Below, piece by piece: positions 1 through 64,000 of a stretch of 64,000 nt of DNA. Position numbers and translations under genes: made by a program. The DNA lies in the NCBI GenBank assembly GCA_017506865.1, contig JAFCMP010000086.1:124001-188000 (forward strand). The letters are read 5' to 3'. Origin of the DNA: Tribonema minus (taxonomy: Eukaryota; Sar; Xanthophyceae; Tribonematales; Tribonemataceae). The notes under the pieces are model-generated. The model worked only from the letters and a program-made list of their open reading frames with translations, was not told the origin of the DNA and did no database searches. Within the stretch, counting starts at the first letter, position 1; each line of letters begins with the position of its first letter.

Positions 1-3000
1 GGTGCTCAACAAAACATGGGCAAAACTGCACCAAGTGAGATGCTTGCAAAATGACCAGCAGCTGTTGTGATCCAGCACACAGATGTGTGCGCGCGTGTAC
101 TGTACTCAGTATGCATACTCTGCGGTGGTGCCGTGCGCTCACTACAAAAAATTGTTGCAGTTGGGCTAGGGTGGTGATTTTGTGACCCATGTCAAGAAAC
201 GGTGATCTTGTGACCCATGGTAAGAAACGCAATCACCAAATAGCGTTGAGCGGTGCCACATTGGTGCATCAAAAGATGTGCCGTACGCCGTAAACTTCAC
301 AAGAAAAGTATATACCTCTCCAGGGCATACCACTACACAGGCCTACACCGCTGCATGCAATGACCACAATTAGTGGAAGTTTGTCACATTAGCTCAAACC
401 TCAGAAGTATGTATCCATCACATGCATTCGCGCGTGCATGCACATTTGCCAGCATCTCCCTGGCCTTATTGGTAGTCTTGTCACCCGCCTCGTGTCCACT
501 TTGCCTGAGCAATGAGTCCCCGTGTGGTCTCTAAGCGGTGCACTAACAGATGCACTTCACTGAAGTATGACACTTTGTGTGTATATGTATCATACTTTGT
601 AATTCCTACATGTGTATCCCACACGCGTGCGCACCTGCCGCATTCGCCAGTATCTCCCTGGCCTTGTTTGCGTGCCCCCGCCTCATCTCCAGCTGTGCCT
701 GAGCGATGTGCACCTTGACATTGCCCTCGTCAAGCGCCTGCGCAGCCGCAAGCAGCGTCTCCGCTTGCTCCAGATCGCCGGTCTGTTTTGTGCAACACGA
801 CATCAGATAATGTCAGCATGCTGAACGCCAATGCCATGCGCAAGGTTAGCGTAATACGTGCCAAGCTGACACTTCAAGCAGCATGCAGCTGTGCGCAGGT
901 GCTTGTACTACCACTGCCATGTGCAGGTTCTAGCACGTAGCAAGCGTGCAGGCGCACAAAAGGTCGCTGTGCCTTTACTTTTGGTGTCGTCGGCATGTCG
1001 TCCAGGCTCATTCAGCATTGAGGTTTGAGGTTTGATGTTCAAAGTTGAACATCCAAAGCCAGGACCAACAGCTCAGCTGTGAGAAGATCGCCAGTGTGAC
1101 TATTGCGCTGGGTATACAGTGTACACATCAACAGCCCTGTGCCACTCATATAGTGCAAATTACCCCCTCTCGTCAATATCATTGGTACATGCATCCCGTT
1201 CAATTACCATTTGCGCAGCGCCCAGCAAGTACTCAAACGATGATGCTCTGTGTAACCCTAGCAGTGTGTGGTTGAGATAGGTGTATATGTATTCTGGTGT
1301 GTTCACCTGTTCTCGTGTGTTCACCTGCTCTGTGTAACCCTAGCAGTGTGTGACTAGGCGTACGTATACTTGTATATTAACCTGCTCTGTGCAGTAGCGT
1401 GTGACTAGGGTAGTACGTATACTGGTAAGTTGACCTGCTTTGTGTAAGTAGCGTGTGACTAGGGTAAGCATACTCATACTGGTATTTCACCTGCTCTTCT
1501 ATCCGCGCCCAAGCCATGTACACGTGGCATTTGTCCTCGCACAGGTCCGTGCCGCTCTTGAACACCTCGCGCGCCGTTTTCAAGTCCCCTGCGCACGCCT
1601 CCAACTCCCCCAGCGCCGTGCAGACCTGTTCAAGGTAGGTAGGTAGGTAGGTAGACAGAAAAGGCCACACCAGTGAAGGCAGTTGAGGTTGGGGAGTCAC
1701 ATGCGCAGTATGGCGATATGCGCACTGCATGCGTGCCTAGGGTTAGGGCAAGCCTGAGCAAACATGACACACAAGGCTGACTTTAGCCATGTATGCCTGG
1801 TCACAATCTCCCAGCAGCATCCCGATCATGAACTTCAACACAGAGTCAGCACACCAAGCGCTGCAGTGCTGACGTTCAACGACTAAAGCCCTTGCGCATT
1901 TCTCTGACACCTTATTGACACCTTATCAGGCGAACTTGTGTTCAAAGGAGGCGTGAGTACAGTAGAGCACGCGTGTACGTATGTATTGCATTTACTGCGT
2001 ACTCAACCATCCGCAAGACAATGATGCCAGCACACCTCACCCTTGTGGATGATCCGAGTGTTAGTGAAGGTTAGCACCTGCATCTACATCACATCTGTAT
2101 AGTCTGTGTATTTTATGCGTGGCATGCACAAGCTCCAGATGAAGTTGCCTTACACAGAATTGTATTCTGAAGAGGCACTGCTAAGCAACGGGTTGCAAGG
2201 TTCAGTCGACCCATTGCAAACTTGTCACGCTCATGCGCTATACAGGCAGATGTGTAGTTGTACAGGTATGCACCACATCTTAAGTATGCACTCCTGCAGA
2301 AAAAGAAATGAACGCACCGCTGGCAGTCGAATCATGACGCAATGTACTTTTATCAACTCTCGCTCAGGGCGCGAAAAAGCCCAGATGAATGGCACCTGAC
2401 TTGAAGCTTGCTGTACGGAACTACATGTCGTGTGACAGTCTGAAAGTGTCTCAACGACAACCTCTGTACTACATACGCACACCTCTACTTCAACTTCAGA
2501 AAAAGTGTTTTGAAGTTTAATTTCTCGACGTCCTGTGAGCACTTCCTACCTGTGCCTGCGGCGCCTGCGCGAATGCTGCTCGGAACAGCTCTCTGGCGCG
2601 CTGCTTATTATCTTCCCTCTGCTCCATTAGTCCCCACGCATGGCACACGTATGCATTGCCAGGCTCCACCTGAGGGTCACACAATGAAATGAGCATAAGA
2701 TATGTGTGTAACTGCCATGATTATGTGCTGCTGTCTTGCACATCTTAAAAAGGTAAATTCAGAAAGAACATGGCGGTTTCTGCAAAGTTGAAGTTGACAA
2801 CATTTCCTGCAACGATATGCATCGTTGCATCTACTGATATGCAATAACAACCTCGTTATTGGCGGTTGCACCAGCTAGTGATCATATTTGCATGCACGCA
2901 GCACAGCGGCTCGTGTTACTGCACAGCAGCCAACAGTCGCTAGGACCTCTGATGTAAACCTACCAAGCATCTCATGACAGTAAAACTGCTCACCTGCAAC

Positions 3001-3584
3001 CCGCGTGCAAACAGCGCACGCGCCTCATCAACGTTCCCATACTTCTGCTCCAGCACAGCCCACGCCTGCAATATGTGCACAGACCTCGGGCACGCCTCCG
3101 ACGCCTGCTGGAAAATCTCGCGCGCCTGCGTGGTCTCCCCCACCCGTGCTAGTGTCCTTCCAAGCAGCAGCCAGGAGTGAGAGTCTCTGGGGTCCAACTC
3201 CAGCACCTCTCTCAATATCGAGACGCATTGCCTGGTGCGACCAGCTTTCAGCTCCTTCTGTGCGCTTTTGTACATGGTTTTGACGCGTGCGCGCACGCTC
3301 TCGCCGCCTTGCCGCCCCCGCCCGTCAGTGCCGGCTTTGTTGGAGCCACTAGCTGGCCGAGAAGGCATCTGCTGCACCATGGACACTGCTGCACGGCTGC
3401 CTCTGCTGCGCAGGCTTGCAAGTCGCTCTCGTGTGCAACATGAAAAAGCCGCTTCAAATCTGCTGACTGTTGCTGATGTTCGAGTAGATAGTCCAGCAGC
3501 ACCGCTGCTGCTGGCTGTAAGCCCGGCAACAAAAGCGCTGGAGCAGCCTGCTCCCGCTGCAAGCAGCCCCAAACTTCGCTTCAT
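1..3584 (-). CDS. HAT/TPR-repeat protein, probable plastid RNA-maturation factor (3'-incomplete)
   Basis: Exons in transcription order are 3584-2994, 2669-2550, 1625-1491 and 782-635; the gene runs off the left edge in phase 1. All junctions are GT-AG and the first three exons join in phase 0. The start is the ATG at 3584 because it opens MKRSLGLLAAGAGCSSAFVA: a short signal peptide followed by SSA-F, the ASAFAP-type motif of stramenopile plastid preproteins. A Ser/Arg-rich transit-like stretch follows to about residue 110, then about five 34-residue half-a-TPR units from residue 125 to 331, with repeated W..LG / AW...E..G....AR.LF patterns. HAT arrays of this kind occur in Mbb1/HCF107 factors that stabilise chloroplast mRNAs. 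Mbb1-like function is inference; a mitochondrial or nuclear HAT protein is less likely given the leader. It is divergent from the gene at 4063. Confidence 0.85.
430..515 (-). repeat. Degenerate echo of HAT exon 4
   Basis: This stretch repeats, with many substitutions, the 3' two thirds of exon 4 at 625-712 (the part encoding QLEMRRGHANKAREILANA). The copy keeps GCCAGGGAGATGCTGGC but has lost the splice donor and the reading frame. It lies about 200 bp downstream of the real exon in the same orientation, so it is a tandem partial exon duplication now inside an intron. Confidence 0.75.
1295..1495 (-). repeat. Tandem echoes of the HAT exon 3 donor junction
   Basis: On the minus strand, AGCAG followed by a GT donor recurs about every 53-57 bp (around 1324, 1381, 1434 and the true junction at 1490/1491). 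Each is followed by a similar TAC-rich tail and a TAGGGTTAC-like piece. The true donor is the last unit on the plus axis, because only it continues upstream into coding sequence. Confidence 0.7.
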
Positions 3585-4062
3585 GCTGCTGTCTTGGCGC
3601 TTCTGCTGCTGTCGTTGTGAGAAGGACGCGTCGAAGCACGAGAAGATGGATTGAGCAGCGGCAGACCACATTGTGCATTGCACTGACTGAATGCATGATG
3701 CATAGGTCACACTGGTATCGAGGACAGCATTGATTGCAACCGCCATGCCTGCAACCAGCGAATCTCCGGCCACAGACAGCATGCATCGCGAGCCGACAAT
3801 TCGGACGGTTCAGAGCAGCGCACGTGCAGAAGGCAAAGCACTCACCTCTGGTTGCGTGCCAATTTTCTTCAATCAGCTCTCATGGTCAAGCGCTGCTCTC
3901 TCGATTGCATGGCTCTCTGTGGATCGACAAAGTGCTTGCGCACCAGTCGGGGGGGCAGGAGGGGGGGTCAATTTCTTGTGCATCGGACCTTGTTGTCGAC
4001 TGGCACAGACAGGCAGGATATACCAGACACTTAGACTAGGCTAGTTGTGGGCTTCGCAGTAC
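3585..4062. promoter_or_regulatory. Divergent promoter region
   Basis: This 478-bp spacer lies between the minus-strand HAT gene start and the plus-strand start at 4063. It has no convincing ORF of its own; the short frames here are upstream in-frame extensions. It includes a G-rich tract at 3950-3966. No TATA box is clear. A bidirectional promoter is inferred from the arrangement only. Confidence 0.4.
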
Positions 4063-4983
4063 ATGGAAAGTTTGCTGAAGGAGCACTCGGCCCTCGTCTC
4101 CCCTCCCACCGGGTGCTTCGCCGAAGCCAGTCCCGAAACAATGCAAAAAGCTGGCCTCGCTGCTGCTAGTAGGTGCAGAAGTCCAGCGATACAGATCATA
4201 CAGCGCTCTACCAGCGTGCCAGGGCAGCTGCACGATTTCCACGCCACGCTGGCCTGCTTCAACGACGACACCTCCCATCGCCCAGCGGGCGAGTTCAATC
4301 ATCGACCTGGCGCCCCCACCGTGTCGACTGTTGGCAGGAGCAGAGGGCCCGCACCGGGTGCCCCACTTATGGTCGGCTCGCTACCGCCTGTCTGGATCCT
4401 AGAGGACATGCCCAGCCTGGTGCTGCCCCCTCAAGCGGGCTCTCTAGAGGAAGAAGGCCTGGGTTCGTTGTCTGCAAGTTATTCCCGGCATCAACAGACC
4501 CGCATGGGGCTCTACGCGAGCTCTTGCCCCGCGGCCTTGCACGTCTGGCCCCAGCGCGGCGTTCAGCAGGAGGACTCGTCGTATCGTGAGCTCGGACACC
4601 ACCAAGACAGCTTCAGCAAGTTGAGCAGCGGCGGTGGCTTCATGACTAGCCTAGTCGAGGAGGACGACGTCCCTGCAGGCATCGTGCCCGATGACGACTG
4701 CTACGCGTCATGCGCGCCGGACTCCAAGAGCAGCGGCGGCGGCGGCGGCGGCACGCCTGGGTCGCTCACCGTGCTAGGCTTTTTGGAAGCCCTCTCCCGC
4801 AGGAGCACCAGCGACGATGAGACCGTTGCGCAAGGCGGGAGCCCCGGGATCACGGAAGGAGCAGGAAGCTTAGGCGCAGCGTTTGCGGAACTGCCACAGG
4901 TGGCAGTGGTCGCGTCCGCAGCTTCGGAGAACATGTTCCAGATGGAGGAGGACGAGGAGTCATTTGACGAGTCAGAGTCATGA
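4063..4983 (+). CDS. Orphan single-exon acidic low-complexity protein
   Basis: The frame is open for 306 residues with no intron. The start is the ATG at 4063, beginning MESLLKEHSALV; the frame upstream to 4045 has only a TTG. No domain is recognised. The protein is Ser/Gly/Pro-rich with a six-Gly run near residue 230, and ends in a strongly acidic tail (MEEDEESFDESES). There is no signal peptide or membrane segment. A nuclear or regulatory role would fit the composition, but function is unknown. GC-rich, codon-like composition and a long uninterrupted frame support it being real. A canonical ACTTCAAGTTGAAG element follows the stop at 5001-5014. Confidence 0.6.
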   Translation: MESLLKEHSALVSPPTGCFAEASPETMQKAGLAAASRCRSPAIQIIQRSTSVPGQLHDFHATLACFNDDTSHRPAGEFNHRPGAPTVSTVGRSRGPAPGAPLMVGSLPPVWILEDMPSLVLPPQAGSLEEEGLGSLSASYSRHQQTRMGLYASSCPAALHVWPQRGVQQEDSSYRELGHHQDSFSKLSSGGGFMTSLVEEDDVPAGIVPDDDCYASCAPDSKSSGGGGGGTPGSLTVLGFLEALSRRSTSDDETVAQGGSPGITEGAGSLGAAFAELPQVAVVASAASENMFQMEEDEESFDESES

Positions 4984-7108
4984 GTCCCTCGCGGCCTGCT
5001 ACTTCAAGTTGAAGCGTTGTTCGTCTCATCGTGCCACAGGCGGTTTGTTTACGCGTGTGCCGCCGCTGCGCCCACAGCCGCCCAATAGTGTGCTTTGGTG
5101 TGGGGCGGGGGCGAGGCTCAACCAGCGTACACCCGCTCCCACTATCCTCGTGGCCCCGTGTATAGCAGGAGGGGCCAGGTGTACACTCTCACCAGTACAC
5201 ACAGCAGTACATACTGCTGTACTGTGTACAGTTCTGTGAGGTGAGGGCGGGGGGGAAGAATGCTGCGTGCTCTCTCCGTTGCGTGTGCGCAGGTTACACT
5301 AGTAGGTTTGGTTTGGTTCGGCACTAAGTCCAGATGGCAGGACACTTAGCAGCGTGTGTAACGAAGCAGCGAGTGCTAGACTTAGCAGCTGCGGCAGCAG
5401 CAATAGGCAGGCGGTCTTGGTCCCCTGCATTGCCACAGCAGGCAGGCTGACGCGCATGCATGCACACCGCAATGTGCGTTCTGTTCTCAGTGTTCCACCC
5501 CCCACCCCACCCCCGCCAACCCTCTCACACACCCCCCAACTTCCCTTCAGACCCTAGTCTTGCGGCCAAGTGTGCGCACAAGAGCAGTTACACTTAGTCG
5601 CGGCAGCACAGGCGACCACTGGCAGTTTCACCCGAATCTTGTTTGCTTTGGACAGAGTGTGTCAGTCATGCTTGAGCTCAAGCAGCGGCGCTGCCCGGTG
5701 CACGCACGGGTGGTTCTGTTCTGCTTGCTGTATCCTCACATATCTTACTGTTTCAATACAGTTTCCATTCCACAGCGAGCTTTTCACTTGTGGTCAGCGT
5801 GAATCACTCGTGTGCTTCGCCGGTGTTGCCCTGTTGTGCACTGCTGCAATCACATTGTCGGTGCGTTGGTCTGTGCGTGCATGGCCGTGTATCTGGCGTC
5901 TGTGAGACGGTTCACGGTGACTGCATGCTTCACTTGCCTTGCCATCATTCGCAAGCTCGCATGTCCTAGCAGTAGTTTCAATGTTGAGTGGGTAACTGAT
6001 GTGCTCGCAGATGCCAGTGTCTTGGATTGAGACGTGGTGTCGCCTTGTGCATCTGGTGCCATTCACTAGACGAGGTTTATGTCTTTCAACATTGGTGCTG
6101 GTGTAGCCGCGCCACATGCCAGGCTATGCTCACGCTGGTCATCTTGATAGCATGCAAAAGTGAGCCATCAGAAGCTGCTCGCATTGCATGACGGCATTTG
6201 GGGCGTCTCACGTGAAGTTATGCGCACTGTATTGTGTTGGGTGACAAGTGACAGCATGACACGCGTGCATCTGCAGCACCCACCACATATGATGCATGGA
6301 GGCAAGGCAGGTACGTACAGAAAGGGATACATATGCGACATAACATAACCTCACCCTAACCGTATGTACACAAATGGGTTAGGGGGGAAATGCTGATGCG
6401 GCATCATGCATGATGTGCCAGAAGGCCGAATATATATGGAGGTGGCTCATACACGTTCAGTCGGCAGTGTATCCTGCTTCTTGATCCTACTTTGTTGACG
6501 TACGTACGTACTGCAGTATTACTCTTCATTACGGTTTGCAGTACTTTTATTAATTTCGCTTCGCAAGGGGCGCGAAAAGCCCTGTCTTTGGATGTGCACT
6601 CAATGCAACATGTCTTCTCCGAAGAGAGACTCAAACGCAAACAGGCTTCCCCCTCTTCAAACTACCACCAACACACCACAACCAAACCCTACTTAGGGTT
6701 GCCCAGCCGCGAAGCACACTTGTCGGTTTGCAGTACTACAATAAAAAGTACTACTATTCATTCTCACCTAAGGCGCAGAACAGCCCAGATGAGCAACATC
6801 AAGCTTGCTACCAGCGTCTATACTATGTCACAAGGGTGCCTCACTTGTCGTCGACGATCGCCCAAGCTACCAATCTGAATCACATCTCGTGCATTGCAAG
6901 TAACTGCTAGCAATTGACCAAGCCGGCACTGGCGATGCCGCAGAGGCAAAGCAGCTGCAGAGGCAAAACAGCAACAACCTCCACCGCTCCCCCACACGAG
7001 TGCAACGTCTGTATTGTTCTGTGCGTTGCACTGGTGTGCACATGCCAAGGGGTATGTATATGCACGCATGAGGGGCGTCCGAGACAGAGGCAGGCAGGCC
7101 ATAGGTCA

Positions 7109-7264
7109 GGGGGGGGGGGGGGGGGGGAGGGGGAAGGGGGGCATCAGAATCCCCCTACTCCCGCGAGCCCCTCTGCTTTTCGCATGCTGGCCTCGTACCT
7201 GCGGTTTACAACGGGGGGGGCAGTGGGGGGGACGGGGGGGGCAGTGGGGGGGGCGGGGGGGGGT
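7109..7264 (+). repeat. G-rich low-complexity tracts
   Basis: A long run of G at about 7109-7127 is followed by GGGGGAAGGGGGG. A second block of GGGG(A/C)GTGGGGGG units lies at 7214-7264. These are strong G-quadruplex candidates on the plus strand in non-coding sequence. Confidence 0.8.
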
Positions 7265-7909
7265 TGAGGAAGCACAAGGTGAAGCAGTGCCATGGCCGCA
7301 ATGGAACCTTAATGTCGACGTTGATATAACTGTGCTGGCGCTCTACAGTAGTTCAGGGCATAGCTCTCATGGCGTTGGTGGTGCCCACGCCGTGCTGGTT
7401 GCAAGCCACCCCAAATGATAGAAGTAGACATTAGCGGAGTAGAGTCCTGCTATAGGGTCAGACCAGACCACTCAAAGAATTTGACACCAAAGCGTACTGC
7501 AGTGACACGGACTGTTCTGCACCCTCTAGCAGATCTGGCACATTTCTTTCCACACCACTAGTTGTGCAAGTACATGGGTCATATTGCGAACTTTATGCGC
7601 CTTTACGGATTTGCCACACTCATCAACTGCAGATGCCACGTGCACGATGTAGCTCGTACATGAAGTCATCTTATTTGACGTTCTCCCTGAGGTCACACAT
7701 AGGGTTAGGGTAAGGCGCAACAGGCATCACCACCATGGGCATTGGGTACGATGACGTCAAACAACAACAACAACTGATGGCCCATATGACACAACTGCGC
7801 GCGGATTGAAAGCTGTTGACAGTACTTGGAACCACGCAACCTCGTGCTAAGTAGGGATAGGGTTTCGACCAAGGTGACATGTTCAGCAAGCGTCATGATA
7901 TATGTTTGG

Positions 7910-7936
7910 TTTAGGGTTAGGGTTAGGGTTAGGGTG
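7910..7936 (+). repeat. Interstitial telomere-like TTAGGG array
   Basis: Four consecutive TTAGGG units lie in intergenic sequence downstream of IFT27. They show this genome carries the TTAGGG motif at internal sites. Confidence 0.9.
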
Positions 7937-8287
7937 CCCGTGTTTTCTCAAAGCTTCGAAACGCAGCTCTGATGGTCACAGTCTGCCGTGGTCCCTGAAG
8001 GGCATCATACATCGAAGTGTGTCATGGTCAGTACCTTGAACAAGCACATGCGACGTGACAGTGGCATTCACACAATTACAGGGTGCAAAACTGCGTGACC
8101 ATGTCAATTTCACGTCATGGACACCACAGTACAACAAGTCATATCATTGTATCGTATGCTAGGTATGTTCATTGTGAGAAACCGCTGTGCCATCGCTTCG
8201 AACTAGGTACACCCGGGTGCACCATTACTGAAGGCCCGAAGATCACTGGCCTGGCTGAGCGTACTGTTACATCGGTAGCGCTTGCTT

Positions 8288-8405
8288 TCAGCTAGCTCAG
8301 CTGCCAGCCTGCATGTGCGCTGTCAGCACATGCTTTGCACGGACATCAGAGCTGCATGCCTTGCATACTTGACAGGTTTCGCGCCCCTCAAGCAGAAGTA
8401 AACAA
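8288..8405 (+). repeat. Dispersed repeat R2, copy 1
   Basis: This is similar to 36885-37005 and 40617-40730. Shared blocks in order are CAGCTGAG, GCGCTGTCA, GAGCTGCAT, then GCCCCTCAAG and an A-rich AAGTAC end. No coding capacity is seen, and the family is unnamed. Confidence 0.65.
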
Positions 8406-8449
8406 AGTACATCTCCGTACAACGAGTACGTCTCATTGAATCATATGGA

Positions 8450-8760
8450 TGGATGCTCACGTTGTTTGAAAACGCTGAGCAATGCGCTTCAAGTAGCACC
8501 CAACGGCATGTATGCCCACAGTATATGGCACCGCTTGGCCATGTATGTGCTTCAGAATCAAGTACGTGCACCTTTGTACAACAACTTGAAGTACACCACA
8601 TGGCTTGTGATGTATGCTCACATTGTGTGGAACTGCTGAGCCATGTGCTGCAAAGTTAGGTACACCTCAGTACAACAAGTAGTACTCAATAATGTTGAAT
8701 GTATACATTACATGTATGCTCACGTTGTGTGGCATTGCTGAGCCATGTGCTTACTTGTAA
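8450..8760 (-). repeat. Tandem echoes of IFT27 exon 4 end
   Basis: Three copies of the exon's last 30-35 bp plus the GTGAGCATACA tail follow the true exon end at 8820. Their GT positions are near 8723, 8621 and 8460, at spacings of about 99, 102 and 161 bp. Each keeps a version of ACATGGCTCAGCAGTTCCAC. Conservation of GTGAGC in every copy suggests the parent also has a splice donor there. Confidence 0.8.
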
Positions 8761-8816
8761 GGTACACCTCAGTACACCAGTCGAAGCACACCTCGTGGTA
8801 TGGTATGTATGTATGC

Positions 8817-11800
8817 TCACATTGTGTGGAACTGCTGAGCCATGTGTTGAAAGGGCGCCTCCACACCCGAGCTCATGGCCGCAGACACCTCAAAGTAGGC
8901 CAGCCCGTTCTCCTGCGCGAACCGCGCCCCTTCCTGAGCATCCACCACCGCCCTTGACCCCTCCCTCAGATCCGCCTAAATGCCGAGAAGACAATGAAGT
9001 GGTGGTCTTGGCTAAGACACCCGGCTTTCCGCCGACCGCTGGGTGATTCCTCACATCATGGCAACTCATACATGCAGCATACGTACGGCCACAAGTGTGG
9101 TCTCATTGACGTGACTGTTACTGTGGCAGACTATGTAGTCTCAGGTGCAGGCCATGTAGTCTGCATTGGTGATTTTGTTGCAAACATTCAGCAGCATGCC
9201 CGGTGAATGTAACCCGACGCAATAGTCAAGGCTGAGTTGCGTGCACATTGTGCATGACGTTGGGGAACAGCGCATGTATGGAGTCATTGGGTACGTGTGT
9301 ATGACATTGAAGTACAGCGCAAACGAAGTTCACAGGGTACATCTGGACAGCCGGCCTCTCTTGGGACCTCGCTTGGGCCTTCACAACACACGCCCTTGAT
9401 CAACACACGCCCTTTAGAACAGCAGACGGTGGTTCTGTGCTTCCAGAATGCACTTGTTGGCACCCATGGCGCCGCAAGCCACGCTGCACAGTACCTATGC
9501 TACACGCCGGCCCCATACAGTCGGCTTCTGGTGGGGCTTTCATCATCACACGCCTTTAAGTAGGCGGTGCTCCCGGCATCCACAACGCACTTATTAGTGC
9601 CAATAACGCCGCCAGAAATGCCACACAGTACCTACATGGCTCGCTGCCCATTAGCACCCCGGCATCGGTGCCGCGGTGGGCCGCGTAGCTACAAATCACT
9701 TATTAGCGCCCATTGCGCCGCCAGAAATGTTACGAAGTACCTACATACCTTGCTGCCGATCAGTACCCCCGGCATCGGCGCCGCGGTGGGCCTTGTAGCG
9801 CGCACGCCCTGCAGCCACCTCCCGCACGACTGGAAGCTCTCACGGTTGCAGACGTCAAACACCACACACACAAAGGAGGCGTTGTCCCAGTGCACCGCGT
9901 TCAGGTCCAGCTGCGGAGGCAGCGGCAGCGCAAGCGTGGGGGGGGGGGGGGGCTGAGCCGTGCTGCGGTAGTGCGCTGATCGATGCTGCGGTATTTGCTG
10001 AGCAATGCTGTTGGTGGTGTGCTGAACGAACCTGCAGTGGTTGCTGAGCCGTGCTGCAGTAGTGCGCTGATCGATGCTGCAGTGGTGCGCTGATCAATGC
10101 TGCAGTTGCTGAGCCATGTTGTGGTTGCAACAGGCCAGCGAACGTGCCTGGGCAATGCAGCACTCGTGCGTTCTGGCTTTGATTCACCCTGATGTACTCT
10201 ACTCACATACTCATGTACAAGTGGACGTTTGTTCAGCAGGGCCCTGCGGCACTGCACCCTGCAAAGAGGTGACGGGTGCATGTATGTATGTGCACACCAG
10301 CATACCCATGCCTACCTACATAGCCCAGGACAAGGCTCGCTGCATGGAATCCTGGCAGCTGCCTGGAGTGTCGCGTGCTGCCATTGCAACGGCTAACACC
10401 CTCACACACCGCGACTTGCACAAGGCGTCTTACAAAGCGCCATGGACTCGCTCATGGCTTGTCAGCAAGTGCATCTGCCAGACTTAAGGTGGAGATGCTG
10501 TGATTACTCAAACTCCAGAGCAAGTGCAAGTTGCAAGCTTAAGGTAAGCCTTGCATGCCAGACCTCATTCCAGGCTCTCTGACTGCTGGTGTTGGATGGC
10601 GGTGACCAACAGGGCTTGACACACGTACAGTAGGGAGGAGTAGGGTTGGGGTTCGGGTAAGTAGGCATAGGATGTGCATGACGCGCAGCGCGACTGCCTG
10701 CTGGCGCTGCCGACGGCTCTGATGACGTGAGCACAGCACGGCATGTGATGCCACACCCCCTGCGATGCAAGTAGCACCATGCAGGTTTGAACCTGGCAAG
10801 GTAATTGGACCTCTGCTCAGTGCCTGGTGCAGCTTATAACGTCATGTGCCTATTGAGGCCGACCGGACCAACATTTGGAGTGTTTTTCTGGGCATTCCCA
10901 ATCAGGGCTGGTGGCACATTTTGTTTTGTCGACCTTATTGTTGCCTGGCCCGATTGTGGGCTCGTACGGTCAAGTGAGTGAACCGGAATGCTATAGCAGG
11001 CAAGCAGATGGCGAGTGCCATGCTCACGAGTGTCCTGATACTGGTGCACAGACTCTTTGCAGCCACACGATACGCCTCCCCCCCCCGTTAACAATCGTTT
11101 TCCTCCGTTCTCGACCAACTTCACCTGAAAGTTGAATTTTGTGCCGAAACGTGCAGTGAAGACACAATCGTGCTCATGGATGGTCATTGTGTGCTCATCT
11201 GGGGTGTTCCTGATGCTTTGTCCTAAATAGGCCTGGTCCTTTTTTTGTGTGATCCTAAAGCAGTGTAATGTTGGTCCGGTCGGCCTAAATAGGCACATGA
11301 CGGTAGGTGTGTGTTCTGCGCAAACTGGTTGAGCGAAACGACGGTGCATTATGCGCTGCGGGGCTGCAGAGGTCGCTTTTGTGACGATTTTGAGCACGTA
11401 TACCACCCAGACATGGGCGTGTGTTGTCAACGGGTTCAGTTTTTGCTTTGTGGCCCTTGTGCTGCAACAATGCTGCAACAATGAAAACAGATTGAATAAG
11501 CACCATGTGTGACAGCGTACCTTATTGAAGACTCCCTGCCCCGCACAGTCAAACAGAAACAGCTCCACGCAGCAGTTCACCTCCGGCAGCCGTATTTGTT
11601 TGACTGAAAAATCAACGTCCGTTGTCTGCGCATGTAGGAAGGTGCAGGTCCAGAGCTCCTTTACAAGCAAACCTAAAAAAGGTTGACGACGCACTGCAGC
11701 CTGTTCTGCATGTGTACATCACGTTGCATTGCTGTTGATGACCAGCTTGATGCAGCTGTGTCTTGCGTTAGTTGACAGCAGCAAAGTGAGATTGTAAACA

Positions 11801-12089
11801 TTCCCGCATGATTTGGTGCGCAAACTGCACGATCATTCCGAAGCTGCATGTACACACTCACCATTAGGTAGTTCTTCGGATAATTGTGCCCACTGCTGAT
11901 GAGCATTTGCGTAATTGCCGTCTTGCCAACATAGGCGTCTCCAACTATGACCACCTTGCTCCTCAGCATCAACAGCGGCTTGTGCTGGGCCTCCATGCTT
12001 TTGAGGCCAGACTTGAAGCTGCTGGCCCTTTGCTCTGGCGTCCTCGGCGATGACGCCACTGATGCAGCACGCACCACATCTTCCACCAT
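8817..12089 (-). CDS. IFT27: Intraflagellar transport GTPase IFT27 (Rab-like 4)
   Basis: Exons are 12089-11862, 11625-11521, 9910-9749 and 8975-8817, all GT-AG and phase 0, giving 217 residues. The P-loop GDAYVGKT is at 50-57, the switch II DCAGQ at 102-106, a G4-like GSKAD at 163-167 (Ser replaces the usual Asn) and EVSA at 194-197. The strings VELFLFDCAG and EAPFQHMAQQFH are characteristic of IFT27, a subunit of IFT-B that works with IFT25 in ciliary export of BBSome cargo. The N-terminus is about 40 residues longer than in animals. The last exon reads into TGA after HTM, about 13 residues shorter than the animal protein. That TGA overlaps a GTGAGC donor, so a further 3' exon is possible. 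The presence of this gene implies a flagellate stage. Confidence 0.92.
9440..9748 (-). repeat. Echoes of IFT27 exon 3 donor end
   Basis: Two degenerate copies (about 9445-9545 and 9580-9700) of the sequence spanning the end of exon 3 and its donor lie in the following intron. Shared blocks on the plus strand are CACTTATTAG, GCCGCCAGAAATG and CCCCGGCATCGG.GCCGCGGTGGGCC. The copies lack an open frame. Confidence 0.75.
9938..10140 (-). repeat. Poly-G run and GCTGATCGATGCTGC minisatellite
   Basis: In the intron before IFT27 exon 3 (minus strand), a run of about 15 G on the plus strand is followed by five or six imperfect units containing GTGCGCTGATCGATGCTGCGG. The frames across it are repeat artefacts. 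Confidence 0.7.
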
Positions 12090-15000
12090 GCTTGTGTTTT
12101 TTTTTGTTTCCTCGCAACGGATTGGCGAGTCAACACAGAGAAAAAGCTTGAAGACGAAAAGATGACACGATGTATGACGCCGACCGGTGTGAACACAACA
12201 GGTTGACAACAGGTTCAGGTACGCAGTTTAAGCTTATGACAGTAGTACACCAGCGGAGTATATGATTTGTTACAGCACATGGCAGTGCACGCACGTCGGA
12301 CGAGCCGCCCTCTGAATGCCACAGTCACTGTGACTGCTGGCGCTCCACCATAGGGTGTACCGTGTGTGACACGGTTGCACAGTCTACTTGACAAGTGATT
12401 TAACTTCGTGTAACAACTTGAGTGTCATCATGATCTTGAAGGTGCCGTCTCAAGTGTGTAGGTAGTTCTTGTCCATGAGCTGAGCTTCAAGTTAAACTTT
12501 CGAATTGACGACGACCCGATGAGTCACTCCAAGATCAGATTCTGCAGATGGAGGACTTCGATGTCGCCAAATCTACATATAGCATCTCCCCTCGGGAGCT
12601 CTGACAGACTGCCGAGAGCGTATGAGGCTCTTGGAGCTGTCACCGACGGACTCAGTACTAGTACTACTAGGCTAGTAGGTTAACTCAGAGTCTTTCAATC
12701 GCAAAAAACGGAACCGGGATCCACAGGCCACAGGGGTGAAGTCTGCACATGGACTTCCCTCACTGACAATTGTGATGATGTACTACTGGTAGGTGTTACT
12801 GTAACAGTAATAGTTTCGCGCCATAAATAAATAAATTATTTTGACTATAATAATCTTTTTTTCGAAAGGGCCGTTCTGCGCTGAGGCTTTTTGCGTGAAT
12901 ATGGATGACTTCGGAAAAACACGTGAATGTCGTGGCATATTGCAGATGGATTCACACTGGCAGAGCGCCCTTTGGAGGCCTGGGCTGTGAAGAACAATTA
13001 AGTGAATGAAAAGCCTAAACTTTGAAGCCAATCAGATCGCGCCCAGCTGTTGATGAGGGTTGCTGGCCGTGCGTCACTCAGCACGCCCAGGCATGGCGAG
13101 AGTGGGTGTGCTGCGCCATGACTACTAGATACCAAGCCGCTGCTGCCTGCGTGTGCTCAGGCTGAAGAGCTGTATTTGCGCTGGTCGCTAGCGCTGCGAG
13201 CGACGTCGCGTTGGCCACGTATGCGACAACTAGCCTAAGGCGCTGTACAGAACGCGCTTTCAAAGTTAGAAATTCACGCTTGGATTCACGGCGCAAAACT
13301 GGCTGTGCAGAACTATCTTTTTGCATTCAATGAACATTATTTGAAAACTCAATTCTAGGCCTTACTAGTAGGTTACCGTACTACTAGTACTTCTAAACTT
13401 GAAGGTAGTAATTTAAAATACACATACAGCCGCAATTGCGCAGAAGCCCATTTGAAGGATTGTGGCTAGATCTAAGCGACAGTTTTTTCCAAATAAGGAT
13501 CCTATTTCAGAAGTTTTTGCAATTCAAATTTAAATTTGTAAAAACGTTGGGGCCGGATTCATTGACAATTGTCGACAGCGACTCGGTGAGGTCTCCTCCT
13601 GGAGCATTGGATGTCGTCTTCAGAAATATTTAAAATTATTCAAATTGAATGAACTTTACTCTCTACTAGCAGTCAGGCTGAGCGTCAGCCAGCGCAGAGC
13701 GACTTATTTTTTTAATCCGTCGGCAATTCAACGCATTCAGTTGGCTGGTTCGAGGTGTCACATCAGGCAGACAAATAGGGTATAACTTACTAACCTGATT
13801 TCTAATAGCTTGAGAGAGAGTCGCTGCACATGCCATCACATTGTGCAGTCATGAGCATGCGCAGTCATGACCTGGTCCAGCTGGCTTGGCAATCGGCTGA
13901 CGTATTTCGACGTACATATTGGCCCATCCTTGCAACACCCACCTAGACTTTATTCTCGCCTTAGGCTAGTACTTTTATTATATTCCACTTGTGGCTGTGG
14001 AAATGCCATGTTGTAGGTGTGTCGCCTTGTTTTCACTCTTGGGTGTAGCATGCAAAGCTTGCACGCCGCACCGTGACCCCGCCCCCCACATCACCCCCAA
14101 CAAAGCACCCGCAAGCGACTGTCCCCCACATACTAGCAGGGATACTGAACAAAGCTACAAGACTCTCCCCCCACAGACAGACCCGTCTTAGGGCCACCCA
14201 GCTCCACGCAGACTCCATCTCAAAGTTTCTGCGGCATTCAAATTGCGGCACTTTCAAATTAAACGTCTGACTCAGATCAAGAGTGATTGCGACCTTGGAC
14301 CCGGCTCAAGATCTTGGGTAACCTTTTGTGAAATATGCAGGATCGTGTCTGAGATTAACTGACCAAGCCTGGCAAAGCTGCGTGGTCAACTGTATCAGGG
14401 TGTGTGAGACCAAAGACTGTGAGACCAAAGACCTGACCTGGCAGAGAGAAAAATGCAGAAAATGTGTCAGTCTCATCGGCCCCGCTGCTTCCAGAGGGCA
14501 AACTTGCCCTTTGGCGGACTCATTACTTTTTTCAAGTCGTGTGTACACAGTGTGTACACTCAGTGTGTACACAGTGTGTACACTCGCGCGTCTCGTGTCT
14601 CGGTCAAGTTCAGGCTACCGCTGCAAGGTGCGCTGCTGAAGCCAGGTGGTCTCGAGCCGGTCCAACTTGCCGCGGGTGTTTTCGCGAGGAATGATATGAT
14701 AATGTCATGTTGATGTGTTGTGTCATCTGTGCAACACCAAGCAATAAAGCAATACTGTGGAAGTGTGGAAGAGGTGATACTGGGTGTACAGTACATGGAG
14801 ATATGAAGCAATGCATTTTCACACTGAACCAGACAGCGGCGCGTCTCCAGAGCCTTTCATGAGCGCAATTGAGCAATTGACCCTTCGAAAAATCTGAAGT
14901 GCCCTCCAGAAAATTCGTATTGGTGTCATTTTTGTTCTCGTGGCGTTCTGCTGCAGGCAGCCATACTTCCGGTCCATAGCACGCCAGAGTTACATTGCGG

Positions 15001-15119
15001 ATATCTGCGGCCACTTCGACATCCTGCACCATACGTCAGCGGCTACCCGTGCCCGTGTCAAGCGCGACCTCTGAGAGCAAGCAGAGCGGCGGCGGCGGCG
15101 GCAAAGCTATCAAGCGCAC
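12090..15119. other. Intergenic region between IFT27 and the Myb gene
   Basis: This divergent spacer is more AT-rich than its surroundings between 12780 and 13760. CTACTAG-rich stretches lie at 12655-12685 and 13360-13395. A GTGTACACAGTGTGTACACT repeat lies at 14540-14583 and AATAAA at 14743. No frame with a recognisable domain or splice context was found. Promoters of both flanking genes are presumably here. Confidence 0.5.
14540..14583 (+). repeat. Short palindromic TGTGTACAC tandem repeat
   Basis: Four near-identical units of GTGTACAC(A/T)(G/C) are arranged in tandem; each unit is itself nearly palindromic. It could be a cluster of binding sites or simple slippage. It lies about 540 bp upstream of the Myb start. 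Confidence 0.6.
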
Positions 15120-18100
15120 ATGGAGATGTCTGCCGTGGAGCTGGACCTGGCGCTTTGCCCGCCCGCGTTCGTCTCTCGCTTCTTGCCGTGCCTTGACGAG
15201 GCTCTCGACACGAGCCCCGAGCTGCAATCAGACAACAGCTTCCTGGCGATTGGCATGTGCGCGCCTGTGCTATCACAATGCTCTTCCTCGGCGCTGTATG
15301 AAGCGCTGACCGGGACCAAGCTTCTTGGCAATGCGCAGTCGCACAGCAGCAGCGGCACAGCCGACGCAGGAGCGCCAGAAGCTCCTGATTATACTTCGTG
15401 TACACGAAGAGCAGGCGTAGACAGCATGTGTGTTGCATTAGCCCAGGGCACCACCGCGCACCATGCGGCGCACAACTGGGGCAGCGGTAGCGATCAGGGC
15501 AGCACTGAGGAAGAGGCCGGCATCTTCAGCGATGAAGGCGACGCGGACTACATCGCCGGCTCAAATACCACGGACGGCCATCATGATGCCGCTGACAGCT
15601 CGCACTCCAACATGATCATGATTTCTGCTGGAGTCTCAGAGAGTTCAGCAGCTGCCGCCGCGATGCTCGACGTGGACAGCGGTGCCAATGACCTGTTCTC
15701 TCACGAGTTGTGGGCGGCAATGGGTCTAGCACTACAGCGCGAGGACTCCATTGGACACGCTCGGTCCGTGTTCTCGGCGGCGCTCGACGATATCAACGTT
15801 CCCTGTCTGCGCATGTCGCAGAGCGCCCTCGACGACGATGAACAGCCAGGAGGTGCAGCTGCAGCTGCTGGCCAGTGGGGTGGGCTGCAGGAGGCGCATG
15901 CTGCTGACTCGAGCAGGCACATGCCCGGGTGTCAGCCACAGCACTTTACTAGCAGCAGTGCAGAGATCCACACATTTGCCATACCGTCCAGCTCTCGCGC
16001 CAGTAGTCAGCACCGCATCAGCGCCGCCGACACTGCCGGCCTGCAGCACGAGATGCACAAGATTGGGTTACAGATGCAGCAGCTCACGGCTCAGCTCAGA
16101 GCCAGCTCCCGCAGCAGCCCTGTCTGTCTCATGGTCGGGCCGTCAGCAACAGCAACTCCGGCACTCACGCTCGGCCTGGCAGCTCCGAGTCAGGCTGCAG
16201 CTGCAGCGCCCGCTCCGTCGCCGCCCTCGCCGCCGGCGCCAGACACCAGCATCGCCGCGGAGACCGCCGCCGCCGTCAAGCGCCGCCGCCTGTCGTGCAG
16301 CCCCGTCTGTGACGATCATCATCATGATGTCGACGCGCAGCTCCGAGTCGATGACCTGCCGCAGGCGGCGGTGAGGTGGACGCGCTCGCGCAGCGGCGCC
16401 GCTGCAAGTGCCGCCGCCGCGGAGGCGCAGGCCATCGGCAGCAGCGGCGGCGCCGGCGGCGCAATGAACGGCAGCGCGATGGACGGCAAAGCGCGTGACG
16501 GGTCCTGCGACGTCTCGGACGTCGACGAAGATGATGAGGATGATGAGGCGCCGGGGGAGCTCGGCATCAACCCCAAGCTGTGGCTCCGAGTCAACCTCGG
16601 GGAGCGGTGAGTCACTGGCATGCGCATCATGTGTGGCCTTGAAGTTGCGTGTCAGAGTTGAACTTCATGCGCTTGTTGTGAACTTGACCCTCATCATGGT
16701 GCAGAGTGGCGTTGATGTCTGCACGGTCTGCGCTTGGTGGGCACACTCAACTTGCACTTGCCAAGTGAAGTTCTTAAAGAGAGCAAAGGTGCGCTCTGGC
16801 GGGCATCATCATGTTCACAAGGGTCATTCACTCAATGACATGCTGGCTGCCAACTTGAAGTGCGTGCGTGACTGCAACAGCACATGTGATGACTGCATTC
16901 AAGTTGACTCAAAACCACTGCTGCAGTGGCACCTCAGAGTGACTCACGCTGTTTGCTCCTCGGCGCCTTGCTGTACCTTACGTTGAACGCTGCAGGTGCG
17001 AGGCGCAGGACTGCACGATGCGCGCCGCCGGCACGCGCCTCGCGACGCGGCGCCACTACCACGCCACCTGCGGCCACGTCCACGCGTCCGGCGCCAAGGC
17101 CGGCATGCGCTTCCACCACCACCAGCTCGAGAAGATCCGCAAGCACCAGCGAGCGCACAAGCGCTCCTCCGTCATCGCCCTCACCGCCCCCGCGCCCGAC
17201 TCCCCCTACCCCGGGGGGCTCCCCGTTGAAGTTGCCGAGGCGCTGCTGCGCGGCGGCGCCGAGCTCTACGACCCCGCGCTGTGGAGCGCTGACGCGGGGG
17301 CGCGGCTCGGCGCGCTGGTCGAGCAGCAGCACGCGCGCCGCGGCGTCGGGCGCGTCGCGTGGGACAAGGTCGCCGCCGCGATGCGCGCGCCCGCGCTCAG
17401 CGCGAGCCAGTGCATGCTGCACTGGCGCGACGTCGTCAACGGCGGCGCCATCATCATGGGGTGAGTCGCCTGTGCTGTTGAAATTTCAATGTTGAAGTTG
17501 AGGCCGCGATGCGCGCGCAGGTCGCGATTCGCGTGAGCCGGTGCATGCCCGCTGCTCTGGCGCGGTTTGGTCGATCATTGTGGCGCCATTGCCTATTAGG
17601 GGTGGTGGGTGGTGTGCATTTACTGGTAGCGCACTGGTGCGCCGCTGTCCAGTGCGGCAGCGTCATCACTTCATGGCCAATCTGCGCCGCGTGCTTGACA
17701 AACTTTTGAAATTGAAATGACATAGCTGATCGGTTAGTGTTGCTTGAAGTTTGCTGCAGCATCAAAGGCTCGCGCATGCCGAGAACGTGCGTGTGCGATT
17801 CTTAGGCCTAAACCTACCCCTCACTCTTCAGCCATGCTCGCTCCTGGCCTAACGCAAGTGTACGCATCAGCGCAAGCTTTGACCAGCTTCAGCCCTGACC
17901 TACAGTAGCAGCGCCAGGGTGACCCCCCCCTCCCCCCCGCCCCCACACACACACACCGCACTCAAACTTTCAGATTCACCCTGACCGCCACCCCCCGTCA
18001 CTATCCTATGCTCTTCCTGACTATACTTGTATCCTATGTTCTTCACATGCGCAGCGTCGGGACACGGTGCAACGTGGAGGACACGCGCCTTCGCGCGCTC

Positions 18101-19497
18101 ACGGCGCCCTTCAACTATCAGACGCACCCGAATCTCACTTCAACTATCAGACTCATACTAATATCCATCCACCATCACCTTGTGCACTACCCGTAACGCA
18201 GCGTCGGCTCGTGGTGCAATGTGGAGGACATGCGGCTGCGCGCGCTGGCGGCGCACTTCAACTATCAACTGTCAGACGCACCCTAACCGCACTTCAACCA
18301 ACAGATTCACCCTAATACTATCCACACCCATCACTATCACACGCGCAGCGTCGGCACGTGGTGCAACGCGGAGGACACGCGGCTGCGCGCGCTGACGGCG
18401 CACTTCCGTCAGTCCTGGGCCACCATTGCGCGCTTCATGCCCGGGCGCGGCCCCAAGCAGTGTCGCGAGCGCTTCAACAACGTCATTGACCCCGCCTCAC
18501 ACAAGCGCGCGCCCTGGAAGCCCGCGGAGGACGAGCTGCTCATGGCAGTGTGCGCGCAGACGGGTGAGCGCTGCCAATGCGCGCTTTGCTAGGGTTAGGG
18601 TTAGGGTTGGTACAAGCTCTCATGGCCGTGTGCGCGCAGACGGGTGAGCGCTGCCGCTGCGTGCTTTGCTAGGGTTACGGTTAGGGTTGGTACAAGCTCT
18701 CATGGCCGTGTGCGCGCAGACGGGTGAGCCCTGCTGCCGCTGCGCGCTTTGCTAGGGTTAGGGTTACAGTTGAGGTTTAGGAATAGGTTTAAAGGCTAAG
18801 GGTTGAGGGTAGGGATAGGGTTAGGCATGCGTTGTCTGCGCATCTGCGAAGAACTTGAAGAATTGTGTTCCTTTAAAACCAACAAGGTAGGGAAAGGGAT
18901 GTGGTTGAGAGGTTAGGTGCTACGTGGGGGCCGGGCTGACTAGCAGGGCCTGCTTTACTATAATGGGCGCATGGAGAGGCGAGCGCTGTTGCCCACCCTT
19001 GGAGGCTCGGCTGTAATCACATCTACTTCCTGATGACGGAAAAGCTGGCCTTGAACACTGGCTCTTGTTGCAAGCTATACCTCTGGTATGCCCTCTGCCA
19101 CTTCAGCAGCACCGATGCCAAAGGCCACTATCGAGCCATGTACTTATTGAAGGTCAAGCCTCTATTACACCCCCTCTCTATACACACACACACACATGCC
19201 AGCACCTCTCTCAACCTCTGTCATCGCCTCCTTTTGAACACGGCCATGCGTGCAGGCGGACGCTTTACAGACGCCGCCCCCGACCTCCCCGGCCACGGCT
19301 ACCTGGACATCAAGGCGCGCTACGAGCTGCTCTACAACGGCGGCAGCGGCGACGGCAGCTGCGCCGCCGGCAGCAGCGGCAGCAGCAGCGGCCATGATGA
19401 CAGCGGTCAGTCACAGGCAGCGCCCGCACGCAGTGCCGCCGCCAAACGCAAGGGCCGCAAGCGCGCCAGGGGGCCCGGCGCTGTCCCCGACTACTAG
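15120..19497 (+). CDS. Three-repeat Myb (R1R2R3-like) transcription factor
   Basis: Exons are 15120-16606, 16996-17460, 18349-18563 and 19256-19497, giving 802 residues with matching phases (2, 2, 1). The first exon is a roughly 495-residue Ser/Ala-rich region with poly-Ala, poly-Gly and an acidic patch (DVDEDDEDDEA), typical of an activation domain. Exon 2 begins with a Cys/His-rich segment (CEAQDC...HATCGH) followed by Myb repeat 1 (LWSADAGARL...WDKVAAAM...QCMLHW). Exon 3 holds repeat 2 (AEDTRLRALTAHF...SWATIARFMPGRGPKQCRERF) and the start of repeat 3 (APWKPAEDELL), completed in exon 4 (GRFTDAAPDLPGHGYLDIKARY). Repeat 3 is degenerate. The tail has a basic nuclear signal (KRKGRKRARG). The product is probably a DNA-binding nuclear protein; target genes are unknown. 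Confidence 0.88.
18040..18348 (+). repeat. Two echoes of Myb exon 3 acceptor end
   Basis: Copies starting at 18055 and 18202 repeat GCAG plus the first 50-60 bases of exon 3 (true start 18349). Each then diverges into CAACTATCAGACGCACCC-like sequence. Copy 1 replaces the Trp codon with CGG. Both keep the acceptor AG, so they are decoy 3' splice sites. Confidence 0.85.
18545..18745 (+). repeat. 80-bp tandem echoes of Myb exon 3 donor
   Basis: CTCATGGC(A/C)GTGTGCGCGCAGACG followed by the donor GGTGAGC occurs three times. The GT positions are 18564 (true), 18644 and 18724, an exact 80-bp period. Each unit is separated by GCTAGGGTTAGGGTTGGTAC-like telomere-related sequence. Copies are nearly identical, so the expansion is recent. 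Confidence 0.9.
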
Positions 19498-21414
19498 ACG
19501 GCAATGCGGGGGCGCGGGTCACGGCTTGAAGTCTTGGCAACTTCAAGAAGACGCCGTGCCGCGCTGCGACGGCGGAGGAGCCCTAGCCCTGGTCACTGTG
19601 GCCCCCTCCCCCCCACTCCCCCTCGCCCCCCTGAAGCAAGATGAGACATGCAGCAGCTTCGCCGGCTGGACCAGCTACACGGCGTGTGTGGTCACAGGCA
19701 GCAGCTCCGAGCTCTGCCTCTCGAAGTTGAAGTTGTGACCTGGACAATGGTTGCAGCGGAGGGGGGCACTAAAAAAGCTGAAGTCGCAGGCAGATCCTGT
19801 GGCGATCATGATCCTCCTACCAAGAAAAGATCAACAAACACTCATGCACCGCCACCGTGTGCATAGACCAACAGTGCGCGCCGCTGCCCCCTTATCCTAG
19901 GTGATACCCCCCCCCACCCCCCCCCTCTTTCCCCCCTCTCCCTCCTCTGAGTCGCTGCTGCTGGCGGCTGATACACTCGCCGCCGTACCGTGCCAGAAGC
20001 ACTGCAACTCCCTTTTGGTACGCAGCCTGCCGCGAACCGTGGATAAACCACCAACTTCAAGTTGAAGAGGGGCAGGCGTGGTCCGCAGCAACAAAGTGTG
20101 TCAATCGATACTTAGGTTTAGTCCCCGATTGTCAAGGCCACAGGTTCCGGCCACGAGGTTCAGTTTAGCAGCACCGCTACAATTTAGCAGCACCGCTACA
20201 AGCACAGTTTCTGATAGCCCCCTCCCGCTTCCCCCTCCCCTTGTTCTAGCACGGCCACCCATCGCCTCTCGGACACAATGTACGAGCACTGAGGCAAGTG
20301 GCCGTGCTCTTGAGCCAGCAGGAACTTTTAGTGGCAGTTCGTTTTTTCAGTTCCATTTGCGCACGCATGAGCCGCACTGCAGGGTGCAGTCGCGTTAACA
20401 TGCAACACCTTCAGGACTAAGTCGTAGGTACCTGAAGCTTTATTTTCAAAGCACCCCCGCTTGCCCCCCATGCCACGGTGTGCCCGCGATGCTGGCCCTT
20501 ACAGCGACACCCCGAGCACAAACGACAGGATTATCGAGCGCGCAGACACACACGCACGCTCGCGGAACGTGGCTGTTTTGTCCTGAAAAGCTGTGTCGCA
20601 CACAGTGTAACAGAATCAAGGCGCGGACTCAGCAGGGTGATAAAGTAAATGGCCTTTCTTGCAGTGCAATCGATGTCAATACCTCTGTGTGCTGTTGTTG
20701 TTAACCCTAACCCTAAGCTGCTCATTTGCGCACACCATTGCTGCATACAGGGGTGCGCTTGTGCCACAGCGCTGCCACATGTCCGGCTGTCGAGTTGTAT
20801 TTGTCATCAATCTCTCGCTGAGCTCGTGCGCAGCGCGTCTCAACCCTACTAGTAACCCTAACCTTAAGGTGGCTGTAGCGCAGCTTGCACGCTGGATGGG
20901 CTTGGCAACAGCCACAGTCCCCCTATAGAAGGTTGAGTTCTGCTGGCAGGTCTGCTGCATGCTTCAGCCATAAGCTCCTTTACCATGTCGGAGAGCTCAT
21001 GAAGTCAATGGTTGCTCCTCTGGCGCGGCAGTTGGGTGTTTGCTCTGCATGGCGGCAAAGCGAGCGTCATCAGGCACTGCTGCCGTTTTGGGCTGCAGGA
21101 GTTGTGCTGCTTGCTGCAGCCCCGCCCCGTGTGCCCATGCACTGTAGGACGTACCACTACTAGGCGTTGAGCGCTGCCTTTGTTTGCTGGCGCGCGGCGC
21201 TGGTGCCGGTGCGCACGTGCATGCACCAGAAGCGCTGGCACCAAACGGTCAAGCTCACCGCGTGCCAACACTCAAACTTCATTCTGTCGGAACGAGTGAG
21301 AGCATATGCTAGCTGTACGATTGGTGGTTGAGATGAGCGATGGCACGAGCCTGAGGTGGTGCACAATTATTGAACTTCGACTTGAAGTCGCTGCACCCAC
21401 CCTGCAGATGTGCG

Positions 21415-21511
21415 CCCAGGTGGTGCAGATACAACACATCTCGGTACCTGTACGTACGTGTCGTGTCGAGTCGTACAGGTACCGAGATGCGTTGTATCGA
21501 CAACACCTGGG
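21415..21511. repeat. Imperfect inverted repeat, 40-bp arms
   Basis: The left arm at 21415-21454 begins CCCAGGTGGTGCAGATACAA. The right arm at 21472-21511 is its reverse complement with four mismatches, around a 17-bp loop. The arms end in GGTACCTGTACG / CGTACAGGTACC. It could be a foldback/MITE core or a transcribed hairpin. There is no coding evidence. Confidence 0.85.
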
Positions 21512-21811
21512 CCGCTGCGCACACAGAGTCCGGTTCGCGTGCCGCGTTGACGAGTGTTCAAGCATCGTCATCATGTGTGCCAGTAGATGTACATGTGATG
21601 CTGTGTTCTCCAGTGCAGCCCCCACTTGGCGGTGGTTGCATGCATGGTTTCGCCAGACTTTTGGCTGAGCTTGTGCAGCTCGTCAAGGCTGATGCTGTTG
21701 AGCACGGCTGCGACCGCGGGAGATGATCCATGGAAAGCCCACTCGTCCCAACTGCTGCACCTGTGGCGCTGCTGCTGAGGTTGCTGCTGCACCTGTCACT
21801 TGGGGGCCCCT

Positions 21812-21815
21812 TCCG

Positions 21816-21882
<67 letters not shown>

Positions 21883-21903
21883 CACCGCCGCCGCCGCCGC
21901 CGC
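21812..21903 (+). repeat. GCC/CCG trinucleotide array
   Basis: About 30 near-perfect CCG triplets lie in non-coding sequence. They produce artefactual poly-Pro, poly-Arg and poly-Ala frames. The array abuts R1 copy D, whose other copies carry a shorter GGC array at the same end (29089-29098, 32493-32503). It is therefore probably an expansion of the repeat's own edge. Confidence 0.85.
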
Positions 21904-21907
21904 CACC

Positions 21908-22010
21908 TTTGTGTGCTTTATAAACTCTCGCTCAGGGCGCGAGAACCCCAGATGATGGATGTCCAGCTTGCAGTCAGAATCTACATGTGTCTTGTGAGCA
22001 CCTTGAAAGT
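21908..22010 (-). repeat. Dispersed repeat R1, copy D
   Basis: This diverged copy of the family has the signature CTCGCTCAGGGCGCGA..CCCAGATGA, then a CTTGAAAGTGT block. The family's retroposon-like sense strand is minus here. Confidence 0.75.
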
Positions 22011-22603
22011 GTGTACTTGGGCAGAATATGAGTTCTGGAGAGTGCATTTAAGTTCTCTAGTGCACACTGAGCACATGGTACCTCAGACCCACCTTGGGGC
22101 TATTTTGAGTTGATACATCTATAGATGAACAAAGTGCATGAACATGGGTATACACTCAGGAACTGCATTCACCACTTGGCACGACGTCACGATGACAAAA
22201 CGAATCTGGTGCACCATGGTCTGGGGCAATCAGGCACATTCAAGAGTAAAGAACATGTGCAAGTGTTCAAACACAAATCAGACATGCTGCACTTTCTGGT
22301 GCTCGTCATCAATTGCAGAGAGGAAAGATGGGTAAATCCATGAGATTCGTGTGATCTACTGGATAGATGGAGAAAATCTTGGGGGTCTTCAGGGTTTCGA
22401 AACTGTCCCGAAGTCGGAATGTTGCCGAAATGTAACGGTTTGATTGCCATTCGCTGCTGGAGACTAACTCACAAACCCCGTTGCACAACACAAGGACCCG
22501 GTCATCTGTGGCATATAATTCAGTGCAACCATTGCCGCGGTGGCGTGCCTGCCCTTTACTGCTGCCTCTGTCCCTGCCATCGGCTGCGACACCCGACTTC
22601 GCG

Positions 22604-25600
22604 ATGGTTGCCAGACGATTCGTGCTGGCCTTAGCGCTGCTACTGGCTCTAAACGGAGATGAGCTGCAATGCCACGCCAAGCCGAAGCCAGACGTGATCC
22701 AAGACACCAAGAAGTCGTCATTTTGCACGGTGAGATCGAGTGGCCTCGCTTCTTGCACTGCGGCCTGCTTGCCCGGCCCCCCGTGCCTGAGTGAGTGCCG
22801 ATTGAGAGCACTCGGAATGCGGGCAGGAAGCATTTGCGTGTGGTGCTCGTGCGAGATAAAAGTGTTAACTGGCATGCAATATGCAGCATCCCACTAAGGC
22901 CTCTGATGTCTCACGGCGCTTGTTTTTAGCGAAATGCTGGGTCTGCTTCAAAAGGCGATGCATCGCTGCTTACTTTGAATCTGCCCTCTGTATCAAGTAG
23001 AACATCTAGAACATCAGTGGTGCTAGCTCTATAGCCTTTGTAAGGAGTGAATTCAAGTAACGTCAAAGCCGGATCACCAGATCAGTTGGGTGTTCTGTCC
23101 TTCAGGGTGTGTCAAATCAGCCTATGCAAGCTTGCCATTGCTGTCCTTCATTCATCGGGCACCACATAAATATCTATTCACGCAACCGGTGCAGATTTAC
23201 ACGGAGTGCATGATGTGTGCTTGAATGTATGGCACAGTGTTTTTGAAGCCCAGAGAGTTTAGATGGTACTTCAACATTGAAGGTTGAGCACCACAATGAG
23301 GTCGACGCAGGGCCTGCCAAGTTGACGAGGACTTTCCTCAAGCGCTATTGTGCTGTATTCAGACTCTGAGCGCTGCTATCTTCATCGCATGCGCCTGCAG
23401 AATGGCCTTTTATGTGTGCGTATATGTATAGGTTAGAGTCATGTGTGCAAGACGCATTGGGCATTGATTGCACAGGTTGTGTTCGGGGCATCGTGCAGCG
23501 CCACACGATCGTGGTACGGCCTAACCCTAACCCGAAAGGCAGCCCATTGAAACCGGCTTGTTTGACTCTAGCACTGCAACAAGCAAGTGTAGTAACTACG
23601 GTCAACCCTACATTTGAGTTTCTTGCTGTTCATATCTTCTGTTCGTGCACCTACATGTCCCCTATACTGCCGTGCACATAGTCAGGGAGCTGGTACTACT
23701 TCCGTAACAGCAGTCTCTCCTCACGCTAGCGTATGCTATCACTGTATATATGCAGCTGCAGCATTGGTCACACACTTGCTGACGTAAACCTGCGGCAAAC
23801 GCACTGATGCTGCTAAGCTGCTGCTATATACATGTTGTCGCCCGCAGCCAAGAGGCCAGGGAACAGCATCCTCTAATGACTAGTTTTCTGCAATCACCAT
23901 GTGTCTACAACTGCAATGTCATCACACTTGACAGTGTGAACCTGCAGCATACGCTAATGCTTCTGAATTGCTGCTGTGCCACCCCCTTAACTCTACCCTA
24001 ACCTTCAACGCTAACCTTAAACCCTGATTCTAACCCTAATACCATGCAGCGTGCCGGCATTCCCGACGAAGCCAGAGGGGCCCCCGGCCTGACTGGTCAG
24101 CTGGCCAGCCTGGACACAACGATTGATGAGCACTGCCAACGCGACGTTGTCAACAAGTTCGACAACCATGACAGCAAGACCAGAGGTACACAATCAGGGT
24201 TCAATTGAGGGTTATAATTAGGGTGAGGAGTAGTGAATAGGTGTTGTGACTCGTTTGAAGAGCATTGCCAACGTGGTGTTATTAACAAGTTTGACAATCA
24301 CGACAGCAGAACCAGAGGTATGCAATCAGGGTTCAGATGAGATTTGAAATTAGGGTTAGGAGTACTGATGGGTTTTGTGACTCCTGTGATGAGTATTGCC
24401 AATGTGGTATTGTCGACAAATTTGACAATCACGACAACAAGACAAGAGGTACGCGATTGGGGTAGCGGTTAGGGTTAGGAGTACCGTTAGGGGCCATGCT
24501 CCTTGAGTCTGCTCTGAGATGACTGCTGCAGTGTGTTGAAGTACGCTTTTGTGAGCTGACGCTTGGTGCAACAAGCGCAACACAGCGGTGCTCGCCTACA
24601 ACATCATGCACAATGCCTGACCCCAATCTTGTGCTACGCGTGATTACGCAATGTAGAAAGCAGAACTGCAGCATTCAGCCAAAACTCGTATACATGCCCT
24701 AGACATCACCCATACCCCAATCATGCTCGCGTTGTGCAAATGCTCGGTGCACTTAAGGCCAGGGGTAGGGTTAGGATTAGTGTAAGGCTCAGTGCTCCCT
24801 ACATGCCCTCCAATCACCCCCATTTGCTGTGATGCTCGTGCTGTAGTGATGCTCAGCACTTAGGAGTAGGATTAGGGTTAGGGTTGATGTTAGGGTTAGT
24901 TAAGGCTCAGTGCACCCTACTTCAGAAGTACATGCGTGAGTGGTTGTCGTGGAGACACTTTCAGACTGTCACACGACATGTAGATTCCGTACAGCAAGCT
25001 TCAAGTTAGATGCCATTCACATCTGGGCTTTTCGCGCCCTGAACGAGACAAAGAACTTGCTTACCCTCGAACTCACCCCCATCTGCCGCGATGCTCGTGC
25101 TGTGTTGATGCTCAGTGCAAAAGGCGCACCAGGGGCGACTGGACTGCACCGCCCTGGGCCTCAAACCCAACATGATGAGCTTCAGCTTTACGCACGATGT
25201 GAGTGCAGAAACTTCAACCTGAAGTTGATGAGAGGACGTCAAAAGCAAAGTGCCAGACACAGTGTACATTGTGCTTAGTCGCAGTCGCAGCCGTTGCGCC
25301 AATAATAATGCAACAATTGCAAGTGCAAAGCTGGCATCAGCCGAGGCTTGTGTAGTGGGCCACTGGCCATGGTGTTGCACGTGACATTGAATCTGCATGC
25401 ATTCCTATGCTTAATCACGCAGCAGAATTTCATCTCTAACTCCAGGGCAGCAACTAAAAGCTTGCCACTGGAAAATCATGTACATGGGCCTTGTGCCAAA
25501 GCGTCTCAATGGCGTGTGAGCATTGACAATCACTCGATGTATGTATATGACTTTGCCCAGCACTTCACAAAGTATGTAAAAACTGTTGTTGCGTGCGCTG

Positions 25601-28600
25601 TGTAATCACAGGGGGCAACGTATGACGCATACAGGACAGGATTCCAGGTGTTTGCCGCGATGGGCCACCGATACGTATGGACCGGAGAGTTCAGGACTGG
25701 GGTACGTATCGACTGTATTTCGAAGTATTTCAGTGGTATAACACTACTGTATAATCACACTTCTATTTCATTTGTAGGCTCACTCAGGGCTTCAGTGCAA
25801 CGCCGCATACACAATGCGCAAGTCCCGTACCTTGTTCATTTGCACTCTGTTCACATGGCATTGCCAAATGCAGAGCAAATTACTACATCTTAGTGTCACA
25901 ACTGCACATATGGCAGTCCCCAGCCCATTCTTGCAAGTGCGCTGTCATTGAAGGGGGGCGCTGCAGCGGCACGCATGCAGTTGAAGTTTGGATGCTGCAC
26001 GGTTGAAGTTGGTGGTTTGAAGTTGAGCTTGATGAAGCTGATATGCTCTTCGGCGCTGGCGTAGCGACAACACTCTGATGACACTTTGACATATGTCAGT
26101 GTCCATGGACATTTGCAGTACTGACGAGCACATGAGATGCCCTAACCCTAACGTGCCGCCGCTGCAGTCAGAAGATGTTGAGATGCATGTCGGCGCTCTT
26201 TTGGTCACGCACTGTGCCTTATGCACGATTGAATTAACTGTGCCTTGTGCATGTCTGTTGGGTGATGTAATGTACCGTGCCTCATGCATTGCCTTTGGTG
26301 CTCCCTGAGATCACAGATGGGATTCGTCACGGTGGTCTGGAACGACGCCTGTGAGGCCAGCGTTTTCCACATGGACGTCATTCTGCCGCAGGAAACCGTT
26401 GAAAACACCAGGTACATAGAAGTATGCTTTATGCCACCACACCATACAAACGATACTCCAAGTATGCAAATTGAGGTTGATCCATGCCATGTAAGTGCGT
26501 GCCGCATGCTTCATATGTTGCTGTCTACAAGTAGAAGCCTCGTGTCACATGCATAGTCTCGTTGAAGTTGTGCGCTTCATTCAGATAGCTAAATACGACT
26601 CTACCAGTAGAGCTTCTTGAAGTCTGTGCATCATGTGCAACATGTAACCGACAAGCAGTGGCGCATTCCAGTGGTGCGGCAGGCCACGCTTTGCCATGCA
26701 TGAAACAGGCGACACTTTCGCGCTGGTTCACTGCGCAAGCGCAATGCTCGGGAACCACAGAACAGACGCAACAATACAAAGCGTTTGCCCTGTGCCTGGT
26801 AGTACACAGAAGTGCTCGACTGATGATGAGTGTTGGCGAGCATGTGTGGCAGTGCTCATCAGCCGCGTGACACTAATAAGCACATTTCGGCATTGGCACA
26901 TGAGTCAACGGCATCCCTGCCTGTCTCGTGGATCACTCATGCCTGCCCCTGCGCCACTACTTCAACCTTCACTTCAAATTCTCACTTCAACTGTGGACTC
27001 TCCCCTCTGCTCCGCTGCAGCACCGAGGTCACCAGCGTCCTGACCACGGTGGCGTGCGGACCCGACTCCGGCATTGACAACTGCCTCTGGGTGGCGCAGG
27101 TGCAGAAGGAGATACGGGACGAACACGACGACACACACGACATGCGCAGGTACGCACAGTCACCAAGTAGTAGTACTTTTGCTCATGTAAGCATTGTGAA
27201 CACGGAGGTGCGGAGGACACACTTGCATAGGTGCTGACAGTTACATTTGCTCATTTCAACCGGTGTGAACACGGCGACACACGCGACTTGCACAGGTTCT
27301 CACAGCTGCATCTGCTCGTGTAACTGCATGAATACTACAGTACTTTAAAGTACCACACAGAGAACTTGCCCTGGGTCGTAAATGTAGCCGCTACATGGCG
27401 CTCGCTTGTACTGCGGTGGAGAGATCCGTGGGGTCATATCGTGCGTTGGCAAAGAGCAAGGAGCAACACGGAGCACATGCGTGTGTGCCTGCTCCTAGTG
27501 CGCTGTAACCCGCACCGTTGGTAGACTACTAGACTACTGTCGCTCTGGCTGCCCAAACTCGCCGATGCAAGAGTTGCATCATCTGCGTGTGTAATAACAG
27601 CTGATATTACGTCACTAATCTTTGCAAACAGTTTGATGCTGACATGATGGCATCGCCTGCTGCTGTGTGGTTGGCCCGATCCGTATGGTGAAGTACGTGA
27701 TAAATGCCAACATCGCATGGAGTCTAATATGAAGGCGATGGCGTGATGTGCAGGTCTGTGCGGCAGCTATCAGTGGAGGAGACAGAGGAAGCGGCAGCTA
27801 AGAACGAAGATATCGCTCTGCTGATGGCCCTAATGGCGGGAGATGCGGACGCCCACGCTCACTTCAACAAGCACGGAGGCAGGAGGTGGGAGAGTCACAC
27901 TTGAAGTTCATGCAACGCACAAATGGCTGTTGTAGTCATTGTCTCCAAATTCCGCTGAATTGACAAGCAACGCCGATGCTCACTTCAAAGGCACGGCGAC
28001 AGAAGGTGGGAGAGTCACACTTGAAGTTCGTGCAACGCACAATGGCAGTGGCTGTTGCCTCCAGATTCCATCGAATTGACCAGCCATGCCGATGCTCACT
28101 TCAACAAGGACGGCAGCAGGAGATGCGAGAGTCACACTTGAAGTTCATCCGACACATGATTTGAAGTGGTCTTTGCCTCTAGGTCCTGTTGGTGCGATGC
28201 GCGTCTGTCGGTGTCATGCGTTACGATGGATGCTCTGCCAGACTTGCACTTGCGGTACGCCCGGGCACTGCCAGCATGTCTTTGAAAGTACGTCTTTGTT
28301 GAAGTTTGGTGTTGTGTTTGTCCGATAACAGTGCTGTTCGGTACCGGCCACCGGTCTGCCTTAGCTGCACACGCAAGACACCATGGAGTCAGCTCAAGCA
28401 ATCACGTGCATACAGAGCACTGCTACCACCATTCCACTGATGGCACTAAGGCAGGACAGCGAGAAGTCTGGGCCCTGGCACTAGGGCTAGCGCCAGCTTC
28501 AGAGCTTGGCTTACATTTACGGTCAGGGTAACGGTTGAGTTTCGGAGATTCAATTTGTCATGACTCCACAGAATGTATTCAGAGTGTTTCTGGGTATCAC

Positions 28601-31600
28601 ATTGCAAGCAATGGTGTTCCATCAAGCCTCCTCCCCAACCCCACCCCCCTTGAGTTGCCATGCGTACCCCGCCGATGCTGCTGCTGCTGTGGGCGCGGTT
28701 GGCATTGTTGTGTTCTCAGGCTGGATGGTCAAAAGGCTTTGTTAACCCTAAACCTAACCCTAGGCCTAACCCTAACCCTAACCCTAATTGTTTTTTTGAT
28801 GTTCTTAGGCTGGAGGGTCAGAAGGCTGTGATCATGCCATCCGGCAGGCGTCTCGACGATGGCTCCACAGTCAAGGTCCTGTGGCTGTACAGTAACACCA
28901 GCAAGGCAGCGTGAGTGTTTGAGAAATATTTACACTTCTGAAACGGTCACACTGAACTTGCCGAGCTCAGGGAACCCTTCACAGGGCGTGTGTCACTGAT
29001 GCAGTAGGACCGAAGTGTGCTGCCTCTACAGCTTCCATGCATACAGAAGCAGTAGGCTCAACGCTTTCCGAAGGTACAATTTGGCGGCGGCGGCGTTTGA
29101 GTGGTTGTCGTTGCGACACTTTCAGACTGTCATACGACATGTAGATTCCTTACAGCTAGATGCCAATCATCTGGGCTTTTTCGCGCCCTGAGCGAGAATT
29201 AATAAAAAGTACAACTGCCACAGTGTACTGGCGCGTAGTGGATGACGCGTATTGCTATGAATTGCCCATAGGACTCTGGTCACCAAAGTGCAATGCACAT
29301 ATGCATTAGCTCACAAGCCAGCATTGACCAACATCAGGCTAGTGCACCGGCAGCAGCCGTAGAAGTGGCTGTTTCTGCATGCCAACATCATATGACTTGC
29401 ACAACCATCTGAACGGTCTGTGTGCAGCTAGCAGCATTTGTGATAAAGTCAAAAGACCTTGTGATGTGAGGCCTGACCGTGACCCTAATGTGTGCCCTTA
29501 CCCCGAGTACCGCTATTCTGCTTCCTCAAATTACACAGTGGGTGTTGCATGCCGACATCCCGACCCTTGCACTAACTTTGAAGAATGCCCCCTGCGTTCT
29601 CATGAGCTTCAACTTTAAACTCTCTGTGTTGATGATGCTCAGGTGGGGTGACTCCAGCATGATCTCCCAGATCACTGCGGCAATCGCAACGGCAAATCAG
29701 GCGCTGACCAACAGCAACGCGGGCTTTGTGGTTGAGGGATCGATCCAGTGGGTTGACTACACAGAAGTCAGCCAGACTCAGGCCCTGACGGTGAGGCACT
29801 CATTGAAGTTCAACAATGAAGTTCAAGAGTGAGGTACCAACTTCAAGAGGCATGGAGTCCGTGAGGTATGGCGCTGATGTGTTGTTCACATGCTGATAAC
29901 CCTAGCCCTAGGGCACGGCTACACTGGCACATTGCGCAGACAGACAGTCTGTGAATGTTCGCGGCTGTTGTTAGCAGGGCTGCAAACTGGGCACTGGTGT
30001 CCCCATAGTAATCATGATGTCACCATCACAAGCCAAGGTTCAAGGCAAAGTGGTTTGCTTCATCGATGGTGAGCCTACCTGTGATACCTACGCTTACATT
30101 CAGTGCCCCCTTTGAGCTCTACTGGCTCTGTGTCATGTGTGTCAGCTGATGATGCACGCGGCATGGTTACCCATCTCAAGTGATGACAGAACTGTGGTCT
30201 CAAGGTACCTATACATCTGTAGATGCCCGAAATCAGCCATATACACCGTCTTGTTGTTGCTGCCGCTGGTGCCGTCGCTGCCGCTGCCGCAATACTTTTT
30301 GAATCTGGCAGGATCTCAATGCTGGCGTTATCCCAGGGTACGCTACGCTGCGCAACACATACCAAGCAGATGTGGTCCAGGTCAGTGACTTCTACTCTGA
30401 CTCATGTTGAATATGAGTAGTATTGTCCAACACACAAGTGCACTCATGTCCATCGGGCCTGCCCTTGGGGGTGCTGGTCCTGAGGCATTTGATGTGCAGC
30501 AGTGATGTCAACATACCAATACATGCACACCAATACATACATGGCTCTTCTGCCTTGCGCCCAGGCATACAGACCTCAAGCAAAGCATCACTTGACTGAG
30601 ACTTGCAGAGATACCGCTTGCCCTTTGCTGGCCTTTGACTCGTAAAGTGACAGATTCGTACATTGTTTTTATTGCGTTGTCAGCTCATTGACAAGGGCTG
30701 CAAGTGTCACAGACGTACATGCCTGACCTGCCTCTTGCCACAGCAGCATTCAACACTGTCCCTCGCAAGATTGCAGTTCTGTCACAGAGATTTTGATTCT
30801 ATCTGTGGCTGACCTTTGTCCGCTAATGCGCCGATCGCATGCGTCGCTCTCGCTGCACTGCGCAGCTCATTGTGGAGAGCTGCGAGTACTGCGGCTACGG
30901 CAGCGTCATGGCGCACCTCGACGTCGGATTTGCGGTGAGTCACACAACAACTTCAAGTTATTGAAGTCCATGTCCAACAACAAATGCGACACCGAACGCT
31001 GGTGGTCGGGGGCTTCTGCAACTGTACGAGCGAGAGCGGTATACTTCAAAGTACTACACATGTTTTAATGTGTTGTTGTCCCTGCATATGCTGAAACCAG
31101 ACCCCAGCTGCAGCAAGCTGTTTTTTGTGTGCACGGTACTGTACCACTGCTGCACGATGCACATACAATCGTCAGCTGTGTCGCTGGTGGCACAGCGGTC
31201 AACTCTGATGCTGGGGTAGTTGGTCACGGGCTATGTACGCACAAGTGTTTGTTGAAGTTCTTGTTGAAGTATGTGCAGCTTGAAATGTACGCTCTTACCT
31301 CGTCATGATGTACAGTTGCTACGTGCCTGTCACTTGCAGTCCCAAGACAACTCAGTGGTATGCTCCCCTTGCCTAATCATGATGTACTGTTGTTACGTGC
31401 CTGTCACTTGCAGTCCCAAGCCAACTCGGTGGTGTGCTCCCCTTGCCTAATCATGATGTATTGTTGTTACGTGCCTGTCACTTGCAGTCCCACGCCAACT
31501 CGGTGGTGTGCTCCACTTGCCTAATCATAATGTATTGTTGTTACGTGCCTGTCACCTACAGTCCCAGGCCAACTCGGTGGTGTGCTCCGGCTGCCTGACA

Positions 31601-34600
31601 TCCTTCTCGCACATCCACGAGATTGGCCACAATATGGGACTCCTGCACGACCGCACCTCCCAAGGTGTAACTGCCACCGCAGACTCCGGCACCGACTGGC
31701 CCTACGACTTTGGTTACAGGCAAGCGCACTGTTGCATCTGATTTTGCGCTTTTAAAAACAACCTTCAATTGCAATACGAAATGCTCGGATTCTTGATTAC
31801 GAAGACTTCTGAAACACTTGTGCAGCAGTGTGTGCAGGTGGTGAATTCCACTGTAGTTGATGACACTATGGATTTCGTCTTGCATGCGTGGGGTGTGGAG
31901 CAAGCGCCAGGCGGTGGCTGTTTGGTTATGTGCTCATGTGACCGCATGAGCAGGCTGTGGCTCAAGCTCGTTGTCAGCTCTCACTGGGACGCCACAACTG
32001 CCTAAGTCTGCGAAGCGTCCAACGCACGTCTCACCACAACTACAACTTGCGCACATCTCGCCACAACTTCAAAGTGTAGTTGAAACATGCTCACTAGCTC
32101 GCTGAGATGCCGTAGCACAAGGCAACTGGCCGCAAGCGCTACGCAATGCGAGTAGGTGCACGTCTCCACCAGCGATCGTGCGAGCACACACCTACTTCTT
32201 TGAAGTACAATGTTACAAACTTGCCACTTTGGCAATCGCGTCATTCGGCAGCATCGGGGAGCAGGGGCGGAAGCTGCTGGAGACTGTGGCGACGGAGTAT
32301 GCCAGCAGGATGTCAGTGCCCGGAGGAGCGCGCCCTAAGGCTCTTAAGGGCATCGCCCTGGCGTGCTTAAGCTCGGCACTGTCGGCAGCGCTCCATATGG
32401 CGTACTCTGGCAGTGTCATGACACACATGGCAGAATCCAGGGGGGGGGGCACATGGAGGAGGACGTAGGGGAGGATCCCGAGATGCCATTTGGCGGCGGC
32501 GGCGTTTGAGTGGTTGTCGTTGAGACACTTTCAGACTGTGACACGACATAGAGATTCTGTACAGCAAGCTTCAAGTTAGATGCCATTCATCTGGGCTTTT
32601 TCGCGCCCTGAGCGAGAATTAACAAGAAGTACAATGTAGTCCTGCATGATACTTCACTCCTGTACTTCAAGTTATAACAGCGTGATGTGACATACGTGCC
32701 TACCCCATGTTGCCTCCTCAGGTACTGCGAAACCAACACCACTACCAGCCCCTACTACCGCACCGTCATGGCCTACAGCTGCACATCCGCTGGCCGGGTG
32801 CCCTACTTCTCCAGCCCTAGCATCGTCTACAACACGCTTCCCACTGGCACCGGTATGTTTGTACATGTGTGTCATGTACTCCAACGCTGACAAGCTTGCA
32901 CACAGGACTACCTTGGATATGGTAGTACTGTTTGACTCGTCGCCAATTGCTGCAGCAGTGACAATCACGATTACTAGTGGAAGGAATTCAATTCGACAGC
33001 TCGCCACACCTTGTCGCCTAGAGCTCTGCAACATTTGATTCGTTCTCATGTACATGTGCATGCGCACAGCAGTGCTCGACATCCTATGTATGCATGCATG
33101 TGTGTATGAGTGTATGGCACCCCATGAGAGGCTCTCGCGGGTGTGGTTTATTGCGGCAATCATGGCACTGTTACTAGTGCCAGAGTTAGGGGGCAGGAAG
33201 GAAATGGGGAAGGGCAAAGGTAGGGGAGGGTTGAGACTACGATCAGACATTAAGCTGTCCATTTTAGTCTATTTAGTAGGGGTACTGCCAGAACCTTGCA
33301 GCTACTGTACGAGGACTCTGCCATGACTGCGTGTTTGCATCATCGAGCCACGTTTTGAGACACAAAGTGCACCTCGACATGTGGAATCAGATCGTCTCTG
33401 TGCATGCTGCTCCCTCAGCCTATGACACCAACAGCTACTTGCATGCCTGCCATACCTACCCATCTCAGCATACAATAACAACACTTGCCACCTCATCCGA
33501 CAATCACACTATCAGACTAAGTACATGGACGCTTACGACTGCCAACGCAGCGGATTGCTTCTTGTCACTCCAAGCAACAGTCCACCACGGGCGCTCGCTA
33601 TGCCCCCCCCCGTTCAACTTGACAATTTTCTTTGCCGTTGCGGAAGTTTAAACTGCAGAGCAGTACAAGACACCCTGTGAGTTCAAGGAAAATCTGCGAC
33701 CCCATTGAAGCTACCGACTCGATGCTCGCTACTGAGTACTCGCTGAATACAAGTCCACAAGTACCCACAAGTACACCACGAGTACACCATGAGTACACTG
33801 CCCCCCCCTGTACCCAGCCTGACTTGATAGTGCACTTCTGCTCCTGACTGCACATGATATCCTGGTTCACACTGCCCTCAACCCTAACCCTGACCCTACC
33901 ACTGCTGTTGCCACAGCCTATGACGACAACGCACGCACACTGAGGGCCACCAAGTATACCGTCTCCAACTTCAAGGATGCTTCTGGCACAGGCACCCCTG
34001 CCCCCACCATCACTCCAACCACACGAAAGCCCACTGCCGCACCTACGATGGCTCCCACGCAGCGTGAGTCTTCACATGCTATTTAGGTGCTTGTGGCTTC
34101 AGGCAGGAAAGGCGGCACCCTCGCGCTGCTACCGTCTCTATGATCAAATGTGTCTGGAAAATGGATGCACACGCAGTGGCTATTGCAGGGTCCTTTTCCG
34201 CAGAGTACGTTTGCTGATGCTACCTAGGGTCAATTTGAGGTTCAGATCAGGATCAGGGACATGTTGAAGTTTCGTCCAACCGTAGGGCTGTGTGTCGCGT
34301 ATTTGTGGCGTGCGGCATCTGTCTGCTGCCGTTATGGCAGCCTCTGTAGGTGATGAAATGCATGTACTTAGGGTTAGGGTTAGGCGTGAATGTGCTGTAC
34401 AGCATCAGTATCACCTCTGAAGTGTCTCTCTCACTTCACGCCCCGCAAACCGGCAGGCAACAGGCATAGTCACTGAAGAAATGGGCAGTCACCTTTGATG
34501 GTAGTTACAAAATGCTTTGGTGCTCCAATGACCCGTCTGAAGGGCTGTGGGTACTTGTGCATACTTCAAGTACATAGAGCCTCGTAGATTCGTGTGCCTT

Positions 34601-37600
34601 TTTGCTTGAATGTTGTCGGTGCATTTGAGAAGAAAGCACAGCACGCAAGCCCTGGCACTGTGCGCTGACTCCATTGCTTGTTTGTAACTTTCTGGTCTGT
34701 ATGTTTCTTGCTGCACTCACAATTGCTTATTTGTGACCTTCTGGCTTCCGGTTGCATTCACAGCGACCATCACTGTGCTAGCCCCGTACTACGATTACGT
34801 CTCATCAACGGTGAGTGCTTCAACTCTAGTGCTTCAACTCTGCTCTAAGCAGCATCAGGTACTTGAAGTTGAAGTAGTCACAGCAGACCTAGGGCAACCA
34901 CTGGCATGTACATGCACTTCAAAGTGGTTGCATGAGCTTCAAACAACGACTGGGTAGACTTCAACAGTGAGTTCTTCTGCTCTGCTTTGCAGAAGTGAAA
35001 GTGGTATGCAGGCAGTTGTCACAGCAGACCTAGGCCCACCGCTGGTGTACATACTTTCAAAGAAGTTGCATACACTTCAAGAGGTGTACATAAACTTCAA
35101 GTAGTTGAGGTATCTGGCAGACCTTACTACCGGACGTCTCCACGTGCATTCTAGCCAAAGAACAACTGATAACACAGCTAAAAAAAACAGACCGCCCTCC
35201 CCCTCCCCATCCCCCTTTTTGCCATGAGCACTCTATGAGTAGTGTACCTTTGAAATACAGATGCAACGGATGGCACCATAAGCACAATGGCTGGTCTGAC
35301 CTACCCTAACCCTAATGCCATGATTGCAGCCCAATGCTAGCCTCCAACTCCAGCATATCTCTGCCACGACCGACAAACAGTCTCTGTATCAAGGAGCATA
35401 GCACTGCTGGAGCTGCATGTCATCGTCGACACCTCTGATAAGTTTTGCGCTACGATGAATTACTTTCAAGTGCTTTAAAGCATCGTCAATCTCCAGCCAC
35501 ATGGCGTCTGCGCTTTATTTGTAGCGGCAAGTTGCTGCTGAAACCTGATTACCTGCGCACCACGTACTGTGTGTGTGGCCCTCAACCCTAACCCTAACCC
35601 TACCTCTGATCCTTACCCCAACCCTCAACCTAGATTCTCTATCATGCGGTGCACCTTGTCTGCCGATGCAGGTGATTGGGCAGAACACCAACTACTATGA
35701 CACGACAGTCAAGAATTGCCATCCAGAGCACTAGCCTTAACCCTGATTCTGAACACCGCGCGGACCTGTATGCATGGCCCTCTACCCTAAACGTAACCCT
35801 AAACGTAACCCTACCCCAACCCTAACCCTATTCCTGAACTCTTTGTCACCCGTTGCACCTTGTAGGTGATCGGGCAAAACACCAACTACTATGACACGAC
35901 AGTCAAGAACCAGGTCAGCTCGGCATTCAGGGGCGAGCAGGTATGTCACTGTGAATCCTCTTCAAATCGAAATAAACTGCATGGTGCACTTGAAAAAAAA
36001 ATGTGACCCGATGCATGGCATGTGTGCGGCTCTAACGTGCGCGATTTGGTCAAACCCCGGCTTGCGGCAGTGTTGTGCCATTTCAGTTTGTCTCTTTGCG
36101 CGCGTGCCCATAGGAAATTCAGTCGCATGAAAACTCCGCTGTTACTTGTATGCACCACTGCATTGTTCCGAAGGGCACATCGCGCACATTTTTTGCATGC
36201 TGCTGGTGCCGGAAACAGCACTGCTGCCCCCAACAAACCTAACAACGCCAGTGTTGCTGCGGACCCAAATGGGATTGTCACATGTGCTTGAAGCTTATAC
36301 ATGTATGCTTGCCTGACTCCCGTCACATGTGCTTGAAGCTTATACACGTATGCTTGCCTGACTCCCATCTGGGTACTTCATTCACTTCCGCTCGATAACG
36401 GAAACCCCTGGGCTATCCTGCACCATGTGATAAACAACACGTATGCTCTTGGTGAGCTTTGTGTATGCTTTCCCCGCTGGGAGGTCTCGAGCATTCGCAC
36501 GCACTCACAAAACTGAATAATGATGTTTCTGCCCTGGTATGTAACTTCAACTGATGGTTCTCCCCTGGTATGTAACTTCAACTGCTGCAGGGCGTCGACA
36601 CCACCACCACCACTCTCCAGAACGCCGCCGCCACTGAGTGGGTGCAGTACACGCAAGCCTTCCCTGGTGGTTACTATGATGTCAGCATGGTGGCTTCGTG
36701 CTCCGACACGCGCAAGGGCAAGACGGGGACAGTGTCTCTCAAGGTCTTCTCGTCGCCTGGGGTGGTGGCTGCTGGCACAGGTATGCAATTTCAAACTTGA
36801 AGTCATCGGCATGGGTGGATTTTACTGATCATGGCAGCTTGATCTGGTTGTGCAGCGCATAAATCTGTGCATGGGCAACATGCGCCTGTCAGCTGAGTCT
36901 ACAGATGCGCTGTGAGTATACACGGTGCACGAGTGTAAGAGCTGCATAATTTCTTGCATGGTCACGAGGTTTCTGCCCCCCAAGTGCAAATAAGTAGATG
37001 AAGTACTTTGAAGTGCATATCCGCACTCCAACGTGAGAGCTGTGTCTCATTGCACATATCACTGCAGGTTGTAGACCATTCCGCAGCAGAGTGGGGCTTA
37101 GGGTTATGGTATGCAGTGCACTACCACGCATGTACATGAATGCATGAATGTTGTCATGGCACACCTGATGTGATGCCTGGGCTTTCTTAGGGCGGGGATT
37201 AGGGTTAGGGCTAGAGTCAGGGTAAGGGATAGATAGTGTGCTGCCCCCTGCCTGCCCCTGATACCCATACCTGCCCCTGATCTGACCCTCACGCGGTGCA
37301 CTTGCCGCACTTTTGCGCTGCAGCAACCACAACGCTGTCTTTCGTCACGACACAGAGCCTCAGCACATACGCCACTAAGAAGGTCGCCACCAACGTATAC
37401 ATACCCGGCGGCACCATGATCCTGCGCCTCACCATGGGTACAGGTGATGATGACTTATTGTTATGAAGCATAGCTTTCCACGTTCAAGCTCTCTTGCTCT
37501 GCTACAATGGAAAACGGTTCGTCATTGAGCGTCTTTACGCCTCGAACGCTAAAAGCTTGCACGTAGAAGTCTTTCCGACCAAGTGGTTATGGTGGCACTG

Positions 37601-40600
37601 TTTGACTCATGGCCGAGTGCTGCAGCAGCGGTGACCACGGTTATTGGCGGAAGGCACTTGCGGCTAACCAACCATCCATTGTCATCCAGAGCTCTAAGTA
37701 CCGTCCGTTGATTCGTTTTCGTTACCACTAGTGCAGTTCAACTGCCAAACCGGTACACGGCTGATGTGGTAACGTTTGCACGCCAAAGCGGACGCACTGA
37801 GTCTACATGGCAACGAGTAGGAGCGGAGACACCCTGGTTGACTGTTCTGAGTGTTGGGCGTGCAACGTAATGCGATGCGTATTACTTCTGCAGGCAGTAG
37901 ATTAGCAGATCATAGTGAGGATCAGGCGCCCTTGTTGCTCAAAGCAGCATGATCGTGCTGCACTCAATGTTACGCTCAGAGCCAGTTTTGGCCCTAAGTC
38001 AAAGCTACACCTTTGGATTCTGTGATGATGGTGATGTTTGCCGAGAGTGTGACTCGACTCGCAACTTCTGCTGACAACGCGCTGCGCTTCCTCTGCAGGC
38101 AACGTGAACATCAAGCAGTTTTCCTTCCTGCCGCCTGGAGCAGCAGCGGATCTGGCACCCGCGGGTGAGTGACTCACAGTACTTGTGGACTTGTCAAGTA
38201 TCAAGTGAGTGAGTGAGTGAGTGAGTCAACATGGGTGAGTGACTCACAGTGCTGTGCTGACCGTTCTGATAGAATTGTGCAGCATCAAGTAAGTGCGTGA
38301 GTGAGTCGGTGAGTCAGTGGTAAATTGCGCGTCTACACCTCTCATCACGCCCACGTGCCCAACCAGTGTAGACAGATATTTGGAGTAGGGCCTCGGGTAA
38401 GACTCGGGGTTACAAGCAGGGGTAGGGCTAGGAGCACAAGCGACCTTTTCGCTATGCCACTATACACCAAAGATGAACACTTGTCACTGAGAGAAGTGCG
38501 CCGTGCATTTGTGGCCTTCAAGTTGAATCCCAGAGTCGACCAGTATTTGAGTCCAATAGCAGCAGAGAATGGGTGCTTTAGCACAGAGAGCCTACATATA
38601 TGCGCACATACCCACACTGCACTCTTTCCCTTGATACCTGTGTGCATTCTCCGGTTGATTAACATAGCGTACACTCCTTCTTTTCCGAACTTTGCTGCAC
38701 GAGAAGTGATCAGCTTTGGCTCTAGAATGCTGTGACGATCCCACCTCTTTTCCCACCCTCACTGACTCCGCTTCCTGCATGTAAACCCTACGTGAACCCT
38801 AAACCTCACCCAACCCCTGACACTTTCCGTCCCATGTACAGCGGACCCCTATAAGGAGGACTTTGCTATCCCTGTAACCGCAGCAGATGCCCTCCCTGGC
38901 ATCGCCTACGAGAACATCTTCATTCCTGCCGAGATCCCTTCCAGGGTGAGCACGAACGCTACTTCAAGTTATTAATGAAAGTCACTTCAAGCAGTTGAGC
39001 AAGGGCGCAGAAGGGCTTGTGTGCAACTGTGTGTCAACCTGCCATCGCCACCATCACAGTAGGAGCCCATCAGTGCGGCAGGTGCATACCACATTACAGC
39101 GTGTTGAAAATGGAGTGCAAGCTTGTCAACTTCAAGGTCAACTTCACGCCGGCCGAACATTTCACGCCGTGCACGTGCACTGCTATGATTTAGCTCTGCT
39201 GTTTCATGATGTCGCTCTGCTTTTCAACATCATCTCACTGCAAGGCCACAGTGTGCACTGCCATGTTGCAGCGCCGCTGTTCACTGGCAAGTGCTACTAA
39301 TGCTACCGAGGGTGCCGTCTGCTAAACCGCAAAGCGCGTTTGTAAACACCACTGGCTGCTTGCAAGGCCAGAGCGGCGATAGCCGCCTCTGTGAGTGACA
39401 GCCTCCCCCACTCAGTGATTGTGCATAGCCAACCCAAACTTAAACCCTGCCTCCAAAATCCAACCCTTCTTAGGTGCCCCAGTCAATGACCCACGTGTGC
39501 TGACAAGCTGCTGTCTCCTGTCGCTCTTCATGCGCATGCAGGCTTTCAACGCAAGGTCTGCCATTGAGTGGGCTGAGGACATGAGCGGTACGGTACATAT
39601 TGATGCAGAGGGCCGTGCCACTGACATCAACGAGGGCAGCTCCATGGTGCTCACCGTCGACGTGCAGGACAACGACAGTTACCAGGTGCGTAACCGCCAT
39701 GGGGGCGCACAATGCACTGCGCGCGATCGCTTGTTTTGATGTGTTGTCTCGCAAAAGGGGGGGGGGGGGGGGGGGGGGGGGGCTATGTGCTGTGAAAGAA
39801 GTGTGTGGTACACAAGTGTGTGGTACACATCTATGCATGGGGCAGCTCTCAACTCGCTTGGCCTTAATTTGACTGCATGACACGACACCAGAGTGTCTGG
39901 CCTTTCTCAGGCCTTGATGCATGCACGACCATGAGCACATTTACGGTTTGGAGTGCTTGTTGAAGTCCAACACCTCAGGCGCAGGTGTGTGCATGCATGC
40001 CTGCACTACACTGGCACCTCAGGCGAATGCATTCCGCCTTTTGTTCCACCGCTGTTTGTGCGTCTACAGTAGCTTCCTGCCTGGACTAGGGTTGGGGCTA
40101 GCACTTGCGGTTTCATTGCACTTGATTCTCACCACAAGACGTGTTGTGTTGCGCTGCCATTCTCTGTGTGTGGTGTGGTGTTTGCAGGTGTCCTTCTCTC
40201 TGAGCGCTGCCGAGGGCACTGGTCTCCGCCTGGCACTGGCAAGGGTGAGAAGAGAATAATGCGCTCACTGTTTTTCACCTTGTTCGCCGATGCACTGCTG
40301 CCAATGTTTTGATGTGTGCTCAATGCACACCCCTGCCGATGTGTGTGCATGCCATGTGGTGCGTATGTGCAGCAGCTGGTTGTGCGAGTGCGCGCATAAC
40401 GAGTACAGAGTGAGCACGTGTACAAGCGCGTTGAGGCGTGCCACAGTAACAGCGTCACAGCCTTGATCCCAAGCCGTCCCTTACAGGAGTCACTGGCCAC
40501 CAAGAGGCTTGTGCACAACTCTGCACGGTCAAGCCAGGGCTAGCAGGTGTACAGCCATGCACACTAGAGTACAAACAAAGTACATGCTGGCCTGGCTGAG

Positions 40601-42204
40601 CGTCGGAAACAATTGCTTTCAGCTGAGCTCACAGATGAGCTGTCAATGCACGCATTGCACAAGCACAAGAGCTGCATATCTGGCATCATACATAGGGTAT
40701 CCGCCCCTCAAGCGTACATAGATGAAGCACATGAGTACAGCCATATACACTGCAGCCGGACTCTACGGTAGCCTATGATGCAGGGTTAGCATGCATACAG
40801 CCCTGTACGATAGAGTACAGCAATTGTACACATGTGCAGCTAGGGCCCCTATGAGTGAGACACCTCAACGACACCCTGACTGAGCACTCACTGCTGCACT
40901 CGTTGCACGAGACTACTGCAGGGGCGCGTGCCCTGTGACTGAGCACTGACACTGCTGCGCTCGGTGCATCCACTGCTGCAGGGGCGCGCGCCATGCACAC
41001 CTGCCATCTACAGCACCGCGGCGGGCGGCCGTGTGGATGTGAAGACCTTCAACACCGGCAGCTCCCACAACTTCAACAGGGTGCAGGCGTCGCCGATTGC
41101 GCTTTTGGCGGGTGAACAGGTGAGCTGAGAGGTTGACGGGGACTGTCGACTTGCGCCGTGATTCTCTACTGCCTTGCTGTTTCATGGCAAGGCAGGCGCC
41201 TTGAAAACGGCAATTGAGGAATGTCAACTTCATGTAGTCTTCAGACCAGCCAGAGTTCATGCAGTGCATTATTTTTGCAGCATGTATAGTGCAACAGCAG
41301 TGTGTGATTGTGGTGTTGTGTGAGCTGTCATGCAAGAAGGTTCAGTGCCGCTGAGGTTGACTTTGTTGCAGTACTTGGCGCGGATCTCACAGGTGTCAGT
41401 TAGGCCCAGAGTTAGGGTTAGCGTTAGGGTTAGGGCTAGGGCCAGGTGAGCGCTGCCAAGTTGGCTGGTGGCATCAGTGCTCACATGCCAGTTCTGCCAC
41501 ATTACATCGGTTCGCTTGGTGATCCTGTACCTTGTCTCGGCGCAACGCGGCACCGCCATGGCTGAGGGTTAGGGTTAGGGTTAGCACTCATGAACCTGTT
41601 TTAATATACTTTTTATAGACACCTTTGTACTTTTTATTAATTCTCGCGCAGGGCGCGAAAAAGCCCAGATGATTGGCATATAGCTGTACGGAATCTACAT
41701 GTCGTATGACAGTCTGAAAGTGTCGTAACGACAACCACGGAATCTACATGTCGTATGACAGTCTGAAAGTGTCGTAACGACAACCACTCAAACGCCGCCG
41801 CCGCCAAATGGCATCTCGGGATCCTCTCCTACGTCCTCCTCCATGTGCCCCCCACCTTTGTACTTTTTATTAATTCTCGCTCAGGGCGCAAAAAAGCCTT
41901 TGTGCTTGATTTAAATCCGCTAGAGGGGCGGACACCCTATGCTAACATCACAATGCAACTCGTGTACTCATGTGCTGTGCCAAGCTTGCAACACATGCGT
42001 TAGCTACACTAACAAACAGTCACTGACCGCCAAAAACCAATTACAGACGGGCTTCCAGGGCCCTTGTACCCCAAAGTGCAATATCTTACCCGTGTTTGTG
42101 CCGTTGCTGTTTTGCCAACGCCGCAGACGCTGACCCTGTGCTTCATCAAGGCGCAGTCGGTCACTCTGGGCAGCATCTGCATGGCTGACAGCTGCATCAA
42201 CTAG
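22604..42204 (+). CDS. Secreted metzincin zinc metalloprotease with two CBM6-like modules
   Basis: There are 24 exons: 22604-22729, 24050-24185, 25116-25198, 25612-25701, 26317-26411, 27021-27149, 27754-27885, 28809-28910, 29643-29790, 30312-30380, 30866-30934, 31562-31719, 32722-32852, 33917-34063, 34764-34810, 35866-35940, 36591-36780, 37324-37443, 38099-38164, 38842-38945, 39542-39685, 40188-40244, 40982-41119 and 42127-42204. They join in frame to 877 residues. Residues 1-24 are a signal peptide (MVARRFVLALALLLALNG). A propeptide-like region follows, then a reprolysin-like catalytic domain at about 290-490. The zinc site HEIGHNMGLLHD starts at His412, with the Met-turn VMAYSC at Met462. 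A Pro/Thr-rich linker (about 515-535) leads to two CBM6-like beta-sandwich modules (about 555-740 and 740-877), each with W/Y-x-Y...G.Y.V and L.L patterns. The protein is likely extracellular, cutting matrix or cell-wall glycoprotein, by analogy with gametolysin-type enzymes (inference). Intron 12 uses a GC donor. Confidence 0.9.
24150..24460 (+). repeat. 131-bp tandem echoes of metalloprotease exon 2 donor
   Basis: The exon 2 end (AAGTTTGACAATCACGACAG-like) with its G|GTA donor recurs twice downstream. The GT positions are 24186 (true), 24318 and 24449. Each is followed by GGGTT(A/C)-rich sequence. The copies have frameshifts relative to the parent. Confidence 0.85.
24690..25115 (+). repeat. 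Echoes of the exon 3 acceptor region
   Basis: CTC...CACCCCCAT.TGC...GATGCTCGTGCTGT..TGATGCTCAG occurs near 24700, 24815 and 25070. Only the last is followed by the coding exon at 25116. The intervening sequence is TTAGGG-rich, and R1 copy E (24936-25056) has inserted between copies two and three. Confidence 0.7.
24936..25056 (+). repeat. Dispersed repeat R1, copy E
   Basis: Signature order is GTGGTTGTCGT, GACACTTTCAGACTGTC, ACGACATGTAGATTC, AAGCTTCAAGTTAGATGCCA, ATCTGGGCTTTT and CGCGCCCTGA. It lies in intron 2 of the metalloprotease gene. Confidence 0.85.
27840..28145 (+). repeat. Echoes of metalloprotease exon 7 donor
   Basis: The exon 7 end (CACTTCAACAAGCACGGAGG) plus GTGGGAGAGTCACACTTGAA recurs at about 27975-28030 and 28090-28145. 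The second copy keeps a GT at 28006. The third has ATG in place of the donor. Confidence 0.85.
28690..28808 (+). repeat. Exon 8 acceptor echo and CCCTAA array
   Basis: TTCTCAGGCTGGATGGTCAA at about 28712-28731 mimics the true junction TTCTTAG|GCTGGAGGGTCAG at 28808/28809. Between them lies a C-strand telomere-like array (28741-28788), about 20 bp from the real acceptor. Confidence 0.8.
29090..29212 (+). repeat. Dispersed repeat R1, copy F
   Basis: It begins with the GGCGGCGGCGGCG tract and ends GAGCGAGAATTAATAAAAAG. It lies in intron 8 of the metalloprotease gene in the same orientation as copies E and G. Confidence 0.85.
31318..31591 (+). repeat. 74-bp tandem array at metalloprotease exon 12 acceptor
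   Basis: Four units each contain TTACGTGCCTGTCAC(T/C)(T/A)(G/C)CAG followed by TCCCA.GCCAACTCGGTGGT. The base after each CAG lies at 31340, 31414, 31488 and 31562, an exact 74-bp period. Only the last leads into the catalytic exon; earlier units run into CTTGCCTAATCATGATGTA and the next repeat. Because 74 is not a multiple of three, use of an upstream acceptor would shift the frame. Confidence 0.92.
32178..32465 (+). mobile_element. Probable non-LTR retrotransposon C-terminal remnant
   Basis: An open frame of about 95 residues lies inside an intron. It includes FGSIGEQGRKLLETVATEYA and ALSAALHMAYSG, resembling the extreme C-terminus of LINE polyproteins (S.GR.G..G..LL..LA ... LS.AL..GN). It is immediately followed by R1 copy G in the same orientation, suggesting R1 is the 3' end of this element. 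No reverse transcriptase or endonuclease domain is present here. Confidence 0.5.
32485..32632 (+). repeat. Dispersed repeat R1, copy G (most complete)
   Basis: It carries all family blocks, from GATGCCATTTGGCGGCGGCG through CGCGCCCTGAGCGAGAATTA to the AAGAAGTAC end. The 50 bp upstream (CACATGGAGGAGGACGTAGG...) also recurs, inverted, at 41805-41850, so the shared unit is at least 200 bp. Confidence 0.88.
32890..33050 (+). repeat. Dispersed repeat R3, copy 1
   Basis: It pairs with 37555-37735 in the same orientation. Shared blocks are AGCTTGCAC, GGTAGTACTGTTTGACTC / GGTGGCACTGTTTGACTC, TGCTGCAGCAG.G and AGAGCTCT, then TTGATTCGTT. It is non-coding and lies in intron 13 of the metalloprotease. 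Confidence 0.7.
35660..35865 (+). repeat. Echo of exon 16 acceptor with CCCTAA-type tract
   Basis: At 35672, GTGATTGGGCAGAACACCAA repeats the first 44 bases of exon 16 (35866) almost perfectly. It then runs to an in-frame TAG. The gap holds CCCTAAACGTAACCCTAA-type sequence (35785-35835), so two competing acceptors lie 194 bp apart. Confidence 0.85.
36885..37005 (+). repeat. Dispersed repeat R2, copy 2
   Basis: It matches copies at 8288-8405 and 40617-40730 through CAGCTGAG, GAGCTGCAT and the CCCCCCAAGTGCAAATAAG tail. It lies in intron 17 of the metalloprotease. Confidence 0.65.
37555..37735 (+). repeat. Dispersed repeat R3, copy 2
   Basis: Partner of 32890-33050, in intron 18 of the metalloprotease, with the same block order and orientation. 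Confidence 0.7.
39757..39782 (+). repeat. Uninterrupted 26-G homopolymer
   Basis: Twenty-six consecutive G residues lie 72 bp downstream of the exon 21 donor, in intron 21 of the metalloprotease. Exact length may be an assembly estimate. Confidence 0.85.
40617..40730 (+). repeat. Dispersed repeat R2, copy 3
   Basis: The copy contains CAGCTGAGCTCACAGATGAG and CACAAGAGCTGCAT, then CGCCCCTCAAGCGTACATAG. It lies in intron 22 of the metalloprotease. Confidence 0.65.
41632..41900 (-). repeat. Dispersed repeat R1, copy H (nested double copy)
   Basis: A copy in inverse orientation to G starts TTTTTATTAATTCTCGCGCA. The block ATCTACATGTCGTATGACAG...AACGACAACCAC occurs twice in tandem. A second partial head follows at 41865-41900. 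Sequence between them matches 32435-32500 reverse-complemented. This indicates insertion of one copy beside another, in intron 23 of the metalloprotease. Confidence 0.88.
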
Positions 42205-44202
42205 AGCCCCGGGCGCGAAAACCATCACAGCCGAGACCGTGCGAAGCAAGTCGAAAGAGGAAGGCCAGATAGAGAGAGGCGTAGCTACAGCAGTGAGCAG
42301 GCCTTCTGCCGGCGTCCTGTGCAGCAGCAGCGTGCATTCGTCCCACGCAGCGCGCAATGTGTGCCGCGAGGCACACGGATGTGTATGTGTTTTCGTCGCA
42401 ATTTCAACTTCAACAGATCGTACGCGTGAAGCGGGGAGGTTCCTTTGGGTGGCTCCTCCCGCACCTGCATTCGGCGCACCAACACAAACGCGATCTATCC
42501 TGTCCGTGGTAGCGCAAGCGTTGTCCGAGTAGGCGTAATCGTAACTTCAACTTGTTGTTGCGTGCATGTTGCATAGCCCAGCAGCACAACGGCTGTGAGG
42601 CTTGATGCCTGGTGTATACGTGGTGAGGGAGGGCAAAAGTAGCCTCAGCCACTATGGTTCGTGTTCCACTGCATGTACCCCTGTTCATGGCTACCTCTGA
42701 GATCCCCCCCCCCCTCTGCCGCCTGTGAAGGGACGCTGAACAGGGGGGGGGGGAGGGCTCGGGGGGGAAGTCTTCTTCGATCAAATCAGTTCTCCCGTAA
42801 CTTGTGACCTCCCTACCACCACCTACCACTCCAAAGTGTGTCTAAACTGCATGACTGTCAATAAACTTCCCTCTACCTCAGATGCCTTCTATCTGTTGCT
42901 GCCTCATGGTCATACTGGTGCACTTGTGCGCAAGCTCAGGTGCTTGTATGCAACTGCACATGTAGCGAGCGTTAGTGGCAATGCTTGGATCGTCAACGCA
43001 CGTAAAAGGTAGGACATCGAGCGTTTTTTTAAACGTTTTTGCACTTTTGCTTGGAGACTTACAACAGCACCTCTTGTTCCAACCTGATGCGAGAGCAACC
43101 ACACGATCAACATCTTGGAAGACCCATGTGGTGCGTACCAAATCGCCACGCAAAGATGAACAGCAAGTACGAGCTCAGGATTTCATGTAGGCATGCTGCA
43201 GAATGCACACCACTGGAGGACCACACATCTGCTTGGCCAATGTTGATGCTAGCCATAGGAGTCAAAGGTCTGTCAATCAAGCTTATCCCTTGAGACCTGT
43301 TGCAGATTCTATCCTCTGCCACTGTCACTAGTGTCGATGAAATGCTGAAGTGCCAGCATTGTTATCCGATGGAGACATCCTGTACAGATTTGTCAGTCTG
43401 CCTGGCCGACCCTGGCCTGCTGTAAATTGCTGCTACGTACTAAGTGCACCATCATCATCATCAGTGCACTGTAAGCAATTGCAGCGCTTTTCACAAAAAG
43501 CGCTTAAGCAGTCTATCACGCTTGCAGACACATGACACTCTGCGGCTGTGCAATCACAGACTTGAAGTACCAACACACACCAGGTAAGATACGCACACAG
43601 CAGCAGTGCATTGCAAAGCCTGGTGAATACCGCGAGAAAGGAACAGTCATGTCAACATTGTCTGCTGTTGCAATTCGCGCACACACCACAGTGTAGGTGT
43701 AGAGCACTGCCGCCGCGCTGAGCATTGCTACTGCTGCTGCTGCGTGCGTCCACAAGAGGCACCCAAAGCAGCCCAGGCCAGACAGTCTCTGAACCCCCCC
43801 CCCCAATCAACGACAACACAACAGTGAATCGCTAATGTCTACAACCACAATCATAGTGTTGCCCCCTGCAGGGGAGCATTGACCGCAATCCTGAACCCCC
43901 CCCCCCCCCCCCCCTCCCCCGCCCCCTTTCCCTTCCCCCATCAGTAACCCTAGGCAGCAGGGCTGGGGAAGTCAGCCCTGGTGCGCCTTGTTTTTTCCTG
44001 CAACGCTGCACAGCTGCCATCAACGATATCTCAGCTAGTAGGGCCGCAAAGCAGCGAATGGACAGAAAGGACATCGTTCATGCTCGCAGGCACCACCACA
44101 ATGGTAAACCTGTGGGCTGTAAACGCTCATTGGGCAATGAGAGTACTCGAGTAGGGGGGGGGGGGGGCGCCTGGTGACGTAACGTTCAAATTTGAAGTGA
44201 AG
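42205..44202. other. Convergent intergenic region
   Basis: This is the 3' flank of both the metalloprotease and the aureochrome genes. AATAAA is at 42860. Poly-C/poly-G runs occur at 42703-42716, 42743-42756, 43796-43806, 43895-43915 and 44154-44167. No supported exon was found. Confidence 0.6.
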
Positions 44203-47200
44203 TTAGCTGTCGTCATCGTTGAGCATGTCGTCCGGAAGCGGGATCTTGCGGAGCTTCTCCTTGAAGTCTTCTGGCGGCGCCTGCTTGACCTCCGCTTGAA
44301 CGCCCACAAAGTTCACAACCACGCCCTGCACACGGCAGCAGCGGACGCGAATGGCGCTTAGTCAAAGCGTGAGCATCTATCCCTCTTGTGTCGCAAAATT
44401 GCAAACGCGAATGCTGCATGTGCTGCCCCGCATGCGCGAAACAGCCTGCCGGTTTTACGGGTACGAAACCTGTCTGTGAGTGTGTGGCCAACTTGCGTTT
44501 TCGGTCACGCAGACCTCGAGACTTTCACACTTCAACCACTGCGGAGTATTTCAATGTCCTTTGTGAAGGCGCGCAATGACAGCGTCATCACACAAAGCGC
44601 GAAGCCATCTGCACGACACAGCACCAGCATGATAGTCTGCATGATACAGCGCGTGAGTGACTCATATTCTGGTCGCGAGGCGCAAAGATGAGGTACAACG
44701 TTGTTGGTGAAACGCGTGCAATGACAGCTGTAATTACACAACAAACAAAGTAATCTGCCATGCACTGCGCCAACATGCTACATGATACAGGACACAAGTG
44801 ACTCACATTCTGGTCGCGCAGTGCGGAGATGAAGGTGAGGTGTGCTTCAACTATACTAAACTTCAATATCATGTCATGTCAGTGACTCACATTCTGGTCG
44901 CGCAGCGCGGATATGAAGAAGTTGTTCCAGAAGGGGCTCCCGTCTGCCTTGTAGTTGAGCAGGCACACAGATGTGTCACGGCCCTCTGACACACCCCGAC
45001 GGATAATGTCCACAGCTCTGCAGTTGAGCATCATCATCAACAACATCACGCATGCTGTCATTTACTGCTATGACGAGCCATAGTATATGAATAGGTAGTG
45101 CATGCCATATGAAGACATGTATGCACATGATCATGATCATGTGCCGAGGCCCTCCGATACGCCGCGCCGTATTATGGCAGTTGGGCATCATCATCAGCAA
45201 CAACACGTCAACCTTGACTGCCTTGACACAGGACATGATGTAGATTGATAAGGGCGGCTAGGGCTAGGCTGGGGCTCATTCACTGCTATGAGTTGACACA
45301 AAACAGTACGTAAATTGATAGGGCAGCTAGGGCTAGGCTGCGGCTCAGCAATGTCAGCCAACATACTGCTATGAGTTGATATATAACGTGAATAGGTAGT
45401 ACATGGCATTTGAAGACGTGTGTGCGCATGGCGTCTGCCGTATCATGTGTCAACGGCTCAGCAGCGGAGCAGCTCGGATGAGCTGGCACCAACTGTGGCC
45501 ATGTTTCCAAAGAACATGACAGGGGGGAAGTGCTCGCCTGCTTGGTACAATGTAGATTGGTATGTGAAGTTGAAGCTATACTGAGACGCTCCTACCTCAA
45601 CTACAGCAATGCCATCTTGCGGCCCACATGCTGTGATAGGGCCGCAATTGGTCGAGACGTACCTGGGATCGGTGCCTGGCCCTTGCAAGAACCGGCAGTT
45701 TCGCCCAATCACCTGCAGAGAAAGTTTGACAGACAATCAGAGGGTGATGTACTAGGTAAGAGTGGAAACCGGTGATTGATTGCGGCCTTGAAGTAGTAGT
45801 TAAAGTTAGTGACAGGGTTCGTTGGGGGACGCGACATGCCAATGGTGGCAGCATCATGTCAGCGAGCAGCATCATGTGAATTAGGTGCTGAACACTGCAC
45901 CTCATCGTTGCCAGGAGCTCGCACGCGTATCTCGCAACACATGAAAACAAATCAAAAGATCGTAGAGCTTTTATAACAAAGTGTGGTTGGCCGCAAACGC
46001 CTTCCGCCGATAACCGTGGTCGCCGCTGCTGCGGCAATTGGCCACGAGTCAAACAGTGCCACCATACCCACACTAGTCATAAGACTGCTGTGGGCTGTTG
46101 GCGAATCACTCCAAGTAGGAATGCGTCCATACGAGAAAATGTGGCTGAGTGAGCCACGTCAGTGACCAAACAGTACGCTCTCAGCGCTGAGTCGGCCAAT
46201 CACTCAGCAGCGCTAGACAGCAGCAGTATGTGCATAAGTTTGAGGCATGCATACACTCCTAGTTAGGTTGCGAGCATCCCTTGTGTTCAAATCGGATAGA
46301 GACACAGCGGCTTTGTCATGCGGTCAAGATAGAGCACTGATTAACATGGTCATCTGCTGCATCATGTGCCAGCTGAGAAGTAGAGACGGGTAGGCAGGCG
46401 TAGATAGAGATGGGTAGGTAGGTGCAGATTAGAGATGGATAGGTAGGTAGAGATAGAGATGTTAGGTATAGAATCTGTCATGAGGCTGGGTAGGTAAGTA
46501 CAGGTAGAGATGGATGGGCAAGTATGTGAGTATGTAGGTATGCGGGATACGCACCTTGTCGATGGTGTAGCCCGTCAAGTTCAAGAAGCCCTGGCTTGCG
46601 TAAACTATTGGGTTGTCCGGCAGGCTAGGGTCTGTCAAAGCGAACACAGCGCAGCAAAAAGGGAGATGCATTAGCCATGGAAGGTGAACATTCCGACCAT
46701 ACACCATCATGGTTCTACTTGAAGTACATGCACTAAGGACGGCCATGTCACAGTACTTGAAGAAACAGTTACTGAAGTACAGGGACTCGCGAGACTGGTG
46801 ACCAGTGCAGCCTGTGCTGGATTGTATTGGAACCACAGTTGGATTGCCACACTGATGAATGACCGCCAGCATGTGTGACCATAGGTCAACTGCACGTATG
46901 TGCAGGGCATGTGCCGACATTCACATGTGACATGTGAAGTGCTTGCGCATAGCATGCTTACACCCATGGAATGTCACCAGTATACGCATTCATCACATAC
47001 CTTGACCCATGGTAGACAAATGCTGCTTGTATGTACAAAAACGCATTCGCCTCTCTCTATTTCTACATGCAGCCACTTAATGTGTGTACATAAAATGTTC
47101 ATGTTGCCATGTGCGTTGCAGGCAAACCACTCCCCAAATGCACGTCCGCTATACTGCACATGGTGCTGCACTGACCCAACTGCTTATGTGAAAAGAAGTC

Positions 47201-50007
47201 AGCAAAGAAGGGCATCTTTCACTCTTATGGCAGGCGCCGACAGCCAAGACAGAAAAGAAGGACGTGGTAAACTTCAAGTTGAACTGGTAAATCGGAAGCT
47301 GAGACATCCGTCATTCCAACAGACACCGCAGCACCCTCTGACGCATGCGGCTGGCCTTGAGGCAGGGACAACGCTACCACAGGAACACATGGTAAACTTC
47401 AAGTTGAACTGGCAAATAAAGTTGGCGCGGCGGCAGTACAGTACCTGATACAGCAAAGTTCTGCTGGCTGTCCATGAGCGCCGAGATGAGTTGGAAGTCG
47501 GGCTCTACCAGCAGGCAGTTGGGCTTTCGCGACGTCTGCGCCTGCTGCTGAGGCGTGCTGCCTGCGTCACCGCTCAGCACCAGAGCGCGCTCGCTCACGA
47601 CCTTGGTGAAGATGTCCGTTGCCACGTCCGGCATGTGCTCCTGCACCGCCTGCAGTTGAAGTGAGTGCAGTAAAGGCCAGGGAGGGGGAGCCAATGACAT
47701 TGCACTTCAAGTTGAAGGTGACATGGTACTTCAAGTTGAAATTACAGGAAGGCGCATGGCGTGACCTGAGCACATGACACCTGAGAAAGGTGAGCCGCAG
47801 AATCAGCATGAAAGCGTGGCGCCCACCCCATGAGCAAGTACTTTGAATTATGCCTTGCCCACTGTGCTCACAAGTACAGTTGAAGTTTGGTGCGGCGGAG
47901 AGTCACTCACTTGTCTGAGGTTCATGTTTTCCTTTCGCAGCGCCAGCAGCTGCTCCTGCAGGCACTCCAGCATGAACTTCTTGCGCACCCGCGACCGCTT
48001 TGCGTGTTCGCGGTTTCGTTCCTGCACGAGTGCATGCACGCAGTGTGTGTCAGCTGGTGACTGGCGTGTGACTGAGAGGGTTTGTTACTCTGGCAGGTCT
48101 ACAATCAGGGTGTGAGTAAGGTATTATTACAGGACCGCATGCATATTTTGCGCACAACTAGATGATGACCCGCTTTGCGTGTTCACGGTTTTGTTCCTGC
48201 AAGAGTGCATGCACGCAGTGTGTATCAGCTGGTGGCAGGCTTGTGACTGAGAGGGTTTGTTGCTCTGGCAGATGTACAATCAGGGTGCCAGTATGTGCAC
48301 ATAAATATTACAGTAGTGGGACCCCATACAAAGTGTGTGCACAACTAGATGACGACACGCTTTGCGTGGTCGCGGTGTCATTCCTGCAAGAGTGCATTCA
48401 CACAGTTGGTGTCAGTCGGTGTAGGTCTTGTGGCTGGTACACTGGCAGATGACTGGCAGGTGGGGCTCAGATAGGGGGTTCAGTAGGCACAGTGACGCTT
48501 TGGAAGTGGGTACTACTAAGGCAGCGGGACCGCACGCATATGGTGTGCACAGCTAGACGACAGCCGAGCTGTTGGGTATGTGGCTACACACAGTGTCAGG
48601 GTCTTGCATAAGGCGCCACAAGTGTTGTGTTTGACGGCAGTATGCATATTGGCACTGCATAGCGGCTCGTGCAGGTCAGCATACTACAGCAGCAGTCGGC
48701 GAACATGCTCAGTCATGGGGACTTGGACAGGGCACCGCGGGTTTGTGTTTCGGGGCAGTATAGCAGCACTGCGTAGTGGCTCAACATGCTGGCGACTCGT
48801 GCCAGGCCAGCATACCACAGCAGCAGCCAGTCAATAAGCACAGTGAAGTGGTGACGTTCAGCAGATGTGCGCGTACGGTGCACTTTGTTTCACTTGCGGT
48901 TGCCTATGTTCGTGGGCACCAAGTAGCTGCATACTGAGGAATAGGTGTCATAGGGGTGCGCAAGGTCGCATTTGCAATGCTAGTGAGCCGCAAACTTCAA
49001 TCGGATCTGTTTCGCTGCTGCCTTGTCCTTACGTTAGCTGCAAACGTGAGTGAGCATGTGGGCGGTAAGCAGCTGCATACTTTGAAATACGTGTCATAGG
49101 GTGTGTAAGGTCGCATTTTCAATGCTAGCGAGCCACGGGCTTCGATCAGAACTGTTGCACTGCCTAGTTGTCCTCAGATTAGCTGCAAATGTGAGTGAGC
49201 AACTGTAGCTTTGACTGTCCAGGCGACGGCGGTGCCTTTGCAAAGCAAGACGCGGTCAAACAGCACCAAGTGCTGCGTCAATAATGCCATCGAAAGCCCA
49301 GCAAGTGCCTGAGTGTGTTGATGTATCCCCTCATCAGTGTTACATAGAACTATGAGTGTTGTCACGACGGAGTCACAAATGCTCTCACAAAAAGTGCACA
49401 ACTTCAAGTCCATCACTCACCCGTCTTTCTATCTTCTGCTGCTCCGATAGGTCCTTTCCGCTTTTGCCAATGCCACTGCTAAAGCTGTACATGTAAGGCG
49501 CTGACGTGCTCGCCTTTCGTTTCCGCTCCTCTGCTTCTATCTCACTGTGTGTTGCAACCACTGTCTGTTGCTGCGGCTGCTGCTGGTGTTGTCCACCGAA
49601 CACTGGCACCTGCGCAATTTCTTGCTTGACCAGTGCTGACAGCTCAGACATGTCCACATCCTCCACAGCTCCGTAATCGCCATCCATTGAGAACCCCACC
49701 GGATCACCCCCCGCTCCCACGTCCCCGAACTCCAGAAAGCAGTCTGTCGATGAGAAGAAGCAAGTGAAGCCGCAGGATGAGAGAGGTGAAGGCTGGACAC
49801 CTCGCCGACGCAGCAACCTCAGATTAGCTGGTCGAGGAGCATCGGAGGCACACAGGCCGTGAGTAGCAGCATGTTACACGCCTCGTCGGCAAATTGGCGG
49901 AGTCCCTCGTGCCTGGCTCACTCACCTGCGAAAATTTCGTCCAGGTTCACGTAGCTGCTGTTCTTGCCCGCTGCTCCAAACACCGGTGGCTGAAGATCAA
50001 ACTCCAT
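44203..50007 (-). CDS. Aureochrome blue-light receptor transcription factor (bZIP-LOV)
   Basis: Eight exons, all GT-AG: 50007-49926, 49743-49421, 48021-47911, 47649-47445, 46631-46555, 45712-45663, 45017-44891 and 44325-44203. They give 365 residues with matching phases. The N-terminus has a Gln-rich stretch. The basic region ERRERNREHAKRSRVRKKF (about 133-151) and leucine zipper run to about 172, with the NREHAKRSR core. The LOV domain starts near 240: SDPSLPDNPIVYASQGFLNL, then GRNCRFLQ with the photoactive Cys272, NYKADGSPFWNNFFISALRD, and VNFVGVQAEV at the end. In this family blue light forms an FMN-cysteinyl adduct and changes DNA binding to a TGACGT-type box. It acts in the nucleus, controlling growth, division or branching. 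The bZIP-then-LOV order is diagnostic. The subtype (1 to 4) cannot be fixed here. Confidence 0.97.
44500..44890 (-). repeat. Echoes of aureochrome exon 7 donor
   Basis: Copies near 44800-44832, 44655-44690 and, weaker, 44545-44580 repeat CATATCCGCGCTGCGCGACC(AG)AAT|GTGAGTCACT on the minus strand. The first two keep the donor. The nearest differs from the exon by a few bases only. Confidence 0.8.
45125..45235 (-). repeat. Echo of aureochrome exon 7 acceptor
   Basis: On the minus strand the block TTGATGATGATGCTCAACTGC-type plus CCGTCGGGGTGTGTCAGAGG (true at 45017-44970) recurs as a degenerate copy upstream at 45215-45143. It contains GATGATGCCCAACTGCCATA and GGCGTATCGGAGGGCCTCGG. Partial duplicates of the TAGGGC / CAGCCTAG spacer also lie at 45250-45350. 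Confidence 0.7.
48120..48420 (-). repeat. Echoes of aureochrome bZIP exon acceptor
   Basis: Two copies of the exon 3 start lie upstream at about 48165-48205 and 48352-48395, with GCAG or GCAGGAA and AACCG.GAACACGCAAAGCG. They keep the acceptor-like CTTGCAGGAA context but lose the frame after the basic-region core. They are 150-190 bp apart. Confidence 0.8.
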
Positions 50008-50792
50008 TGCAGCTGTTGCTGCCGCCACAGCAGCTTGCAGCAAGGCACCTTGATCACTCTACAATGTGCCAGTTGCTGCACCCCCAAAAAGGAATGCCTT
50101 GAACACACCTTGGTCCGTGAGGTCGATGGCCCAGCGCACACCAGATCAGTACTGCATGCCGACACAGCTACTTATTCACCCTTGCGCGCTCCAGTCGCCT
50201 CTATCGCTGCGGCTCATGCGAGTCCTAAAAAGAAAAAAATCAAGCGCGATGAACGTCACGGCGTTGAATTAGAAGATCACCTTAACTACATACTTACATA
50301 CCCTAGGGCCCCGAGCTGCAGGGTTTTAGGGTCTCAAATCAGGATGACTCGGCGCGAGACAAGCCATTCACAATGTGCACACGACATTGGCGCCAGTCAA
50401 CGTGCGCACAACACCTCGTTGAGCCTGTTAATAGGCCTCCTGAATCAGCGCTTCTAGGAGAATTTTGGACTTGCGGCATACTCAATTTGAAAAAATGAAA
50501 AATGTCGGCGTGGCTCCCCTTCTCAGACAAGTCATTGCTTCTCGCATGCGACTCTGGCACAGACATGCATAATTTGGAATTCAAGGATACTACGATAACA
50601 AGCGATGCAAATAGGCATTTCCATTAGCATTTCCATTTATTCTGATTGATCTGCTTGAAGCCTCTGACATCAAAAGGTGCATCCATGAAGATGCAGAGTC
50701 TTTCCAGAGTTCCAGCCAAAAAATACACTCAAAAGCTCAACATCAACTTGAAGTTCCTATATTTGTTTTGTTGATCTTACTGCGTGCAGCAA
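50008..50792. promoter_or_regulatory. Shared divergent promoter of aureochrome and kinase-phosphatase genes
   Basis: A 785-bp head-to-head spacer. It is AT-richer from 50460 to 50780, consistent with promoter DNA. TGACGT-like aureochrome boxes were not obvious, though ATGAACGTCACGG at 50250-50262 contains ACGTCA (its complement). Autoregulation is only a possibility. No TATA element is convincing. Confidence 0.4.
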
Positions 50793-53700
50793 ATGTACAT
50801 AAGTATAGCACACGCAATGCAAGCACCGGATATGCTGCAAGTTGAAAGCGGGGCTATCCAGAAGGCACAGGTCTGCTGCAGAACTCTAAGATCATATGGC
50901 AAACAGCGTGTCCAGTGCTGCCGCAGGCGTCGCGGCAGACGACGTTGCATCGAGCGCCGTGCCTGCATGGCGCTGCTGCTTTGTCACCGCGCCAGCAGCA
51001 GCAGTGCCGCGACAGCTGCAGCTGCCGCTCCCATGCTGAGCTTCACCCAGCAGAGACAACAATGCCCAGTTGAAGATGCCTGGTCGTTGGCACTGGCGGA
51101 CACGACAGCTCTCACAATGGTGGAGCCGGGACAGATTGTTGGCCCCTACCTGCTGTCCCACCTGGTGGATGTGCTGGGCCGCAAATCTGTGCACCCAAAC
51201 ATGTGCCACGCCTTCCATCCGCCGGAGCTGGTCGCCCCTGATCATCGGCTGGAATCGACTGGGGCCCTGAGCTTACTGGATGATCGGAGGGATAGGCGAG
51301 AGGACTTCTATCGATTGGGCGGCCGCTTTGCGGGAGGCAGTCACGGGGAGGTGTGGCGGGCGCAACGTATCGACCCTTACACGGGCACATTTGAGGTACG
51401 CCATCGAGACCTTACTTGAACTTATAGTAAATAGAAGCGCTTCTAAGTTCATGCACGGCAATCGAGCATTGTGTGCTTTTTGTTGATTCTCGCTTAGGGC
51501 GCTTAAAGCCCACATGGTGGATTTCCAGCTTGCAAAGAATATACGTGTGTCTCGTGACACCTTGAAAGTGTCTCAATGCGCATTGCCGATTGCTCCTGAA
51601 TGACATCGCCAAAGTGTGTACTTTTGTGGCAGGACATTGACTTCTTGAGTAGCAAGCGCCATGTTGATCATCTGAGCGTTGTCACGCGCTGAGCAGGGAA
51701 ATCAATGACAAGCACGCCAACACCAGCAAACAGTTCAGCAAATACGAGCCAGTGTTGTTGCTTTGAGTACCGCTGACATGTAGCGCAGCCTGCATGTTGC
51801 TCACTCCCCATGCCCGGTTCAACTGTATGCCGCTCGTGTCATGCTAGGCTCATGTGCGTAAGTCGTGCTGACTGACGATGCCGCAGACGCAGATGCTCAC
51901 AGCACTTCTGAACTTAAAGTTACACTTCCACAAGCAAGAAACTCGCCCTGTTCGCAGCGCATCCCCGTCCCTTCTCTGTGCCCCTCCCCCCGCGCTACCT
52001 CTGCAACTTCCCAGCACCCCATGCCTGCTCTGTGCCCCTCCCCCGCGCTACACCATCGCAACTTCCCTGCAACTTCAAGCCAGGCTTCGTGCTGAAGCGC
52101 ATGCTGCTGGAGAAGGGCGCAGGCGTGCACGCAGCAGCGCTCAGAGAGGTGCACTTTGGCGAACTGCTGAGGGACCTCAATCAGCAGCGCCACTTTGCGC
52201 GCTACGTGGAGCACTTCTACCGCTACGGCGCGGGCATCAATGTGAGCTGCGCGCTGCCTCACACCGGGTATTTTGGGTATATATCAGCATGAGTATGTAT
52301 TTTGGGTATATATCAGCATGAGTATGTATGTATGCTTCATAAGGGGTAGAGGTGCTATGCAACGTGAGCTCAGTGCTGACTGATCAATCAATGTGAGCTG
52401 CATGCTGCCTCACACGGGGCATTGGGTATATCTGCATGAGTTGATGGCGTATGTATGAATTCCACATACGGGGTAGAGAATTTCAAAACGCGAACTCAAA
52501 ACGCGAACTCAGCGCTGACTCATCAGGTAATGGGTATACCAGCATCATGCCACAATGATGTAAGTATGTATGCTTCATACGGGGTAGCGGATACCGGCGT
52601 CAGTGGGATGCTGCCTCACACATGGTGTCTGAGAGCATACCATATGCAGCACGCTCGCTGCCAGTGCCAGGTGCGCCCCTATGGCTCCTCTGCCGGTGGT
52701 CATCGGGCACAGCAGTAGCCTAACCTGACCCTAGGGTTAGGGTTACCCGGAATGCCCCACATGTACTGTGTGGTGCTGTGAATGCTGCTGCACTCCCTAG
52801 TCGCCTTCATGGTCATTGTAGCAAGCTGAGAAGGCCCTGGGCTTAGTACTGATTCTCAAACCATCGTCATCAAACAGCCACACACACAGGCTGTCATTGA
52901 CAGCTTGCATGACTTGCATCGACGGGCACATCATGACTCAGCAGGACCCAATTTCAACTTTTGCTAAGCGGTGCTGTCATCAACCGCAACCGCAGGGCCA
53001 GGACGAGCTGCGACTGGTGTTCCAGAATGAGTGCGCTTTCCCCCTCATTACCCAACTTGAACTTGTGCTGAGCAATGAGTGATTGTCATCCGCGGCGCCG
53101 GGAACAGCTGTGGCTGGTGTTCCACGACGAGGGTGCCCCCCATCATTACCCAATTTGAACATACTTCACTTGAAGTATGCTGAGCATTGCTATCCTCAAC
53201 TGCAACCGCAGGGCCAGGACGAGCTGTGGCTGGTGCTCCACAACAATGGCGCCTATCAGTACCCAACTTCAACTTGTGCTGAGCATTGCTCCGTCAACCG
53301 CGACCGCAGGGCCAGGACGAGCTGTGGCTGGTGTTCCACGACGAGGGAGCGTCACTGCAGAAGTACCTCTACACGGAGCTGGTGACGCGCGACTTTGTGG
53401 TGCACGGGCAGAGCGACTTCTGGCGCACGCTGCGCCTCACGCGCGAGGGGCACGACACCATGCGCGACGTGCTGCGCCAGCTGCTGAGCGCTGTGGCAAC
53501 GCTGCACGACCTAGGCATCGTGCACAGGGACCTCAAGGTGAGGTTAGGACTCGGGGATAAGGGTTTGAGGTAGGATTAGGATTAGGGTTAGGGCTAGAGG
53601 CCAGGTTGATAATGGCATGCGCATGACCTGGATATCGTGCACAGGGACCTTAAGGTCAGGTTTATAGTGAGGGTTTGGGCTAGGTTAGGTTTAGGCTTAA

Positions 53701-56700
53701 GGTTAGGTTGATGATGGCGTGCGCACGACCTAGGCATCGTGCACAGGGACCTCAAGGTTAGGGTTAGGGTTCGGGTTAGGGTAGGGTTAGGGTAACAGTG
53801 AGGTTGAGTCAGGCGTTTCCACGACCTGGGCATCGTGCACAGGGAACCTCAAGGTGAGGTTAGGGTTACGGTTAGGATCACGGTTAGTGTTAGGTTGATA
53901 GTGGTTTGGGTTAGGGTTAGGGTTAGGATGATAATGGCGAGCGTGCGTGCGCGCGTGTGCGTGTGGCGACGCCTTCGCGGCTCAGCAGTTCATGAACATG
54001 TTCATGAACTCCATGAGCTCAGTTTCACCAAGGGCGGCTTGATAAGGAGCGACTTCATGAGAGCTGTCAGCGCATGCGTACATCAATATCTGCATGTGCA
54101 CGCTGTGCCTGCTGGCCACGTGCGGGTGTGCTGAGCAGCAACTTCAACTTTCATTTTGAAGTTGCACACACGTACACTGGGAAGGATATCTGCGCCTGGT
54201 CTGTTCTGTCGCCGCATCCACTATTGGTGGCTCTTTCATTGCCTGAACTCCCACAAATGAGAGCTTCCCATGCTGAATGCAGCGCTAGGGCAGCTGTTGC
54301 CTGCTTCCAAAGCTGGCATCACGGGCGGCACTCACCCCGCTAGATTACTGTTAGGAGTAGCATACATGAGTGATCATCTGACGTCCAGGGTTGCTGCTAA
54401 TTGATTTCAGCCATGTGCCACCCCAATGATGCAAGCTACATGCACACTCAGGGGATCTTCCTGCCCATATGGCCTTGACATGAGTCTCCATCATCCATCC
54501 AACTACACGTACCCAAGTCCCACGCCTTTTGGTGCCTTGCAAAGTGGGCAATAGAACCTATTCCCATGGCAACACCCCCCATTCATCTGCAGCCCTTGAA
54601 TCTGCCCCCCGTCTCACACTCTCTTCTTCTCACAACTTCCGCGGTGACGCTCGCAGCCCTCCAACCTCATCGTCACCCCGGAGCACCCCCAAAACCAGTC
54701 CAGCACGTCCAGCAGCACCAGCAGCAGCAGCGCTCCGCCGCTGCCCCCGCTCAGCCTCCGTGTCGCGGATTTCTCCTCCGCAATCGACGCGAGTGCCCTC
54801 GAGCAGGGCCTGTTTGGCCTCGAGGGGCCCACGCGACAGGAGCTGAGCATTGACTATGCGCCCCCTGAGGTGCTGTTTGACGCCGACGCTGCGCTGTCGT
54901 CTGCGCGCCCTGACGCGTACGACATGTGGTCCGTGGGCGTCATCTTTCTGGAGATGGTGCTGGGGACGCCGCAGGTGAGCGTGGCAGTGCTCAGAGTAGT
55001 TGCTGTTGAGGAGGTAGGCTTTGGGGTAACCCTAAGTATGTAGGTAGGTGGGCATGTGTGGTCACTGCGCGTCATATTTCTGGAGATGGTGCTGGGGATG
55101 CCGCAGGTGGGCGTGGCAGTGCTCAGTAATGTGTTTGATGAGTGGAAGGGTAGGTAGGTAGGTAGGTAGGTAGGCGGTAGGTAGTAGATTATCACCGACT
55201 TCGCTCAGAGCTGGTGCTGGGGAGGCTGCACGTGGGGGCGAGGCGCGTGCGTGGCAGCACGCAGTATATACTGGCTGTTGAGTAGCGTGGCAGTGTAGCG
55301 TGGCAGTGATCAGAAATACTGCTGTCGTCTGCGCGCCCTGACGCGTGTGACATGTGGTCCGTCGGCGTCACATTTCTGGAGATGGTGCTCGGGACGCCGC
55401 AGGTGGGCTGCGCGGCAGTGCTCAGAAATGTATTTGTTGAGTTGTTGGGTGGGTAGGTAGGCATGTGGTCCATGGGCATTGTCATACTTCTGGAGATGGT
55501 GCTCGGGACGCCGCAGGTGGGGGACCGGGGAGAGTACTCAGATGATGGTGTTTGGTAGGTAGGTAGGTATGTGGTAGTCATAATCATCATGACTTCGCTA
55601 GAAGCTGGTGCTGCTGCACGTGGGGCGCGGGCGCTGCGTGGCAGTGCTCAGATGATGGTGTGAGTAGGTAGGTAGGTAGGTTGTGCTGGGGACGGCGCAG
55701 GTGCATACAATGCGCCACGTCTACTTCTGCATGATACATGTGCTTCTGCATGATACATGTGCTTCTGCAAAAAGGTAGGTAGGTACTGACTTGCAATTGC
55801 TGAGCGTTTTGACGCGCTCTGGCAGTGCTCAGACGGTCTGGGAGGCATCAACATCCTGCGGTCTCTGGGGCATCATATTCGGAAGAGATTACACAGCGGA
55901 TGCCTAATCATGATTGTGCATGATGGTGAATGTCAAAGCAATTTTCACATGTTTCTGAAGATGTGCAGCAGGCATCATATTCGGAAGACATCTTACTGCG
56001 GATGCCTAATCAAAACATGGCTGATTCTATATCAGCAGTTTCTCAATGACAGAAATTTTGCAGCACGCGTCGTCGCTACAGGGAGCTATATGTGCACCTC
56101 CGTTGTCGTTGCTGCAGAGATGTGGATACAGTTGAACATGTACATCTTTATATATACGTGACGTTTAATCGGCTTTCGATGAAGTTTCAAGAGCGTATGC
56201 GAGTGATTGTGTCAGTGGCACCAGTGGCTGAGCAGTGCTACACACATCAACAGCAGCGCTCTACACATCATATGAGCAATACTGCTTCAAACCTGTTGCC
56301 TACTACTGAATATGTATAATGTTGATGGCAATGCTCAGCAATGCCCTCTCTGGTTGTCATGCCTCATCAATACCCACACGCCCCCGGGGGTTCATTGTTT
56401 TCATGGTACCTCTGGCCGCACGTGAACCAGCACAAATTCAGGAGATCGACAACGCGTTGCATGGCATATCAGAAACATTTTCAAGAAGTCAAGAATCCGC
56501 TCAGCTATGCCCCTCTTATTGTTGTGTAACGCATACACCTCCCCCCACCCCAAGTTTTCACTATGCCCCTCTTGTTGGCTGTGTACCTCATACATACATG
56601 CCCACCCACCCAGGTATTCACTATGCCCCTCTTTTGGTTGTGTGCCTCATACATGCATGCCCACCCAGGTATTCACAGTAGACCAGCGCACGCGTGCCAT

Positions 56701-59700
56701 GCTGGATAGGAAGTTGGGGGGTGCACGGGACCTACCTCGCGCATACCTGCTGGCGGCCATGGCGGACTTTTGTATATACGCACCAGCGCTCAGTCAGGCG
56801 CAGCAGAAGCACTGGCCCCTGGGGGACAGCCCTGTTATCAGCGAGGCGTGCGGAGAGGAGGAGCTTGCTAAGGTGAGCTTATACTTCAATGTTGAAGTAC
56901 ATAATGCTGAAAGTGATGGGTTGCGTACCTGCATGTATATGTGTTGGTATACATGCTTGGATGAATCGTCCAAATGTCTGCATCGCTGGCTAAGGAGGGT
57001 ACACCTCAAATTGAACCCTGTGATTAGCGAGGCGTGCGGGGAGGAGGAGCTGGCCAAGGTTAGCTCGCGTCAACATAAACTTCAAATTTGAATCAGGTAC
57101 ATTCCGATGTACTGTATTTCAAAAAGATGCGGTCATGCACCTGCTACATCAGGAGTGCGCGCTTTGAAAATCCATATCTGCAAAACGCTTTGTTGCCATG
57201 CATGCTATGCAGGAGGAGCCAAAGGAGTGTATACTTCAAAGTTGAAGTACTTGATACTTTGAACGAGATGGGTTGCGCACCTGTATTTACATACATTCAG
57301 TGTACTTCGAAGTATGTGCTTTGCAAACAGTCCAAATGTATGCATCGCTGGCCAAGGTGGTGAGCGTGTACTTCAAGTTGAAGTATATGTAGCTCATACG
57401 GTTATGATTGTGAAGCAGGCTACCATGTGATGCTGTCATAAATGCAAGCTTGCAAGCTGGAAGAGCAAAACATGGAGACAAGTTCCAGAGAGCAAGTTGA
57501 CCGGGGATGTCTTATTGGTCATATTATATATATTAGCGGAGAGAAGCAGGCTTGGGGCCTGGATGTCTCGGTACAGCAACGCTGTTGTCTGCTGCTAGCT
57601 GCTGCTGCAGCAGAGGTTCTGATGCTGTGCACACTATACTGATGTGCCCTTTGGCATGTGACCTGAGCTAATTGCACCTGATTCAGCTGGGGTCAAGTGC
57701 AGCTCTGCTTAGGACCTATTTCAGGTCTAAGATGACCAGCCAGGTCTAAGATGACCAGCCAGGTCTAACTATGACCTGGCCTGACTATGAGGTGCAGCAT
57801 AACTGGTCCTCAATCTATGTGCCTGCACTTTGTTTGTGCTAGGTAACGAGGGGTCAGGCAGCTTGTGTATAGTGATCCTTACTTTCTTCTTTTTTGCGAC
57901 GGCAGGCTCGCTACTAATCAGATGCTGATCTGTAGCTCTAGTGGGTGAGCCTGGTGCTTCGCCTTACCGTGCGCACAGACTTGTATGTCTGCAGTGAGGT
58001 GATGTAACCCTGGTCCTCAGAGGAATGTTGGGTGTCATGCAGCAGGCTGGCATGGCTACTGATGAGAGGTTAGGTTGGTCTCCTCATACATACCCATGTG
58101 AGGTTTGGCTTCGCGTCCTCGTACATACCGTATGGTGGGCCACTACCTCTGGCAGCAAAAGCGCAACAAAAATGTCTGAGACCGACGTGCACGCATGTGA
58201 GCGCTAGCCTTGATGCCTATCTGCACTCATTCGACAATGCGAGCGGTTCAGCGTGCCGCAATATGCAATTTCGCCATGCTGTCGTGACACAATCTTAGGG
58301 TTAGGGTCAGGGTTAACCCTAACCCTTAACCTAAGCATGCATGTCCGCCGTAGCGGCATGCGCACCCAGCTCATTGGTCGATCAAGATCCCCATGGGAAA
58401 AAGGGGGGAAATGCGCTTTTGTGCACGACGCAGTTTCATTGGGCGGCGCCTGCATAACCCTAACCCTAACCCTAACCTAACCCTAACCCTAACCCTAAAA
58501 TTCAGTGCATGATAACCGACATCATCATCCACGGTCTGCGGCCCGCCTGCTGCTGGACCTAAGGGTTTGGGGTGGTAGCCAATCTGACCCTTGCCCTAAT
58601 GTTAGCCCAACCCTCACCGATGTTCTACATGCCATTCCAGGGTGGTACCTTGACAACCGTACAACTGTACAGCACCCCATGCCCTTGCTGTCACGTTGCA
58701 TACATAATGGACCTTCATGCTTCCCCCAATCCCAATCCTCGTTGTCACGTTGCATGCTTGATTCAATTCTGAGGATCATGCGCATGTTTTAAATCGGGAC
58801 CACCGGTGCAAACACTCGCATACCTGATTTTTTTGAATTCTCCCAAACCATTCTTTGGCTTAGACAGCACCGGCCCAGGAGAAACACTCGCACACTTCGA
58901 TATTCCCGAAGCCTTTTGCTTGGCTTTGACAAACCTGGCGCATGATCACCCTTTAGCTTTGCCAGAACAACATTGTATGAGCTTGTTTTGTGACGTTTCG
59001 CCCCCTCTCAGGCCGTCCTTGCCCGCGACCATCTGGACATTGGCCTGCCCCCCCTTGGCCTGGACCTGCTGCGCCGCCTGCTGCAGTGGGACCCTCTGGA
59101 TCGCATCACCGCAGCACAGGTAAGGGTTAGAGATCAGGATTAGGATAAGGATTAGGGTTAGGGTTTGGATAAAAGTTAGAGGAACTGTGAGGGAATGGTA
59201 GAGGAACTGTGAGGGAATGGCGCAGAAAAGGTAAGCGTTAGGGTTATAACTAGGGTTAGAGGTTGTTGCGCCTGCTGCAGCTGGACCCTTTGGAGGGAGC
59301 GTATCGCTGCAGCACAGGTAAGGGTTAGAGTTAGGATTAGGATTAGGGTTAGGGTTAGAACTAAAGTTAGAGGTAGGGTGAGGTAATGGCGCAGAGAAGG
59401 TAAGCATGAGGGTTATAATTAGGGTTAGAGGTTGTTGCGCCTGCTGCAGTGGGACGCTCTGGAGCGTATCACCACAGCGCAGGTAAGGGTTGGGGGTAAG
59501 AGTTAGGGGGGTTAGGGTTAGGATTAGGGTCAGGGTTAGGGTTAGGTGATGGCGCAGAAAAGGTAATTGAGGGTAACGAACGGCACATGTATAGCTGATG
59601 GCGCTGCTGCGAAGTTGAAGCTGAGAAATGCTGCACGCAACAGTGAGATGTCATGTTTGCAATGCAACGATTGCATTAAACACAATGCACAAGAGTGATA

Positions 59701-62593
59701 CCAGTCCACGAAAAAAAAGGTTATTCCAAGTATGCAAAGCACTGCTCTTGACCGCTCTTGTGTTCATGTCTACAATGCACTGCTCTTGACCGCTTTTTCT
59801 CTTCAAGTTTGCAATGCACTGCTGTTGATCGCTTTAGTTTCTTCAAGTTTGCAATGCACTCATGACCGCCGTTGTCTCTTCAAATTTGCAAAGCACTGCT
59901 CTCGTCCGCTTCCGTTTTATGTTTGCAAATGCGTTACTGCCAACCCCTGTGGTTTTCGCCATCTCGCTTAGGGTTAGGGTTAGGGTTAGGGTTAGGGTGA
60001 GCTCGCCACCACTGCATCGCCGCCCGTGCTCTTGACCGCTTCCGCTGCTCTTGACCGCTTTTGTAATCATGTTTGTCATCTCACTCAAAGCCCTCCTGCA
60101 CCGCCGTGCGTACAGGTGCTGCGCCACGACCGCTTCAGTTTCATATTTGCAAATGCGGTCCGCTCGACCGCTTTGTTATTATGCTGGTCATCTCGTTTCA
60201 AGCTCGCCACATTGCAGTGATTATGTTTGTCATCTCGTTTCAAGCTCGCCACCACTGCACCGCCGCCCCCACAGGCGCTGCGCCACGACTACTTCATCTT
60301 CACCGCCGCGGACGCTCCGCACGTGCACCAGCAGCACCGCCAGCGGCGCGCGCACTCAACTTCAAGTTCAACTGAGACGCTCAGCCTGCTTGGCTCGCCC
60401 AACGCTCCACCCCTGGGGGGGTACCTCCCAGCGGGGGAGGGGGGCGGCGCTGCGAGAGAGGGCGAAACGGCGGCAGCGGCGGCGGCGGCGGCCCTGTTTG
60501 CGGCAGCATCGCCTGCTGCGGGAGCGCTGGCGGAGATTAGGAGGGGGGATGTGGGGGATTCGCACGTGCCGGACCCCCTGCAGGGGGCGCGCTACGTGTG
60601 CCCTGTGTGCGGGCGCTCATTTGACGTCTGGGAGAGCTGCCACCGGCACGTGGGGATGCGGCGCCACGGCCGCTTCTGCAGCTACAGCGCGGAGCACATG
60701 CCCACTTGCATCAGGTGCGAACTGCGCTGAGTGTGTGTGCTTGCGGGCCAAGGAGGTGTGTGTGTGTGTGGGAGGGGGGGGGGGTGGCTTGCAACTGTGG
60801 CAACTGAGAAATGTGTGCTCCAGGGGGGGGGGGGGGGGGGTTGTAGCAGTTGTAACAGGCCCTCTGTGTGCATTCTCCCCGCCCCTTATCGAAGACAAGC
60901 TTGTCCATGGTCCCTTGCAGGAATGATCATTGGTAAACGCGTGCTCTTGCCCTCAAAGCGTCGTGCTGGCATGCATTTGGCGCGCGTAAGTGTTGCGAAC
61001 TGAAAACTTTGCTGATGCACCAAATGCGAGCCTGCGCGTAGCTCGTCAAGCACGTAGTGGCACCGATTGCTCAGGCCTCTCACCTTCGCACCACCACGTA
61101 CCTACCCTAACCCTAACACTACCCCTAATCCTACCCCTAACCCTGACCCTGAACCCTGCAGCACCCACTCCATGCTGCCCATAGACAGCCACAGCGGGTG
61201 GTGCGACATAGTGGGGCGGCGCCGCACGATAGAGGACTACCACGCCCTCGTCTTCCACAAAGACTGGCGCTACTTCGGCGTGTTCGATGGCCACAACGGC
61301 AGCCGCGCAGCAAAGTTCGCCAGCCGCCAGCTCCACGCGAACCTGGAGCCGCTGCTGCGTGACGCCTTGGCAGTTACGGATGTAACCGCCAATTCTGAGA
61401 GCGGTGAAGGCGGCTGCGCGGCGACAGGCGGCGCGGCAAGTGCGCCAGGTGGCAGCGTCTGCAGCGCGACAAGTGGCGCCCCTGACACGAAGGAGGTCGC
61501 GACGCTGCGCGTTGGCAGCGACGCGATCGATGCACGCATCGAGCATGCGGTGTTGCTGGCCTTTCAGCAGACGCAGGACCAGTTCATGGAGTTGGAGGGA
61601 CAGAACGCATTTGTCTCGCGCCAGGGCAGCGGCACCACCGCCACCATCGCACTGACGCTTCCAGGGCGGCTGGTCGTGGCCAACGTCGGCGACTCGCGCG
61701 CCGTGCTCTGCTGCAGTGCTGGCAGCAGCGGCGGCGGTGTTGCAAGCGGCAGCAGCGGCAGCGCTGCAAGCGGCAGCAGTGCCAGCAGGAGTGATGGCAC
61801 CGGCAGCAGCAGCACTGATGGCGGCAGCGGGAGCTGCAGCACTGATGGCGGCAGCGGGAGCACCAGCAGCACTGCGGACGGCAGCAGCAGCGGCAGCGGC
61901 AGCAGCAGCACTGCTGATGGTAGCAGCAGCGGCGGCAGCAGCGCGGGCGGCAGCGGCAGCAGCAGTGGCAGCAGCAGCAGCAGCGCAGACGGCAGCAGCA
62001 GCAGTGGCGGCAGCAGCAGCGACGGCATCAGCGCAGACGGCAGCCGCAGCAGCGGCGGCAGCGCTGGCGGCGGCGGCAGCCGCAGCGGCAGCAGCAGTGG
62101 CGGCGGGCGCGGCGAGGCAGTGGTGGTGACGCTGGATCACACGCCGCGCGACGCCACGGAGGCAGCGCGCGTGACGGCGGCGGGCGGCGCCATCGAAATC
62201 GACACCAGCGGCGCGCCGCGCGTAGAGGGCGGTCTCGCGGTGACTCGCCGCATCGGCAGCGGCGCGGTCAACGGTCGAGCGCTGCTGTCATCGCGCCCAG
62301 ACGTACGCACGTACCGCTTTGACGATCCGGCGTTCGACTTCCGCTTCCTGATTGTGGCGTCGGATGGGCTGTGGGATGTTGTCAGCTCGGAGGATGCGGT
62401 TGCCATGGTGGAGGATGTGGTGGGGGGGGCGCAGCCGGGGGGGGAGAGGCCTGTGCACCTGGCTAGTTTTGGGGAGTATGGGGTGGCACAGGCGTGGCAG
62501 GTCGCTGCGACGGTGCTCACACACATGGCGTACGTGCAGGGCAGCACAGATAACATTGGCGTGTGCGTTGTCAGCCTGCAGTACGAGGCGTGA
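50793..62593 (+). CDS. Protein kinase - C2H2 zinc finger - PP2C phosphatase fusion
   Basis: Exons are 50793-51395, 52080-52241, 53310-53537, 54657-54974, 56669-56872, 59012-59119, 60275-60714 and 61162-62593, giving 1,164 residues in frame. The start is tentative (ATGs at 50793, 50817 and 50832 share the frame). The kinase domain spans about 172-550: glycine loop LGGRFAGGSHGEVW, VLK (Lys207), HRDLKPSN (Asp329), ADFSS in place of DFG (Asp369), APPE, DMWSVG, and the closing LLQWDPLDRITAAQALRHDYF. An Ala/Gly linker follows, then a single finger with C650, C653, H666 and H672. The PP2C domain from about 688 has VFDGH (Asp730), VVANVGDSRAVL, ASDGLWD and TDNIG, so the metal ligands are intact. It is split by a roughly 135-residue Ser/Gly repeat (61717-62125). 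Plants have comparable kinase-PP2C fusions. Substrate is unknown; self-regulated phospho-signalling is inference. Confidence 0.92.
51476..51570 (-). repeat. Dispersed repeat R1, copy I
   Basis: This diverged copy contains GATTCTCGCTTAGGGCGC, AAAGCCCACATG and ACCTTGAAAGTGTCTCAA. It lies in intron 1 of the kinase-phosphatase gene and resembles copy D more than G. Confidence 0.7.
52980..53309 (+). repeat. Echoes of kinase exon 3 acceptor
   Basis: Units beginning at 52996, about 53097, 53212 and the true exon at 53310 share CAACCGC.ACCGCAG followed by GGCCAGGACGAGCTGTGGCT. The copies at 52996 and 53212 keep a perfect acceptor. All copies diverge after about 40 coding bases and hit stops. Confidence 0.9.
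53505..53930 (+). repeat. Echoes of kinase exon 3 donor with TTAGGG repeats
   Basis: CGACCT(A/G)GGCATCGTGCACAG-GGACCTCAAG followed by a GT occurs at 53538 (true), 53655, 53758 and 53853. Each is separated by TTAGGG-rich sequence. The duplicated piece is exactly the catalytic-loop codons (GIVHRDLK). Confidence 0.92.
54930..55700 (+). repeat. Echoes of kinase exon 4 donor and GTAGGTAG minisatellite
   Basis: TTTCTGGAGATGGTGCTGGG-ACGCCGCAG|GTG recurs near 55080-55110, 55375-55405 and 55490-55520. Shorter pieces lie at 55205-55225 and 55605-55700. The unit at 55320 also duplicates TCGTCTGCGCGCCCTGACGC. Runs of GTAGGTAG (55150-55180, 55553-55570, 55664-55680) separate copies. Confidence 0.9.
56505..56668 (+). 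repeat. 57-63-bp echoes of kinase exon 5 acceptor
   Basis: Units of CTATGCCCCTCTT.TTG.TGTG..TCATACAT...CCCACCCAGGTATTCAC end at about 56553, 56613 and 56668. The last precedes the coding exon at 56669. The second unit keeps an intact CCCAG|GTATTCAC junction. Confidence 0.85.
57005..57066 (+). repeat. Near-intact second copy of kinase exon 5 end
   Basis: This copy encodes CCTGTGATTAGCGAGGCGTG onward, giving the same residues as the exon 5 end (PVISEACGEEELAK). It is followed by GTTAGC in place of GTGAGC. It lies about 190 bp downstream of the true donor. Confidence 0.85.
58295..58335. repeat. Head-to-head telomere-like palindrome
   Basis: TTAGGGTTAGGGTCAGGGTT is joined directly to AACCCTAACCCTTAACCTAA, so G-strand and C-strand repeats meet at GGGTTAACCC. 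It lies in intron 5 of the kinase-phosphatase gene. A second, single-orientation array follows at 58456-58498. Confidence 0.9.
58456..58498 (+). repeat. CCCTAA array
   Basis: About seven CCCTAA units in C-strand orientation, one shortened to CCTAA, lie in kinase intron 5 about 510 bp upstream of the exon 6 acceptor. Confidence 0.9.
59085..59500 (+). repeat. Echoes of kinase exon 6 donor
   Basis: CGCCTGCTGCAGTGGGACCC...CGCATCACCGCAGCACAG followed by GTAAGGGTTAG occurs at GT 59120 (true), 59318 and 59483. Each donor is preserved and runs straight into TTAGGG-like sequence. The copies contain small indels. Confidence 0.92.
59740..60274 (+). repeat. Minisatellite and echoes before kinase exon 7
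   Basis: About six units of CTCTTGACCGCTTT...CAAGTTTGCAATGCACTG lie at 59740-59945, then a TTAGGG run at 59966-59999. A true-looking echo of the exon 7 start follows at 60118 (TACAG|GTGCTGCGCCACGACC), with a duplicated TTTGTCATCTCGTTTCAAGC spacer. The actual exon begins at 60275. Confidence 0.8.
60771..60841 (+). repeat. Two poly-G runs in kinase-phosphatase intron 7
   Basis: G runs of about 11 and 18 bases lie 55-125 bp downstream of the exon 7 donor. They are non-coding. Confidence 0.8.
61100..61161 (+). promoter_or_regulatory. CCCTAA-derived branch-point/polypyrimidine tract before the PP2C exon
   Basis: The 60 bp before the acceptor at 61161 consist of CTACCCTAACCCTAACACTA and degenerate continuations ending CCCTGCAG. 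CTAAC/CTAAT matches the general branch-point consensus and the tract is pyrimidine-rich. A telomere-like repeat therefore appears to act as the 3' splice signal. Role inferred from position. Confidence 0.55.
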
Positions 62594-62929
62594 TTCGCTG
62601 CGTCGCGGTTGGTGTTAGGTGGTGTGTGTGTTTGTGTGTGTGCAGCATTGGCGGTGCTGCGGATACTAGCGCAATTCATACGCAGGTAAAACATGCGTGA
62701 AGAAAAGACGTCGCGTGCAGTGCTTCTCGCAAAGCTCCCACGTCTTTTCTGCAAGCACAAGCACCCATGATGCATGTAAACGCCATACATCAGCTCCATT
62801 GTACTTTCACCACAGGGTTATCGATGACTAACCATTTAGAATGTGTAGAGCAGGACACCTGTCTCCAGGCGCAAGAAAAACTTGGGGTGCTCATGAAGGG
62901 CAGCATATCACAAGCGCTCACAAAGGCAA
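62594..62929. other. Convergent intergenic spacer
   Basis: This is the 3' flank of the kinase-phosphatase gene. It has a GT-rich stretch at 62620-62642 and an imperfect inverted repeat around AAAAGACGT (62703) and ACGTCTTTT (62740), a possible hairpin. No coding frame is supported. Confidence 0.5.
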
Positions 62930-63616
62930 TCAGTAAATGGACATAGGTATGCATTGTGTGTTGTCTGCCATTTCACAGGCTTGCCAATTCATCAACTGCG
63001 TTTGTCCAGCTTGCACACACACGTTGAAGCACGGCTTGGTGCTGGTTGTGACGTTGAACTTGCCGTCTAAGTAGGTTGGCACTCTGGTGAGCACTGCTGC
63101 AACATGCACAGCGTTCAAGTTGCAGTGCATGGCATGTGCTGCTCCCCTGCTATCTCCCTGTCAGACGCACACATGTGGCTGCTGTTGTTGTTGACGAATG
63201 TTGGTGGCTTTGCGGGTGTGGTGAGGGCCACAATTCCGCGCTACAAATTAGCTCCTCCTTTGCCTTGTGGCCACGTGATCCTTCTTTCTCGCACGTCAAA
63301 GCGTGTCTCAATCGTGTCTCAATCTCTCAGATCCCTCAGCGAGTGCGCAGATGCCAACATTGCGCAACTTCAGCAGCTGCGCACGCGGTGCATACTGCAC
63401 ATGCCTGGTGCTGCGACTGGCACTTTCGTGCGCCATGCCTGTGTAGTGTGCTGCAGTGGGTGTGTCACCGCCTGGAACTTCAAACTTGAACTGTGAGTGT
63501 CACTACGTCATCATCCACAGGCAGCCGTGTGCTCCGTGGCGGTAGTAGCCGCTTGAGAGGCACTTCATCCGCACCAAGCCGTTGTGCATCCTCGCAGCCT
63601 TTACCTCAGCTCCATC
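62930..63616 (-). CDS. Unrecognised gene, C-terminal exons (5' part beyond the right edge)
   Basis: Two minus-strand exons are proposed: 63616-63507 and 63083-62930. The first follows a TTCTTGCAG acceptor and encodes DGAEVKAARMHNGLVRMKCL then SSGYYRHGAHGCLWM. A GTAGTG donor at 63506 and a CACCAG acceptor at 63084 keep the frame into a Cys-containing tail (TYLDGKFNVTT...CIPMSIY) ending TGA. Without splicing the first exon instead stops at TAG 63503. The family is not recognised. The upstream exon was not found before the window ends. A marginal call resting on splice phase and composition. Confidence 0.35.
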
Positions 63617-64000
63617 CTGCAAGAATCGATGAAACACGGCCTTTGAATTCAGTTGACGAGGCCCCTTTGGGTGTGAAGGAGCGGGCTCTGGGGTAGAGCA
63701 AGAGATATCAGTGGCAGGATTCACTTGATAAATCAAAGAGGGAATGAGCCAAAAGAGCCGGTGAGGCGGTGTCAAGATATTTTGAGACCCTTCGTTTCTG
63801 CTTCCAGAAATGTCAGATGTGTCAATCTGACTGCAGGCCGTACAGGTACTGTAATGTGGTACAGAAGTATTAATGAAAAGTACAGTAGGCACATGGGGCA
63901 GAGCTGATGATCACGGCAATTGCGTGGATACCCTGATAGAACAAGTTTCAGCGTCATATACTTTGCAATACATGGTAAGCGTGACCAGCAGACATCTGAG
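63617..64000. other. Right-edge sequence, no supported exon
   Basis: This is probably intron of the minus-strand gene ending at 62930. The open minus frame upstream of 63616 to 63892 has no domain and runs through the acceptor, so it is read as intron. Confidence 0.4.

Follow-up and report, generated by a model that had tools for sequence, protein, structure and literature searches.

The stretch of DNA studied here raises the question how copies of exon edges come to lie in the neighbouring introns, and why the coding copy should be the outermost one. The window, by which we mean the whole stretch of 64,000 bp, comprises positions 124001 to 188000 of contig C86 (assembly of 158 Mb in 554 contigs) and is nuclear DNA of Tribonema minus, a yellow-green alga. 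An earlier note, made from the letters of the window, had described short pieces spanning an exon edge and its splice site as being repeated within the adjoining introns. The presence of duplicated exon edges in introns is confirmed. In a self-comparison the window yields 72 local direct matches at most 3 kb apart, simple repeats included, and after masking and with a maximal distance of 1.5 kb there are 59 matches, which form 32 arrays. Locally duplicated positions make up 4.3% of the window, compared to none in a locally shuffled copy (40-bp window measure).

Gene models and array sites

Queries with predicted proteins recovered the deposited T. minus proteins of three genes, uroporphyrinogen decarboxylase (UROD, P0001), aspartate aminotransferase (AAT, P0121) and the metalloprotease of the window (P0242 and P0241). 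All of them are identical to the genome, their spliced alignments being gap-free with scores equal to the maximum minus the intron penalties. The exon maps obtained in this way are independent of our own gene finder and comprise 12 exons for UROD, 11 for AAT and 20 for the metalloprotease (26317-42201, plus strand), with 78 splice junctions in total. The strongest result presented here rests on these three genes, two of which, UROD and AAT, are neighbours on contig C368. A first piece of P0241 of only 5 bp was left out of most counts with the deposited models and was kept, together with one extra intron of 140 bp, in the analyses of codon positions, of exon parts versus flanks, of GT or AG retention and of intron length. 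The remaining gene models are predictions of our gene finder; they mistake some copies for exons, so that counts based on them are too high, and three "exons" of the kinase are probably such copies.

In the Myb gene (plus strand) the end of exon 16996-17460 is copied within the next intron (17375-17564), while exon 18349-18563 has acceptor-side copies of its start (18043-18406) and donor-side copies of its end (18531-18772), the latter built from an 80-bp unit and about 92% alike. The metalloprotease, on the same strand, carries a donor-side copy of exon 27021-27158 (27121-27305) and donor-side copies of exon 27754-27885 (27849-28182). On the acceptor side of this gene an array of about four 74-bp units precedes and enters exon 31562-31738 (31294-31596), and a copy each is found for the exons 35866-35940 (35667-35909) and 40982-41119 (40877-40995). 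In the aureochrome gene, which lies on the minus strand, donor-side copies belong to exon 44891-44983 (44552-44918) and acceptor-side copies to exon 47911-48021 (47992-48436).

The kinase gene (plus strand) has copies on both sides of exon 53310-53537: acceptor-side ones at 52942-53350, and at 53504-53899 donor-side ones of the exon end, which contains the HRDLK motif (by eye), with TTAGGG-like spacers. Further donor-side copies follow the end of exon 54657-54974 (54893-55685), the exon ending at 56872 (56830-57360) and exon 59012-59119 (59075-59574), and an acceptor-side array (56505-56676) reaches about 8 bp into an exon whose start near 56669 was set by eye. Another acceptor-side copy (60063-60302, plus strand) precedes exon 60275-60714. 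In the IFT27 region, for which the gene model is uncertain, a donor-side copy lies at junction 9748 (9564-9799, minus strand). Arrays are seen at junctions of Myb, metalloprotease, aureochrome, kinase and IFT27, genes for which the earlier note had reported them, as well as at position 60275; the exon numbers of the note cannot be matched one to one with the present models. The copy it reported for the HAT/TPR gene is correct insofar as an intronic array (1244-1497, minus strand) abuts exon 1491-1625, but this array scarcely enters the exon.

With our own models, 28 of the 59 matches of the window straddle a splice junction, against 10.2 ± 3.4 after circular shift; of the 92 junctions, 18 are covered (9.2 ± 3.0 after shift). 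Pooling four Tribonema stretches gives 107 straddling matches against 51.7 ± 9.3, and 71 of 421 junctions covered against 36.2 ± 6.3. Taken separately, the stretch of C368 has 61 straddling matches against 27.5, and no significant excess is found on C35 (18 against 13.9) or C48 (0 against 0.1). Exon-touching arrays are present on the contigs C86, C35 and C368. Regional differences are strong in general, as positions 200001-250000 of C48 contain only 2 local tandem matches per 50 kb and the first 50 kb examined on C368 contain 129.

In the deposited maps 32 of the 78 junctions are duplicated at a threshold of 19 of 24 identity (UROD 16/22, AAT 8/20, metalloprotease 8/36). Not all introns contain such copies: 20 of the 40 mapped introns are free of any, and two genes on C48 have no array in 11 introns.

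A stretch of 50 kb from contig C1 (G000, positions 50001-100000) was excluded from the counts because of its composition: it has 70% GC and a 4-mer correlation with the window of 0.20, compared to 0.95-0.97 for the other stretches. It represents a different organism or very different DNA within the same assembly. The motif ACTTCAAGT/ACTTGAAGT, which often forms inverted pairs (by eye), occurs 52 times in the window on both strands, e.g. at 56880-56910 and 57232-57255, and 0 times in this stretch of C1.

Copies of exon edges lie in the adjoining intron

Among the 79 exon-touching copies of the three mapped genes, 77 straddle an exon edge and 2 lie inside an exon. Junction-straddling matches number 54 in these genes, whereas the null means total 21. 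For all 77 straddling copies the partner lies in the intron adjoining that very edge, so that the coding copy is outermost, just as had been claimed. Their exon part measures 14-100 bp with a median of 43 bp and comprises at most 0.73 of the exon. Matches taking in a whole exon amount to 0 in UROD, AAT and metalloprotease, although about 7, summed over the three, are expected under the null. Copies of donor edges lie mostly in the first half of the intron (median relative position 0.25, n = 37), those of acceptor edges mostly in the second half (0.75, n = 40). The splice dinucleotide GT or AG is retained in 58 of 67 copies (donor 27/31, acceptor 31/36), in line with the earlier claim.

The orientation of the copies is uniform as well, with 164 direct and 2 inverted matches in the mapped genes. 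This agrees with what had been described and does not favour free template switching, which had been offered as one possible cause. On the intron side 23 of the 79 copies lose homology between -3 and +8 bp relative to the junction, 14 at 13-20 bp and 25 beyond 50 bp, whereby copies within one family often end alike.

Introners and other dispersed elements would be expected to have near-identical copies at many unrelated loci. The array copies of UROD and AAT have no match elsewhere in the 284 kb compared (0 of 17 and 0 of 2 non-local rows). Of the 65 non-local rows of the metalloprotease, 20 coincide with array copies, in part at least through a dispersed repeat (284 kb of 158 Mb compared). 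This repeat of about 125 bp, SINE-like in size, occurs in both orientations at 2340-2474, 29100-29213, 32509-32636 and 41626-41749, and it is contained in the metalloprotease array 41620-41898, which is free of exon sequence.

We consider it likely that this arrangement results from tandem duplication across exon edges, with selection sorting the copies and introns lengthening by accretion. Short stretches crossing an exon edge would be tandemly duplicated, repeatedly over time, and every new copy would fall in the adjoining intron. Under purifying selection the outermost copy would continue to serve as exon edge, and those duplications which hold a whole exon or lie within one would be eliminated. 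The inner copies, freed from coding, would decay almost neutrally, and introns would grow by accumulating relics of exon edges. The events themselves are presumably tandem duplications made by DNA repair or replication, the inner copies would be ignored by the spliceosome, and the coding copy would be outermost because selection holds it there. The statement that no named process gives this pattern went too far, since tandem duplication with purifying selection yields such an order of copies and tandem genomic duplication has been named as a way of gaining introns.

Exon edges as possible preferred sites of duplication

A different explanation would be that duplication is targeted to exon edges by a lesion linked to splicing, transcription or chromatin, with breakpoints on either side of the edge, one exonic and one intronic. 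We regard this as rather doubtful, but several counts point in its direction. Arrays containing exon sequence make up 28 of 35 in the mapped genes (UROD 14/16, AAT 9/12, metalloprotease 5/7), compared to 13.6 ± 2.7 for random placement. If duplication is simulated as uniform, with selection acting and the exon copy conserved, the mean fractions are only 0.15-0.23, or 0.29-0.44 with longer units, whereas the observed fraction is 0.80. Even the highest replicate of uniform duplication in already long introns reaches 0.55, which also counts against the plain form of the model that we prefer. The same is true for the 23 of 79 copies whose homology stops at the junction, a feature frequent enough to speak for targeting and not predicted by plain straddling duplication. 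At the match level, survivorship alone would lower the exon-touching copies to 0.53 of the placement null, while the real value is about 2 (79 against 40).

Conservative gene models lead to a mixed picture. At 22 of 24 identity the fraction of duplicated positions is 0.06-0.07 at the exon edge versus 0.023-0.042 in introns at distances above 10 bp from a junction, which favours targeting; at 19 of 24 identity, however, it is 0.12-0.13 versus 0.08-0.135 and there is no clear excess. From the raw metaplots, for which the listed transposon-like gene models and genes with less than three exons had been removed, a simple junction hotspot seemed to emerge. It became weaker after the exclusion of 39 predicted exons that were short or for the most part duplicated. 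The conservative models drop these 39 and, in addition, the transposon-like exons after the SMC1 gene; the filter also discards real exons, since the predicted ones at 35866 (window) and 48820 (C368) are part of deposited exons.

Further results argue against targeting. In the eight less certain models 17 of 31 arrays contain exon sequence against 14.1 ± 2.6 expected (p 0.18; aureochrome 2/8, the two C48 genes without any array), so that the excess at junctions is strong in UROD and AAT but not significant here. For this test arrays lying wholly within one exon were dropped, the SMC1 "exon" 67438-67509, a suspected copy, was retained, and the thiolase model is absent. Masking of the exons leaves 27 arrays, 10 of which touch an exon edge; this share is at the top of the simulated range but still within it (mean 0.22, range 0.08-0.37). 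Donors and acceptors are duplicated equally often in the deposited maps (16 of 39 each), and donors are only somewhat ahead in our own models (29 versus 19 of 129, and 26 versus 19 of 124 in a second count). This equality also does not favour R-loops restricted to the 5' splice site, a special case of the splice-site R-loops suggested before.

Simulated growth from introns of 60-80 bp by duplications of 120-150 bp gives mean fractions of 0.43-0.96 without any targeting, and the real value of 0.80 lies within this span. Such growth yields exon-bearing arrays, since no unit that exceeds the intron in length can avoid taking in an exon edge. The excess near exons would then be due mostly to the persistence of copies anchored in exons and to introns having grown from a shorter state. 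However, at least half of the intron sequence is without array, so that the introns may not have been short when the copies arose. Because the excess in the eight other models is not significant and the share with masked exons falls within the simulated range, local tandem duplication, selection and intron growth account for most of the pattern, with targeting to exon edges as a possible contribution. We are equally hesitant about a lineage-specific process, coupled to splicing or transcription, which would copy exon edges into the adjoining intron, ending at or near the junction, would have been a main source of intron sequence in some genes and would leave dated copies of the exon's past sequence. 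The earlier interpretation as a whole is partly supported.

Decay of the copies, intron length and related processes

Differences in the multi-copy families depend on the codon position. Changes found only in the exon are distributed 5:4:23 over positions 1, 2 and 3, those shared by some copies 9:4:33 and those private to one copy 64:56:95 (41 families with 109 copies, of which 28 families with 75 copies come from deposited models and 13 families from our own). The shared class suggests that the copies split off from the exon at different times, while it went on acquiring synonymous changes, and that they drifted afterwards. In this way they may serve as a layered record of earlier states of the exon. 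The private class is near drift; its mild third-position bias (p 0.0016) would be expected if the oldest copy keeps states which the exon has lost.

This bias could alternatively indicate that the inner copies are retained for a function, as alternative splice sites, decoys or alternative exon ends. The retained GT or AG would fit such a role, as would the higher identity of exon parts compared to flanks in one test out of two. On the other hand, frame-breaking gaps occur in 11 of 75 copies and an in-frame stop in 4 ungapped ones, the bias has the explanation just given, and the deposited UROD is colinear with a brown-algal relative of this protein (P0002) and has no extra copy (by eye). We therefore hold a function of the copies to be improbable.

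In the test between intronic copies with homology across the junction the exon part has an identity of 0.85 versus 0.815 for the intron part (deposited models), and 0.828 versus 0.826 in our own models. Copies chosen by the exon part alone show 0.859 in the exon part versus 0.783 in the flanks, with 0.72 for random sequence and the exon part ahead in 67 of 83 unequal pairs; flanks without recognisable homology are found in 29 of 69 exon-copy pairs and 44 of 94 copy-copy pairs selected in this way. A first estimate of stronger conservation of the exon part, 0.857 versus 0.726, was anchored on the exon copy and shrank with fixed junction-crossing windows. Exon parts exceeding their flanks suggest steps in addition to duplication and decay, and such steps could be recombination or gene conversion affecting the exon part.

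Introns with copies are longer, having a median of 1,292 bp (n = 20) versus 653 bp without (n = 20). Over the 40 introns length and copy number are correlated (Spearman 0.59, p 5e-5), partly between genes, as the genes differ in both. Exon-anchored copies make up 48% of the intron sequence in UROD, 25% in AAT and 6% in the metalloprotease, other arrays 2.7%, 6% and 1.7%, respectively. The origin of intron sequence is an old question for which there are few direct traces, and in UROD about half of it consists of recognisably exon-edge-anchored arrays. Furthermore, these arrays are natural tests of splice-site choice, as an exon end and its splice signal are repeated in a row with only the outermost one coding.

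DNA repair can yield direct tandem duplications of short segments, to which the present arrays bear a likeness; to our knowledge such duplications have not been linked to exon edges. In tandem exon duplication, which gives rise to mutually exclusive exons, whole exons with both splice sites are duplicated. Exon sequence is repeated within a gene there as it is here, but no whole-exon copy was found in the three mapped genes. A survey of the open-licence literature by titles and the openings of abstracts brought up no description of exon-edge arrays.

Among the named processes, tandem genomic duplication, by which introns are gained, comes closest (Rogers 1989, as reviewed in PMC3443670). As outlined in that review, exon sequence with splice signals is tandemly duplicated and the extra copy is spliced around; the present arrays likewise consist of exon-derived copies that lie in tandem, in direct orientation, and include splice signals. 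In the process outlined there, however, a new intron is made from an exon, whereas here an existing junction is spanned and introns become longer. Tandem duplication thus seems to lengthen introns instead of creating them. That the introns themselves arose from tandem duplication of an exonic AGGT segment would agree with exon-derived tandem copies in introns, but we judge it very unlikely: the copies span junctions that already existed, 0 of 40 introns begin like the exon that follows and 0 of 40 end like the exon that precedes (control 9/200), although old cases may have decayed in this test.

New introns of Daphnia contain internal direct repeats of 4-17 bp attributed to staggered double-strand breaks, and 4-12 bp shared with exons (PMC4202315). 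According to the account given there, these introns resemble the present ones in gaining length and direct repeats through break repair, with some repeats copying the adjacent exon end. Their repeats are, however, 4-17 bp long and commoner in new introns, whereas the exon parts here measure 14-100 bp, with a median of 43 bp, and form multi-copy arrays; our search covered repeats of at least about 20 bp.

Repeats are prone to misassembly and a single assembly was examined, but exon edges and copies are 65-98% identical, the exon branch shows a coding-like pattern and three contigs carry exon-touching arrays, which makes an assembly artefact highly improbable.

Short interstitial TTAGGG runs were considered as repair scars at exon edges and rejected, as 61 intragenic runs have a median distance of 382 bp to the edge versus 305 bp for random intron points and are thus not closer. 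There are 29 such runs in the window (e.g. 53540-53930, 58455-58498 and 59968-59998), 26 per 80 kb on C368, 10 per 90 kb on C35 and 2 per 50 kb on C48, with 38 sense and 23 antisense to genes. Within 60 bp of a duplicate lie 14 of 29 runs in the window (21% of the window is so placed), 0 of 10 on C35 (9%) and, for the first 50 kb examined on C368, 5 of 20 (35%). Long reverse-transcriptase-like ORFs were seen by eye on C35 (L031-L032) and C48, and an AAT intron (C368, 473446-473918) contains a fragment about 68% alike.
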